A stretch of DNA of 64,000 nucleotides from Halichondria panicea. Its lineage: Eukaryota; Porifera; Demospongiae; Suberitida; Halichondriidae. Shown piece after piece: positions 1 through 64,000 of the stretch. Under the pieces are notes generated by a model that was given only the letters and a program-made list of their open reading frames with translations, was not told the DNA's origin and searched no databases. The translations under genes were made by a program, and so were the position numbers. Where the stretch lies: assembly GCF_963675165.1 (NCBI RefSeq), contig NC_087385.1, positions 3,038,501 through 3,102,500 on the forward strand. The letters are read 5' to 3'. The number at the start of each line of letters is the position of its first letter. The stretch's first letter is position 1.

Positions 1-2857
1 ATGTACAGTCAGTGCATGTAGGTATATACCGTAGAGTTTTCTTCTGGTAATATGCTTAGGGGACGGGATTAATTCCTTTACAAGCTCGAAATGTAGCCAC
101 GTAGTATTATATAGTCTCAAAATTTCTTTGTTGGTTCTTTCGGTTTCTCCCAGGTATAGCAAACGTGACATTTCTGCTAGAGTTTGTAGCAAAGTACACA
201 CTTTCTCGGCTACTAAGTGAATGAGTATTAGTATTAGTCGATAGTCGGCTCCAGTTTTCTTTAAATCTGCTTCTAATAGTTGTTTGTAGTGTGTCTTGAT
301 GGCAGGGTCCAGAATTGAAGGGAGTTCAGTAATCACGAATCACGTTGTTGATGTGTCCTTTTAAATCATGCAGGGGTTCACAATCAAGTACTTGGTATAA
401 GTCTAGGTTTAGCTGTCCCAAAGGGTTGTGGATGAGCAGGGATGGTACTCTTGGGATGGTACTCTTTGAACGCCTTCAAGAGCCTGATGAAGTGTTTGTT
501 GTAGGTCTTTCTTTGTAGTTGCACTGGTGTATACATCTCGGTTACGTAGTTCGTCCTTAATTTCCTCCTTGCATCAAGAGGTCTTACTACAAGGTCTTAC
601 TACACCAGCCTGCTTTTTCCTAAAATATTAAGGAATGAAAGTTTACTGACTTATACATGTGAGAAATTATGCTCAATACATTCTGTGTATGCGTGTGTGT
701 GTATTATTGTACCATTGCAGTCTGTTACAATAATGTTGCTATTCTACATAGTTGGCTCTGCACTGTTGCCCGCCTATTCATTGAAATAATTTTCCTATAC
801 CTAGTAACAGAGTGGTTGCCAGGCATAAACGTTAAGGCATGTTTCCGAAATGTGCCCTTATGGAGCAAACTAATAATGTTCAGTACAGTAAAATATTTAG
901 AGCTATTTTAGGATTTTGGTTAAGAACAATATCTCCTCTAACTTTAAAAAAAAATTTTTGATCTGAAAATTTTTTTGTATAGCCGTTACAAGGCAGCCAT
1001 TGAATTTTTTCATGCTGTTTTTGTATGCGGATAGAACTTGGAACATTAGTTTCTCAAAACGGTACGTCAATACTGTCCCCCTTTCACCTGAAAATATTTT
1101 GGGGTAGGAAGGTGCAAAGTGAGTGATACTGTAATCAATTTGAAGCTTTAAGCACTGCTTTATTTAATTAAGCAATAAAATACAATTAATTAGTTTGCTC
1201 CATAAGGGTTGTTTTCCTAGGCCCTGTCACAAATGATTATGCGACAGTAAATGTATTTACCCTTTGTTGCTGTTGTTTGTATGTCTTGTAGATCCTTCCA
1301 CTTTCAGGTAAAGCAGTGCCCTAGGTCGTCCATGCGTTGAGCAGAACAACCGCAGGAAATCCTCCCCCTTGCTGACATCCTCTTTCAAATTGTGCTGCAG
1401 GCTTATCTCCATAGCAGGCTTATCTCCATAAAAGAACATCAGTTGGTCTTGTACTTGCACTCCATTGCTACATGTAAGTGGTGAGTGTGTGGTCTGAATA
1501 CAAGTTAATCTGTCCGTTATCAACCCCACTTGGTCTTCTGTACTCGATGAAGACATTGCTAATATATGGACCTCAGGCTCCTCAACAAACGCCTGAATAT
1601 TTTTGACTTGAGAAGTTGTTGGTATTTTTGCGTCTGGTTTAAATACTGCCGTGTCATATAATATTTTTGCTGTCACAAGAATGTATCCGTGGCCTAGTAT
1701 TGTTGCGTGATCATGCCATACGGCAATTGTACGAGTTCGTTCAGATTTTTTTAGTTTTTCTCTTAGATTTTGAAGGCTTGTATCATGTGTATCATGTGGT
1801 AGTCTGATGTTTTTTTGCCGTCAATTCCTCGGTCAATTGAATAGCAGACATTTCTCTATCCGTATGCAAGTGCATATATTTCCGTATTAGCTTTTGTCGA
1901 ATGTCTGTCAGAGGAATTTTTCTACCGTAAACTGTGCTTTCGCTTTTAGTTACAGTACCATTTGATGTGTTGTATTTTGTTATTGTGCATAGGTGGCATT
2001 GTTCGCCTAGTGTTAGCTCGCCTGTTGTTATCATCTTTGTCCAATCTTCTTTTATTTTTGCAGGAGTTAAATGAGATGGAACGGAAATATCTTTCCCGGG
2101 CATTTTTCTTGTTCCGGACTGGCGACTATCTAGTTGACGACTGTTTCTTTCAGCAAACTCCTTAACTACCTGCCCATTGTTTTCTCTAGCAAACTTGCTC
2201 CACTTAATTTTTGTGTCGTTCGGAAATGATCTTAAGTCCTCGAGTACATTTTCCTTGTCCCATGTTGCATTTTCGAATGAGGGTGAATGTTTTCAGCTTT
2301 GGTGCACTACTTTCCACCCTGGTCTGTTTAGCTTGTGGGGTCTCAAACGACTGTGACAGTCGTAATCGTTTATAGCTTTGCATAGAGTTTCCTTCTGCAA
2401 GCACAGTTAGAGAGTCAGCTCTATCTCTTCTTTTTTTTTGGCTTAGCTTGTAGCTGTGAGCCAGGTAATTTGTGAATGAGTGGCCATATTGTTTTTCAAA
2501 TAATGGTTGGAGATCAGCCAAAATCTCTCTTGTAGCATGTGTTTCTTCCTTCCCGTTGATTGCTGCACTTAGCGTAGTTGCTACGTCCTTTGACAACTCA
2601 GATTTCTTCCCTGGATAGGCGTTCTGTAGTGTCGTGTGTAGAATCGCACATTCTTTACAATTGGACAAGGTGTGGCGTTTTTGCGAGGAATTAGACAGCT
2701 GGCTTCCATTTGAAAATGCTAAATGTTTGGAGATACTCCATTCGTTTCTCCCTGCACTTCCATTTAGTGAACATAGTAGACATTTTCTTTCTGTTCCTTT
2801 CAAATAGGGATTCTCTGTGGCCATACATATCGGGGTCCACACCGTAGTCTGTAACAC
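1..2857 (-). pseudogene. Decayed host multi-domain gene, copy A (3' part cut by window edge)
   Basis: Reading leftward on the minus strand, the first block (2857-2204) has a CLLC cysteine pair near its N-terminus and a lysine/arginine-rich middle. A second block (2103-1792) has a CHLC pair. A third (about 1770-1257) contains RTRTIAVWHDHATILGHGY followed by ILYDTAVF. Further blocks resume at 336 and run off the left edge; copy B shows the rest. I recall this architecture from a large uncharacterised gene family in Amphimedon and other invertebrates, but I cannot name a function. Frames shift at an A-tract near 1815 and elsewhere, and an inverted-repeat element sits inside at 855-1208, so this is a broken copy. 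Confidence 0.6.
855..1208. mobile_element. Short inverted-repeat element (MITE-like), copy A
   Basis: Perfect 20-bp inverted repeats CCCTTATGGAGCAAACTAAT lie at 855-874 and, reverse-complemented, at 1189-1208. They enclose about 315 bp of AT-rich, non-coding sequence with runs of A and T. There is no transposase, so this would be a non-autonomous element. It interrupts the minus-strand host pseudogene. I could not see a clear target-site duplication, so the superfamily is left open. It could also be an intron that happens to contain the element. Confidence 0.65.
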
Positions 2858-4439
2858 AGAATTGTGAGTGGCATTATTTTTACAAATCCCCCCATATATT
2901 CATTAGTATCCCACTTATGGCTGCATTTTACCAACCTGGGAATAATTCTTGGAACGCTTTGGTCGCTTTGGTTTCCTGTCTCTAATGGCGGACCGGGCAT
3001 ACCCACAGTTGAATTTTATCTCTGCTGGAATTTATCTCTGCTGGAACGGCTGGAGTAGTATATATAATTATAGGCACGTATATACTGTCGTTATTCATGT
3101 ATTGTATTTATTGTATTGTGTACAATAATGAAATGTTTTGCTGCTGCAATTATTTACCTTGGTGGCTGCTTATGAGGTTTTGAGGTTTGAGAATCTTGAC
3201 AACACTTGAACTTGAACAATTGGTGTAATAGCACAATTGGTGTAATAGCAATGCCAGGTGCCAGCCTTTGTATTCTGCGCGGAGAATCACGTGCCGTATT
3301 TAACCTTTGACCGCATAATTTTCTCCTAGTATGTTAAAGTTGTGCTCGGGACCTGTGCTAGAACGGTGTGATCTAAAGAATTAGAGGCATATATCTACTT
3401 TATAGAATCCCAGCCAGCTAGAGCGCAAGAGGTAAATATCCATGTAAGAAGAATTAGGAACGTTGAATTAGGTTTAATTATTGATTTTGACACCCTTTCT
3501 TACCACACCAGAGTATGCTATTCACTAGCAGCATGCGCCCTGGTAGTTTTGCAGTTTTGCAGTACAGGTTATTGTGTTGATGTGTAACATGCAAAAAGCA
3601 AAAGTGATTAAATGTACACATTTTCCTGAGGTAAAAAACTTCATGACCACCAGTTACTTGTACCTTAGTCACATGACAATCATCTGACTAATTTATATTC
3701 ATAGATTGTCAAATTTGATTACAGCATTGAATGACAGGATAAAAATGACATTAAAATAAACAACTCAAAAGTTATATGCTAAAATCGTTTTTGTACATGG
3801 TAATGCACCTCTGAGATGACACAGTTTACTCTTTAGAGCGTCTACTGATGTAAAAACTTCGATGTCGTTGACCAGTACTTCACCTCCTTTGTTCTTTGGA
3901 TTAATGATCTTCAATACGTATGTAGCAGAATCACCATCACCACCACCACCGCACACATACAAGGCAATCAATCAATTGCTGGGCCATGGGAGGGGTACGG
4001 GTGGTGTACGTGTGGAGGTTAAAAGTGGGGGACTATCTAAGAATATAGGCCTAGAGTTAACTAGACATCTAGATCTAGCCTGCACAGAAACACTTGCTAC
4101 ACGGCCAGACACACATGGTTGAGACTGAGAAATGGCCGCAGAAGATTGGCTTTCCTCAGCGAAGATTATATCTGTACAAAGAGCTTCAGAAGAAAAAAAT
4201 GTTGAGTACAATTTGAAGAGTGGCGTGCGTGTATTGTGCGTGTATTGAGTATTGACTGTTGACTGTTAATGTATGTATGTTACTGTTAATGTATGTATAT
4301 ATGATGGGCCATGCGGAGTCAAGTCTATGTGCTGTATCCACTATCCAACCATTGCACTTTGAACTTGTCACACTGTTTAGACCTTCCTGTATGATATGCA
4401 CAGGGCTAGGGACTGTATTAAATCTTCATCTTCATATTC
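2858..4439. other. Spacer without recognisable gene
   Basis: There is no convincing coding sequence. It contains exact short tandem duplications (TTTATCTCTGCTGGAA at 3015-3030 and 3031-3046; ACAATTGGTGTAATAGC at 3216-3232 and 3233-3249). A minus-strand open stretch at 3765-4211 reads in a partly protein-like way (a glycine-rich segment, then a lysine-rich one) but matches nothing I know. It may be a fragment of a further repeat-borne gene. Confidence 0.4.
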
Positions 4440-5189
4440 TTTCAAATAGCTATCAAATAGATACCTGTACGTGGTGGATTGAGCAGTTATCCATAATCAG
4501 TGTCTGTCAGGGAATGGTTGAGTAACTGCTTCTCTCACAAAGTCTACAAATTTTTCACCATTGTTTGAACCAGAAGAAGTTAGTTCATAAGCCTCATAAG
4601 CCTCAACACCCTCAGATGAACACCCTCAGATGACATAGCAACCACCACGTGTAAAAAGTTGTGTACAAACAGCTCTTATAGCATACCCAAACTTGCGCAG
4701 CTGATCTCTTCTGTCTGTACCAGTTTCATCCACCCATACAAAAAAATCTCGAGGATACTGCAACATATTAGCCATGAATGCTGCTCTATGTTCAAGTGAT
4801 CTTTGCTTTGGTCAGCTTCTTCCTGTTTCGATGGATTACCTTGCACACACACTCTTACTCCCGTTACTTCAAAAATAGACTTCGTGAAGGTATATTGCTG
4901 GATTCTCACAAATCAATCCAATGATATAAATCTCATGTAAATTATCTAGCTTCCTCAACTCATATCTTTCAGCTCTCTTCAAGGGAGCAACATCACCAGT
5001 TGATTCATACAATCTGTGAGCTGTACCAACTGCAATCTGAAGCCTGTAGGCAATCTCTTTATAAGTGAGACCCATTCCTATTCTCTGCCAAACAACCCTC
5101 CAGCCAATGTCAGTGGAGTAAGCAGAAGGCTCGGCAGAAGTCATATTATCTGTAGTCGTATCTGTTTTTTGAATCACGGAAACGATCAC
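4440..5189 (-). pseudogene. Tc1/mariner-IS630-type transposase relic, copy A
   Basis: The N-terminal part (5189 leftward) is a helix-turn-helix: STDIGWRVVWQRIGMGLTYK, then EIAYRLQIAVGTAHRLY and a LKRAERYELRKLDN linker. After a frame change, the strand encodes the block around FFVWVDETGTDRRDQLRKFG (about 4757-4685), which carries a catalytic-type aspartate of the DDE/D domain. A further in-frame piece EGVEAYE...SSGSNNGEKF lies at about 4630-4550. Frames are broken at least twice and part of the linker between helix-turn-helix and catalytic domain is missing, so it cannot be active. The family assignment rests on this order of motifs. Confidence 0.75.
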
Positions 5190-7388
5190 GAATATTCGAA
5201 GTCAAGAGCGAATGTACTCCAGCATGTACAGGTACAATTGCAAAGCTCTCATGGATTTTATAGGACTAACAGCTATGCAATCAAAGTAACAACAAATTGG
5301 AGACTCACCTTTTTGTCCGGTCAATGCAGCTGGTAGCATACTTGAGTACCATGGTACCAGGCCCACATGCAACTATAGGATTATAGTAGCAGTATCTAGT
5401 TATTGTGCCCTACAGCTACATGCTATAATAGTATAAAGGCACACTACATACATTCAAAGAAGTATTTTGAGCTTACCTACAACTTGCTTACATCGTAGAT
5501 CCAGCTTTTTAACATGTCCTCTTGGCTATAAGCTTAATCTGTTTTACTCTAATTTACTCTAATGCTACAACAAACACTAGCTAGCTAGCTACTTTTAATT
5601 TTAGCTACATTTCTTTTCAAATAATTACTTCAACTTGGGTGTGGCCTACTATAATTAGCACACGCACGTGACTTAGAGACCACGCCCCATTAAATTGAAG
5701 TACAAATTAATATTGATTTCCTTAGATACATTGAGCTCAATGTGGGTGTGGGTGGTTCAAACAGCGGTGGTTTTGGGAATCCCCAGCATCTGTGTCAAGA
5801 AAACCTGCGTCAGTACACCTGGTTTTGGGACGCCCCCCGAATCAAACCAACATATGTACTGCGAGTTTGCACTTCGATGCTGGAAGACCCTTTCTTTCGT
5901 AGACACCTCAGTAATCTGGGTGGAGGGAATCTGGGTGGAGGGTGATGTGATGAGTCAGAATAGCAATCATGTGTTTAAATGTCGACTGTGATGTTCCTAC
6001 TTGTTTTGGGTCGCTAAGGGACTCAAAGTAACCTTGGTAACTTATTGGTTTAATCATGTGATGGTGTTAGCCTGTAAGAATCCTTGGAGAGTGGTCGATG
6101 ATAGGGTCCTTGGTCCCCTTTCCCTACTGTTTAATGCAGACACCTCAGGGTTAATAGGTTAAGGTAGAGGATTCTCATTTTGAGGTTTGTATCACACTTT
6201 ATAACACTAACACTTTAACGGTAACACAACAACACAATGGCAGCACATAATTGCAAGACACTTTGTCTTGAATCCTTTTCTTCCTCTTTTCCATGGGGAG
6301 AAACTGTTCGCACAGCCAAAGACCTGGCGTCGTGTTGGAACGTATGCCTTCTCTGAACTACTCTACTGGGCTCAGGGGTTAGGGTACCTACTGGTTGTTT
6401 CCGTCCCGTCCCGTCCTATTGATTATTATGTTACAACAATGATAGTCGTCTCAGCCTCCACAAGTTGGAGTATTGATGCAATCACACCCTATGGAATCGA
6501 ACGCTGTAACAGAGACAAACCTGAACCGTTCGCCAACTCATGTCGTCGTGATCGTTGACAACCTGCCCCGCACCTCACCTTCTAGGTGACACACCTTTTA
6601 ACAACCCTAGCACATTCCCTAACCTCGTGATACAACTTCTCGTAGTCCGCGGGGCTGTGGTTGTGGTGGACATCCAATAATCTTTATCTAACACTACATG
6701 ACAACTATAACCCTATATATAGGAAAGAAGAAAGGAACAGTCTTGTACTCTTCTCTTAACAAATATTCTCGTAATTCTAATTAGAGCACGTCGTGTTGCA
6801 ATTGTTGGTCAAGAGACAAGATTTGTGAGATAATTCTTGTTTATAAGGGTTAGGCTCTGTACTATAGTGCCGACCAGAAGTGAGGATCAGGTTAGGGAAT
6901 GTATTTGGGTTATTTGGTTAGGTTAATTTCTAAAGGCTGTGAAGAGAATGTGTGCCACTTAGAAGCCGTGAACCGGAGGCACAGAATCCAAGTATTATGA
7001 ATGAATAACGGAGATAAATAAGATGAATGAATAACGGCTGCTTGTCCTAAGTTCTTGTATGTTTTGGTCTCCAGCTGTCGAAGTAGAGAGAGAAATTGTC
7101 GCCGTGTCGTCGTCAGTGTACTTTCGTCTTGTTGTCTCCCAGGTCTTCTTTGTCTTTGGAGCTCCTCAGCGTGGCGGTGGTGGTGGTGATTTCCTCTTTG
7201 CCTTCTTCTTAGCAGGTTCAGCAAAGTGTGAGGTAGAGTCAGACAGGACCGTTGGGTCGACCTCGTGAGGGAACCTTCCTTCACAGAGTATTGAGGATTG
7301 GCTGTGCGCCAGGTCCGGCTGCTGGCCCTAGTCGGTTTTCAATCCAAACTTGTTGAAGACGTCTCTGGGTGAACTTGTCATATGCCGA
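5190..7388. other. Spacer without recognisable gene
   Basis: AT-rich sequence with CTAGCTAG runs near 5577 and a short duplicated GGGAATCTGGGTGGAGG-type unit near 5925-5945. Open frames here are short and have no protein-like signal. The part next to 7389 may include the 3' untranslated region or a terminal exon of the minus-strand gene at 7389-7840: around 7280-7160 the minus strand reads a lysine/proline-rich segment ending at a stop. Confidence 0.35.
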
Positions 7389-7840
7389 CTAGGGCCAGAA
7401 CGAACATGGCCTGTCTACGTCGACAGCATCTTGTGCTCCTTGAACACCGTTCGTGTACTGCCGCTTGTTCTCCCACTCCATGCCTGCCCACTCCATGCCT
7501 GCCACGATCTGTAGGGGTGTAGGGGTTAAGGTGAGGAAAAGTACTGAGTTAATATGATATGTACCTGTAGCAGGTGGTGCACAGCCGAGTCGTTGGCCAC
7601 GCTTCTAAACATCTCCCACATCTTGGGACACTCGACGAGGGCCACAACGTCCTTCATTTCCACCCGTGACTGGGTGGCACGTTTCCTGATTGTGATAATT
7701 ACATAGCATAATAATTATGATGTGTCAAATCTATACCGTCCTTCCGCCATGGGTCCGTCCGACATTCTGACGGAGAACTCCATGACCATTTCGTTGGCTT
7801 CTTCCGCTCTGCAGCCACTTCTTAAAGAACCTAGGAAAGG
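7389..7840 (-). CDS. Unidentified host gene, three phase-compatible exons
   Basis: Three minus-strand exons fit together with intact splice sites and phase. Exon A ends at 7737 with a GTATAG donor (its start, about 7810-7840, is uncertain). Exon B is 7685-7565, with a CAATCAG acceptor and a GTACAT donor, encoding 40 residues that include VEMKDVVALVECPKMWEMF. Exon C begins at 7508 after CCCTACAG and runs to a TAG at 7389-7391. A/B joins in phase 2 and B/C in phase 0 without a stop. Exon C holds an exact 15-bp tandem duplication (a GMEWA repeat). I do not recognise the protein. The 5' exons are not identified, so it may be a fragment or pseudogene. Confidence 0.42.
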
Positions 7841-8308
7841 GTGACTCGGAGACCTGGTCGGGTTGGACAGCAGAGCGGGTTGGACATGGTGGTCCACTTC
7901 TTCTGCTGTCTGGTGACGTTGAGCTGCGGTATGCCAATCTCTGCCTCTCACAGCTCTTTTCAGCAGGTCCAACCTTTACTCCGTCGAGTACTTGGGGGTG
8001 CTTGGCCGGGTTTGCTGTTGCAACCTACAACAGGGCACTTTCTGTGAAACCTGACTGCCGACGTACGTACGTACATGTGTATTTAGTTAGCATGTGTGTG
8101 TGACTCATCACTGCTGAGGGTCATCGTCACTCGCGGTTGTCAGGGGTTTTGCTCGGAGGAATTGGCAATGCATGTGTAACGTGTAACTAACGTCTTCATC
8201 ATCCGCATCATCATCATCATCACTCTGTTTGTATAGTAACTCTGTTTATAAACTAAACGAACGGTATATATGCAAGTATTTGTGCCTAACCTCATCAACA
8301 TCAAGGAT
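7841..8308. other. Spacer upstream of the retrotransposon
   Basis: No gene is recognisable. Contains an ACGTACGTACGTAC run near 8064 and a CATCATCATCATCATC run near 8205. The last five bases (AGGAT, 8304-8308) are the left target-site duplication of the BEL/Pao element. Confidence 0.5.
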
Positions 8309-8497
8309 TGTTGGACAATTTCATTGGCTATCTATTTATAGTTTACTGTCATTACGTAATGTTATGTATGCCATGTGCGTTGAGAAGTATCTCACTGCAA
8401 AAATCGAAATAAGTGTTAACGTTTGAACTATCTAATATAATCCTAGTCAGCAGTAGCACCTCAGTGCATGGAATAGCTCTCTCTCCGAAATATTACA
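8309..8497 (+). repeat. 5' LTR of BEL/Pao element
   Basis: 189 bp from TGTTGGACAA to ATATTACA. It is identical to the 3' LTR apart from lacking one GTTA unit. It is short for an LTR but within the range of BEL/Pao elements. Its 5' neighbour is the AGGAT target duplication. Confidence 0.93.
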
Positions 8498-8578
8498 TGG
8501 TCCTTCGAACCGGATAGAGCTACTAAGCTGTGAAGAGCCGTTTAGAGAAACTTCCAAAATTGAAGAACGTGACCTCCA

Positions 8579-9823
8579 ATGGCGGAAGAACTAACGCGGA
8601 AGAGGAGAGTGAGAGGCGGCCACAAGGCGTCCGCCACTAGGATAATGACAAGAGTAGAGGAGATGCTGAGCTCTGGAGATGAACCACAACGAGCTGTGTT
8701 GAACCAGTTAAGCATGAGCCTCAAGGAGAAGCTGGAGGAGATTAAGCTACTGGATGCTGAGATTCTGACGCTTGTGGGAGATGATGAACTGGAGGATGAG
8801 ATTGGGCGAGCTGACCACTACAAGGAGCGTGTCTACGCCAGCCTGATCGAGATTGAGGCTCCAGTGACATCTTGGGTCCCTGCAAGGACTACACCCGCAA
8901 TGGGCTATGCCAGCAGTAAGGTCAGACTACCTAAATTATTGATTAAGCCTTTCAATGGGATTTTAACTCAATGGACTCCCTTTTGGGACTCGTATAAGTG
9001 TGCAATTCATGAGAACCCCGAGCTTTCAAAGGTTGATAAGTTTAATTATTTGAGGTCTATGGTGTCTAATACGGCCCTCGAGGCAATATCTGGTTTGACC
9101 CTCACAGATGCTAATTATGACGAAGCGATCGATCTATTGCAAAAGCGATTTGGTAATAAACAACTTATCATAAATAAACACATGGAGCAATTGCTACATG
9201 TCGATGGGGTGGCCTCCCAGAATGATACCAAAGGGATCAGACAATTGTACGATGTGATCGAATCGAACGTACGAAGCCTCAAATCGTTAGGGGTCAGTGC
9301 CGAGTCGTATGGATCGTTGTTATCATCTGTTTTAATGAGTAAGCTACCGTCCGAATTGAGATTAATCGCTAGTCGAAAGTTTGGAGACAGTGAAAGTTGG
9401 GATTTTACAGAGCTATTGGGTGTAATTGAAGAGGAGGTTCAGGCTCGAGAACGGTCAACAACACGGGCGAATTCTGAACCTACGCGGGGAACTGAAACCC
9501 GTCGACCAAAGGAACACCCGACTGGAGCGGCACTATTTACCGAGACCACCACACTCAAATGCTGCTTTTGTGAACGAGAGCATGCTTCGCAAGATTGTCG
9601 AACGGTTGCAAGCATTGAGTCTCGTCGCGAGGTTATCAGAAGAACTGGTAGATGCTACATATGTCTTGGAAAGGGGCATGTGTCCCGGAACTGCCGCAGC
9701 CGAATCAAGTGTCGTAGTTGCAAAGGAAGGCACCATGTCGCGATATGTTCAGGCCAACCTAGGCGAAAGGCACCAGAAAAACAAACAACAGGAATCACCT
9801 CGTACAGGAGGGCTCGACCCTGA
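8579..9823 (+). CDS. gag: Gag-like polyprotein of the BEL/Pao element
   Basis: 414 residues starting with the first ATG after the LTR. The middle (about residues 110-290) is the helical Gag region common to Pao elements, with a LPKLLIKPFNGILTQWTPFW segment. The C-terminal quarter has zinc-binding knuckles: CCFCEREHASQDC, then CYICLGKGHVSRNC and CRSCKGRHHVAIC. It packages the element RNA into cytoplasmic particles. The frame stops at 9823, while the pol frame continues one frame on (+1 direction) with an overlap upstream of that stop. In the family Gag and Pol are usually one frame, so this is either a frameshifting site or an indel. Confidence 0.88.
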   Translation: MAEELTRKRRVRGGHKASATRIMTRVEEMLSSGDEPQRAVLNQLSMSLKEKLEEIKLLDAEILTLVGDDELEDEIGRADHYKERVYASLIEIEAPVTSWVPARTTPAMGYASSKVRLPKLLIKPFNGILTQWTPFWDSYKCAIHENPELSKVDKFNYLRSMVSNTALEAISGLTLTDANYDEAIDLLQKRFGNKQLIINKHMEQLLHVDGVASQNDTKGIRQLYDVIESNVRSLKSLGVSAESYGSLLSSVLMSKLPSELRLIASRKFGDSESWDFTELLGVIEEEVQARERSTTRANSEPTRGTETRRPKEHPTGAALFTETTTLKCCFCEREHASQDCRTVASIESRREVIRRTGRCYICLGKGHVSRNCRSRIKCRSCKGRHHVAICSGQPRRKAPEKQTTGITSYRRARP

Positions 9824-12800
9824 AGCCCCCCCTTTCCAGCTACCAAAAACGGGATTATTATGGACGTATTCTAGTAAACCTGTACTTCTTCAAACAGCAA
9901 GAGCCACTGCATACAATCCAGACTGTCCGTCAACCTCTTTGAGTGTTCGAATGGTGATGGATACTGGCAGCCAGAGATCATACATTACAAACAGTGCGAG
10001 GAGCCGACTCGAGTTGACCGCTGCAGGAGAACAACGTATGACTATCATGACATTTGGGTCCGCCCAGAATGGTGACAGTGTCTGTGAATATGTAAAACTA
10101 GGGCTCAAGCTGAAGAATGGGGAGACGCAAAATCTCTCACTGTTCACTGTACCTACGATCTGTGAGCCGTTAAAGCCTCATCCCCTCGTTGACTATAGAA
10201 GGACATATCCACACTTGAGTGGATTAGAGTTTGCTGACGATCCGGAAGACGCTGAGACAATCCATGTGGATATGCTAGTTGGGTCTGATCACTATTGGGA
10301 CCTCGTAACCGGAGCACTGCAGAGAGGAACAAACGGGCCAGTTGCCATCGAAACGAGACTCGGATGGGTTCTCTCTGGTCCTATTTCCACTCCGAGTATG
10401 GATTCTCACGGTTTAATAACACATTCGCTGCACATCACTTGTGAAGGATTTGAGGAAAAGATGCTGAATGACACGATGAGATCGTTTTGGGAACTGGAAT
10501 CCTTTGGAATCCCAAACACAGATCGATCACTGTACGATAAACTTCGTGACACAATAGAGTTTCGTGAAGGAAGGTACGAAGTTCAACTTCCATGGAAGGC
10601 ACCGAGACTGGACCTTCCCAACAACTACGCGCTTAGTTTGAAGAGATTGAAGGGGTTGCTTCGACGCCTCCGACACGACCCAGATGTACTACGCGAGTAT
10701 GACATGGTGATCAAGACGCAGTTTGAGCAGGGGATAGTTGAATTAGTAGAGGATTTGGCAAACAGGCCCGATGTACACTATTTACCTCATCATCCAGTAA
10801 TCCGAAAGGATAAAATGACCACGAAAGTGCGAGTGGTCTACGATGCCTCGGCCAAAACGAGTGGGCCCTCTCTCAACGACTGTCTGGACCAAGGACCGAA
10901 ATTCGATCAAAAAATCCTTGACATTCTTTGTCCGTTTAGAACCCATCGAGTTGCTGTAACAGCCGATATCGAAAAGGCGTTTCTTATGATATCTGTGGCA
11001 GCTAAGGATCGAGATTTCTTGCGGTTCTTGTGGGTGGACGATGCAGTTAAGGACGAGCCGAGAATTGTTGTGTATCGGTTCGCTAGAGTGGTATTTGGGG
11101 TGAATGCCAGCCCCTTCTTGTTGAACGCCACCATCCGACACCATCTTGAAATACACGCGGACACACACCGTGAAATTGTTTCCAAGGTGATACGGTCGAT
11201 CTATGTCGATGATATTGTAACAGGTTCACAATCGGAAGAGCAAGCTTATCAGTTGTACAGTGAAGCTAAAACCTTGCTGAAGACGGGTGCATTCAACTTG
11301 CGAAAGTTTTACACTAATGCAACGAGATTGCAAGCTAAGGTGGACCTCGAGGAGTCGGCACAGCATCAAGATGAGCCTAAGCCAATGGAAACATATTCAC
11401 AGTCCACACTGAGTGGCAATGGAGAACTTTGCGATGCTGAGCAAAGAATTCTTGGATTGAAGTGGAATATCACCTCAGATCAGATTATCTTCTCATTAGC
11501 CGATTTGGCTGAACAAGCCCGAAGACTGGAGCCCACCAAAAGGAACGTCATCAGCCTTATCGGGAGGGTGTATGACCCATTAGGATTCTTGGCCCCAATT
11601 GTAGTGAGATACAAGGTGTTCATGCAGTCTTTATGCAAGGCCAAGATTGGCTGGGACGAGAAAATACCGGAGGCCTCGATAACGCAGTGGAGCAAACTCG
11701 TGTTGGCTTTGGAAGATGCGCAGCCTTTGACAATTCCTAGATGCTACCTGGAAGCTGTGCAAGGTGAAGTGCTTTCCTATCAGCTTTGCGGCTACTGTGA
11801 TGCCTCACTGTCAGCGTACGCTGCAGTTATCTATTTGTTGATTGAGACCAAAGACAAGACTCACATGCGATTTGTGGTTGCCAAAACGAGAGTGGCACCT
11901 TTGAAGAAACAAACTGTACCTAGACTTGAGCTTCTCTCAGCAGTATTGCTCGCAAGATTAATGAACACGACAAAATTGAGTTTGAACCCAGAGATTGAGA
12001 TATCCTCCTTTCACTGCTTCATTGACTCCCAAGTCGCTCTATGCTGGATAAGAAATATAGGAAAGTCATGGAAGCCGTTCGTGCAAAACAGAGTGTCAGA
12101 AATTCGAAACCTGTTCCCAGTTGAGTGTTGGAATCACATACCAGGCGTTGAAAATCCTGCTGATGTGCCCTCAAGGGGAACTACACCTCTCGAATTATTG
12201 GTGAACAAATTGTGGCGAGACGGTCCTAGCATGCCATTTAGGTATTCTGACAAAGCAACCGATGACGACCTTCCCTCGGAATGCCTCGAAGAGCTCCCGG
12301 CAAGCGAGAAACGAGCCGTACATGGTCTTTTGACAATCGAGGAGTCTTCTGTTACGAACCTCATTCAGGTCAATAATTTTAGCGATATCAACAAACTTGT
12401 CAATGTTCTCACCTACGTATTGAAGTTTTGTTCCTATATGAAGAGACTCATATCTCCTACCACAGTTTGTAAAAATGAAAGAATGATTGCCGAAGTACTC
12501 CTAATAAAGGAAGCACAACTGTTGCTGAGAGATCACAAGAATTTCTTAATGTGGGAGAAGCAGTTGTTCCTTTTCGAAGATGAACATGGAGTTTTGAGAA
12601 GTCGAGGGAGAATTGCCAATGCAACTTTACCATACTCGACCAAGCACCCTATTATTTTGCCGAGTGACCATCCTCTGACAACAATGTATATCCGCCAATC
12701 TCATAGTCGAGTGCTACACAACGGTGTAAAGGAGACCCTCACCGAACTCAGGTCACGATTCTGGGTGATAAAGGGAAGAAGTGTAGTCAAGCAAGTTCTT

Positions 12801-13046
12801 CACAGTTGCAACACCTGCAGACGACACGAAGGAATGTCCTGCCGAGTACCACCACCCCCCCCATTGCCTACTTTTAGAGTTCAAGAAGCACCACCCTTTA
12901 CGAGCACTGGTGTTGATTTTGCTGGACCATTGTACGTCAAGCATCCTGGTGGAGTGCAAACGAAGGTTTGGATAGTATTATACACTTGTTGTGTTACCAG
13001 AGCTATCCACCTGGACCTTGTGAGTGACATGTCGGCACCCGTTTAG
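9426..13046 (+). CDS. pol: Pol of the BEL/Pao element: protease, reverse transcriptase, RNase H, integrase N-part
   Basis: Meaningful pol sequence begins at about 9790, after the gag overlap; the upstream part of this open frame is a gag shadow. Visible in order: aspartic protease MVMDTGSQRSYIT (Asp at 9960), reverse transcriptase with KVRVVYDASAKT, TADIEKAFLMI and the YVDD box (11202-11213), RNase H with YCDASLSAYAAVIY and HCFIDSQVALCWI, then the integrase zinc finger (H..H..CNTCRRH) and first catalytic Asp in GVDFAGPLYV. The frame ends at 13046, inside the integrase core, where roughly ten residues expected between the first and second catalytic aspartates are missing. Confidence 0.85.
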   Translation: MKRRFRLENGQQHGRILNLRGELKPVDQRNTRLERHYLPRPPHSNAAFVNESMLRKIVERLQALSLVARLSEELVDATYVLERGMCPGTAAAESSVVVAKEGTMSRYVQANLGERHQKNKQQESPRTGGLDPEAPPFQLPKTGLLWTYSSKPVLLQTARATAYNPDCPSTSLSVRMVMDTGSQRSYITNSARSRLELTAAGEQRMTIMTFGSAQNGDSVCEYVKLGLKLKNGETQNLSLFTVPTICEPLKPHPLVDYRRTYPHLSGLEFADDPEDAETIHVDMLVGSDHYWDLVTGALQRGTNGPVAIETRLGWVLSGPISTPSMDSHGLITHSLHITCEGFEEKMLNDTMRSFWELESFGIPNTDRSLYDKLRDTIEFREGRYEVQLPWKAPRLDLPNNYALSLKRLKGLLRRLRHDPDVLREYDMVIKTQFEQGIVELVEDLANRPDVHYLPHHPVIRKDKMTTKVRVVYDASAKTSGPSLNDCLDQGPKFDQKILDILCPFRTHRVAVTADIEKAFLMISVAAKDRDFLRFLWVDDAVKDEPRIVVYRFARVVFGVNASPFLLNATIRHHLEIHADTHREIVSKVIRSIYVDDIVTGSQSEEQAYQLYSEAKTLLKTGAFNLRKFYTNATRLQAKVDLEESAQHQDEPKPMETYSQSTLSGNGELCDAEQRILGLKWNITSDQIIFSLADLAEQARRLEPTKRNVISLIGRVYDPLGFLAPIVVRYKVFMQSLCKAKIGWDEKIPEASITQWSKLVLALEDAQPLTIPRCYLEAVQGEVLSYQLCGYCDASLSAYAAVIYLLIETKDKTHMRFVVAKTRVAPLKKQTVPRLELLSAVLLARLMNTTKLSLNPEIEISSFHCFIDSQVALCWIRNIGKSWKPFVQNRVSEIRNLFPVECWNHIPGVENPADVPSRGTTPLELLVNKLWRDGPSMPFRYSDKATDDDLPSECLEELPASEKRAVHGLLTIEESSVTNLIQVNNFSDINKLVNVLTYVLKFCSYMKRLISPTTVCKNERMIAEVLLIKEAQLLLRDHKNFLMWEKQLFLFEDEHGVLRSRGRIANATLPYSTKHPIILPSDHPLTTMYIRQSHSRVLHNGVKETLTELRSRFWVIKGRSVVKQVLHSCNTCRRHEGMSCRVPPPPPLPTFRVQEAPPFTSTGVDFAGPLYVKHPGGVQTKVWIVLYTCCVTRAIHLDLVSDMSAPV

Positions 13047-13978
13047 CGCGAGGAGAGGCTTACCTGCAATGATGATATCTGATAATGGCAAAACTTTTGT
13101 AGCAGCAGCCAAGACCATCAAGAGGGTCGTATCCAGCCCAGAAGTACAGAACTATCTGGAAGGAACTGGTTGTGAATGGAGATTCAATGTCCCAAGGGCC
13201 CCATGGTGGGGAGGCTTGTTTGAACGACTTGTCAGATCGACTAAACGTTGCTTGAGGAAGGCTTTAGGTCAAGCCAAGTTTTCGTATGACGAATTGCTGA
13301 CTGCCTTGGTAGAGATTGAGATGGTGCTAAACTCTAGACCACTCACCTACATTTCTGCAGATGATTTGGATGAACCTCTCACACCTTCACACCTGCTTGT
13401 TGGCCGACGACTTATGAGCTTTCCGGACCACCTATTTTGTGACGAGGATACTGATTGCGAAGTGGACAGTTACCAACTAAATGCTCGATTGAAACATCTT
13501 AATTACTCATTGGATGCCTTTTGGAAAAGATGGAGAAAAGAATATTTGGTGGAATTGCGTGAAGCGCACCGTCACTATCGCAGTAATGGAGAACCACAAA
13601 TCACTGAAGGTGACGTTGTTGTTGTTTACTCAGATGCCCAACCCCGTAGCTTTTGGAAGCTCGGAAGAATTGAACGACTACTAGTTGGAGCCGATGGCCA
13701 AATCAGGGCAGCTAGTAGCTAGTGTTAGAATCAGTAACAAGGGACGCACATCAGTAATGAACAGGCCCATCCAGCATTTGTACCCACTTGAGGCGGCCCC
13801 ACCAGCTGATCCTGTGTTGGACGATCCTGCATTGGAACCCACTGACGACAGCAAGAATCCCGACCAATCAACTAACGTTTCGCTGAGACCAAAGAGGTCT
13901 GCTGCTGCATTGGCTCGTGACCGTATTCTAGCACAGGCAGCCTCTGATATGGAATTCGACACTGATAATGGAATTTGA
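13024..13978 (+). pseudogene. pol: C-terminal part of BEL/Pao integrase, out of frame
   Basis: This segment continues the integrase in other frames. 13047-13722 has ISDNGKTF (second catalytic Asp) and GGLFERLVRSTK (catalytic Glu), then the C-terminal region with LTPSHLLVGRRL. A second break lies at 13710-13723, an exact tandem duplication of the 7-mer AGCTAGT, after which the usual C-terminal tail (RPIQHLYPLE) continues in the frame of 13685-13978. Together with the deletion/frameshift near 13045 this prevents production of a complete integrase. Confidence 0.82.
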
Positions 13979-14074
13979 CAAATAATGAATATGAACATGT
14001 GAACACATAAAACGTTTTAATTGTTAGCCTTTACACATTTTAGTTGACCACGTAGCGTGTCAAAGTGGGGAGAG

Positions 14075-14267
14075 TGTTGGACAATTTCATTGGCTATCTA
14101 TTTATAGTTTACTGTCATTACGTAATGTTATGTATGCCATGTGCGTTGAGAAGTATCTCACTGCAAAAATCGAAATAAGTGTTAGTTAACGTTTGAACTA
14201 TCTAATATAATCCTAGTCAGCAGTAGCACCTCAGTGCATGGAATAGCTCTCTCTCCGAAATATTACA
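14075..14267 (+). repeat. 3' LTR of BEL/Pao element
   Basis: 193 bp, the same as the 5' LTR plus one extra GTTA near 14184. Followed directly by the target duplication AGGAT (14268-14272). Confidence 0.93.
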
Positions 14268-15154
14268 AGGATAGTCGGCTTCTCCACCACCAGCCCTGCC
14301 ATCTCCTTGCGTCGCACAGTCTGTACAGTGTCTGGTTTAAGTGTAGTCTTAAATTATGACTGCAGTCGGAGCGCCCTATTGTTAAGGGCCTTAAATTATG
14401 TGCCCCCACTGCACCAGCAGTCGGATCCCCTACCCCAGTACCTGTGCCAACCTCGTGCTGGTGAGCGTCCTATTGTTATGGTTGTAATGGCCTTAAATGA
14501 TGTGTGTCTAACATCAACTACCACTGCACCAGTCCACCTGTACTTGCGTCCTGTGTGCAGCAAGTTGTTAAGTGTATTCATAGCTCTTAAGTCTGTCTAC
14601 CCTCTGTCTTAAGTGTAAGGTAGGTTGTTAAGTGCAATTACTTGAGGATGGCACACTCTCTGCTGATCATTCCTTTGACCTCTTGGTTCTCGGATGCGTG
14701 TCCTATTGTTAGTACATTTCGCTCTCCCAGGTACTTTAAGAGTTTCACACTTTCACACTCTTGAGACTGACCTCAGGTAGAGTGCCGTCCTTCTTCACCT
14801 TCCGAGCCTTCAACCACTTCCTTTTCTTTCGAAGCAGGACTCGTCAGGATCGGAAGAGTGTGAACTCAGTTCAACCTGTGTAAAGTAGTAATATGTATTG
14901 ATTAAGTAATGTGTAACACCGTCCCGTCCCTTTCTGGACCCTGCCGACCATTTACCAGCAACCGAAAAAAGGGTCAGAGGTCAGCAACTTATGGATGGCA
15001 CTGAGCACCCCACTGAGCACCCCATCATTGTGAGCACTTGGTTGAGCACTTGGTCTGTCACGTGAGACTTCTCCCCAACCGTCAGATGAGAGATGAGGAA
15101 GCCCCGTCACGTGATTCTCCGTCACGTGATTCTCCCCTCGACGAGACGAATCCC

Positions 15155-15250
15155 TGGCTATAACCCTAACCCCTAACCGAAATGTATTTCTAACGCTAAT
15201 CTAACGCTAATCTCTCCTAAACCTAACCTATCTATCCTAACCCCTTCTAA
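15155..15250. repeat. Degenerate telomere-like C/A-rich tract
   Basis: Several CCCTAA-like words occur in a row (AACCCTAACCCCTAACC, then TCTAACGCTAATC twice, CCTAAACCTAACC, CCTAACCCC). They resemble diverged TTAGGG telomere units read on the other strand. It is short and irregular, so it may be an interstitial telomere scar or a simple-sequence drift product. Confidence 0.35.
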
Positions 15251-15671
15251 ACCTATTATGTATTATAATTTATACAGTTATACAAGTTATACAGTTATAC
15301 AAGTTAATTGTATAGTGTGTACATGTATAGTGTGTACACTGCAAAAAAAGTACACTGCAAAAAAGGTTTTGTTAAATCAACAAAAGTTGTTGTGGTAACA
15401 AATTGACTTGTAATTAATTTGTGAGGGGATTTCCTATAGTAAACAAATGACCACGGTTAGTTTAGCTCCTCGAGGAACCCTGCACAGTACAGACTGATAC
15501 TTATAACTATTAGACTATAATACAACAGAGACGCTGCTACACTCTATCATGAGGAAGAGAGGACCACCAATTAGAGAGGACCACCAATTACTTCTTTCTT
15601 TCCTGTGGCTAAAAGGAGCAGAGTATGATCTAATCAACAATAAAAATTAATTATTAATAATAGGAAAAATA

Positions 15672-15996
15672 ATGTCAACAGATGTTAATGATCCTGAGGC
15701 AAGTAGCACAGAGTCTGTCACTCTCGCGGACAGTCACAGTTCTGATGAAGACACTGTTTGTCCTGCGCTTCTATTGGTCCTTCTGCTGCAAAGGAATAGG
15801 ACATCGGTAAACTATTAGAACAAAACGTTGATTTGCATAAGCTAAGCAGGGATGATAGGTCTGAGGAACATCAAACAATCATGAGATTGACTTGTCGTGA
15901 GTGTGTATCCGATCCGAGCCTCAAGTTAATGGATAAATCTACAGTTAGTCTACAGTATATACAGAGTGTTCTTTATCACAATCGTTCAATAAGATA
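15672..15996 (+). pseudogene. Possible small gene fragment with one frameshift
   Basis: An ATG at about 15672 opens an acidic serine-rich segment (DVNDPEASSTESVTLADSHS), which runs out of frame near 15770. A neighbouring frame then continues with a charged, helix-like segment (LLEQNVDLHKLSRDDRSEEH) ending with a stop near 15996. The composition looks coding but I recognise no family. It may be the N-terminus of a decayed transposase or a chance reading. Confidence 0.22.
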
Positions 15997-18527
15997 AAAT
16001 ACGGTAAATAATAAATTAATTGTCCACCGATTAAAATACGACTTGGTATCTACCGTATAGCGGGTAATTCGTTCAACTCGAGAAAAGGTGAGTAAAATCA
16101 TTTAATTAAAAGCATCACATCACATCACCCTCCACCCTCCACCCTCCACTAAGAAAAAATTTTTCCACACACTTGATCCTTTCCTTAGCTATAAGTCTGT
16201 CTTAGCTATAAGTCTGTGGTGGGTAGATCTCTGCGCATGTGCAGACCGGTTACCGGTTAAGCAAGAAACCCTGTACCACTCGTCAGCAAGGTAGGCTCTC
16301 TGTCTCTTTGTTCCTCCAATTAGTCCCGTTGTCACGGGAGTGACCCCCCGGTCATTCCTGCCTAAGGTATGGGGGGGTCTTATAGACTTTTATCATACAA
16401 TTGTATAATGGTTTAGACCATCTGCCTATAATTCATGATACCGGTTTTTAGGTACACTTTTGGCTCCAATCAAAAGATATTTACATTTAAGTACAACTAC
16501 AACTACTCACACATTTGTGGTAATCTACTCTTGAATGAACTGTACCTTGCTATTAACCATCCTGGCTCACATTGGCCGGAACACCCACACCTGGGGATTG
16601 TAATTAAACGACTATAAAAGGGCGTGCCGTGGGCAGCTCCGACCGGATGCAACGGGAAAATGAAAAAATGACAAAAGATAAATTTGTTTGAGTCTTACAA
16701 AAAGACGCTATAATGTATCACTTCCTTTGATACGCCTTCTTCCTGAGTATAGCGTGAGCTCTCGCACGAGGTAGTTCGTTCAAACCAGAACAAAGCTACA
16801 AACTTATTTTCAGCGTGCTAGGCACGGTTTTAGGCACCACGATAGCGCTAAGCATGCCAGAGGCTCATTGCCCTTGGACAACTAGTTACAACCCCCGACC
16901 ATAAAGTCGTGCCCAGAATTCAGATGTGATATTTACTTGGCAATACCAACGCCAGTGATGATCATTTGTGAGCGAAAAAAAAACATTTTCCCGTCTGTGC
17001 ACTAGCAACCCATCGCTGTTTCAAGACTGCCACTTAGTTTGTAATTAGAACATTACGCAATTCAATGAAATATTGGAAAAGTGGGTGTGGTTTTCTATCT
17101 GTCTGTTTGTTTGTGCAATTTGTTTGTGCAATATTCATACCCATGGCCCATGGGTAGTTATTAGTTATTCATTTAAATCGCATGCAAGCAGAGTAACTGA
17201 ATGACACCAAATGCGCATAGCAAACCATCAGTAACCACTGATCAGCTGGAACAGGAAGAGGAAGAGGAAGTGTTACACTACGGACGTTTTTTGTAACAAG
17301 ATATTACTTGATAAAAATGTTATTGCATACATACACAAATAAACATACACAAATAATAATGAATATAACATTAAGTATTAACGTCGAATCAAGAGTGCAC
17401 TCGCCAAGCACTGTGGTTCAGCGGTTGAAAGTATACTATATATTCTCGATGTGTTCAGCAGTAATGATGTGGACACAACTCGTCCTACTGCAATAATATT
17501 ATGTAGCTATGGATGGGATACCTCGTGGTCGTGGTCTGCTGCCTAGTTTGTTCTAGCTCACAGTGTTGGTGGCAGGCCAAGAAAACAAGCCCTTTCGGTC
17601 ATGCATTCAGTATGTCCACACCCTCCCGGTAATTGCCCCAAACGCTATTTTCGAATGCTCATGGACAAACCGATCGAGCTGGCTTGTGGTAGTCTGGCTT
17701 GGTCGCGAGTAGAGTCTCAAAGTCCCTGCTGCCACTCAGAACCTGCTGCCACTCAGAACACCTCGATGACCTGAACACCTCCGTCTGCCGTCTGAGAACC
17801 GTTAGGAAGTGTGTGTGCAAAACGTGGTCACCACCTTAGAATTCATAAGGACAGCATGTGTGGGACTACACCTACTGAGCATACCAGAAGACGCAACTAA
17901 CTCAAATCTAAACTGATTATGCACAACTCTAGCAGGAGGACAGGTGAGAACAATTATTATTGTTAATACGCCTCTAACCTTGGGTGCAAGTGAGCTCACG
18001 TAGAGTGGCCAGTGGGAGTGTGGCCGGTGGGAGTGCTATCCTGAGACGCCGCATGTACGAAAGTGGGTGAGCGGTGGTGATGAGGCCATACAAATGAGCA
18101 ACGAGATCAGGACGACTGGGCACGAAGAGCGGGAGAAGCAGCTAAAGGGTGATTTCGTCTTCAATACCAAGTTATGACTTATGAAACGGTAAATAAATCC
18201 AGGACTTTTTTAACCAAACAATTCCATCTTAGCATCCGAATGTGAAGATTGCTTCCGAGAAGAACTCAAGAGTCAGGATGGCTGGGAGAAGATTGAAAAC
18301 ATGTGAGGGTACATTAACCAATAATACATGCACACAAACAACTGTGTACAATGCACTTACGATGTATTTAATTTAATTTAGAGAGCTTGGTGGGGATAAG
18401 TGACCTTCCAAATTTGTAACATTGATCACCCCAATTAACAGTTCAATGTATTGCAATTCTTATATTTCAAGGTTGAACTATATAGCAGGTTGAGCCTTAT
18501 TAGTTATTGCAGTCTATAATTAGTAAC

Positions 18528-18607
18528 TATTCTAGAACATTCTGACAGGTTAACTATGTGTATAATTGTTTTTGTGTCAGTCTTCCATTAAACATAAACT
18601 TTGAACA
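18528..18607 (+). repeat. Dispersed repeat, copy 1
   Basis: About 80 bp (CTATTCTAGAACATTCTGAC through CATTAAACATAAACTTTGAA) recurs in the same orientation at 21767-21848, with a few substitutions and small gaps. The pair brackets about 3.2 kb. It might be the end of a repeat family or direct repeats of a larger element. Confidence 0.7.
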
Positions 18608-18769
18608 GGTTATGGACAGGTTATGGGCCCAGTCAACGCGAGGACTGTAGGAGACAAGACTCAGAAGTAAAAAAAGAACTAAGTCTTCAGGCAATTGCAG
18701 AACTAGATCTAGCTACACGTTTGAGTAGCTACACGTTTGAGGGTAGCTACACGTTTGAGAAAGTCTAGT

Positions 18770-19042
18770 ATGGAAAAATTGGATAACTTGGAAGTTTCAG
18801 ATGAACTATGGAGAAGTGCTGCAGCGGTACGGACTAATTTTCAGCAAAAGACGCTTTTTCTTTTTCGTCATGGCAGTCCAAGGACAGCACTCAATTTAGG
18901 AATAGCAGTACTTCAGAATGGAAATGAGGAAATGACTACACACCTTGAAAGAACTTACCGACAGATTGATGCGCCAGGTGGTTACGCTCTTAGACCCAAA
19001 CCATATGCTACCGTTGTCACAGCTCACAGTTGGAGAGACTAA
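18770..19042 (+). CDS. Unidentified small protein or gene fragment
   Basis: 90 residues from ATG at 18770 (MEKLDNLEVSDELWRSAAAV) to a TAG at 19040. It reads like a folded, non-repetitive soluble domain, with FLFRHGSPRTALNLGIAVLQ in the middle and GGYALRPKPYATVV near the end. I do not recognise the family. It is followed within about 110 bp by a dispersed repeat also found at 56 kb, so it may be the N-terminal exon of a longer gene or part of a mobile element. Confidence 0.35.
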   Translation: MEKLDNLEVSDELWRSAAAVRTNFQQKTLFLFRHGSPRTALNLGIAVLQNGNEEMTTHLERTYRQIDAPGGYALRPKPYATVVTAHSWRD

Positions 19043-19150
19043 CTCCTAACTCTACAACAGTTGATACTTCATGAGGAGAGAGACACAAAACGAAGCGACA
19101 AATACCAGCAGAGGAGACTTGGAGCTGCAACCACGCCTGACAAGAGCTCA

Positions 19151-19331
19151 GGACTGTCCAAATTAAAATGACGTGGAATTTTGTTATAATGATATTCATG
19201 CGTGCGACGTCATCGCTTTGGAATGTTTATCACGTGCGTGGGTGGCAAATGTCTGTAATTACTAGTGAGGGCGGAGCTTGGGTCACATGACACTGTATTA
19301 AAGTTGACCGTAGCCTGAAAGCATTTGTTGT
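19151..19331 (+). repeat. Dispersed repeat pair, copy at 19 kb
   Basis: From GGACTGTCCAAATTAAAATG to TTTGTTGTA this matches 56098-56265 in the same orientation, with scattered substitutions and small indels. No coding content. Probably a short interspersed or MITE-type family. Confidence 0.8.
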
Positions 19332-19343
19332 AGGCTACCTGCC

Positions 19344-20084
19344 TTAACCCTTTCCCGGCTTTAGCCGTCATATGACGCGAGCTATGCGCAGTACCAGCAC
19401 ATGCGCATTGGGCTGCTCTTTCACGTGGTATCTACGCTTCATGCAGTACTGTCGAAAGAAAAGTGACCGTTTGCTACAAGATCTTCGTAGTACAACCTTA
19501 GCGAGGTTCTAGGGCAGCTAGACAGTGCCTTGTTGAGTAAGAGGACAGTGACTGGGATCATACCAAGAGAGGAAACTACTTTTCAGAGGTCAAGCTATAA
19601 ATATAGAGCCTGAAGAACCGGAGGAAGAAGCATGAACCAAAGTCCTGGAGCTTGTAAGTAACTATGGAGTATCATAATGTAGTCTTCAGTATGGTATGCT
19701 TAGTCTAGTTAGTACACAAGTGGACATCATGAGCCACCATTGAACTTGTAAACCTGTGTGTAGGTGAAGAAAACGTTTCCCGATATGACCTCGCAGACTG
19801 CTGATTGAACCATGAACCATGTCACCGTGAGAACATTGAGAACACTTATTTAGTGTCTTTAGTTATTCATACAATATTCATAATTGTGAAATGTGTAAAA
19901 AAAATTGTTAATTATTGGGGGTGGTCAGTTGCTAGGTAACGATGATGATGTCATGGTACCCCCAGGATATGGGGTACCTGTAGGAAATAGTTGCAAGTGA
20001 TTACAATGCATGGTTCATGAGATATGTATTTTTAAAGAATTTATTCTGTATTTTGTTTTTTTAATTAAAGCCGGGAAGGGTTAA
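19344..20084. mobile_element. TTAA-flanked MITE (piggyBac-like)
   Basis: The left end is TTAA followed by CCCTTTCCCGGCTTTAG (19344 on). The right end reverse-complements to CCCTTCCCGGCTTTAAT followed by TTAA (20081-20084). TTAA target duplication and CCCTTT-type inverted ends are hallmarks of piggyBac-family elements. The left end also has GTCATATGAC just inside. The interior (about 730 bp) has no transposase, so it is non-autonomous. A diverged inverted match to its left part lies at 26420-26538. Confidence 0.8.
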
Positions 20085-20311
20085 ACTAAGACTTGCCTTA
20101 ACCGTCACGGGCCACAATCGGGCCACAATCGTGGCCCGCAATAGTGAATTTTTTTGCGAAATTCTAATTCTGCGATACTTAGGAAGAAGTAGCTCGAACT
20201 ATGCACATCCCTGTATAGAGGAAGAGCTGTAGAATCACGTGCAATTTAGTCTAGAATTTTCCAAGCCACGTTGCTATGTTAAAATTTCATTAGCATCTTA
20301 GATGTGCCGAT

Positions 20312-20536
20312 ATGCTTGAACAGCTTGAGGACAGCAATGGCGATGTCTCCTCTGGTGATGACAGTGCTTATGAAGGAGAGGGGATAGTAGGATACCTCCC
20401 AAAGGCTACCAGCTTTATGCACGCTGATGAACTGTCTGGGACTGAGGACATGCATGACATGGACCTAGACGCTAGAGCTATGGACCAGGACGGTGAAAGA
20501 CCAGGAGAGGGCTCACTGTGTGTCTCTGGCAAGTAG
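20312..20536 (+). CDS. Short acidic open frame, unknown
   Basis: 74 residues, strongly acidic (MLEQLEDSNGDVSSGDDSAY onward), ending with TAG at 20534. Acidic leaders like this are common at the start of piggyBac-type transposases, and a piggyBac-like MITE is 230 bp upstream, but no catalytic domain follows. I treat it as a possible decayed N-terminus or chance. Confidence 0.2.
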   Translation: MLEQLEDSNGDVSSGDDSAYEGEGIVGYLPKATSFMHADELSGTEDMHDMDLDARAMDQDGERPGEGSLCVSGK

Positions 20537-22354
20537 TAGCTAGAATATCAGTAGTAAGTATAGTATAGCTAAAATAGAATTAGCAGTAATATAGAATTAG
20601 CAGTAATGAACAGTCTTTATGTGAGCTTGTAAATTTCATAGATCGTTCACCGATATAGTAGATATAGTAATACATGTACGTAACATGTACTTCAAATTGA
20701 TATATCTTAGCACTGTTACATTCATATGATGTGAAAATCAAGCTTAGTCAAGCTTGGGATTTTATCTCACCGCTGGCCGAGCATAATAACCGTGGTGGTT
20801 GTTATGGCAACACATGTTGCACCATTTTATTCCTTGTTGTATGGGCATTCTAATGGTATATGGTTCTAGGCATTTTATTGCTCTGGAAACCCGATAGAGA
20901 ATTTACAGACCTCATTGTTAATTAAGAATCCGACGGTTAAAGGAAGACTATTAGATAGTCTCTGGGTAGCCATCCAAAATGAAGCTCAATTTCCAAAAAA
21001 CTAATTAGCTTAATTCAATTATGCTAATTAGTCCCATAAAATGGTGATGACGTCATGGCAGTTTTGTAAGAAGAACTACAAATGCGGACATGAAGAAGCT
21101 AAGATCAAGCTTCAAGCTGCTTCAAAAACAAGGCTAGATGAACATCTCATAGCTAATCAAGCTGGGGAAGAGTAAGAGTTACTGCATTCTTGAGATACAC
21201 CAGAGCTAAAGAAGCCAGCATAGCTAAGGCAGTTTTGCACATATCCAGCTAGAAACATACTCCTAACCAAGTACCACCGCATTTGTTGCTAAAGATATTG
21301 GAGAATAGTTCCAGCAGCTAGCTAAGCAAGTACCTAGGACACATGACTTCACTTGCAATGAAAAACATTATGAATCTCATTAACACATTAACACATTAAC
21401 ACTACATCATCTACATTAAATGTTGGCAATGAATAAAATTAATGTTATCAGTGCCTGACCCAGGCCTTAAGTACCCAGACCTGCTGCGCAACTTGCAACT
21501 CAAGAAGCTACATCTGTGAATCTGGAGAAGTAATCTGTTTGAAGACAACCAAGGAACAATTGCTATGGTAAAGATCGCACCAAACATATTTATATCAAGT
21601 ACCACTATGTGCGAGAAATCCAAGTGACTTATTGCCCAACTGTTAACCAAGTCATTCGTCTTTGGGAATTTTGGAACCTTTCATTAATGGGAGTGTTGTT
21701 AATGGGAGTGTTGAGGAGTGTTGAACATATAATTTTGATTATGACTTATTTATATTTAGTATAACTATTCTAAAACATTCTGACAGGTTCTTATTTAACC
21801 ATGTGTAGTGTATAATTGTTTTTGTCCATTAAACATAAACTTTGAACAATTCTGACACCTTGCATTCCGCAAGTATTGATTGCGATTGATTGCGAGCCAG
21901 ATGCAAAGACAAAAGAGAAGAAAGTGAAGCAGTAAGCACTGTATGTAGTCTGTATGTACATTATCCATAGTAAATGTATGGTTTACATTGATCATCAGAG
22001 CTCCATGTACTAACTGGATATCTTGAGCTAGGAAGTAGTCATGGTTGCTTGAGAGTGAGAGTGATCAGAGTGTAGGGGGAGTCAGAGTGTAGAGGGAGCA
22101 TTGAAATATGCAGTAGCTGTTTAATGTAGTGTGAAAACAAGGATTCAAAAGTAACTTGTTTTGCGGGGGAGCTACTGGTTAACAATAAATTGTACATCAT
22201 GTTTAGTTCTACATGTTGCTTAATGATCGTTTATCGTTTTGGAATTATCGTTTTTATCATTTTTTTCCCAGGGGTACTCAGAAAATCAGAAAATCTGCCA
22301 AGACCCTTTTGTATCCTTTTGTATGCCAACAGCAGAGGGGATACACCATTGCCC
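20537..22354. other. Spacer without recognisable gene
   Basis: AT-rich. Contains an exact 17-bp tandem duplication (20574-20590 and 20591-20607), the second copy of the 80-bp dispersed repeat (21767-21848) and short direct repeats near 21380-21400 and 21690-21720. Open frames are short and do not look coding. Confidence 0.4.
21767..21848 (+). repeat. Dispersed repeat, copy 2
   Basis: Matches 18528-18607 in the same orientation (CTATTCTAAAACATTCTGAC through AACATAAACTTTGAA), with a small insertion after the CAGGTT. Confidence 0.7.
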
Positions 22355-22356
22355 GC

Positions 22357-22453
22357 GAATTGTGTGTGTTATGAGGCAGTCTAACTGGCAGTCTGCCCCG
22401 TTTACATGACGATTCAATCCGGATGAATTGTGTGTGTTATGAGGCAGTCTAAC
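22357..22453 (+). repeat. Tandem duplication at the left end of the Harbinger element
   Basis: GAATTGTGTGTGTTATGAGGCAGTCTAAC occurs at 22357-22385 and 22425-22453. The first copy is followed by a shortened version of the transposon end (GCCCCGTTTACATGACGATT at about 22396). This implies a duplication of about 68 bp that copied flank plus transposon end. Confidence 0.75.
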
Positions 22454-22771
22454 ACTAGAGCCCCGTTTACACGACGGACACGACGATTCAATCCGGATCA
22501 AATCCGGATTGAATCCGGGTCAGTTCTTGTCCAAACGAGCAAATTGTATCCGGGTTAGTGCGCATGTGTGTAAACGATAGGCGTGCCAGTAAAGCGAGTT
22601 GAAACGCCCCTAGTGCTAAAAAGAACAAGACTTGCACAAGATAAAGAACCTGAGACGGCTTGATCGTCGTTTGCGATGACTTTGGCGGTGCCCTGGATGC
22701 TTTTCGAAGGTAGTATGTAAGTAATATAAAAGATGCCTTAGGCCATAGGATACAAGTATTGCCTAGGAAGT

Positions 22772-23685
22772 ATGGCGAGGATGATGGAGTTTGTTGCAAT
22801 TGTCGGCTTTTTAAGAGTTTGTAGAAGGAGTGCTGAAAGGAGAGAGAAGCTTAGGAGAATGGAAAGGAAGCAACAGTTGTTGGATTTCAGGAGGAGGAAA
22901 GAAAATCTGAACGTACTGTTTTTGCTGTTTTTGTGCAGTGTAAATCTTGGTGCTACAGCAAGACTGATATGGGAGAAACCTCGAAGCTGTGACTGGTGGG
23001 ATAGGGTAGTTCTCTCTGCATTTACTGCATAAGATTGGATAACAAACTTTCGAATGTCAAAGGTCACATTTGACTACCTGTGTGACAAGTTGTCGTCAAG
23101 TATCGCCAGGATAGACACTGTCATGAGAAGGCAATGACACTTTGGTTTCTGGCGACTGGTGCTGACTATCGGACTGTTGGGCATTTGTTTGGGGTCGTCT
23201 GTATGTCTGATCAGTAAGGAGGTTTGTGCTAAGATAGTTTCTGTTTTGTTGCCCCAATATGTAAAGTTTCACACTGGCTCAGCTCTCTCTGTTGTTGTCG
23301 GAACCAACTCGGGTTTCCACAATGCGTCGGAGCAGTGGATGGTAGTCACATACCGATTGTGTCCCATGTTTGCCCTGCCGATTATTATAACCGAAAGGGT
23401 TGGCATTCTATTGTTTTACAGGGAACGGTGGATTTTCGAGTGTTTATCGATTTGTATGTTGGTTGGCCTGGTCGTGTACACGACGCCCGAGTCTTTTCAA
23501 ACTCAAGTTTGTGCAGTAAGGGACAAAGTAAGACCAACAAACCAGTAACGCTCGGTGGTACTGATGTTCCACTTGTGAGACTTATTGACAATGGTCGCCT
23601 GACTTCCCAGCAGAGGAAATTTAACTATAGGCTGAGCAAGGCACGTGTGATGGTCGAGCACGCATATGGGAGGCTGAAAGGCTGA
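22772..23685 (+). pseudogene. PIF/Harbinger transposase, broken
   Basis: The N-terminal region (22772-23032) is basic and coiled-coil-like. A TAA interrupts it, after which the same frame continues with DWITNFRMSKVTFDYLCDKL. A frameshift near 23130 follows. The catalytic part at about 23320-23685 has MDGSHIPI (first Asp), YYNRKGWHSIVLQGTVD, DLYVGWPGRVHDARVF (second Asp) and KARVMVEHAYGRLKG (Glu), the order of DDE_Tnp_4. It would cut and paste the element together with the Myb-like partner but is disabled here. Confidence 0.88.
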
Positions 23686-23991
23686 AAGGTCGATGGAGAT
23701 GCTTATGGAGATGCTTAATGAAAAGATTAGATGAATGTGGATGATGCGTCAGAGTTGATTGTGTTGCATAACATATGTGAAGTGAAGGGAGAGTTTTTTT
23801 AATGACAATTGGACTGATGGTGTCGAAGAGGTTGATAGTACAAACAGCTCATCTTCTAATACATTACAGCCGTCTAATGACTCTATTTCTATTCGAAACG
23901 CCTTCATGCAACATTTTAGATTTTAGTCAACAGTGATGTAGTTGTATAACAGTAAGTGGTTGTAAGATACATAATAACACACTCAGGCTGG

Positions 23992-24633
23992 TTAAGGCCG
24001 TTTCACAAATACAGGCCATAAATGAGGGTGCATTGCAGTCTATTGTGTAATGGTTTCATTGTGTACCTTTTTATTCGGGATTCATATTAGATACGTAAAA
24101 TGGATCAGGATGATAACACCGTTGCCATGGTTACGGCCTTGTTGTGTACATTAACTTGCTATTTACTTGGCGCTGTCTCCAATAATCAATTTCATGGTTC
24201 AATCTTAGTATCAAAACAAAGCTCTTACTACAGTACAATAGAAACCAAATGGATATTTAGGGCTGCTATCACATTTTTTGTACAATAAGCATACAAAAGC
24301 ATTTTTTTAAAGCTATAATCAGAGCTAAAATGAGCTCACACCAAATATCCACTTTGTTTCTCACTAAAAGCTTTCTTTTGATACCAATATTGCTTTCTAC
24401 AACTTGGTATTGGAGGCAGCATTTTCAAAACAATTGTTAAGGCAAGTCATACTTGGTCACAGTTAACGCACATACCAAGATAGTAACCATGGTAATAATG
24501 TTATCAGATAAAAGGTATTCCTGTTCACAATACATTTTGTGAAAAATAATGTGTAATTGACAAAATTTTTTACAAAAAATGGTAGTTCTTTATAGTGCAC
24601 TTTTTCTTCAATTTCAAGAAAAAACGGCCTTAA
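23992..24633. mobile_element. TTAA-flanked foldback MITE nested in the Harbinger element
   Basis: TTAA at 23992-23995 is followed by GGCCGTTTCAC; the right end reads AAAAACGGCC then TTAA (24630-24633), giving inverted ends GGCCGTTT. Similarity between the two halves extends well inward (GTTGCCATGGTTAC against GTAACCATGG; CTGTCTCCAATA against TATTGGAGGCAG), so the whole element can fold on itself. TTAA flanks suggest piggyBac-type mobilisation. It has no gene. Confidence 0.75.
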
Positions 24634-24723
24634 CCTACCTGAGCAGGAAGTAAATACCACAGCTAATAAGGATACAGGATAATAGTCATTATAGTCCTTG
24701 GCCCTGAGTATGGTGGTGGTGGT

Positions 24724-25556
24724 CTAAGATGGTGGTGGTCTAAGATACATAATAACACAATAACACAGTAAGTAAATACCACAGCTAATATCGATACAGC
24801 TAATCAGGATAATAGTCATTAATAGTCCTGCCTTGGCCGGTGGCGATGGTGGTGGTGGTGGTCTAAACATGTTTGCCACCATCCTCATATCATATTCCCT
24901 CTCCTCCATTTCTTGTTCTTTTTCCCACCTTTCGTCTCCGTGTTTCGCAAATCTTGCCTCCTGGTACTTTAAAAACTTGTCCATGGTTCGCTTTTGAAGC
25001 CTTCTCCGTCTTCGTCTTCCTCTGTAGTTGTGGCATTAATTTTAAGTTTTTATCAGTGTTTAATTATTTTACCTGTTTCATCTGCAGGGGGTCTGATTCT
25101 GAAGTCACCTGCAGAGAGGGGGCTCCATCAACGGCATTGTGAGCCTCAAGTTCATCTGCATCTGGGAAACAAACGAGTTTACCACTTGTCAGAATTATTG
25201 CATCCTGGCTGCCTAGCAGCGAGGGTGGAACTGTTGCTGGCCGATGACCCAGGATGGCATCGAGTTGGTGGTAGAATTTGCAACTCTTTCTACCCTTCCT
25301 GTTTCTTTGTTATTGTCTTTAATTTCTCTATATATCCTTTTCAAACATATATCCTTTTCAAACTTTTAATCTTATTTCTACATTCTCGTGTGTGTCCTTC
25401 TTTTAATTTTTGTGATATTTCAGTGAAAACAACCTTGGCCCCATCCAATTCCTCTTGAATATCACTCTCTCCCCAGACAGCAATGAGAGCTCTCACCTCT
25501 ACATCACTCCATGCAGTGCCACGGGACTTTTGTATCATAACAGAAGCCATTGACAT
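24724..25556 (-). pseudogene. Myb/SANT-like DNA-binding gene of the Harbinger element
   Basis: From 25556 leftward: RGTAWSDVEVRALIAVWGES, then QEELDGAKVVFTEISQKLKE and RECRNKIKSLKR, the trihelix/Myb-type domain found as the second gene of Harbinger transposons. Downstream pieces on the same strand are QLDAILGHRPATVPPSL (about 25265) and, at 24984-24860, a charged helix (DKFLKYQEARFAKHGDERWE) ending in a polyproline tract. The pieces are in different frames, separated by introns or breaks. Its role would be to bind the transposon ends and guide the transposase to the nucleus. Confidence 0.75.
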
Positions 25557-25642
25557 ACTATCACTTGAACCACAAAAATTCTAACTAGCTTTTGATCCAG
25601 TGCAGCTGTTTACACGGCGCCTAACCCGGATTGTATCCGGGT

Positions 25643-25668
25643 CGAAACCACATCCTGATGTGGTTTCG
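25643..25668. repeat. Perfect 12-bp-stem hairpin near the right Harbinger end
   Basis: CGAAACCACATC, a 2-nt loop, then GATGTGGTTTCG. It lies in the subterminal zone among CCGGGT/CCGGAT words, so it may be a transposase or Myb-protein binding palindrome. Confidence 0.6.
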
Positions 25669-26419
25669 CTAATCCAGATTAGAACCCGGATTAGGCCGTT
25701 TACACGAACACGGATTACTTTTATGAACCCGGAATAAAGGCAAACGGGGCTTTAGACTGTGCTGAGTTCCTAGATTTAATTTTATTGTAAATGCATGCCT
25801 GTTGAGAATTATTTGCAAAGAGAAAGTCATTCGGAGCAACTACAGTAGCTAAGTAGTTGATCAGCATCTGCAGCTTTTCCCCCAATCTCCTCCCATTAAA
25901 TTAACTTCCTGTGAATTTCCGGTGCGACATGCATGGGACGCGTGAAATCCCTGTGTTTCCAATCCCTCTCCTCTACTTGTGCCTTCTGTGTGTTTGAAGC
26001 TCCAGACAATGTCACGAACCTCAAGATTGCTCTGCAGATGGGACAGTCTTCACAACAAGTACTTATGAGTAAAAGCATAAAATAATAAAATAATAAATTA
26101 CTAAGGGTGTTCTTTAGTGGCGCTGCAAACATATAGCAATGTTATAGCAATGTAAAAATAATTGAATAGGTCGCTTATGGTGTGTCTTATGGTGTGCTTT
26201 AATTAAAACAAAATAAATACATATTTTTCTTTAAAAATCAGAACCATATCTTAAGAACCATATCTTAAGAACCATACTATTTCCTACAGGTACAAGGCCA
26301 TAAGCATGGCCATAAGCATCGATATTCTCACTGTCTAGCAGGTTATACACTACGAAGTCATAATCAAACAGTCATTCGACGGTACTGCACAAAGTGTACC
26401 TCGAAGCAAAATGTTGAAA

Positions 26420-26538
26420 ATACCACGTGAAAGAGCAGCTCAATGCGCATGTGCTGGTACCTACAGCGTGCTCCAACACAGTGTGCACAGTTGAAAAATC
26501 TCGGTCCGCTGGACGACATATGTCCGAGAAAAGGTTAA
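26420..26538 (-). mobile_element. Fragment related to the 19 kb piggyBac-like MITE, inverted
   Basis: TACCACGTGAAAGAGCAGCT followed by CAATGCGCATGTGCTGGTA is the inverse of sequence at about 19393-19431. The fragment ends with CATATGTCCGAGAAAAGG and a TTAA (26535-26538), which corresponds to the CCTTTT...CATATG outer end of that family. The opposite end was not found. Confidence 0.5.
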
Positions 26539-27323
26539 TCGCAGCTGCGTGCCAAAGTTCAAACAGGTCAATGTTCATCGATATAACTGTTTGTGATGAT
26601 TACATAACATAATATTCAAATACTAAATATAGAACATTGCATTTCCCTTGTACTTCGGATGATAAATAAAATAAGAAATCATACGATGCTTAAGAATAAC
26701 AAAAGATGATAATTATAACAACAAAATTATAACAACAAAATAATTGACATAACAATAGAATATAAAATCAAAGAAAACTCACAAAACCAAGTCTAATGAT
26801 TAACAGCTTTTAAGTTCCAAGGTATACAAATTGTCTATACAAATTGTCCATATCTTTGTGGTACACTCACCGTTCGTGACGATAGTCTCAATGTAACTGG
26901 AACTTCATCTTCACCTTCAGCAGACGGAGGTGTTGTGTGTTGTGTCTGGCTCCTTGCTAGCACGAACCATTTTTCCCTCTGAATCAAGTAAAGTTTACAC
27001 CCACCCAATAATTGGCAATGCAGCTTAGGGATTTTCTACCGCCCTTTCTTATTGATGGAAGAATCATAAGAAGAACATAAGAATGGGCAGTCAGCAGCAG
27101 AGCAGAAGAAGCAGTATCCAGGCTGCCGCTGATAAAGGAGTGGTTTGGCTCAAACCAGAGCAGTATTCAAAGCTTAAGAGTAGGGGGGCTCGAAGCAGAG
27201 GCACCTGTAGTCCACAGAAGCAGATTGTCCACCGAAACTACAGAAACTGAGTATACAGCCAAAGATGACTACAATGCAGTATGACCACGATGCACTCTTC
27301 AAAACCAGGAGACTCTACACATT

Positions 27324-27409
27324 CAAGCCCAAATCAATCACCAACCGAGTAGAGAAAAAACAAACAACAACTAGCAGTCAAGCCCAAATCAATCACCAAC
27401 TGAGTAGAG
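27324..27409 (+). repeat. Tandem direct repeat, about 55-bp period
   Basis: CAAGCCCAAATCAATCACCA (followed by ACYGAGTAGAG) occurs at 27324-27354 and 27379-27409, with one C/T difference. The intervening bases differ. Confidence 0.7.
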
Positions 27410-27726
27410 GCATCAACAGACGTAGCAGGATACACAGCATCTACCACAGCACCAACAACACCAACTAAAAACACTTCTGAATTCCGAGCACAAAAGTAGA
27501 TCCTTTGCAGCGAAGAGTGTTAGTCCTGACCAACACCAACTAAAGATCCTAAGAAGACAACACATTCAAGCCCACATCGTATGAATTCGAGCACCAGCAC
27601 AGCTGTTTTAGGCAAGAAAAATATATTTAAAATACAACATTCCAATTGTGTGATTTACTTCCGGTTTGTATAGAATAAAAACTGGGATTTGTAATATATT
27701 TTTAGTTGCAAGAGAAGTTAAAAAGA

Positions 27727-28125
27727 ATGTCTACTCCTGGCTCAGCTCCCGTTTCAAACGAATTCATCCACTCACTTGGATCAAACAACATTGTGAGTGA
27801 ACCTAGATGGTTTATGATCTTGAAATGCCTCAATGATAGTGCACATGCAAGTATCCGGCTTGTAAATGTAATGGCATACGATGGATCCACTTTACAACTT
27901 GGTGGTAGTGACCATAAATTAAATCCCATTTTGCTGTCTGTTGTTGCTTCGACAAACATTGTGTCCTACTCGAGGTACGCTAGCAACTGTGGTATTTGTT
28001 TTGAACTCTTGTTTCACACAATTAGAGAAGACACAAACAATCCCTTTGACTTTTCATATTTTATGAGCAAGATTGAAGATTGGAAAAGAATACAAGAGTT
28101 CAAATCAGATGCTCAAAGGCTATGA
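27727..28125 (+). CDS. Hypothetical viral protein, first gene of the left block
   Basis: 132 residues from ATG at 27727 (MSTPGSAPVSNEF onward). An upstream in-frame TTG at 27706 is less likely because the AT-rich TAATATATTTTTAG promoter-like tract overlaps it. No domain recognised. It looks globular with a helical end. The stop codon TGA overlaps the next ATG (ATGA at 28122-28125). It may be the N-terminal part of the same product as the two following frames if indels have split the gene. Confidence 0.5.
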   Translation: MSTPGSAPVSNEFIHSLGSNNIVSEPRWFMILKCLNDSAHASIRLVNVMAYDGSTLQLGGSDHKLNPILLSVVASTNIVSYSRYASNCGICFELLFHTIREDTNNPFDFSYFMSKIEDWKRIQEFKSDAQRL

Positions 28126-28256
28126 GCCATAGCCACACATTAACAATTTCTATTCAAGAGACCGAACTGTTGTCAGACATTTTAGTGTTAGCAAGAAATT
28201 TTGAAGTAGCAGACATGTTGAAATTTGTGTCCATACATAGAATAGCACCTCTTTAA
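28122..28256 (+). CDS. Small open frame overlapping its upstream neighbour by ATGA
   Basis: 44 residues, amphipathic and protein-like, starting exactly at the ATGA overlap with the previous stop. It lies between two longer frames on the same strand, so it could be a separate small protein translated by termination-reinitiation, or the middle piece of a gene disrupted by two indels. The next frame is open without an ATG from 28246, which favours disruption. Confidence 0.35.
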   Translation: MSHSHTLTISIQETELLSDILVLARNFEVADMLKFVSIHRIAPL

Positions 28257-28341
28257 TGTTTTTTATTGTTTACAGGTCACAAAGAATATATTTGTTGATG
28301 GAAAGTATGTCCCAACAGATTTGATTGGCTTGTTTGAATTC

Positions 28342-29949
28342 ATGTGCACAAACTCTGAGCTGCTGTCAACCTCTGACATATGCTACGTACTGCACGCTAA
28401 CCAGAAAGTGCTCAAAGATTTCAAATTGAGGCAGGTCAATGGGCTCTGGTCTTGTTGCCAGCAACCCACTTGCAGGTTTTCAGAGGTGTGGAACAGGCTG
28501 AACGGCTCCTCTAGCAAGTCCATTACAGATGTCAAGTTCAGTGCAAACTGCAGGCCTTTCAACGTTGCAAAGTCCAGCATGGCATGGGACACTGTGAGTG
28601 TAAAGAATGTCAAAAAAAACATTGTTCAAGTGCATTCCTACATGCCTGTGCTGGTCTCTAGAATGGCCATTACCCCCAAGTGCGATTGTCCCAACCCAAC
28701 ACTTGACTGTGCCGACTGCACAACTGTCTACGCCAATGGGGACAGTTTGAAAAGATTCATGAGAACTAGGCAGGCCTGCATTGAGCACATACAATCCCAA
28801 TCCGAGCTCACAACAGAAGACTTCCTGGTCCTGTCGTCATATTGCATGGTACCCTCCTCTGGCAAAGTGCAACCTCAGCAATTTCGAGAACAAATCTCCC
28901 AGGAGACATATGTTTATAACCATGTGTTCAACGAGAATTTTACTGGGGTTATAAACAACCTCATGCTTTGTTATTTTGGATTTTACAAAGGCTTTGATAT
29001 TGCACCAAGCGAGATGCTCAAGAAAATACTGTTCTACTGCATGAGGTGCCAATACATCAGGTCTAACAAATTCAAGACCAGACAACACTTGGTGGCAAAA
29101 GACACCACCACTGTTGACACCATGCTCAGCAACTTGTTTATACTCAACAGCAAGTCCTCTATTTTGAGGGAGAAGGTCAGACAGCAGTACATGCACTACA
29201 CTGTGAACTCTGATGAGTACACCTACGAGGTGGCAGAGATACTGAGTGACACTTTCAGGTCCACCAACAGCAGGCTCTCAGGCAATGTATACTTCTGCAG
29301 CATCTTTCATAAATTCAAGAAATGCACCGACCAAACGTACAGACACATTTTGCTGAACTGTGCCCCCTCCAGAGACAAACTTAAACACAACAGGTGCATA
29401 ACATATATGGAGTTGTCAGACGATGGAAGAGAGGAGAGGCTGTACACCGTGACTCCAGAGCTCTTCAAGTACAGAAATGCTTCAACTGCAATGAGCTATT
29501 ACCTGAAGCTTGCCGACTTTTTCAAGTTGACCACAAGGCTCAAGAGGAGCATGGGTGTGTCCTTTGGAAAGAAAGACAAGAACAAAGTTTATGTGGAGCC
29601 AAGCTTTGACAACCTCACAGAAGCTGAGCTGTTTTGGCTGAGGCAACCTCACTCTGTCAAGAGTTGTGACAATCTGAGAACATTGAAAGACACGCATGCA
29701 GTCACAATCTTCCCAGCAGATCTGGTTGAGAGCAGTGAGCCCATGGAGCAGGACAATGAAGATGACACAGACCTGCTTGCCACAATTTTGAGTGGGCTCT
29801 CTGAACTGGAGCAGATGCAGGTTGCAACCGCACCAGCCCCTCCCCCTGAAATATTCGAGGTCCAACAGTTGACCAGCAGTGACATAACTCAGAAATATGA
29901 CTCAATTAGACAATCTGTAATTAAAGCACTGCAAATGAGACAATCATAA
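28342..29949 (+). CDS. Hypothetical viral protein upstream of the DNA polymerase
   Basis: 535 residues from the first ATG (28342); the frame is open back to 28246 and the extra residues look coding, so the true N-terminus may be upstream. It is rich in cysteine (for example CCQQPTC and CDCPNPTLDCADC at about residues 40-135), mostly helical-looking, with an acidic proline-containing tail. No family recognised. It ends 51 bp before the polymerase start, in the same direction. Position next to a protein-primed polymerase makes a terminal-protein or replication-accessory role possible, but that is conjecture. Confidence 0.7.
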   Translation: MCTNSELLSTSDICYVLHANQKVLKDFKLRQVNGLWSCCQQPTCRFSEVWNRLNGSSSKSITDVKFSANCRPFNVAKSSMAWDTVSVKNVKKNIVQVHSYMPVLVSRMAITPKCDCPNPTLDCADCTTVYANGDSLKRFMRTRQACIEHIQSQSELTTEDFLVLSSYCMVPSSGKVQPQQFREQISQETYVYNHVFNENFTGVINNLMLCYFGFYKGFDIAPSEMLKKILFYCMRCQYIRSNKFKTRQHLVAKDTTTVDTMLSNLFILNSKSSILREKVRQQYMHYTVNSDEYTYEVAEILSDTFRSTNSRLSGNVYFCSIFHKFKKCTDQTYRHILLNCAPSRDKLKHNRCITYMELSDDGREERLYTVTPELFKYRNASTAMSYYLKLADFFKLTTRLKRSMGVSFGKKDKNKVYVEPSFDNLTEAELFWLRQPHSVKSCDNLRTLKDTHAVTIFPADLVESSEPMEQDNEDDTDLLATILSGLSELEQMQVATAPAPPPEIFEVQQLTSSDITQKYDSIRQSVIKALQMRQS

Positions 29950-30000
29950 TATATTTTTTTTTGTATATGGTTCTGTGTTGAAATAATTATCCTTGCACTC
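29950..30000 (+). promoter_or_regulatory. AT-rich promoter-like tract before the polymerase
   Basis: TATATTTTTTTTTGTATATGG starts right at the upstream stop codon and about 50 bp before the polymerase ATG. It resembles the AT-rich tracts in front of other genes in the element. Confidence 0.4.
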
Positions 30001-32604
30001 ATGGCTACACTGGATGAACTTAAATTGTATGTGCAGAGGAGCAGGGCCACAATCAACAGAGCTTTAAATAGACTGAGGAACGGTGGTCAATTGCCACAAG
30101 TGTTTAGTGGCAGAGGAAGGTCTGCCAGGGGAAGAGTGCCCAGTCCAACATCCACAGTGCCAGAAAAAATAACTGTTCTGAATGCACTGGACACCATCCT
30201 TTCCAATAGAAGAACAAGCCAAAAAACCAAAATAGAGAGACTCAGAGCATACATCCTCAGAGTAAATCAGAGGTCTACCGACATAGGTGTGCTCGAACTA
30301 ATAGCAAACGTGAGTGAACAAATTCACGAAATTACAAGGCCTCCGGCAGAGGAAGAGGACGAGGATGAAGGTGGAGGTGGTGGTGCTGGAGGTGACAACG
30401 AGAGCGGTGAAGATGGTGATCGTGGTGACGACGAAGGAGACAACGGTGGAGGTGGTGGTGGTGGATCTGACAATGATGACAACACCCTCAGACTAGGCCA
30501 GCCCCTCTACTCTGCTCCAAGTCTGTCTGATGCTGTCCCCATAGGTTCCTACCACCAACTAGACACTGTTGGGGAAGTGAGCCAAGTTATGTTCAATGGA
30601 GGTATAGTGGCAGCATTGCAGTACAACTTGGATGATGTCTTAAGTATATTTGCTCATGTTTACCCTGCCACAACTCCCCTGGGTTCTGTTTTGTTTACAG
30701 GCTATATAACTGGAAATGGCAGACTGTTTGGCTTTGGAAGATATTACCCCCAATCCTTGCAAGATGTTCTGGACCAATTGGATAAATACAACATTGGACC
30801 AGAGGATGCTACTGTGGTCAGAGGCTATTTCCAGGACGGTGGAGGCTTCGTAAGGCAACACCCTCACGGTCCTTTTATGCCAATACATCAGCTGCACCTG
30901 CAAGACACTGGGGGCATTGGTGGCAGTGTGCACCTCATGACCCACTCTGTTGACACCCTCTATGTGTACAACCCATCCTTTGGAGACTGCTTCAGAAAAT
31001 GCCTGAGGTACATTGGGTTTGACTGCAAAGTGTTGAACCACCCCTCAGTGAAGTCCACCAGGAAAGAGAACCAATTTATTTGCACTCAGTTGAAACTCAC
31101 GGTAATGATCGTCTCCATCGAAGGAGTAGATGTCATCCAGTCCAGGAGCCACACTGAACATATAATCTACATGCTTGCACACAGGATCAAAAGCAGCAAC
31201 ACTCATCACGTGTGTTTGCTGAAGTCTCTGGACTACCTAGAAATTGCACTCATCCCATTCATAGACAGTGTTGAAGACATCAGTGGTGTGTTGTACAGGA
31301 GTCCAGAGCTGCTCAACCGGTTTGACTTCAGTCAGTTGGAGGCAGACTGCTCCACTGGCTCCAAAGACATCATGTCAAACATCTATCGATGCAAAAAATT
31401 CTACCTGGAAGACAAAGATCATGGCATGATGATAGATGTATATGTTTTCGATAGACATGGTTTCAGGCAGTGCAACAGGATAGACAGTGAGGAGCTGCTT
31501 TCCATGATGCCATTCTCCGAGCCAGACACTGTTCACTACTTTCAGACTTGCGAAGAGCTGGTGATGTATGTCAACTCTGTTCCAAGGAAGCTAGTGTATG
31601 CCTGCAATTTCAAGCCTGGAGTCAAGTCAGACTGTTTGACCGGTGTCATGCTAGAAAAGCCATACAACAGCGCTTGGCTGCTGGACACACACATGGACAC
31701 GTCAAACGTGCAAGAAGTCAACCACGTGCTTCACACACACTATTGTCAAACAATGCAGACACCCCTCTGCATGCTGGAGGCAGAACTAAAACCAGCACAT
31801 GCTTTCAAGTGTCACGACATCATGACAGCAAACAAGATGTTGATCCTGATAAGGAGTGCATGTCAAGGAGGACTGAACATGTGCAAATATCCATCAAAAA
31901 AACAGCTGCACAAAAACACACCAGATGGAGTCTTACATCTAGACGTCAACAACATGTACCCAACTGTAATGGCACAGTCAACACTTTTGTTAGACTACAA
32001 GAGTGTGGTGATATTCCATTCAAAGACCACACTCCCCAATGCTAACTATTACAAACTATACTTGGTTACCAAGGCTGTCAGCACATGCTACACCTACCAG
32101 GTTCCCACAATGATGTCAGAGGAGCACATCAAGGCCCTGCACCAAGTCAACTTCCACCTGTGCGTGTCTAACTGTGGACTGGCAATCTCCTACACAAGAC
32201 ACATACCCTACCGATGGTTGGCAGTGTCTACCTACTGTTCGGACATGAGAGGGCTCTGTGGGAGGACTTTGCTGAAACAAACCATAAACAAACAGATAGG
32301 GAGGTTTGCAAGACTCAAGCAGGTGTCTCTGAAGAACCCTGGCCCGCTATTGACAATGTTCGAGGACAACCCTAATGCAAGTGTGCAATACACAGACATA
32401 ACTGGAGCAACTTTTTTACCCCAATTTATGTACGTCATGCAAGAAAGCAAAGCAATGTTCTGGAACCTAATAGCACTCAACAATATTCAACTAACTGACA
32501 TTTTAGCAATAACAACTGATAGTGTTCATTTAAAAAATTCAAAATATTATAATTCATATATTACATCTTCTAAAGTTTGTGGAATGTTTAAAATTGTGTG
32601 TTAA
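30001..32604 (+). CDS. Protein-primed-type family B DNA polymerase, C-terminally short
   Basis: 867 residues. The N-terminus is basic, followed by an acidic glycine-rich linker (about 116-162). A DCF...L block (329-331 onward) with a later HHVCLLK (402-408) matches the domain often found before DNA_pol_B_2 palms. Palm motifs: A, DVNNMYP (D648); B, KQTINKQIG (K759); C, TTDS (D840), where family members normally have DTDS. The last metal-binding Asp of motif C is kept. Only 27 residues follow motif C, and these are encoded by conspicuously AT-rich DNA, so the thumb region appears missing. No clear 3'-5' exonuclease motifs were seen. It would replicate the element; whether this copy is active is doubtful. 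Confidence 0.85.
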   Translation: MATLDELKLYVQRSRATINRALNRLRNGGQLPQVFSGRGRSARGRVPSPTSTVPEKITVLNALDTILSNRRTSQKTKIERLRAYILRVNQRSTDIGVLELIANVSEQIHEITRPPAEEEDEDEGGGGGAGGDNESGEDGDRGDDEGDNGGGGGGGSDNDDNTLRLGQPLYSAPSLSDAVPIGSYHQLDTVGEVSQVMFNGGIVAALQYNLDDVLSIFAHVYPATTPLGSVLFTGYITGNGRLFGFGRYYPQSLQDVLDQLDKYNIGPEDATVVRGYFQDGGGFVRQHPHGPFMPIHQLHLQDTGGIGGSVHLMTHSVDTLYVYNPSFGDCFRKCLRYIGFDCKVLNHPSVKSTRKENQFICTQLKLTVMIVSIEGVDVIQSRSHTEHIIYMLAHRIKSSNTHHVCLLKSLDYLEIALIPFIDSVEDISGVLYRSPELLNRFDFSQLEADCSTGSKDIMSNIYRCKKFYLEDKDHGMMIDVYVFDRHGFRQCNRIDSEELLSMMPFSEPDTVHYFQTCEELVMYVNSVPRKLVYACNFKPGVKSDCLTGVMLEKPYNSAWLLDTHMDTSNVQEVNHVLHTHYCQTMQTPLCMLEAELKPAHAFKCHDIMTANKMLILIRSACQGGLNMCKYPSKKQLHKNTPDGVLHLDVNNMYPTVMAQSTLLLDYKSVVIFHSKTTLPNANYYKLYLVTKAVSTCYTYQVPTMMSEEHIKALHQVNFHLCVSNCGLAISYTRHIPYRWLAVSTYCSDMRGLCGRTLLKQTINKQIGRFARLKQVSLKNPGPLLTMFEDNPNASVQYTDITGATFLPQFMYVMQESKAMFWNLIALNNIQLTDILAITTDSVHLKNSKYYNSYITSSKVCGMFKIVC

Positions 32605-32611
32605 AAATTGT

Positions 32612-35600
32612 TTACTGACGTTGTTGACTAGCTTGTTGTTCAGCCAGCAGTCTGGTTGCAGTGTCTGGCTTGCTGTTGTATCCATAGTTGAGTGATTTCA
32701 TGAACTCACTGCTTGGACCTATCATTTCCAAGTATTCTGCTAAGGCTGATTGCTTCTCTGCTAACAGTTGCGTGTTGCTCTTGCCACTGTTTGTTGGCAG
32801 ACCTTCTTTTCTAGACCTTTCACCAGCACTGCCTCGTATTAGACCACCTCTGCTGCCAGGGCCATAAGGACGGTAGCCTCCATAGCCTCCATAACCTCTG
32901 TAGCCTCTGCCATAGCCACCTCCCCCTCCCTTGGAGGGACCACCTCCTCCTCCTCCACCGGCACCTCTGTTACCCTGTTGCATCATTGACATCATGAGCA
33001 ACATGCCCATGTCACCATTGGAAGCACCACCGGTTGGTACCTTGGGTTTTTTGGGTTGTGTGGGTTGTACTGTCCTGTTTCCAACTCCAGACACAGTGGG
33101 CTGTGCATTGGCTGATCCAGCTATGGTTGACACGTTTGGTGTCAAAGGGTTGGGACCAGCTGGTCCTGGTGTTACAGGATTGGGAGTAGAATTCAGCCTT
33201 CTTGCAGCATTTCTTCCTGCTGATGGACCATTTGGTTGAAAGGGTCTTGTTCTGAATGGAGTAATGGGTGTGAAAGACCCACCCCTGCCCCTGGCTCTTG
33301 CTCTGCCAGAAGGAGACCTGGGTACAAAGCCTCTGTGTCTGTTCCAGGCACCTTCGTTAGGATCTCTTCTTGGATTTGGTGCACTGCCAGGAACTCTTGG
33401 TCCTCTGGGTATACGGGGATTTAATATATTGCGCTTGTCTCTTGGGTGGGGTTCAGTACTTGGTCTTTTGCGTCTGATTATAGCTGGAGGTAAAGCATCT
33501 GGTTGGAAACCAGCACCTCCAGGAGTTGGAGTGGTCATCCTTGCAGGCCTTTTGTTAAGTGGCGGTCTGGTGCCTCGTGATGGTCTACTGTCTCTGAATT
33601 CATCAGAAGAAGAGTAGGAGGCACTCCTGTCACTCCTCCCAAAAAATCTGTGAGTTCTAGAGTTGTTTACCACACTGGTACTGGCTACTGCAACATCTTC
33701 GGAACTGAGATCAGATTGCATTGCATAAGAGTCTCTGGGGCTGAACCTGACTCTCTTTTTTCCACGGCGACCTAGGTAAGAGCTTGGGGTGCTTGGTGTG
33801 CCATACCCAGGTGTGCCATTCAAAGTGCCGTCTGTTAGGGGTTCTATTGGGCTTATGTCAATTGATGAATCTGATGTTCCATACCTGGGTGCACCCGCTC
33901 CTCTGGTAAATGGTTGCCTGGGTAAAACCTCCTCTTCAGAGACAGGTGAGTCGTCGCGAATGTCAGCTCGCACTGTGCTGGTTCGGGGTGTGGGTCCTGC
34001 ACTGCTCTGGTCTGATATGTCAATGGGTCCTATGCTGCTCTGGGGTGTGGGTCCTGCACTGCTCTGGTCTGATATGTCAATGGATCTGTTGGGTGTATCT
34101 CTGGGTGTGTCAACAATTGGTGGAGTGTCATTGATGCTGTCATATGGAGTTTGAATTATATTCTCTGGAACTTCTCTCAGGAGTGATTGAAAACTAGGTG
34201 GTGTTGAGAGGGCCGGGCTTGTACCTCTCAATGATATGTCTGATGTTCTTGATGTGTCAGAGAATGGACTTTGTTGAGAGCTGCTTCCTGGAAGTGATCT
34301 GAGACTGCTTGGTCTTGAAAGCGAGATACCTGTGCTGTTTGGAGTGCCATGTAAAGACTCGTGCAGCCAGTTTTGAATGCTGCTAGACAATTCAGTCGAT
34401 GTGTTTGGACTGGCAGTCATTTCATCTGCAAACTGTTGCCTCTGTGTAGTTACTGAAACTCCTGGTCTGGGGTTAGTTGCTTGCCATTCTTCAAACTGTT
34501 GTCTGATAAGGCGGTTCTGCTCTAGATTGAAGTTTGTCAAGTTCAGTGGAGGCCTTCTGATTCCTTCAACATTTGACAGATCTGCACTTCTGATGCTGTT
34601 GAAATCTGAAACATCATTTGGAGTTCTCATTGGAGTGAGAGTCGGTGTCAAGTCATCGTTGAAGTAAAAGTCTTCAACCATGTCTGGAAGTGCTGGACGT
34701 TGTATCAATGGACGTTGTATCAATGATCTGTGACTTTCTGTGGTGTCGTTTAGAAAGGAATCCAACGTAGTGCTTGAGCCAGCTGAACTCAAGCTAGTCA
34801 AACTGCCAGGCCTGTAGGAGAAATCCGAAGAACCATAGCTCAGATTAAAACTTCTCAGATCTCCAGGTATGTAAGTGCGGTCCTTTGGGTCAGGTCCTGG
34901 TGAAGGGCTTGTAGCTGTAGATCGAGCTAGAGGTGTAGATGGCCCTGTAGATGGTGTGCCAGGTGTATATGGTGAGCCCAGGTGATCAGAGTCTGAAAAA
35001 TTTGCACTGTCTGTGTGAGTTATTCCTGGAGTTGTAGTGTATTTGTTCTTGAAATCTTCTCTCCTGTTATTAATTGTAATATTGTCTTGTGTTGTGTCTG
35101 GAAGTATGTTTGGGTTGAGTATGGTCATGCCTTCTTCGGTGGTGACAAATTGACTGGTGTGAGTTGGGTCAACATTTGCAATTGCTCTAGCAGCAGCTGC
35201 ATGTTCAGGTTGTTCTGCTATAATGGGGTTTTCAAATCCAGCAGATGTTGGTCTCATGTAATTGTACAAAGCATTGTCTGGACCATACACATGTCCATCT
35301 TGTATTCCAGTTTGTTGCAGATAGGGTCTGCTTACATGTTCAAGTCTTTTTGCATCTGTTAATCTGGTGTTTGCTGAAGGGTACTCCTGTCCCATGACTT
35401 TGTTTCTGAGTTCTGTTAATTCACTGTGAGTGAGTGCTGGCAAATTCAAACGAGCTGGGTTTAGTGGAGCTTCTCCTGTTTGTACAGGATGAAATGCTTG
35501 TAAATTTGTATTAAATGCAGCATCACTCTGCAGTTGGTCCATGAGGGGAGTGTGTCTGTAGAGATTAGTAAACGGTAGTTCAAGTCCCTGATTTTCAAAC

Positions 35601-37783
35601 AGGCGTCTTGTTTCTCTGTCGTGGTAAGTCTGAACATGTTCACTGGCACCTGTCTGGTCTAGAAAGTGTCTGTCTGCTGTCCTGATCCTTGGTGTGGCAA
35701 CCACAGACCCACTGGGTGTGAGAGATTGGACAACAGATTGGTTTGCATCAGCTGTGTGTCCAGCATTCATTCCAAGGTTTTGAATGCTTTTGGTGAGGAC
35801 CACTGGTTCTGAAGTGCCAGCCACGTTGACAAGGGAGTGATTTGCTACTTGTGGATCCAGTACACTTGGTACATGTCTTCTTATAGGTGGGGTGAACGAC
35901 CTGTTGAACGTTGTGGTAGAACCTTCAGATGCATTCATGTGCTGTTCCAGGGGAGAGTTCCCTGCACTTCCAATGGTCTCGCTGTGAAGTTGAGAGGGGT
36001 CCTCCAATATTGAACTTGTTAACAAGGGGACATCTGACACGTTGTGGGAACCTGTGTAGCCAGTGGATGCATCTATTTCATCTGTCAAAGTGGACCTGTG
36101 TGTTGCTTGAAGATTCAAGTCTTGCAGGTCAATTACTTCACTGGGAAAATGTGAAACATCTGGCATTACTGTGGCAGCGTTCAAGGCAACCAGAGCATTG
36201 GAGTTGTCGTGTGAGAGTGGATCATCACTTTGCATGGTATTTTTTATGCCTTTGACATTGTGAACCACACTTTGTGTCCCATCTATCAAGTTAGGCATTG
36301 CTCCATAGCCTCTTTTGTCGACTATGTTTGTTGGTCTGACCACGTAGTCATGGTTGGGAGCAATGGGTCCATGAGAGGTGTCAGTGTTGGTGAGCAGAGA
36401 CATTGGTTTGATTGGTTCTTCAGGCAGAGCAGACTGCAATGGAGTTGCACCACCGGTAAGGTCTGTGTTGCTGACAGTGTGTGGATTGTGGTCTACTTGC
36501 ATTTCACCACCACTCGATAGGGTGTTGAGAGCAATATCCAACCCAGACTGGGAACTGGCAGACAAGTTGCTACCAAAAGGCTCGCTGTTAGCAGATTCCA
36601 CCATGCTGCTTTGGTTCTGAACTCTCCTGTGAATATTCAGAGGGTTGTGTCCAAAGTTTGCTGCTTTGTTGCCAAGCATTGGGGTGGAAGTTGCAGAGTC
36701 CCATTGACCCTTTATTGCATTTCTAGCCAACACGTGCTCCTGTACTTGTGCTTCTGTCATTTCTTGGCTGTAGTTGGAAGCATCGAATTTTTGCAATGTT
36801 GTGTTGTGAATTGGGTCAGCTGAAACGTGATGGGCCATCCCAGGGAAGTTAGACAACTGTTGATTTTGACTGGCTTTGGCTGACTGGTATGAAATATTTC
36901 CCATGCTTGTGTCAGCATGTTTAATGTGAGAATAGGCTTCTGATGAATATTCGCTCTCTGCAGGATAATCTTCAGCTGCTCCAATTAATTTTCTCAGACT
37001 CTTTCTCTCTCCAGTTGTACCCATGGCTTCTCTGTGTTGGTCAAGAACGCGCCCAGTGGTTGGATCCACTTCCTTTGGAACTGTACCAAACATAGTTGAA
37101 GTGTATTGGAGCATGTTTTGTTCTGGGGTTCCTGTTGGGTTGAAAGGTTTTATTCTGGCTTGAGGAGTTGGGGTCACAGTTAACAATTGTGCAGCTCCAG
37201 AGTTCACGTCCTCGAGAGCAGTTTGTCTCTCTTCGTCTATTGTGTTCAGTTCTATGTCACCAGACAGCTGAGATCTTTGTTGGGACTTTCTTCTGCTCAG
37301 ACTCAGCCTTTTGGGTGCTTTGAACTGGTTGGGTAGTATGGGCGTGCTCTCTAAAGCTCCAGTTCTTGGCACAGCTGTAGGAGTGGTTGCAACTGGAGGA
37401 GGGACAGTGGTCACAGTTTCACTTCTTGGCAGCAGACTGATCTTGTTTCCCTTTCTGACAGCTATGGTGTTGATTGGAGTGTTGAGTGTGGGGGTTGAAA
37501 ATCCTGTAGGCCTGCCAAGTATCTCGTCCAATTCTCTTCTGACTTGGCTTGATTGCTTGGGTTGTTTTCTTGACTTCCTGACCACTGCCTGTTCTTTGTA
37601 AGCAGTATCAGTTGCATCTGAAAACTGCACTCTTTTTTTTGTTTGAGGCAAGTCCGTGGCCACTACTTGAAGTTTTGAGTGGGCAGTGTCTAGTATTCTA
37701 GACTGAGTGTCTTCTGCCACAATGGGTGTTATCACATGTGGACTTCTGGCTTGGGGTGTTCTCACAATGTGGGGTGTGATCAC
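32612..37783 (-). CDS. Giant low-complexity virion-like protein
   Basis: About 1720 residues, rich in Ser, Thr, Pro and Asn, with no recognisable enzyme domain. Near the C-terminus is an RG/RP-rich, then Gly/Tyr-rich tract (about residues 1450-1660), followed by a short charged helical tail. Tandem repeats such as IDISDQSSAGPTP occur around 34010-34090. The frame has no ATG for its first 220 or so codons and is open back to about 37870, overlapping the end of the upstream SAP gene in the -1 frame, so it may be made as a frameshift extension of that protein. Its stop is 7 bp from the convergent polymerase stop. Possible role: virion matrix, tegument or scaffold. Confidence 0.78.
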   Translation of the reverse strand: MITPHIVRTPQARSPHVITPIVAEDTQSRILDTAHSKLQVVATDLPQTKKRVQFSDATDTAYKEQAVVRKSRKQPKQSSQVRRELDEILGRPTGFSTPTLNTPINTIAVRKGNKISLLPRSETVTTVPPPVATTPTAVPRTGALESTPILPNQFKAPKRLSLSRRKSQQRSQLSGDIELNTIDEERQTALEDVNSGAAQLLTVTPTPQARIKPFNPTGTPEQNMLQYTSTMFGTVPKEVDPTTGRVLDQHREAMGTTGERKSLRKLIGAAEDYPAESEYSSEAYSHIKHADTSMGNISYQSAKASQNQQLSNFPGMAHHVSADPIHNTTLQKFDASNYSQEMTEAQVQEHVLARNAIKGQWDSATSTPMLGNKAANFGHNPLNIHRRVQNQSSMVESANSEPFGSNLSASSQSGLDIALNTLSSGGEMQVDHNPHTVSNTDLTGGATPLQSALPEEPIKPMSLLTNTDTSHGPIAPNHDYVVRPTNIVDKRGYGAMPNLIDGTQSVVHNVKGIKNTMQSDDPLSHDNSNALVALNAATVMPDVSHFPSEVIDLQDLNLQATHRSTLTDEIDASTGYTGSHNVSDVPLLTSSILEDPSQLHSETIGSAGNSPLEQHMNASEGSTTTFNRSFTPPIRRHVPSVLDPQVANHSLVNVAGTSEPVVLTKSIQNLGMNAGHTADANQSVVQSLTPSGSVVATPRIRTADRHFLDQTGASEHVQTYHDRETRRLFENQGLELPFTNLYRHTPLMDQLQSDAAFNTNLQAFHPVQTGEAPLNPARLNLPALTHSELTELRNKVMGQEYPSANTRLTDAKRLEHVSRPYLQQTGIQDGHVYGPDNALYNYMRPTSAGFENPIIAEQPEHAAAARAIANVDPTHTSQFVTTEEGMTILNPNILPDTTQDNITINNRREDFKNKYTTTPGITHTDSANFSDSDHLGSPYTPGTPSTGPSTPLARSTATSPSPGPDPKDRTYIPGDLRSFNLSYGSSDFSYRPGSLTSLSSAGSSTTLDSFLNDTTESHRSLIQRPLIQRPALPDMVEDFYFNDDLTPTLTPMRTPNDVSDFNSIRSADLSNVEGIRRPPLNLTNFNLEQNRLIRQQFEEWQATNPRPGVSVTTQRQQFADEMTASPNTSTELSSSIQNWLHESLHGTPNSTGISLSRPSSLRSLPGSSSQQSPFSDTSRTSDISLRGTSPALSTPPSFQSLLREVPENIIQTPYDSINDTPPIVDTPRDTPNRSIDISDQSSAGPTPQSSIGPIDISDQSSAGPTPRTSTVRADIRDDSPVSEEEVLPRQPFTRGAGAPRYGTSDSSIDISPIEPLTDGTLNGTPGYGTPSTPSSYLGRRGKKRVRFSPRDSYAMQSDLSSEDVAVASTSVVNNSRTHRFFGRSDRSASYSSSDEFRDSRPSRGTRPPLNKRPARMTTPTPGGAGFQPDALPPAIIRRKRPSTEPHPRDKRNILNPRIPRGPRVPGSAPNPRRDPNEGAWNRHRGFVPRSPSGRARARGRGGSFTPITPFRTRPFQPNGPSAGRNAARRLNSTPNPVTPGPAGPNPLTPNVSTIAGSANAQPTVSGVGNRTVQPTQPKKPKVPTGGASNGDMGMLLMMSMMQQGNRGAGGGGGGGPSKGGGGGYGRGYRGYGGYGGYRPYGPGSRGGLIRGSAGERSRKEGLPTNSGKSNTQLLAEKQSALAEYLEMIGPSSEFMKSLNYGYNSKPDTATRLLAEQQASQQRQ

Positions 37784-37800
37784 TCTGCCTTCTGGAGTGT

Positions 37801-39801
37801 TTATAGCAGTTTTTCTGGAAGCTTTTTTCTTCTTTTTAATTTTGCTGCACCAGGAACCTCTGGATCACTCAAAATATCCAATGGCATTAGTTTCTGCGAT
37901 GGTGGTCGTGCGTTTATCCTGTCACTGTAAGTGTAACCAGTGACCTTGTCATGGTTGAGTAGCCTCCTCACAATTTCGGGCTTGTTTCCTCCAACTTTGA
38001 GCTTTCTATCCCTGAGTCTTACTTTTAAAGCTTTCACAGGTTCAGAGTTGTATCTTGCAAAATCGTAGTCCTCTGGATTGTTTACAAATTTTGAAACACT
38101 TGCTGTTTTTGAGGCACCTTCGCTCCTTGGGATTGGGTTTTCTGCAATGTTTTGGACAAGTTTTGGAGACGTGTGTACCACCCTCCAATCATCATAGGAT
38201 ATTGGGTCTTTGGCTGTGGCATTGAACATTTGGTGGTCAGTCATGTGTTCCACCTGTCTGTCGAGCAGGTCCCTCTCTGCCAATGTTTCTGCATGTAGGG
38301 TGGGATCTGCTCCCACGGTTGTGTGCCATGTGGTGTTTCTTCGCAGTGCTGTGATAGGGTGGAGATCCTTCAGATCATCTATAACTGTCGTTGGGTCTAT
38401 GTTTGGGTATATGTTCTTGGTGGCCTCGACTCCTCTTTCGTTAATAGATTCAATATACAACTCCCTCTCGTGTTCTATTTGTGGCGGGAGATCAAACTGG
38501 GGGTTTTCTTCCATAACTTTTTTTCTTGCAGCTGCTCTTCTGTCTGACTGCTCTCTGTCCTGGTCAGTTGCACCTTCTTCCAGTTGAGCATGCCTCTCCT
38601 TTTGCTCTGTAAAGTCGACATAGCTTTGTTGGCTGTTTGGGTTGTCTTGCTTGTGCAATTCGTAGTCTGTCAAACTGTCCACTTCTTTGGCAGCAGCAAT
38701 CCTCTCCACTCCAGCAGCTGCAACCAAGTTTGTGTCTTTGTTCCATACTGCCTTGCTGGTATCTGGTGCAACAACATTTGGGTACTTTGCTTTGGCAGCT
38801 GCAGGGTTAGCAGCAAATTCTCTGGCATATATTTGTTTCATGTGTTCGTTTGCTGGTGGGAGTTTCAAGTGTGGGTTGTCCCTCATCAAATCCTGCCTGA
38901 CTCTGCTCCTCCTGTCTTGGTATTGCTCTATTTTGCGTTGGTCTGCTTCCCTCCTTTGTTTGCCAAGTCTGAGCAACTGCTCCTTGGACTTGCCAGCATG
39001 TTCGGGCATGGCCGACAGTTCCCTTGCATTGGCAATGTTAGCCATTTTGTCGTACTTTGCAGAAACAGTGGAAATGCCTAGTTCAGCTCTAGATCCCTGT
39101 GCTTGGACAGTTGCTGCTCTTTGACTGGCTCCTGTCTCTTTAGCACTTATTTGCAAAGGTTCTATGTTTGCTATGCCTCCAAAAATTCTGTCGTGTACTT
39201 GTGCAAAAGTCTCTGTTGGTTCCAGTTCCAAATTTGTTCCAGAGGGGTTCAACAGGTCAGAAGCATCTGACCAAGAGGAGCTATTCAATTCACTGACATC
39301 GTCGTTTATGAAACTGTTGCTGCTGGTGTCTACAGAAGACAGAGATCTGTCTGAAAGGTTGGGGTCTGGGTTTATTCTGCTGGCAACAGGGGTCCTGGCA
39401 ACAGGGGTCTGAGTCTTGAGTTGGGTCATTTGAAGGGCAGTTATGTCGTCTGCATGTTTCCTGCTGATCTGTGCCATGGACGTGCTCATGTCTTGACTGG
39501 CTCTGCCAAGTTGAGAAGATTCTTCCAGGAAAGCCCTGGTGCTTTGTTTTCCACTATTGACATCAATGCTGTCGTCTGTGGTGTCCACTGCAGCTGGTTC
39601 AGACTGGTTAAATATACTGTCATCGCTTTCAAGTTGACTAGTGTCAATAGCAGCAGCAACAGGAGCGCTACTGTCGTACAAACTTTCATCTTCCTCGAAT
39701 TCACCACTTGGGCCAGCTTGTCCTTCTGATAGTTCTGCAGCAGCAGCAGCTTCTCCTTCTTCTAACGCTCCAAACTCTTCTAAAGCAATAAATTCTGCCA
39801 T
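37801..39801 (-). CDS. SAP-domain protein with internal duplication
   Basis: 666 residues. The N-terminal 100 residues are acidic. Two related segments (about 297-397 and 421-540) share the pattern R..R..(M)..NP...LPP..EH...Y......Y-PN and a later (L/M)TD element, so the middle arose by duplication. A SAP-type helix-extension-helix lies at about 580-618 (VKALKVRLRDRKLKVGGNKP), a module that binds AT-rich DNA. The tail is lysine/arginine-rich and encodes an A AAA AAG heptamer in frame (37828-37822), after which the -1 frame opens into the giant downstream protein. It starts 71 bp from a divergent gene. Likely a DNA-binding core or matrix protein. Confidence 0.8.
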   Translation of the reverse strand: MAEFIALEEFGALEEGEAAAAAELSEGQAGPSGEFEEDESLYDSSAPVAAAIDTSQLESDDSIFNQSEPAAVDTTDDSIDVNSGKQSTRAFLEESSQLGRASQDMSTSMAQISRKHADDITALQMTQLKTQTPVARTPVASRINPDPNLSDRSLSSVDTSSNSFINDDVSELNSSSWSDASDLLNPSGTNLELEPTETFAQVHDRIFGGIANIEPLQISAKETGASQRAATVQAQGSRAELGISTVSAKYDKMANIANARELSAMPEHAGKSKEQLLRLGKQRREADQRKIEQYQDRRSRVRQDLMRDNPHLKLPPANEHMKQIYAREFAANPAAAKAKYPNVVAPDTSKAVWNKDTNLVAAAGVERIAAAKEVDSLTDYELHKQDNPNSQQSYVDFTEQKERHAQLEEGATDQDREQSDRRAAARKKVMEENPQFDLPPQIEHERELYIESINERGVEATKNIYPNIDPTTVIDDLKDLHPITALRRNTTWHTTVGADPTLHAETLAERDLLDRQVEHMTDHQMFNATAKDPISYDDWRVVHTSPKLVQNIAENPIPRSEGASKTASVSKFVNNPEDYDFARYNSEPVKALKVRLRDRKLKVGGNKPEIVRRLLNHDKVTGYTYSDRINARPPSQKLMPLDILSDPEVPGAAKLKRRKKLPEKLL
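37822..37828 (-). promoter_or_regulatory. Candidate -1 ribosomal frameshift heptamer (A AAA AAG)
   Basis: Read in the SAP-gene frame the codons are ..A AAA AAG, the X XXY YYZ form. A -1 slip leads exactly into the frame of the 32612-37783 protein, which itself lacks an early ATG. No strong downstream stem-loop is obvious by eye. A one-base indel in the A-tract would give the same picture. Confidence 0.4.
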
Positions 39802-39872
39802 TTGATATATGTATTGAACACCCTACTTAAGTACCCACAAATATATATAAATCAGTATTGTAAGTTTTCAAA
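39802..39872. promoter_or_regulatory. Divergent promoter region
   Basis: The 71 bp between two divergent starts contain CAAATATATATAAAT (about 39838-39852) and TTAAGTACC, TATA-like for either direction. Confidence 0.45.
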
Positions 39873-41093
39873 ATGGCAGCAGGAATACTACCCTTTGCAC
39901 TCCCTGGAATTGTAGACTCTACCAGCAAAGTTGGGACTGGGATTGTGAGCAGCATAGACAACTGGGGACTAGACAGAGACAAGTTTGGCTTTGCTAGGTC
40001 GCAAGCTGCCTTGGACAGAGTGAGAGCCCAGCAAGAGTATCTGGGACAACTCAGAGCCAGTGGTCAGTCCGACTGGCAGAGTGCCCTCCAAAATGTTGCA
40101 AATTCGTCCAACCAGAACGCTCAGTTCAATGCCAATTCCAATGCCTTGGCTTTGGGTGACGTCCAGATGCAAGCTTACCTGAGGACCCTGCAAGCTCAAC
40201 TGGACTCCAGGAATTCTCAGGGTGCGACCAGAGACCTCAGGCAAACTGCTTCTGCCTCTAATTTTTTTTCAGAGCAAATCAAGGCCACTTCAGGTGCTCA
40301 AGGAGAAGCTCTGTTCACAGACAACTTGCAAAGATCCAGGGCACAGGCTGTGCAGGGATTGCAACAGTCCAGAGATGCATTTGATCAACTCTACAGTTTC
40401 AAGGAAGCAGACAAGACCTCTGAGTTGAAACTGGCAGGTCAACGCTACCGTTTCAACGAAAAAGACAAGACTGCCGAGTTGAAACTGGCAGACCAAGCCC
40501 TGAGGCTGGGAGAGAGCAACCTCAGTGCTGTGGCTTCAAAAAACAAGTTCACCTCTTTGATTTACAACAAATTGATTGGATCGCTGGGCTTGAAGGACTT
40601 GGCCGACCAGGACAGGAGTGCATCCAGCGAGGAGAGACACCCCACACCCAAGCACCACAAGGTCAAACCTTCTATAATGGCATCTGCAGGGGGACAACAC
40701 CAACCACACAACACTGTTCCTTCCAAAGTGGTACAGCCATCTGCTCGAGTCCAGTCGTCTGTCACTCCCTCCAAACATGTCCCACTGCCCTTGATCCGGC
40801 CATCTGTTCCAAAACCTCTATCCCCAAAACCTACTCCAAAACCTACTACAACACCTAATACAACACCTAACAGAAAACCTGTTAGAAAACCCAGAGTTAA
40901 CGTCTCAGCTATCCCAATCAACCCTTCCAGGCGCATCCCACACCCACAAGTCCCAATTACCTCAATTAATAAAAGACCTGCAGTACATGCAGCAGGCTCC
41001 TCTATGGCAAAAAAACCCAAGCCAATGCCACCACCGGCAAAAACTGGAATATGGTCTGGTGGAGTATACTACCCAAGTGCAGAAGAACTATAA
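39873..41093 (+). CDS. Hypothetical viral structural protein with heptad-like repeats
   Basis: 406 residues from ATG at 39873. The N-terminus is hydrophobic (ILPFALPGIVDSTSKVGTGI), as in capsid-internal membrane-active peptides. Residues 40-240 are Gln/Asn/Arg-rich and helical, with a repeated ELKLA-Q-R/L unit around 180-215. The C-terminal third is basic and proline-rich (PKPTPKPTTTPNTTPNRKP). No family recognised. The layout (amphipathic N-terminus, helical body, basic tail) resembles minor virion proteins that line capsid interiors, but this is only analogy. It converges on the 41128-42905 gene with a 34-bp gap. Confidence 0.65.
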   Translation: MAAGILPFALPGIVDSTSKVGTGIVSSIDNWGLDRDKFGFARSQAALDRVRAQQEYLGQLRASGQSDWQSALQNVANSSNQNAQFNANSNALALGDVQMQAYLRTLQAQLDSRNSQGATRDLRQTASASNFFSEQIKATSGAQGEALFTDNLQRSRAQAVQGLQQSRDAFDQLYSFKEADKTSELKLAGQRYRFNEKDKTAELKLADQALRLGESNLSAVASKNKFTSLIYNKLIGSLGLKDLADQDRSASSEERHPTPKHHKVKPSIMASAGGQHQPHNTVPSKVVQPSARVQSSVTPSKHVPLPLIRPSVPKPLSPKPTPKPTTTPNTTPNRKPVRKPRVNVSAIPINPSRRIPHPQVPITSINKRPAVHAAGSSMAKKPKPMPPPAKTGIWSGGVYYPSAEEL

Positions 41094-41127
41094 ACAATTA
41101 TTATTGTGAATTACATGTATAAAATTG

Positions 41128-42905
41128 TTACATCATTTTCACACTGATTTCTATGATGAATCCTCTTTTTTTCAAACAGTTTGACATGTCTGGGCCGTCT
41201 TTGTCCCACTCCAGTATTATTTGAAACTTGTCTGCTCTTGTGACAGTTTGGTTCACCCAGGTCTTGGCGGGGTTTGTGTTTGTAACAGAGTCCTCTGAGG
41301 CCAAATAACCAGTTGGTATGTCATAGCCACTTTGGAAACCCTCAGAGGGTTGTATTCTTTTTTGGTTGGTAGCATACCCACCAATGGAAACTGTCAGGTC
41401 ACTTTGTTCGTCGAATTCTGGGGTAATAATTGCACTCCTGCATATTAGCTGCTCTCTGAATTTTTGTGTTTCAGAGGCATGCTTTCCATATTTTTTGATA
41501 TATGTAAAAGCACTATTTTGGAGTGCTGTGCGGTTTCTAGTACCAATGTGGTATGCATCTTCAAATTCCTGATCATTTGGACCCACTCCAATGAGTATGT
41601 TCTGTGTGCCATGTTCGACATTTTGAGCCAGTTTAACAACTGCTGGTTTCATGGTTAAGTAGCTCAATGCATACTTTCTCTGAGTTGTGTCTACAAGTTC
41701 TTGAACGTCAGCAGATGTAACCGCTGTAGAAAACTCATGTTCGTGTTCGGGAACACCCTGAGCTGTTAGGTTGGCAACTAGACTTTTGGTGTATTTCCAC
41801 TCTGGACAACACAATCTGGTTGTGTATCTGTGCTTGCAAACCTGTTGTAATTGTTTAGCAACATTGGATATTCACCATCAAGTAGTGCAACACCTGCATC
41901 CACCATTCCAAAGGTAGGTATCCCATTGAAAGAGTGGAGGTGTTCTCGTGCATACACATCTATGCACTGGTCAACTTTGTTCCATTGGAACCTCAGTGGT
42001 TTTACATATTCTTTGTGCAAATGCAAGTCTCTCTCCCCTATACCACTGTAGTCTTTGACATAGTTTGTTGCACCCAACATTGTTTCGTCACTCAGAGGAG
42101 CATCATAGCCACTGTGATTGACAAAAACTTTTGTAACGCCTGCAGTTTTTCCAAAATCTAATCTTCTCTTTTTCACGGTCTTGCTTTTGTAATAACAACT
42201 GACAGGTAGCACTTCGAGAGACTTTGGAACACTTTGATTGAGATGGTCTTCCAGCTTCGACACAAAACCACTGAACTCGTTCACGTGCATATCAACTGTA
42301 CAAACATATGTTGCATTAGTAGGTATACCTACTTCTCCAGTAGTGTAAACAAACGGTGCTGCGGCTCTTGGATTTAACACTGTGCTGACTACATGTCCAC
42401 CCTTCACACTTTCGTTAAAACTAGAGTACCATGTTGGATTCGTTTTTATCCGCTCCAATTTGTTGCCTAATCTTGCATGGTAGTGACTGTTTTCGCTGAA
42501 TTCTTCAGTAGTTTGGGGGTCGTGTTGTCGCAGTTGATTGTAATTCCAATCAGACCGTTGATCTGTGTTGTATTGGAGGCTAGGATTAAAGGGACTTATT
42601 GGAATGTTGCTTTCAGCGCCAAAAGGCTGGAAACTCTTGTTGTACACTGTACCATCGCTGTGTATGGTGTCTGAATTGAACCATGTTGTGTTTCTGATGA
42701 TCTTCAGTGGCATTGTCTGCTCCTTGAACAACACTCTGGCAAAAGGTGTCTTGTACTGCATTACCTTCCATTTTATCCTTGCAGACTTGGAATGGTTTTC
42801 AAACTGAACGTAGTCGTAGATGGCCTTGTTGCCAGACAGTCTGAAGGGTGTGTCGTGCTTGAGTATGATTTGGAACTCGCTCTCGTTGTCAGGTGTCTTG
42901 TCCAT
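41128..42905 (-). pseudogene. Candidate capsid-type protein, split by one frameshift
   Basis: Two overlapping frames, 42905-41778 (375 residues from ATG) and 41814-41128 (about 228 residues), meet in the 36 bp around 41778-41814 and together would give a protein of about 590 residues. Both look beta-rich with many aromatic residues and no enzyme motif; the end has a KFQIILEWDKD strand-like segment. I see no slippery heptamer at the junction, so an indel is the simplest reading. Size and composition suit a jelly-roll capsid or penton-like protein. It shares a 123-bp divergent promoter region with the helicase. Confidence 0.6.
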
Positions 42906-43028
42906 GCTTCAAAATGTTTGCCAGGCACTGTTGGGTGTTGCGTTGTTATTGAAAATTTGCAATATTTTAAATATATATTTTTTGTTATATAAATTTTAAA
43001 TATCAAGAATTGTTATAACAAATCTATA
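42906..43028. promoter_or_regulatory. Divergent promoter region before the helicase
   Basis: Contains TTTAAATATATATTTTTTG (about 42966-42984) and TATAAATTTTAAATATC, the clearest form of the AT-rich element seen in front of several genes of this viral block. Confidence 0.5.
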
Positions 43029-45347
43029 ATGGATTGCGACCAACTCGAAGTCTACGACTATGTCAAGAAACATCTTGAAGACAAGAAGCTTTTCAACATT
43101 GTGGTGGTGGGTCCTGGCGGAACTGGGAAAAGTTTCCTGCTCAACGAAATCACCAAGCTCCTGGAAACCAAGAACCACTCCTACCAAAAATGTGCTCCCA
43201 CTGGAGTGGCTGCTCAGTTGATTGGAGGCAAGACTGTCCATGGCCTCTTCAAGCTCCACCACGACAAGTGTGTGGCAAACTACATAGACCTGCAGAGCCA
43301 AATAAATTGCATTATTTGTGACGAAGCCTTCATGCTGGGGGTGGACATATACGACATGATCAGACAGAAAATGCACAGAGACATTTACAAGACCGACCCT
43401 CCTGCAAACTTGGATTTCATTGGCTTTGTCCCCAACACCAGCCACATTTTCATGGGAGACCCGCTCCAGCTTGCCCCTGTCAAGGCTGACTGCATGTGGT
43501 CACTGAAAGTGGTTGACAAAATGGCTCACCTCTGGTCAGGCAAAACAAAGTATGCCATGCTCAGAACCAACCACAGGAGTTTGAACGATGGCATCCTCAC
43601 CAGCATGCTCATGATAATGAGACAGAGTGCTGTGATTCAACCGGTTTTTTCCCAATTGCTGCAAGAGCACTGTCAAGTAGAGAACATAGATGTCAAGTAC
43701 AGCTTGAAGAAAACCAAACACAACTACATCTGCTTTGCAAAGAACACTGCTTCAGACATCAACCAGACTCTGCTGGATGTCCAATCGAGCAAGACCAACC
43801 CAGTGCTGCTCTTGAAGCCCAAACAAGTGAAGCTAAAGTTGTCCATGTGGTCTTATGCTGTTTCAGAACAAGACATGCCCACAGATTTCAAATTTGTGAT
43901 TGGATCCAGAGTGGTCCTGAAAAGAAACCTGGACGTGGAAAGTGGCATTGTGAATGGTTTGCAGGGCTATGTCCAGTCTGTTACCAAAGGCAACAAGTTG
44001 GAAGGCACCGAGACCTACATAACTGTGAACTTTGACAACGGCAGAGTGTATCCTGTTCCCAGACAAGAGTATGTCCAACAAGGTACCAACATGAAGTCCA
44101 AAGGCCTGGTGGACATGGTCACTCAGTTTCCTTTGATGCTGTCCTATGCTCTGAACATCCACAGACTGCAAGGCACCACTCTGGAAACTTGCACCGTACT
44201 GCTCAGAGACATTTGCTGGACATCCAACTCTCTCTATGTTGCACTGAGCAGGTGTGTCAGCTGTGCTGGAATCACCCTCAAATATGACACAAGGACCAAC
44301 ACAGTTGCCACCATCATTGATGGGAGGACTGCCTTCAGCAAGGACAGCATAAACACTAACGAAGTCATCATCAAACTGTGCTCTGAGGAAGCAGCAATGG
44401 CACAGGAAATGCTGGAAAGCTACCAAAAGCAGAGAACCATTGACAAAATGTGGAAAACTCTGCCCAAAGACAAAGAAGACACACAGTTCAGGATGGACCA
44501 CTCCAATGGAGAAGCAAGAGCTGTGGGCAGTGCTGTTCCCTTCCTGGACACAGACACCCTAGGAGCGACTGGAGTTTGGAAAGAAGAGGAACCAGTAGCC
44601 AAAAAGCCAAAAACTGAATGCGAACCCTTCTGCCTCTGCAAAACTTGTGTTTTAAAACAAGAGCTTAAAATGCCAGACATTCAGCCATCTTTTGGGAGAT
44701 ACGAGTACGTTCCACAGACTATGCCATTTGAAGAGGACCCACAGCCTCCACCAGCCAGCAACTTTTTTACAAAGTACGAGGAATACATGAACGAAATCAA
44801 CCAACTGTGTCAAGCAAGAGAATCTGCACAAGCCAAAATTATAGAAAATTATGCTGACTTACACAAGATGCACCAAGAGGCACTGAAACCACTCACACTC
44901 TGCCCCAGAGACGATTTGACCATGCATTCTACCCAAGAACACCACTTGGTGCTTGGATACTACAGTGCAAAAGACAAGACTTGTCTGCCTACTTTGGGCC
45001 TGTCACACAAGTTGATTCAAACTCAAAACAGAGTCATGGGAGACAAAATGAAAAGCTCCAATCAAGACTTGACTGTCTTCTACAAGTGCACAGTTTTTAA
45101 CTTTGCCTACCCATTTGCCTACCCAGTGAACTTTCTCACCATTACAAATGCTTCGACATTCCTGACTATCAGGATGCTCGGTTGCCAAGCAACCCAATGG
45201 GAATTCTTATTAGAGACCTCTGATGGAAAAGACCTGAACAAAATGATTATAATCAGGAGGAGGCACGTCGAGGAAGAACTCATAGTACACTTTAAAAACT
45301 CACATTTTATGTACATACACCAATCTAATATGTTAGTTTTATGTTAG
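43029..45347 (+). CDS. SF1 helicase of the Pif1/RecD/Dda group with an extra C-terminal domain
   Basis: 772 residues from ATG. Helicase motifs in order: Walker A GPGGTGKS (K34), motif II CDEAF (D98-E99), motif III GDPLQLAPV, a RTNHRS motif IV-like block, and the C-terminal ALNIHRLQGTTLE plus SLYVALSRC block typical of Pif1/Dda. It would unwind DNA during replication. Beyond about residue 440 is an extension of more than 300 residues not found in plain Pif1 cores. It includes a cysteine cluster (CEPFCLCKTC from C531), a charged helix and a beta-rich end. An exact 12-bp tandem duplication (45102-45125) adds a repeated AYPF element. Its stop overlaps the convergent gene by 9 bp. Confidence 0.9.
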   Translation: MDCDQLEVYDYVKKHLEDKKLFNIVVVGPGGTGKSFLLNEITKLLETKNHSYQKCAPTGVAAQLIGGKTVHGLFKLHHDKCVANYIDLQSQINCIICDEAFMLGVDIYDMIRQKMHRDIYKTDPPANLDFIGFVPNTSHIFMGDPLQLAPVKADCMWSLKVVDKMAHLWSGKTKYAMLRTNHRSLNDGILTSMLMIMRQSAVIQPVFSQLLQEHCQVENIDVKYSLKKTKHNYICFAKNTASDINQTLLDVQSSKTNPVLLLKPKQVKLKLSMWSYAVSEQDMPTDFKFVIGSRVVLKRNLDVESGIVNGLQGYVQSVTKGNKLEGTETYITVNFDNGRVYPVPRQEYVQQGTNMKSKGLVDMVTQFPLMLSYALNIHRLQGTTLETCTVLLRDICWTSNSLYVALSRCVSCAGITLKYDTRTNTVATIIDGRTAFSKDSINTNEVIIKLCSEEAAMAQEMLESYQKQRTIDKMWKTLPKDKEDTQFRMDHSNGEARAVGSAVPFLDTDTLGATGVWKEEEPVAKKPKTECEPFCLCKTCVLKQELKMPDIQPSFGRYEYVPQTMPFEEDPQPPPASNFFTKYEEYMNEINQLCQARESAQAKIIENYADLHKMHQEALKPLTLCPRDDLTMHSTQEHHLVLGYYSAKDKTCLPTLGLSHKLIQTQNRVMGDKMKSSNQDLTVFYKCTVFNFAYPFAYPVNFLTITNASTFLTIRMLGCQATQWEFLLETSDGKDLNKMIIIRRRHVEEELIVHFKNSHFMYIHQSNMLVLC

Positions 45348-45977
45348 AGCTAAGCTACCAATGTCAAATATTTTTGGTTCAGTGTTTATGTTGTCATAAG
45401 TCCACTTGCCAATTTCCATTTTTACAGCTGTTGGATGTCCAACGCCTGTGGGAGGGGGTATGTTTGCAATGTCTGGTCCGCCAGTACTGTAACGCGCATT
45501 ACTTCCATGAATGACTTTGTTGCTAAGTCGATATGCACCATCGTCGGCTTTCAATGTGCAAGAAAATCTGAAGTCAATGTAATACACATTTTGGGTTGTT
45601 GATTTTGCATTTTCTCCCCAGCGAGCTGCCAGAATGGTCAGACTGTAACTTGCTGACTTGAATCCAAAAGGAAGCCTCAGTCCCTCATAAAAAAAATTGT
45701 CTATGTTGTCCACATCCAGATCTTTGGTTTCAACCAAGACAATGTCTTCCCACTGGGCTTTTCTCCTGGTCCAAGCATCAGACAAAACATCGTTGCACTT
45801 CTGCTGCAAACCGGCTGCAGTGTCGTAGTCAAATCTCAAGAATATTCCATACAACTTTGCATTGTGTGTTGGGTCTTTCGAGCCAAACAGGAGTCTTGCC
45901 GTTTTGAGGGGGCTGACAGTACCTCTAGACACTTTGCAGTAAATGAAGGAACCCTTGTCCCTGTTGTTTGAATCCAA
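45339..45977 (-). CDS. C-terminal domain of a virion-like protein (frame-separated from 45989-47023)
   Basis: 212 codons, first in-frame start a TTG; no good ATG. The frame is open further upstream through a Thr/Pro-rich linker (back to about 46150), overlapping the end of the 47023-45989 frame. The product looks like a compact beta-rich domain (YGIFLRFDYDTAAGLQQKCN, YYIDFRFSCTLKADDGAYRL). The simplest reading is that this domain and the next gene are one protein separated by a single frameshift near 46100-46130. Possible capsid-surface or fibre-head domain; no family match. Confidence 0.6.
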   Translation of the reverse strand: MDSNNRDKGSFIYCKVSRGTVSPLKTARLLFGSKDPTHNAKLYGIFLRFDYDTAAGLQQKCNDVLSDAWTRRKAQWEDIVLVETKDLDVDNIDNFFYEGLRLPFGFKSASYSLTILAARWGENAKSTTQNVYYIDFRFSCTLKADDGAYRLSNKVIHGSNARYSTGGPDIANIPPPTGVGHPTAVKMEIGKWTYDNINTEPKIFDIGSLALT

Positions 45978-45988
45978 GTAGTGCCCAC

Positions 45989-47023
45989 CTACATTTCTGG
46001 GTCCAGAAGTGTTGGTAGTAGGCTCAGGCGTGGGTACAGGTGTGGGTGCAGGTGTGGATGCAGGTGCACCATCAGTAGCTGTACCTGCAGGTGGTGTAGG
46101 TGCAGTGTTAGTGCTTGCGGTGCAGAACCATCGTACCTTGACAGAGTGACATCACCAGCCTGCACAGGTCTCTCCAGAGTGACTTGAGTGTGTGTCTCTG
46201 GTCTGAACTGCAGTGTGGGGTAAGCTGCTTCTGGAGCAGAGGCTGCTTGCTTGTTGAACCTGTTGAGAGCAGTGCTGTAGTCTGGTGCATTGCTTTGCCA
46301 AGGATTTCTCCAACCTTGTGTCTGCGACTGGCTGGCCACAGCCATCATTTGTTTCATGTTCATTCCAGGGGTGGTGTGTCTTGTGGTTGTGTGGGGCAAG
46401 TCTGTGGGATCCTCCATGTGTGTGGAAGTTGGACCATCAGTGTAGGCCTGCCTGTGAAACTTGGTGCCTGTTATAGAGGCATTCTCTGGATCATATCCCA
46501 CTCTCTTTATGTTTCTGCGTGTGGCACTGTGGTGTACGTTGGTGTCTTGGACATCTTCGAATCTCTCGCTCTTTGCATTCCAAACCCTCCTTGCTTTCCT
46601 GGTTGTGAGTCCAGCGTATGGGTTGCTTCTAATCTGTCTGTTCTGCCTGTCTCTTGCCTGTTGGAGTTGGTTCAAAACGTTGCTCCTAACAACACCGTGA
46701 TCTAACACTTGTTGGTTTTGCTGAACAGCTGCAATCACTGTGGGGTAGAGCACCCCTGTTCTGAGAACGCTGTTGTTTGTGGCAACGTTTGCATTCTGAA
46801 GGGCACTGAACTTGGATATTTGCTGAGCTCTCTGGGAGTCCACTTGGTCTCCAAGAACAAGCTGAAGGTCTGAAAACGTGGAGTAGGTGTCGCTGCTGAG
46901 CTTGTCTGAGGTTGAAATTCCACCAGACTGAAACCTTGCCTTGTCTTTTTCGTTCTCGCTTATTTTTTCTCTCTGGTCTCCAGTGAGAGTGGTCTGGTCT
47001 GTGGCTGTGGCTGTGTCTGTCAT
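45989..47023 (-). CDS. Hypothetical virion-like protein, N-terminal part
   Basis: 344 codons from ATG at 47023. Thr/Gln/Asn-rich and hydrophilic, with a basic patch (TTRKARRVWNAKSERFED) near the middle and a methionine-rich stretch (GMNMKQMMAVASQ). The last 40 or so residues (His/Leu/Pro-rich) look like an out-of-frame reading of a Thr/Pro linker, so the real product probably continues into the 45977-45339 domain. The start overlaps the previous gene's stop (ATGA, 47020-47023). Confidence 0.65.
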   Translation of the reverse strand: MTDTATATDQTTLTGDQREKISENEKDKARFQSGGISTSDKLSSDTYSTFSDLQLVLGDQVDSQRAQQISKFSALQNANVATNNSVLRTGVLYPTVIAAVQQNQQVLDHGVVRSNVLNQLQQARDRQNRQIRSNPYAGLTTRKARRVWNAKSERFEDVQDTNVHHSATRRNIKRVGYDPENASITGTKFHRQAYTDGPTSTHMEDPTDLPHTTTRHTTPGMNMKQMMAVASQSQTQGWRNPWQSNAPDYSTALNRFNKQAASAPEAAYPTLQFRPETHTQVTLERPVQAGDVTLSRYDGSAPQALTLHLHHLQVQLLMVHLHPHLHPHLYPRLSLLPTLLDPEM

Positions 47024-47610
47024 TTTGGAACCATGGTATTTGTGCTGGGGTCCACTTCAAAGGGTGTGCTTGGCACAGAGTTTTTGGGTATTCCTTTGGG
47101 TGGAGTGGCTCTGTCTGCCAGGAATTTACCAGTTGCCAAATTGGTGTACTTGTTGGCTCTGATCACTCTGATCACAGACTCTCTGAGTTCTTGTGGAGGA
47201 ATGGATGCAGTGTACTGAGACTTGATGGGGTGGCCCCTTGTGGAGTTGTTTTGATAAGCACCACCTATTCTAGAGTTGACAATGTTCTGTACAATCTTGT
47301 TGTTGCCAGTGTCTAGTATTTGAGTGTATGCTGGGATTGTGTGTGACTCTTTGAACAGTTTTGCACCGTCTGCCAGGGTCTTGTGTCTCTTCTTTCCCAG
47401 TATCCTCAAATGTGCAGCTTGCCTGGTCGGGAGGTGATGTGGTCCACCTGGAATTTGGCCCTTGTACTTGTAGTCAAAACTCCTCAGGTCTTTTGGAGAC
47501 TCGAAAATGTGCTCTGAAGCTTGGGTCTTGTAGTAACCTTGGTGCCTTTTTCTAGTCAAATGTTTTGCTCTAGGATCTGTGGATCCAATGGGCTTGGCTA
47601 GTATTGACAT
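47020..47610 (-). CDS. Basic virion-like protein
   Basis: 196 residues from ATG at 47610. Strongly basic in the first half (KHLTRKRHQGYYKTQ, LRILGKKRHKTL), no enzyme motif, and a C-terminus with a proline-containing tail. It could condense DNA or bridge genome and capsid. The stop overlaps the downstream gene's ATG as ATGA. An AT-rich tract (TTTAAATTATATG, about 47640) lies upstream. Confidence 0.7.
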   Translation of the reverse strand: MSILAKPIGSTDPRAKHLTRKRHQGYYKTQASEHIFESPKDLRSFDYKYKGQIPGGPHHLPTRQAAHLRILGKKRHKTLADGAKLFKESHTIPAYTQILDTGNNKIVQNIVNSRIGGAYQNNSTRGHPIKSQYTASIPPQELRESVIRVIRANKYTNLATGKFLADRATPPKGIPKNSVPSTPFEVDPSTNTMVPK

Positions 47611-47680
47611 TGTACAATCAAATGAGACAGCACTCAGTGTTTAAATTATATGTAAAAGCATGCAATGTATCTTTAAAATG

Positions 47681-48307
47681 TCAGAGTAGAGTTCTCATCA
47701 TTTGTTCTTTTTGGAAGGGACCGTCTGCATCAAATGCTATACTTGCAATCTTGTACCGCTTCCTGTCCTCCTCTGGTGTTGGGTTTACTTGCAGGGTGTT
47801 GTGAGAGGTCATGGTTATGCCTCCTGCCACCTCCTTTCCTTTCATGAGAGACAACACTCTCTTGGATGCAGTGGTCCTGGTCAGAAAGTTGCTGTTGGTT
47901 CCAAGATTCCTGAGAGCAGGATGGGCCTTGTTCACATCATACAACCTGTTGGGCATCTGTGGTTTGTGTGCACCAAGGGCACTGCTGAGCACAGGCTTCC
48001 TGTGGTTGTGAGACTCAAACTTTCTCCTGTGAAACCTGTCCTCCTTGGAGTGGAAGGGTTCCCTCTTGGGTCTAGGCTTGTTGTTGAAACTGATGGGAAC
48101 TCTCATGCCTGTCTCTCTCTGTTGAGTCAGCCTGTCTACATGGTCAACAAGCTCCTTCTCGCTCATCTCTGTGTGTTTTGCTCCACTGGTGGTGTTGCCA
48201 GCACCTCCCATCTGGACTATCCTCTGCATTCTTTTGGAGGCAGCGGCCCTCCTGGGTTGCAGCATGTCATGTACGAACCTGTTTTGCAACAAGGTGATTT
48301 GAGCCAT
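47681..48307 (-). CDS. Basic virion-like protein
   Basis: 208 residues from ATG at 48307. Arg/Lys/His-rich (PRRAAASKRMQRI; NKPRPKREPFHSKEDRFHRR), with a hydrophobic, Asn-rich N-terminus and a more folded C-terminal third. No family recognised. Same direction and similar size and charge to the 47020-47610 gene, so both may be core or DNA-packaging proteins. Confidence 0.7.
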   Translation of the reverse strand: MAQITLLQNRFVHDMLQPRRAAASKRMQRIVQMGGAGNTTSGAKHTEMSEKELVDHVDRLTQQRETGMRVPISFNNKPRPKREPFHSKEDRFHRRKFESHNHRKPVLSSALGAHKPQMPNRLYDVNKAHPALRNLGTNSNFLTRTTASKRVLSLMKGKEVAGGITMTSHNTLQVNPTPEEDRKRYKIASIAFDADGPFQKEQMMRTLL

Positions 48308-48345
48308 TGTGACTTTGTGTACAAATGAAAATATAAAAACTGCAG

Positions 48346-48687
48346 TCAGTTTAATACCCCTCCTAAAATAAGTTTCTGTCTAAATTGTTCTTGCAAAGAA
48401 CCGGGGTTGGTCTGCCCACTTGCAACTTTGTGTTTGTTGGCATTGTTAACATTGAGCATTCCCACAACCAGGTCCAACTGCTGCTTCTCCATGTCCTTGC
48501 TGTTTACATCAACTTTTTTAATACCCCCGAGCTCCATGGTAGTAGCCGTGTGTTTTTTTTGAGCTTTTGTTGCCACGTGTGCAGTCCCTGGAGGTATGTG
48601 TTTCTTGACAATCCTGCTGTCCCTTGACTGCTGAGTGAGCTGACTCACATCAAACCTTTCCTTCTGAACTCTAAAAGCTTGCTGCAT
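48346..48687 (-). CDS. Small hydrophilic viral protein
   Basis: 113 residues if started at ATG 48687 (MQQAFRVQKERFDVSQ). A longer frame to 48756 is possible but runs through the AT-rich promoter-like tract (AAAATATATCTTAAATATTT), so I prefer the shorter start. Charged and Gln-rich, no known motif. It diverges from the next gene across about 105 bp. Confidence 0.6.
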   Translation of the reverse strand: MQQAFRVQKERFDVSQLTQQSRDSRIVKKHIPPGTAHVATKAQKKHTATTMELGGIKKVDVNSKDMEKQQLDLVVGMLNVNNANKHKVASGQTNPGSLQEQFRQKLILGGVLN

Positions 48688-48792
48688 CTTTGCATCCTGT
48701 TTGTGGTAAAATAGTTGACAAATATTTAAGATATATTTTTTTGCATGTAAATACATTTGGTTTGTCAGATAAAAGTATTAACAGTTGTCCTG
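48688..48792. promoter_or_regulatory. Divergent promoter region
   Basis: Contains AAATATTTAAGATATATTTTT (about 48719-48739) between two divergent starts, matching the AT-rich element before the helicase and polymerase. Confidence 0.45.
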
Positions 48793-49857
48793 ATGTCTAG
48801 TGCAACTGAGCAATCTAGTGACTCTGACTCTCCCGGATCTATTGCAGAGTTTCTCACAGGTTCAAGTTCTGAGTCCGAAGGATCTTATTCAGACTCTGAA
48901 CAAGAAAGTGTTTCCTCTAGTGTTATCGAGTCTGCAGCCTCGCAAGAAGATTACATGTCTGATCCAGTAGAGCCACTGCTGTTAGAGTCTGATGCAGAGG
49001 AACCAGTTGTTCCCGAGCCAGCAAAAAAGCCTGCCACCAAAAAAAAAAGCAGCAGTAAAAAGAGGCCCCTGGAAAAGCCTGAGAAGCCTGACAAGCCTGC
49101 CAAAGCTGCTAAAGCTGCTAAAGCTACCAAAGCTAGACCAAAAGGACCTACAAAAAAAAAGCCAAAGAAAACTGTTGCCATAGCATCAGACTCCTCTGAA
49201 GGCAGTGATGCAGACGTTGATTCAGAGTTTGAAGAAGAGGCAGAGCAAAAAGCCGAGCAAGCAATCAGAGATCAAATGAGAGAAAAAGCTCTGGAAGCAT
49301 TCAAGTTGAAGTATGCAGACAGGCTCCAGCATGGCAGGCATGTCTACCAAAGAGTCATGACAAAAATCAGCACAGTGTTTGTAGAGCAGTTCAAGTGGAA
49401 GCTCTTTGGTGGGAGACAAGTCGGTGGTGCTATCAATGTGTCCACTGAGCTGAAGTTTGTCTGTGACAGAGACATTGTGAAGGAGCTGGCCGAGCCCACA
49501 GACAAAAGGACATACCTAGCTACCTACGACAAGACCAAGGAAGGAGATGACATAGAATGGCCAAAGTTTGGGGACCTGTTAGATGCCATTGTTTATTGGA
49601 AAGCATTCATGGCCAGAGAAAAATCATGCACGTTCCCAGAAGTGTATGTGCAAGTGAGAATGTCAATAAAAACCATATACACTCACTTCGAAGCTGACTT
49701 TCTCCATGACAAGACAATGGTCTCTGGAGTTCAGTTCAGCCAAAACAAAACTGTTCTAAAGAAACCCAACGTTGTTGCTTCTGGATCTAACGACAAGCAG
49801 ACACAAGACCTCCTGGCAGAAATAACAAGACTCAAGGCTCTTGCCAATATTAAATAG
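48793..49857 (+). CDS. Acidic/basic-tailed viral protein with a globular C-terminal domain
   Basis: 354 residues from ATG at 48793; an in-frame ATG at 48757 is close to the promoter tract and less likely. Residues 1-75 are Ser/Glu/Asp-rich, 75-140 are Lys/Ala/Pro-rich in histone-H1-like style (KPAKAAKAAKATKARPKGPT), then a second acidic stretch, then a folded region of about 200 residues (for example QFKWKLFGGRQVGGAINVST; FPEVYVQVRMSIKTIYTHFE). The disordered charged N-terminus suggests DNA or histone interaction. Function unknown. Confidence 0.72.
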   Translation: MSSATEQSSDSDSPGSIAEFLTGSSSESEGSYSDSEQESVSSSVIESAASQEDYMSDPVEPLLLESDAEEPVVPEPAKKPATKKKSSSKKRPLEKPEKPDKPAKAAKAAKATKARPKGPTKKKPKKTVAIASDSSEGSDADVDSEFEEEAEQKAEQAIRDQMREKALEAFKLKYADRLQHGRHVYQRVMTKISTVFVEQFKWKLFGGRQVGGAINVSTELKFVCDRDIVKELAEPTDKRTYLATYDKTKEGDDIEWPKFGDLLDAIVYWKAFMAREKSCTFPEVYVQVRMSIKTIYTHFEADFLHDKTMVSGVQFSQNKTVLKKPNVVASGSNDKQTQDLLAEITRLKALANIK

Positions 49858-49936
49858 CAAACTCTTTAAATATATTATATTTCATATATATAGCTTGTCT
49901 TGGTTCTGAAAAAACATTTGTTTAAATGTAGTTAAT
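49858..49936 (+). promoter_or_regulatory. AT-rich promoter-like tract
   Basis: CTTTAAATATATTATATTTC and CATATATATAGC (about 49864-49893) precede the small membrane-protein gene. Confidence 0.4.
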
Positions 49937-50269
49937 ATGAGTAAGGCTTACACAGTCGAGATAGAGCAATATGGAGCCACTAGTCCCCCATCAGCACCAC
50001 TGCCCTCTTACAACAATTACCCTACAGTGGTCCAACCCGACTACACGGGACAGACAGTTACCAGCACAGGTACCAACTCTTACCTGACCAAGTCCAGCAC
50101 TGTCATGGCTAAAATCACCAAGGCCAAAAAAAAGCAGAAAAGATACATCAAGACTGTGAACACAATTGCTACCATTCTGTACTGTGTGGCAGCCCTGTTG
50201 GTGATCCTTCAAGTGACAGACAGTGGCCTGTCTCTCAGGTTTTCCTCAGTGTTGAAAGACACTTACTGA
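49937..50269 (+). CDS. Small single-span membrane protein
   Basis: 110 residues. N-terminal Pro/Tyr-rich part with a PSAP tetrapeptide at residues 18-21, then a lysine-rich stretch (KAKKKQKRYIK) and one hydrophobic span at about 74-93 (IATILYCVAALLVILQV). Positive-inside reasoning would put the N-terminus in the cytosol. PSAP is a late-domain motif for ESCRT-I in other viruses, but four residues can occur by chance. The gene is followed 16 bp later by another one-span membrane protein. Confidence 0.65.
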   Translation: MSKAYTVEIEQYGATSPPSAPLPSYNNYPTVVQPDYTGQTVTSTGTNSYLTKSSTVMAKITKAKKKQKRYIKTVNTIATILYCVAALLVILQVTDSGLSLRFSSVLKDTY

Positions 50270-50285
50270 TGCAGTCACAAACTAC

Positions 50286-50741
50286 ATGACAGAGACTGGA
50301 AGCGGTGAACCCCCTGACCCTGCTCCTCCAACAACAACACAGCCAACTGTGAACACAGATGTTCACATACCAGTTCCTCAAACTGTGCTCAACACCCTTA
50401 GCATAATCCTGGCCCTGAGCAGCACAGTACTGTTGATCTGTCAACACAACATAATAAATTCAAAACATGGATTGTATGTTGGAAAGAGAGAACTGGGTAA
50501 ATTGTTTGAAAACTTGGAAAACAACCACCACAAAATGCAGTTGCTCCAAGCCCGCATACCTGCACAAGATGCAGAGAACCTGAACACCTTTTTCTCAAAG
50601 ATAAGGGCTGCCTACCTGAATTTGAAACAACAAAAAAAGCTTGGGTTCTATTTGTTTGGTTTTGTGTGGATTGGAAGTGACTCCTATGACGACAGTGTGA
50701 TGGACGAAGTGAAGCCTCCTGTTGTACATCAAACTAACTAA
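50286..50741 (+). CDS. Small single-span membrane protein
   Basis: 151 residues from ATG 50286. A Pro/Thr-rich start (PPDPAPPTTTQPTVN), one hydrophobic span at about 34-53 (LNTLSIILALSSTVLLIC), then a charged helical region with a possible coiled coil (ELGKLFENLENNHHKMQLLQ). No family recognised. Tandem arrangement with the previous membrane protein suggests a shared role in virion membrane, entry or egress. Confidence 0.65.
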   Translation: MTETGSGEPPDPAPPTTTQPTVNTDVHIPVPQTVLNTLSIILALSSTVLLICQHNIINSKHGLYVGKRELGKLFENLENNHHKMQLLQARIPAQDAENLNTFFSKIRAAYLNLKQQKKLGFYLFGFVWIGSDSYDDSVMDEVKPPVVHQTN

Positions 50742-50819
50742 CATTTAGAGTTTAGTCTGACTGACTGTATATAAGTGTGTGCATGTAGTTTAATTTGATA
50801 ATTTACGTTTTTGTTTGTC

Positions 50820-51740
50820 ATGGCTGAGTCTAAACTGTCTGCTATCGAACAGAGATATAAAGAGTATGCCAAAAAGCAAACCAAAAAGAGGCTAAGACAC
50901 GAAGAGTCCAGTAAAAAAGCTATCATGAGAGGAGACTACATCAGGAAATCCATAAGTGCTAACACCAGGATGGCCAAGTTGAAACCCCAGGAAATCTACA
51001 CAGACACCAGTGCAGACATAAGTGGCTACAAACTGCCAGAGTGGTGGCCTGTGCCCAGAAACCAAAGTGCAAGAATATTTGTTTGCAGCAGCAGTGGGTC
51101 CAGGAAAACCACATGGGTGTGCAACGTGTTGACTCAACCTGCTCCAGGAGGCCTTAAAAATGCTTACTCTTCTTGCATAATAATTACTGACCACCCAGGC
51201 AACTACAGCGAAACAGTGTTAGAAGAGTTCAGAAGGAGAGATGCCCAGGGCAGGAGAGACAGCCAGTTCAAAGTTATAAGCCCCAGTGAATACAAGAGCG
51301 CAAAAGTCAGGCCCAGGTGGTTCAACAAAAAAAACAGCGATGGGAAAGCCAACCACAGCATAATAGTAATAGACGACGGCAAGATCAAACCAGATGACCT
51401 CAAACAGTACCTGACTGCTGGCAGGAACAAAAACCTGTCACTCATCTTTGTGACTCAAGACTTGTATGGCAAAAAGGGAATGCTCACTACTGATGTTCAA
51501 AGTAATTTCAATGTGTTTGTACTGGGACAGTTGCCTAGGGAGGAGCACTACATAAGAACCTTTCTGAAGAGGTTCAGTGGAATGAAATTCAGTCAGAGAG
51601 AGAAAACAAAGTCAATGTTAACAGACAAAGCTGAAGACAAGATTGAGAATATATTAGACTGTTTAGGACTAGACATGTTAGTACTGTTTTGCACAAACAA
51701 TGAACTAATTTACAAGTTTGATTACAGTTCACTAGCATAA
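50820..51740 (+). CDS. A32/FtsK-HerA-type genome-packaging ATPase
   Basis: 306 residues from ATG 50820; an in-frame TTG at 50811 is less likely. Walker A region SSSGSRKTT (K96), where the residue before the catalytic lysine is Arg rather than the usual Gly; Walker B IIVIDDG (D185-D186); a sensor-like LSLIFVTQD follows. These and the size fit the packaging ATPases shared by Polintons, adintoviruses and large DNA viruses, which pump the genome into capsids. It ends 12 bp from the convergent major capsid candidate. The Walker A substitution may lower or abolish activity. Confidence 0.82.
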   Translation: MAESKLSAIEQRYKEYAKKQTKKRLRHEESSKKAIMRGDYIRKSISANTRMAKLKPQEIYTDTSADISGYKLPEWWPVPRNQSARIFVCSSSGSRKTTWVCNVLTQPAPGGLKNAYSSCIIITDHPGNYSETVLEEFRRRDAQGRRDSQFKVISPSEYKSAKVRPRWFNKKNSDGKANHSIIVIDDGKIKPDDLKQYLTAGRNKNLSLIFVTQDLYGKKGMLTTDVQSNFNVFVLGQLPREEHYIRTFLKRFSGMKFSQREKTKSMLTDKAEDKIENILDCLGLDMLVLFCTNNELIYKFDYSSLA

Positions 51741-51752
51741 TATTGTTTATTG

Positions 51753-54257
51753 TTAATAAGGTCCTCCTTGTCCGCTGATAGCTGGGTTGAGTGGGAAGGG
51801 TACAGAAGGGTTGAACGATACTGACTGAGATTGAAGAGACAGCGAAGGGTCTGCCAGGTTGTCCCATGCACCTGTGTCTCCTGGGTAGTCTGCAAGCATT
51901 CCAAACTTGGCTTTCGAGAGTATGGCACTGTTGCCAGAGGCACCAGCCTTGGAACCAACCAGTATTTCGTTGTGGAACAGCACAACCAGTTCTTCGCAGT
52001 TCCTGTTGACCAGAGTGGGAGTGTTTGTCCTTGTGAATGTTGGTTCATCGTCGATTGTGGCTGCAGTTGTGGTTCTTGGTGGATAGTAGTAGTCCACCCT
52101 CTGCTCTGGTCTCTTGATTTCAGGCAAGTAGTCGTCTGAAGTCTTTCCAGGCTGAGGGTACCAGCCAGACTTGAGCCTGGTCTTGAGTTCCATGGAAAAG
52201 TTGACAGACACTTGTTGCTCTTTCCTGCACAGCAAAGTTGGGTGCTCCATGTCCATTGTGTTTATCCACAGGATCCTGTAGAATTCTTTTGCGGTTTCCA
52301 TGTCGTATATCAGGTCTGGAGCTCCAAATGCTTCCTTGTTTCCTGCCAGTGCTTGTCTCCTCTTCATTTGATTTTGCACAAAGCCAATGTCGTTTGAAAT
52401 GTTGAAGTCAATGCTGTGCTCGTACAAAACTCTGTTTTGAGAATAAATAAGAACAGAGAGGGGCTCTATTCCATCCAAACCATCCATCTTCATTGGGTGG
52501 GCAACGTTCAGGCCTTTTGTGACGTCAAACTCGTCCAGGGTGGTGCTATTTGGTTCTCCATGTCTTTGCTCTGTAGCTCTCTGATGAAGTAGAACATTTT
52601 TCTGCTGGACTGCTGCTCCTGTTGGGTCAGAGTGTGTTTGTTGGGTTTTTTGATGCTCCAAGACCTCCCATAAGACATTGTTTGTTGTGGAGTGGTAAAG
52701 GTCAGTGGGTTTGTCCAGAAATACTTCTCAATGCTCATGGTGTCGTAGGACAGCAGTTGAGCAGAAGCTGCAGACATTGCTGGATTTTCTTGCTCTGCCT
52801 GGGCACCTCTCACTTCCAGGGTGACAATTGTCATTGTCATCTCTGCCACTGTCCTTCTGATTTTTGTGGTCAACAGTGCTTGCCTGACCATTTCTCTGAT
52901 TTTCAAAGCTCTCTCGTTCTTTGCAGTGTCTTGGAAAACTCTCAATTTTTTGTTTGCTGGGTTGTTGGTGTGGTGAGCGTGGCACTCGTAGGCCAGTGGG
53001 TAAGAAGACACCTCTCTGTTTCTCTTGCCAAGTTGAGCACCAGTTGCAGTGGACTCTTGATAGGGCAGTCTGTCACCAGACCCAAATGTCACCAGACCCA
53101 AACACCAAGTCGTAGCATCCATTGAAAATCAGGTCTTTGTTTCCAGCCAGGAAAGCATGAGCTTGAGTGTCACTCCTGCCAAAACTGGGGTTGTCCAGAG
53201 TGCAGACCTCGCTGTCTGGCCAAGTTGGTATTTGTTTGGAATTCCAACCGTAGTCAGACTTGACTATACCTCCACTCACGTAACAAGACAAGCAAAAGTG
53301 TTGTTGTGCAATGTTGATCTTCTCTCCGTAGCTGTTGGCTTTCTGTGCTAGCGAATTTTTGATCCAAGTGTAGGTGGAGTCTTCGGTGGTGTCTGCCAGC
53401 CCACAGTCTGTGTGTGTTGTGTGATAAAAACACAAGCTGGACCTGGTTGCATAGGGCACAAGTTTGGTGCCCTCTTCGATTGTGGTTGTTGGAGTGAAAG
53501 CTGTCTCTGTTTCCGAGGCCTTTCCATACACAAAAGACTCTGGTGGGTAAGTCTGCAACAGTTGGTACCACTGAGGGAAGTCTTTCCTGTCAGAGGTGGG
53601 CGTTGGAACAGTTGTGAAAGGCAAATCCAGATACTGGAACTCTCCCCTAACAGTGTACTTCAAGTGGTTGAGGAGAATGCAGTAGTCTTGCCAACCCAAA
53701 ACCATTGCAAACACCATGGTGTCTTTCAATTGCAGGCTGGAAGTTGCAGTGGTTTCTGTGCCCTGCCAGACAACGTACCCACCCACAGGAGCTTCATCAG
53801 TTTCGTCGTTGGGAGCATAGGGTTGTCCTTGGATGAGTTGAAGGCTCCTGGTCAACTGGTGCGAATCACCACCAAAATATTGCATCTTTCCAGTGGGGCC
53901 TGGTGCCTGTGAAATCAAAACTCTCACTCCAAAGGGATCTGTCTTGGTAGAATCTTTTGGCACGTAGGTGTAGGTGTCAAAGTCTGTGTAGCCAGTCTCT
54001 GTAGTGATTATTGATTTTGTTTGCAGGGCATCCACTGTCACATCTCTGAAGTAGTCTGTCAAGTTGAAAGCTGATTGGAAGACAGTGGGCTCCATGGAAA
54101 CAGGACAGAGTGCTTTTGGAGCAGCCACACCCCCTCTCAGCCAAAACATGTCTTCTGGTTCCCCGAGTTTAAAAGTAAACCTCAGCTTCATGTCATTCAA
54201 ATACCTGGATCTCATCTGCTCCAGGAAGTAGCTTCCAATTGTGCCAACCATTCTCAC
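51753..54257 (-). pseudogene. Candidate major capsid protein, broken by two frameshifts
   Basis: Three successive minus-strand frames, 54257-53073, 53122-52508 and 52661-51753, cover about 2.5 kb without a gap and look like one protein of roughly 830 residues. The first break coincides with an exact 16-bp tandem duplication (53071-53086 and 53087-53102), which shifts the frame by one. The second lies somewhere in 52508-52661. Composition is beta-rich and aromatic, without enzyme motifs. Size and place next to the packaging ATPase suit a double-jelly-roll, hexon-like capsid protein, but I cannot show the fold. The break means this copy yields no full-length product unless the duplication is an assembly error. 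Confidence 0.62.
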
Positions 54258-54283
54258 ACCACTTGCTGTTTCTTACCGGCTCT

Positions 54284-54562
54284 ACCTAGGTACACTTGCT
54301 GTACTTTCGGTTAAGCTTGATTGAGGCTTCATACGAAGATAGTACAGGTGTGGTAGCAGACTTTCTGCTTGACTTTTTTTTTTGGGTGTTACTGTGCTGG
54401 GGCCTGGTTGCACAGGAATGCCATCAACTGTCCAGGTTACTCTTCTGATGTAGGAGCACCAACGTGGTAGTCATCATTTGCGATGGTTTGAGTTTCACAG
54501 AGACAGAGTCCTTTGTCAATGAAAACTGGTCTGTATACTTGATCTTCTAAAATTATTGTCAT
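54284..54562 (-). pseudogene. Remnant of a small viral gene upstream of the capsid candidate
   Basis: ATG at 54562 opens a 41-codon frame (to 54437) that looks coding. A neighbouring frame then reads WTVDGIPVQPGPSTVTPKKK (about 54446-54387) and on to a stop near 54284. Orientation and position match the capsid gene's strand. It may be the rightmost viral gene, broken by an indel, and marks the outermost plausible viral sequence. Confidence 0.35.
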
Positions 54563-56690
54563 ATAGCTAGCTCACCCAAGGCTATTCAAATAACTAAGCT
54601 GGATTCTGTCGGATATCGATAGAGACAAAGACTATCTTGCACAACTCTCAAGCACGCAGTAGATGATGGTGCGCACTTAAAAGATACTCACATATATGGA
54701 TTTTTTTCATCGGAAGAGTTATGCTGATACAGGGTCCGGAACGTAGCGTGATAGTGAGACGCAAAATTTGTTGCCATGAACATTTGTTATCTAAAGTATT
54801 CGAGAGGAGTACACCTATTTTATGTACCACGTACATCAGCACATCAGGAATACATAGATGTAAAAATAATGGTGCAGCTTTTGTATGGATTGAATTACCT
54901 CATTTATTGTCCTCCCTTCCTCCCTTTAAATTGATTAACTTTAAATTGATTGACATTATCCATTATCTATTTCTTTTGGTAACATATAATTATTTGTTTT
55001 TTTGTTTTGTTTTGTTGTACGGTAGAAAAATGATGAAAGGGTACTTCCATTTCTGAACGTGATTTGAAAAAGCACTTACTCAGTGAAAGGTCAAACCCTC
55101 CTATTTATATTATACATTGGTCACAAACTTCAACCAGAATGAAAAATTGGTGCACTATGGAGTTGGCCAAGCAGTGAAACTATTATAAGTATATGAACAT
55201 GTTCTTTTGTACTCTTGAATATGGACTATGGGACAAAATAAGGAATTCTATCCGTTACTCTGAACAGCTTCGAAAGAGACAATCCCGATGTAAGTCCATA
55301 CTTCAAACGAGTTCCACAGCAACCACATAATAGAGCATATTTGTATTTGGGTTGAAGTAAAAGGGCGTGGACGTAGCAAGCATAATATATAGTGACATAA
55401 TAATTTATACAAACCACGGTGCTGAAATACCAAGGTGCTGAAATAACACATTTCCGTTGGCAACAGACATACCAGAATTCAACTGAAACAAATGCTACTG
55501 CAAGAATACTGGAAGCATCAAAATTCTGAATTAAACTTGAATAGGCATTTCCAACATTTCCAATAACAATAAATAGTGTAAATTTTGGTATTGAAATCTG
55601 CCTAGAGTACGAGCAATGAGCTAGCTGCATGTTAAAATATGATGTTACCAAATTGAGTATAATGTTTACATTCATTATGTCTGTATCTATTGTACACTTA
55701 CCATTTATAAGCACATTGTGCTTAGCTAGGTTCAAAACTGTTTCCACCTCTCACCACAAACTATACCCCTCATTGGCAATGTACTTCTTGTCTGGACACG
55801 AGGGGAGACACAACTATCACAACACTCAATTCAGCTTCAGGAGCACCAATCCTACCACAAAACAGAAACGGCCAGTCGGGAACCAGTCTCTGCCGCTCGC
55901 TTAACTCTTTAGCAACAGCTCATCACGACCAATACAAGCTTTGGCGTGCTACTCCATTGTTTTAATTGTTTTAACGCAAAACAACAATAGACTGAACGGA
56001 ATCGCTAGTGTTGTTGGTTAATGTGGTACCCACTTTCTGGGTAATAGGTGGCGCATGCGCAAACAGTCGAGGCAAACAGTCGAGGCTAGGGTATTAAGGA
56101 CTGTCCAAATTAAAATGACATGGAATTTTGTTATAATGATATTCATGCCGTCGCTTTGGAATGTTTATCACGTGCGTGGGTGGCAAACGTCTGCAATTAC
56201 TAGTGAGGGCGGAGCTGCTTGGGTCACATGATAATTTATTAAAGTTGACCGTAGCTATTTGTTGTACTTTCCTGCTGCGCAAGACAGAGTGCAGCCAAGG
56301 GTAAATATGGTAAATATTACCTATGAATTAAAAGCAGCAGTATATTATAATATGAGTATATAATATGTACATCAGGATTCCGAGTCAATTTTTGTGCCGA
56401 GGATGGTGTTGTCCCCTTTTTCGTTTTCGTGGAACAATCTGTCCCTATCAAAAGCGATCTTTTATTTAGAATATAGCAAAGCAGTGCATGCATGACCTCT
56501 GTATCTTTTTTCAAGAGTTTAGCGTTTCAGGAAAAACTTCTACTTCATGTTAATCATGTAGCTACTATTGTATACACCATTATGACTGTGTATACTCTTT
56601 CGCTGTGTACTGTTAATTTCCCTTGGCTTGTTTCCGTAGTGATTCACCGTTTCCCGGCGTTTCCTGAGCCACGTGGATCCAGTGTTCTGA
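54563..56690. other. Spacer right of the virus-like element
   Basis: AT-rich host-like sequence beginning with ATATAGCTAGCTC right after the last viral remnant. No convincing gene. A 173-codon minus-strand open frame at 55226-55747 has no protein-like pattern I trust. Holds an exact 13-bp tandem duplication (56059-56071 and 56072-56084) and the dispersed repeat at 56098-56265. Confidence 0.4.
56098..56265 (+). repeat. Dispersed repeat pair, copy at 56 kb
   Basis: Same sequence as 19151-19331 (GGACTGTCCAAATTAAAATG onward) with scattered differences and small indels. Confidence 0.8.
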
Positions 56691-56707
56691 AGCGCCTAGT
56701 TACGTTT

Positions 56708-57260
56708 CTAGCCTTGTTCTCGATCCTTCAGCTGAAGCCACTTATCCAATTGGGTAATACACTTGATTCGCTTTTCTGGAGATACTGCAACAGCATCAGT
56801 GGATTTCTTTTTCCCAAAAAACGGCTTATCAGGGGGTGCATCTAATGAATCATGCTTGTGGGTATGGATCATATGTGCCCAGCAATTCAGCTGCACAGGT
56901 GTGTACCGTTGACCATGCTTCTCCTTTAGGCTATCTACAATGCTGCACTGACGTGTGAGCAGGACTTGGCCTTGGCCGTTTTGATGAAGGAACACTCGAC
57001 TCCAATCGCTTCTTTGTTGGCCTGCACTTAAGCCATAGCATGATCCTTTTTTTCTTCTTGTGAGTCTCATACATATACATGTCTGACAATTCTATATCTG
57101 TGGTAGTCTTTTCCTGTTTTCCTTTCATTCCGTGACCTGGGGGTATGTATACCCAAACAAAGTATCGTATCCTTCAGTGTATTAGGTGCATTAAGGCCTG
57201 ACTCGCGATAGCTGAGGTCATTTTGCATTCCTTCGTTATTTTTGTTTTTTATAACCTCCA
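56708..57260 (-). pseudogene. Fragment of an unidentified host or repeat-borne gene
   Basis: A minus-strand block at about 56990-56710 reads CSIVDSLKEKHGQRYTPVQL, then NCWAHMIHTHKHDSLDAPPD and KPFFGKKK, followed by a ITQLDKWLQL helix. It looks like a real conserved domain, which I believe recurs in Amphimedon predictions, but I cannot name it. Upstream pieces to 57260 are in other frames. Not evidently linked to the viral element. Confidence 0.4.
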
Positions 57261-57758
57261 CAAACCACGTGCTATCCAGCCGTTGCCATGACGAAGGTAT
57301 GACGCCATTATACCTCGTGTATTGCTGCCATTTTTAATACATTAAATAGCTAGATACATTAAATAGCTAGCTAGCTAGCCAGAGCCAGCTTGTTCAAAGC
57401 AAGAGTGTACGATCGTAAGCAAGAAGCAAGATCATAGCTATATAGAGGAGTGCTCTCGATCTTCTTGATGCCAGCCTATACAATTGGAGCGAGGCTATGC
57501 CTGTGGTAAGTCGTTGAATATTATTGTAGAAGTTCATAGCGCTAGTATAATTGCTAATGTGTTGTTGCCAATGGTACTTCATATAGCTCATAGCTAGGTT
57601 GGAGACGGCATGGTTGATATTACTACCCAACAACAAAACTGCTTAAATATGGACTTGCGTGGTCTATTATGTATAGCCCTATTTTCAAGCCCAGTTATAT
57701 CTTTCAGTATAGAGCTTACAAATGCCTGTTCAGTATTGCAAATGGTAACAGCTTGTAA

Positions 57759-60700
57759 TTAAATCAAGAAGCGTAGTAGTTTTTGAATGTAACTTCTCTT
57801 CTTTTGCAATTCTGAATACTCTTGCTCAGTACGTAATGGTAAACAGCTGTGTTTAATGTAGTAGCTCTGTTCGTATTCTTTAATTTTACGCTGTAATTGT
57901 TCATTGTTTTCTTCAAGCTGAAGTTTGACACTGCAAATTGTTGTCCGATACAGTTGGACGTCTGTAGACGTGACGTTTTGTTGACCTTTATCTTTGTCCG
58001 GAGTGCATCCAGCTGTTTAACAATAACCTTACTTACACCTTGTCAACAGCTTTTGCTAGTTTCGAATTAAGCGGTACATTCTCCTCTTGCCTTGATTCTT
58101 CCTGAAGACTTTCGATGATATTAGTTACCAAAACCGTTACGGTTTCTTGTGCGTTCTCTCCTTCTTGATTTAAAGTTGTGTCCATGTCTTCGTTTTCTTC
58201 CAATTCAGTCTCCATCTCCTCGGTTACCTTATTTTGATAGTCTCTAATACCAATAAATAATCCTTGCTCGTCGTAAGTGTGGAGTAGGGAGTGAAATTGT
58301 TGTTTTAATAATTTTTTGCCATAGTGTTACACTTTTGTTTTGGATATTTTGCAGGCTGTTTTCTCGAAAATGGTTTTCACTGACTTGTGGGGTACGGATG
58401 TCGCAGACAGTAGCTTCTTCTCCAGTTCCGGTATTGGTCCACCAGGTCTCACCTTGCTCGAGATAAGTTGATATGCGTTGTAGATGTCCTTGCCAACTTG
58501 TCTGGACAAAATCATGTGGTATTGCTGTGTTTTGTGAAGTGTGCTGTCTAATTCCTTTAGCTTCCTTGGAAATTTTGCTGTATGCTGTTTGAAGGGTTGT
58601 ATACATGTCTTTAGTCTTTTGTTTTGCTTGTAGCCTCAGTAAAATGTTAGGCACAATGTTTTCTGGCTTATGTAGCAGTAGCGATATCCTTGGCCTGTCC
58701 AAACAGCCTTTCTTCGTGTTCAGCGTTACACGATTTCAAACTCATCACTGAGCTGGTGCATGTACAGTCAGTGCATGTAGGTATATACCGTAGAGTTTTC
58801 TTCTGGTAATATGCTTAGGGGACGGGATTAATTCCTTTACAAGCTCGAAATGTAGCCACGTAGTATTATATAGTCTCAAAATTTCTTTGTTGGTTCTTTC
58901 GGTTTCTCCCAGGTATAGCAAACGTGACATTTCTGCTAGAGTTTGTAGCAAAGTACACACTTTCTCGGCTACTAAGTGAATGAGTATTAGTATTAGTCGA
59001 TAGTCGGCTCCAGTTTTCTTTAAATCTGCTTCTAATAGTTGTTTGTAGTGTGTCTTGATGGCAGGGTCCAGAATTGAAGGGAGTTCAGTAATCACGAATC
59101 ACGTTGTTGATGTGTCCTTTTAAATCATGCAGGGGTTCACAATCAAGTACTTGGTATAAGTCTAGGTTTAGCTGTCCCAAAGGGTTGTGGATGAGCAGGG
59201 ATGGTACTCTTGGGATGGTACTCTTTGAACGCCTTCAAGAGCCTGATGAAGTGTTTGTTGTAGGTCTTTCTTTGTAGTTGCACTGGTGTATACATCTCGG
59301 TTACGTAGTTCGTCCTTAATTTCCTCCTTGCATCAAGAGGTCTTACTACAAGGTCTTACTACACCAGCCTGCTTTTTCCTAAAATATTAAGGAATGAAAG
59401 TTTACTGACTTATACATGTGAGAAATTATGCTCAATACATTCTGTGTATGCGTGTGTGTGTATTATTGTACCATTGCAGTCTGTTACAATAATGTTGCTA
59501 TTCTACATAGTTGGCTCTGCACTGTTGCCCGCCTATTCATTGAAATAATTTTCCTATACCTAGTAACAGAGTGGTTGCCAGGCATAAACGTTAAGGCATG
59601 TTTCCGAAATGTGCCCTTATGGAGCAAACTAATAATGTTCAGTACAGTAAAATATTTAGAGCTATTTTAGGATTTTGGTTAAGAACAATATCTCCTCTAA
59701 CTTTAAAAAAAAATTTTTGATCTGAAAATTTTTTTGTATAGCCGTTACAAGGCAGCCATTGAATTTTTTCATGCTGTTTTTGTATGCGGATAGAACTTGG
59801 AACATTAGTTTCTCAAAACGGTACGTCAATACTGTCCCCCTTTCACCTGAAAATATTTTGGGGTAGGAAGGTGCAAAGTGAGTGATACTGTAATCAATTT
59901 GAAGCTTTAAGCACTGCTTTATTTAATTAAGCAATAAAATACAATTAATTAGTTTGCTCCATAAGGGTTGTTTTCCTAGGCCCTGTCACAAATGATTATG
60001 CGACAGTAAATGTATTTACCCTTTGTTGCTGTTGTTTGTATGTCTTGTAGATCCTTCCACTTTCAGGTAAAGCAGTGCCCTAGGTCGTCCATGCGTTGAG
60101 CAGAACAACCGCAGGAAATCCTCCCCCTTGCTGACATCCTCTTTCAAATTGTGCTGCAGGCTTATCTCCATAGCAGGCTTATCTCCATAAAAGAACATCA
60201 GTTGGTCTTGTACTTGCACTCCATTGCTACATGTAAGTGGTGAGTGTGTGGTCTGAATACAAGTTAATCTGTCCGTTATCAACCCCACTTGGTCTTCTGT
60301 ACTCGATGAAGACATTGCTAATATATGGACCTCAGGCTCCTCAACAAACGCCTGAATATTTTTGACTTGAGAAGTTGTTGGTATTTTTGCGTCTGGTTTA
60401 AATACTGCCGTGTCATATAATATTTTTGCTGTCACAAGAATGTATCCGTGGCCTAGTATTGTTGCGTGATCATGCCATACGGCAATTGTACGAGTTCGTT
60501 CAGATTTTTTTAGTTTTTCTCTTAGATTTTGAAGGCTTGTATCATGTGTATCATGTGGTAGTCTGATGTTTTTTTGCCGTCAATTCCTCGGTCAATTGAA
60601 TAGCAGACATTTCTCTATCCGTATGCAAGTGCATATATTTCCGTATTAGCTTTTGTCGAATGTCTGTCAGAGGAATTTTTCTACCGTAAACTGTGCTTTC

Positions 60701-61616
60701 GCTTTTAGTTACAGTACCATTTGATGTGTTGTATTTTGTTATTGTGCATAGGTGGCATTGTTCGCCTAGTGTTAGCTCGCCTGTTGTTATCATCTTTGTC
60801 CAATCTTCTTTTATTTTTGCAGGAGTTAAATGAGATGGAACGGAAATATCTTTCCCGGGCATTTTTCTTGTTCCGGACTGGCGACTATCTAGTTGACGAC
60901 TGTTTCTTTCAGCAAACTCCTTAACTACCTGCCCATTGTTTTCTCTAGCAAACTTGCTCCACTTAATTTTTGTGTCGTTCGGAAATGATCTTAAGTCCTC
61001 GAGTACATTTTCCTTGTCCCATGTTGCATTTTCGAATGAGGGTGAATGTTTTCAGCTTTGGTGCACTACTTTCCACCCTGGTCCGTTTAGCTTGTGGGGT
61101 CTCAAACGACTGTGACAGTCGTAATCGTTTATAGCTTTGCATAGAGTTTCCTTCTGCAAGCACAGTTAGAGAGTCAGCTCTATCTCTTCTTTTTTTTTGG
61201 CTTAGCTTGTAGCTGTGAGCCAGGTAATTTGTGAATGAGTGGCCATATTGTTTTTCAAATAATGGTTGGAGATCAGCCAAAATCTCTCTTGTAGCATGTG
61301 TTTCTTCCTTCCCGTTGATTGCTGCACTTAGCGTAGTTGCTACGTCCTTTGACAACTCAGATTTCTTCCCTGGATAGGCGTTCTGTAGTGTCGTGTGTAG
61401 AATCGCACATTCTTTACAATTGGACAAGGTGTGGCGTTTTTGCGAGGAATTAGACAGCTGGCTTCCATTTGAAAATGCTAAATGTTTGGAGATACTCCAT
61501 TCGTTTCTCCCTGCACTTCCATTTAGTGAACATAGTAGACATTTTCTTTCTGTTCCTTTCAAATAGGGATTCTCTGTGGCCATACATATCGGGGTCCACA
61601 CCGTAGTCTGTAACAC
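57759..61616 (-). pseudogene. Decayed host multi-domain gene, copy B (includes the 3' end)
   Basis: Same gene as at 1-2857 but with its C-terminal part visible. After the blocks seen in copy A come WLHFELVKELIPSPK and KLYGIYLHALTVHAP (59095-58745), a stop, then SLKSCNAEHEERLFGQAK (about 58738-58685), a helical region to 58244, an acidic stretch (58215-58033) and a final coiled-coil segment ending at TAA 57759-57761. In-frame stops, frameshifts and the inverted-repeat insertion at 59614-59967 show decay. The family is large in sponges and some other invertebrates by my recollection; function unknown. Confidence 0.6.
59614..59967. mobile_element. Short inverted-repeat element (MITE-like), copy B
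   Basis: Same element as 855-1208, with the same 20-bp inverted ends at 59614-59633 and 59948-59967. Present in both repeat copies, so it inserted before the duplication. Confidence 0.65.
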
Positions 61617-63213
61617 AGAATTGTGAGTGGCATTATTTTTACAAATCCCCCCATATATTCATTAGTATCCCACTTATGGCTGCATTTTACCAACCTGGGA
61701 ATAATTCTTGGAACGCTTTGGTCGCTTTGGTCACCATTGTTTCCTGTCTCTAATGGCGGACCGGGCATACCCACAGTTGAATTTTATCTCTGCTGGAATT
61801 TATCTCTGCTGGAACGGCTGGAGTAGTATATATAATTATAGGCACGTATATACTGTCGTTATTCATGTATTGTATTTATTGTATTGTGTACAATAATGAA
61901 ATGTTTTGCTGCTGCAATTATTTACCTTGGTGGCTGCTTATGAGGTTTTGAGGTTTGAGAATCTTGACAACACTTGAACTTGAACAATTGGTGTAATAGC
62001 ACAATTGGTGTAATAGCAATGCCAGGTGCCAGCCTTTGTATTCTGCGCGGAGAATCACGTGCCGTATTTAACCTTTGACCGCATAATTTTCTCCTAGTAT
62101 GTTAAAGTTGTGCTCGGGACCTGTGCTAGAACGGTGTGATCTAAAGAATTAGAGGCATATATCTACTTTATAGAATCCCAGCCAGCTAGAGCGCAAGAGG
62201 TAAATATCCATGTAAGAAGAATTAGGAACGTTGAATTAGGTTTAATTATTGATTTTGACACCCTTTCTTACCACACCAGAGTATGCTATTCACTAGCAGC
62301 ATGCGCCCTGGTAGTTTTGCAGTTTTGCAGTACAGGTTATTGTGTTGATGTGTAACATGCAAAAAGCAAAAGTGATTAAATGTAGACATTTTCCTGAGGT
62401 AAAAAACTTCATGACCACCAGTTACTTGTACCTTAGTCACATGACAATCATCTGACTAATTTATATTCATAGATTGTCAAATTTGATTACAGCATTGAAT
62501 GACAGGATAAAAATGACATTAAAATAAACAACTCAAAAGTTATATGCTAAAATCGTTTTTGTACATGGTAATGCACCTCTGAGATGACACAGTTTACTCT
62601 TTAGAGCGTCTACTGATGTAAAAACTTCGATGTCGTTGACCAGTACTTCACCTCCTTTGTTCTTTGGATTAATGATCTTCAATACGTATGTAGCAGAATC
62701 ACCATCACCACCACCACCGCACACATACAAGGCAATCAATCAATTGCTGGGCCATGGGAGGGGTACGGGTGGTGTACGTGTGGAGGTTAAAAGTGGGGGA
62801 CTATCTAAGAATATAGGCCTAGAGTTAACTAGACATCTAGATCTAGCCTGCACAGAAACACTTGCTACACGGCCAGACACACATGGTTGAGACTGAGAAA
62901 TGGCCGCAGAAGATTGGCTTTCCTCAGCGAAGATTATATCTGTACAAAGAGCTTCAGAAGAAAAAAATGTTGAGTACAATTTGAAGAGTGGCGTGCGTGT
63001 ATTGTGCGTGTATTGAGTATTGACTGTTGACTGTTACTGTTAATGTATGTATGTTACTGTTAATGTATGTATATATGATGGGCCATGCGGAGTCAAGTCT
63101 ATGTGCTGTATCCACTATCCAACCATTGCACTTTGAACTTGTCACACTGTTTAGACCTTCCTGTATGATATGCACAGGGCTAGGGACTGTATTAAATCTT
63201 CATCTTCATATTC

Positions 63214-63963
63214 TTTCAAATAGCTATCAAATAGATACCTGTACGTGGTGGATTGAGCAGTTATCCATAATCATTGTCTGTCAGGGAATGGTTGAGTAAC
63301 TGCTTCTCTCACAAAGTCTACAAATTTTTCACCATTGTTTGAACCAGAAGAAGTTAGTTCATAAGCCTCATAAGCCTCAACACCCTCAGATGAACACCCT
63401 CAGATGACATAGCAACCACCACGTGTAAAAAGTTGTGTACAAACAGCTCTTATAGCATACCCAAACTTGCGCAGCTGATCTCTTCTGTCTGTACCAGTTT
63501 CATCCACCCATACAAAAAAATCTCGAGGATACTGCAACATATTAGCCATGAATGCTGCTCTATGTTCAAGTGATCTTTGCTTTGGTCAGCTTCTTCCTGT
63601 TTCGATGGATTACCTTGCACACACACTCTTACTCCCGTTACTTCAAAAATAGACTTCGTGAAGGTATATTGCTGGATTCTCACAAATCAATCCAATGATA
63701 TAAATCTCATGTAAATTATCTAGCTTCCTCAACTCATATCTTTCAGCTCTCTTCAAGGGAGCAACATCACCAGTTGATTCATACAATCTGTGAGCTGTAC
63801 CAACTGCAATCTGAAGCCTGTAGGCAATCTCTTTATAAGTGAGACCCATTCCTATTCTCTGCCAAACAACCCTCCAGCCAATGTCAGTGGAGTAAGCAGA
63901 AGGCTCGGCAGAAGTCATATTATCTGTAGTCGTATCTGTTTTTTGAATCACGGAAACGATCAC
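63214..63963 (-). pseudogene. Tc1/mariner-IS630-type transposase relic, copy B
   Basis: Same relic as 4440-5189, with the same helix-turn-helix, the same frame break and the same VDETGTD block. It lies inside the large direct repeat and therefore shares its history. Confidence 0.75.
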
Positions 63964-64000
63964 GAATATTCGAAGTCAAGAGCGAATGTACTCCAGCATG

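Follow-up and report, generated by a model that had tools for sequence, protein, structure and literature searches.

The window, that is, the whole 64,000-nucleotide stretch of DNA that was analysed, contains a block of virus-like genes lying directly between two copies of a host segment, D. The features are listed below by position and strand.

27063..54269, no strand: virus-like element of 27,207 bp, with its edges placed at the ends of the host repeat and 85% of it covered by open reading frames (ORFs)
1..27062, + strand: host segment D, copy 1, a direct repeat adjoining the virus and extending leftwards to C9:3034011 (31,552 bp in total)
54270..64000, + strand: host segment D, copy 2, extending rightwards to C9:3124306 (31,537 bp in total)
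27727..28125, + strand: ORF of 132 aa, no Pfam match
28342..29949, + strand: ORF of 535 aa, dN/dS 0.07 over the 455 codons in common with the C1 copy
30001..32604, + strand: probable protein-primed family-B DNA polymerase (PolB), 867 aa (motif, alignment and dN/dS evidence)
32612..37114, - strand: ORF of 1500 aa, rich in Ser, Thr, Pro and Gly; the frame is open to 37864
37801..39801, - strand: ORF of 666 aa, SAP domain at the C-terminus (27.1 bits, cut-off 23.9)
39873..41093, + strand: ORF of 406 aa
41128..41871, - strand: C-terminal part of a gene that is broken here; its intact relatives have 597-598 aa
41778..42905, - strand: N-terminal piece of the same broken gene, 375 aa; candidate capsid protein
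43029..45347, + strand: Pif1-type SF1 helicase, 772 aa (Pfam, PDB and PHROG matches)
45339..46151, - strand: open frame, putative minor structural protein
45989..47023, - strand: ORF of 344 aa, probable fragment of a broken gene (by eye)
47020..48756, - strand: three small ORFs of 196, 208 and 136 aa
48793..49857, + strand: ORF of 354 aa, N-terminal half acidic and lysine-rich
49937..50741, + strand: two small ORFs of 110 and 151 aa, both containing a hydrophobic stretch (by eye)
50820..51740, + strand: probable packaging ATPase, 306 aa, variant Walker A
51753..54251, - strand: three frames with ORFs of 392, 204 and 246 aa; candidate major structural protein

The first-pass annotation had described a dense, intronless and virus-like gene content, and this is borne out. 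The 85% coverage, for ORFs of at least 150 aa, compares with a mean of 0.8% and a maximum of 3.9% in 50 Markov resamplings. Coverage in the left host flank reaches up to 21%, mostly through one BEL/Pao retrotransposon. This group is not known outside animals, and the retrotransposon is the one feature that points to an animal, though not specifically to a sponge, as the host. The genes are indeed many, but the earlier count of about 19 falls to about 16 by the present reading because several ORFs look like fragments of broken genes. The ORF at 32612..37114 probably continues that at 37801..39801 as a single gene, the open frame at 45339..46151 probably continues the ORF at 45989..47023, and the three frames at 51753..54251 are probably one large broken gene, with its first ATG 18 bp short of the right junction. 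Of the 27 ORFs in the element that are 100 aa or longer, 20 were searched with profiles (the other seven overlap larger ORFs), as were three further open frames. Two of the 20 ORFs passed a Pfam cut-off, and most gave no profile match.

The helicase is clearly recognisable. It matched PF05970 with 68.8 bits (cut-off 25.9) and, at E<=1e-3, 19 different PDB sequences, mostly PIF1 helicases, which confirms the earlier assignment to Pif1-like SF1 enzymes. The remaining PDB matches are named AAA ATPase, TPR domain protein, uncharacterised helicase or Helraiser, and the PDB and best PHROG matches are confined to residues 3-431 of 772. The helicase and polymerase genes are separate and lie about 10 kb apart.

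The PolB motifs A, B and C noted earlier are confirmed and stand in that order in the polymerase, C as a variant without its first Asp; none of 20,000 shuffles equalled this arrangement and two phage controls matched it. The 867-aa protein is laid out as an N-terminal region, an OTU-like C330/H402-403 segment, an exonuclease-like stretch and the palm motifs A/B/C. C330 and H402/H403, N-terminal of the palm, are invariant in a six-sequence polymerase alignment and may belong to an OTU-like domain. The exonuclease-like stretch appears degenerate. In the window protein and in P0009, P0010 and P0011 the chain stops 26-27 aa past motif C, and P0012 (713 aa) is devoid of PolB motifs. On sequence grounds the protein is probably a protein-primed family-B polymerase. 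Pfam returned no PolB match for it, PDB no relevant match, and hhalign no homology to the phi29 and PRD1 polymerases. The sole profile support for PolB was a PHROG match of relative P0011 (E 0.008), and tblastn of P0011 against phages gave no match. An AlphaFold model built from the six-sequence alignment had a mean pLDDT of 31, exceeding 50 only in a helical stretch at residues 54-114.

The probable packaging ATPase has a variant Walker A, SSSGSRKTT, and a motif of the same kind occurs in a relative of 44% identity. One weak PHROG match was obtained, to phrog_2666 (head and packaging, E 8.9e-5), and Pfam yielded only a sub-threshold match to TraG-D_C (E 0.1). The variant Walker A and the phrog_2666 match thus speak for the packaging ATPase proposed earlier, but its description as A32-type is not established. 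The earlier label 'structural-type' is likewise not established: for the candidate structural proteins nothing relevant to a capsid role was found in Pfam or PDB, and an AlphaFold model of one of them, from a three-sequence alignment, had a mean pLDDT of 26. Several matches were taken as chance: those of P0004 to endoplasmin (E 0.0017-0.016, about 68 residues), an NCBIfam match to an 'immunoglobulin-blocking' family that fell well short of the cut-off (E 0.014), and sub-threshold family matches such as SBP_bac_3 (E 0.007), LAGLIDADG_WhiA (E 0.009) and PAC1 (E 0.012).

The edges of the element had been placed at 27610 and 54562; they are corrected here to 27063 and 54269, the final 293 bp of the former interval being host DNA. 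Host segment D, a direct repeat of about 31.5 kb that the first reading had missed, touches the element directly on the left and right, and one end of each D copy coincides exactly with a viral edge. Over 31,497 aligned positions the two copies are 99.96% alike, with 12 substitutions, of which one falls at the junction edge; 12 indels also separate them, and their outer flanks differ. The virus is therefore the junction of a host tandem duplication, D-virus-D, an anatomy seen in one assembly. Because the element sits exactly between near-identical D copies, host repair or replication rather than a viral enzyme appears to have placed it, and the junction position suggests a recent, host-mediated integration of the kind expected from repair or replication. 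A tandem duplication taking in the full 58.7-kb period was rejected, since the ATPase and two structural candidates are present at one locus only, as was simple insertion of a transposable element, since the loci have no ends in common. The absence of terminal repeats noted earlier holds for the outer 1 kb of each end, where the best inverted match is 13 bp (E 0.012); true viral ends may be missing, and truncation of the insertion on the right is possible.

It is unlikely that D-virus-D stems from an assembly artefact or from a separate virus-plus-D circle and that the chromosome itself carries a simple insertion. The single assembly and the close likeness of the D copies at aligned positions would suit such an origin, as would a 58,651-bp contig in the protein database, about the size of D plus virus (58.7 kb), which fits a collapsed loop or circle. 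However, the D copies are distinguished by their substitutions, indels and outer flanks, the locus lies on a 7-Mb contig, and the window, L002 and L003 are free of any N. In addition, a simple insertion would not yield both junctions, from D end to virus and from virus to D start.

Another candidate is a divergent Polinton or adintovirus with its integrase and protease lost or hidden, inserted in the ordinary manner of a transposon. Polintons/Mavericks and adintoviruses are similar in size to the element (near 27 kb); terminal inverted repeats are a Polinton trait, and adintoviruses carry PolB, an integrase and an adintovirus-type hexon. The element is like both groups in its PolB motifs, its probable packaging ATPase and its endogenisation in an animal-like genome, and with only two of 20 ORFs above a Pfam cut-off a divergent integrase could hide. 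Nevertheless, no integrase, protease or recombinase family was found by Pfam (rve none at E<=1), nor any Ulp1-type or other peptidase family, in the 20 ORFs searched out of 27 and the three additional frames, so the earlier statement that no integrase or protease is recognisable stands within those limits. Unlike these groups, the element has no RVE integrase (including that of adintoviruses) or Ulp1-type protease among the ORFs searched and no terminal inverted repeats in its outer 1 kb, five loci show five end sets, and a Pif1 helicase is present. A 31.5-kb flanking duplication is, moreover, not an integrase signature. The Polinton or adintovirus origin is accordingly regarded as quite unlikely.

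Closer parallels exist for the replication genes. Tlr1, Polinton-like viruses (PLVs) and transpovirons encode a polymerase-helicase fusion, pPolB-S1H, with a PIF1-like SF1 helicase (PMC11071308, PMC4642659). The element is like the Tlr1 type in its PolB-type palm, the missing first Asp of motif C, the lack of an obvious intact exonuclease, the PIF1-like SF1 helicase and the putative OTU-like Cys/His residues ahead of the palm. Unlike the Tlr1 type, it has polymerase (30001-32604) and helicase (43029-45347) as two genes, its polymerase stops just past the palm motifs, no integrase or PLV capsid protein was recognised in it, and its host is animal-like rather than a protist. Its replication module resembles a split form of the Tlr1-type fusion. 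Mavirus-type virophages (PMC11071308) likewise have a motif C without the first Asp, at most an exonuclease remnant and a separate helicase gene, but the Mavirus helicase is of SF3, a family without a match among the 20 of 27 ORFs searched here, and the element's is SF1/Pif1 with no integrase found. The Oxyrrhis OmPLV (PMC12721341) also combines an SF1 helicase and pPolB within a single endogenised element some 25 kb long; its helicase, however, is fused to an exonuclease-bearing pPolB.

Four further fragments occur elsewhere in the genome (C1, C2, C15 and C12), of which the C15 copy is rearranged and the C12 copy terminates in a short fold-back. No flanking duplication was seen at these four loci among repeats of at least 150 bp and >85% identity, detectable to about 74, 44, 45 and 17 kb at C1, C2, C15 and C12, respectively, which leaves the present locus as the one of five close loci with such a duplication. 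Three open polymerase copies gave dN/dS of 0.09-0.10 in three pairs with dS of 0.24-1.5. Purifying selection on the polymerase is thereby shown, and the copies are therefore read as distinct strains captured independently. A search of about 5.8 billion proteins, which requires shared 5-residue words and may let distant kin escape, returned two matches for the ATPase, four for one candidate structural protein (including the window's own product) and four for the polymerase; IMG/VR scans confirmed no relative. The earlier proposal of a distinct, possibly undescribed endogenised lineage agrees with the few protein relatives and the lack of a recognisable integrase, but the element is not kinless in kind, its replication module being Tlr1-like. 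That the element is domesticated or purely vertically inherited, and not a circulating virus, is very unlikely. Such a reading would draw on the lack of a demonstrated virion or capsid fold, on database relatives whose hosts may be a single species, and on the polymerase end common to all four fragments (chance 0.02-0.03). Against it, the polymerase copies, at dS 0.24-1.5 and dN/dS 0.1 against only 0.035% between the D copies, were not recently derived from each other in the genome, and the locus already has broken genes.

The likely explanation is a provirus of an undescribed small DNA virus lineage, inserted by host repair or replication without a recognisable integrase and leaving D-virus-D. 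During replication, the probable protein-primed PolB would work with the separate Pif1-type helicase, the OTU-like domain may cleave the polymerase's own terminal protein, and the ATPase would package viral DNA into a presumed virion. Host repair or replication would attach the two viral ends to chromosomal sites 31.5 kb apart, in an order of joining that would duplicate the DNA between the two sites. Candidate routes are end joining between sister chromatids, break-induced replication or a virus-host circle. As a precedent, a looping model is given for a polyomavirus integrant inside a tandem duplication (PMC5210499), and Merkel cell polyomavirus and HPV integrations are likewise integrase-free and at or within host tandem duplications; those integrations arose somatically in tumours and involve small circular viruses, whereas the element is a different kind of virus in a genome assembly.

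If correct, the explanation would give the protein-primed small DNA viruses a branch that is animal-associated and integrase-free. PLVs are known mainly from protists. More tentatively, the element may represent an animal virus lineage of family level or higher, with a split Tlr1/PLV-type replication apparatus (a thumb-less protein-primed polymerase with decayed exonuclease and a free-standing Pif1) and germline entry without an integrase, which on at least one occasion left it at the junction of a 31.5-kb host duplication; such a lineage could be a natural intermediate for the PLV fusion or a fission from it. It has been proposed that polymerases that lose the exonuclease gain a helicase (PMC11071308, section 11), and the element puts this to the test, since its helicase is present but unfused and its exonuclease-like stretch looks degenerate. 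The duplication framing the virus is also an unusual fossil trace of the integration event itself, and its two D copies serve as a clock. About five frame breaks are present in the virus by our own reading, against 2.9 expected from the D-copy indel clock (P(>=5) = 0.17); the two agree, and insertion and duplication can therefore be a single event. With assumed mutation rates, and if the D copies were not reset by gene conversion, the event dates to roughly 17,000-175,000 years ago.

When 10-kb stretches of the flanks were compared with the window (C9:3038501–3102500), the sequence to the right of the virus-like element (window 27063–54269), from position 54270, proved to recur 58.76 kb leftward. 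The repeated host segment, termed D, extends to window position 27062 in its left copy and to C9:3124306 in its right copy. On this contig (C9), the 27,207-bp virus is bracketed by a 31,552-bp D on the left and a 31,537-bp D on the right, and the outer flanks are unlike. Reading of the four borders placed the right viral edge at the repeat start and the left viral edge at the repeat end. A BEL/Pao LTR retrotransposon in the host flank (8306–14270, ends 97% identical) has the identical location in both D copies, and D is therefore a single segment that was duplicated. To our knowledge, BEL/Pao elements are animal-specific, which makes an animal host likely. Over 31,497 aligned positions the copies show 12 substitutions, including one at the edge of the junction; they also differ by 12 indels, nine of which are gains or losses of perfect tandem copies, 1–17 bp long. 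The host flank also contains a DDE_Tnp_4 transposase fragment (23233–23685). P0003, which is the 375-aa piece of the candidate structural protein from the window itself, is encoded on a 58,651-bp contig in the protein database; that contig is about as long as one D and the virus together (58.7 kb), as expected of a collapsed repeat or a circle.

The D-virus-D locus, seen only in the assembly, would be the product of the integration reaction. The viral ends would have been joined to two host sites separated by 31.5 kb, in an order such that the DNA between the sites became duplicated. A precedent has been described for Merkel cell polyomavirus and is accounted for by a looping model (PMC5210499). 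About five frame breaks were counted in the virus, by eye except in 41128–42905:

Frame breaks in the virus-like element
32612–39801: one break
41128–42905: one break, the only one backed by longer relatives
45339–47023: one break
51753–54251: two breaks, one coinciding with a short perfect tandem duplication

The D copies predict 2.9 such breaks, a value with which this count is consistent (P 0.17), so a single event can account for both virus insertion and D duplication.

Perfect tandem duplications were surveyed in window 1–27062 and four fetched stretches (L025, L026, L028 and L029). Those of 9–17 bp numbered 44 in the 27 kb of window 1–27062 (16 per 10 kb, 0.04 expected), and none longer than 17 bp was found in the window's D copy in a search of lengths up to 24. 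The 40 kb surrounding the C2 locus contained 56, and the density around the C1 and C15 loci was about 2 per 10 kb. Since tandem gain or loss accounts for nine of the 12 indels that separate the D copies, host tandem duplication looks like an ongoing mutation process whose intensity varies by region.

A DNA search of the genome (131 Mb, 39 contigs) with three pieces spanning the whole element, which detects close relatives only, revealed four further loci, on C1, C2, C12 and C15.

Extents of the four further loci in window positions
27788–33648
28721–34277
27218–30329, with a gap
29864–33967, plus two displaced bits

Part of the polymerase end is common to all four fragments, a weak signal (chance 0.02–0.03). 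The five loci have five different end sets, the C15 fragment is rearranged and the C12 fragment terminates in a 43-bp fold-back; these features fit repair rather than an integrase. Counting against repair with duplication, no flanking duplication was found at the other four loci within the fetched stretches, of which that of C12 could reveal at most about 17 kb. Pairwise comparison of the three open polymerase copies gave dN/dS of 0.09–0.10 and dS of 0.24–1.5, and the C2 copy is interrupted by a stop. The strains underwent selection prior to capture.

ORFs of 150 aa or longer occupy 85% of the element, compared with at most 3.9% in 50 resamplings, which bears out the dense coding noted in the first-pass annotation. 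A Pfam scan covered 20 of the element's 27 ORFs of 100 aa or longer, and two passed the curated cut-off, a SAP-domain protein and the Pif1 helicase (43029–45347). The latter also matched Pif1 structures, confirming the helicase proposed earlier.

The PolB proposed at the same time held up by motifs and not by profile homology. The 867-aa protein (30001–32604) contains D-x2-N-M-Y-P, K-x3-N-x3-G-R-F and T-T-D-S in order, a pattern that also detects the phi29 and PRD1 polymerases and occurred in 0 of 20,000 shuffles. A Pfam search and a profile comparison with the phi29 and PRD1 polymerases gave no match, a PDB search gave no relevant match, and the related protein P0011 had a weak PHROG polymerase match (E 0.008); what identifies the protein as a probable PolB is therefore its motifs and not a demonstrated homology. 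Six aligned sequences all have C330 and H402/H403, residues that would be compatible with the OTU-type protease reported in polymerases of this kind (PMC11071308). Judged by eye against known exonuclease motifs, an exonuclease-like stretch upstream of motif A seems to be without the usual acidic residues. The C-terminus lies 26 residues past motif C, compared with more than 100 in phi29 and PRD1, and P0009, P0010 and P0011 end 26–27 residues past it; polymerase motifs are absent from P0012 (713 aa). The stop of the convergent neighbor lies within 8 bp of the polymerase end in the window and C1 copies and overlaps it in the C15 copy, leaving no room for a polymerase thumb. A decayed stretch on another contig (L016, C13:2358304) is a polymerase remnant 32% identical to the OTU-like region, and represents a member of the virus lineage that is either older or more distantly related.

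Within the reach of sequence profiles, the element falls outside the Polintons and adintoviruses, since their integrase, protease and inverted repeats were not found, as the first-pass annotation had reported. In its working parts the element comes closest to the polymerase-helicase of Tlr1-type Polinton-like viruses. The helicase of that protein has been described as PIF1-like (PMC4642659), and its polymerase part has neither an exonuclease nor the first motif C Asp (PMC11071308). OmPLV has been described as carrying another polymerase-helicase fusion (PMC12721341). Since polymerase and helicase are fused in Tlr1-type viruses but are two separate genes here, and the capsid protein is a candidate only, membership is not claimed. 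Among the matches listed, from a literature scope mostly outside subscription papers, no title or abstract described such elements in sponges or other animals, which does not prove that a printed description is absent.

Scans of IMG/VR found no relative. Protein database searches yielded four matches to the polymerase, four to the candidate structural protein (one the window's own) and two to the probable packaging ATPase (50820–51740). For P0001 and P0004 alike, the longest contig among the matches listed measures 28,633 bp. Two relatives of the candidate structural protein are 597–598 aa long and share 75% and 72% identity with the N-terminal piece in the window, whereas one ATPase relative is 99% identical (the other 44%); this suggests that the structural protein may evolve much faster or that the strains may be mosaics. 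The Walker A motif of the ATPase, SSSGSRKTT (residues 90–98, window 51087–51113), has Arg where Gly is usual, as does SDSGTRKTT in the 44%-identical relative.
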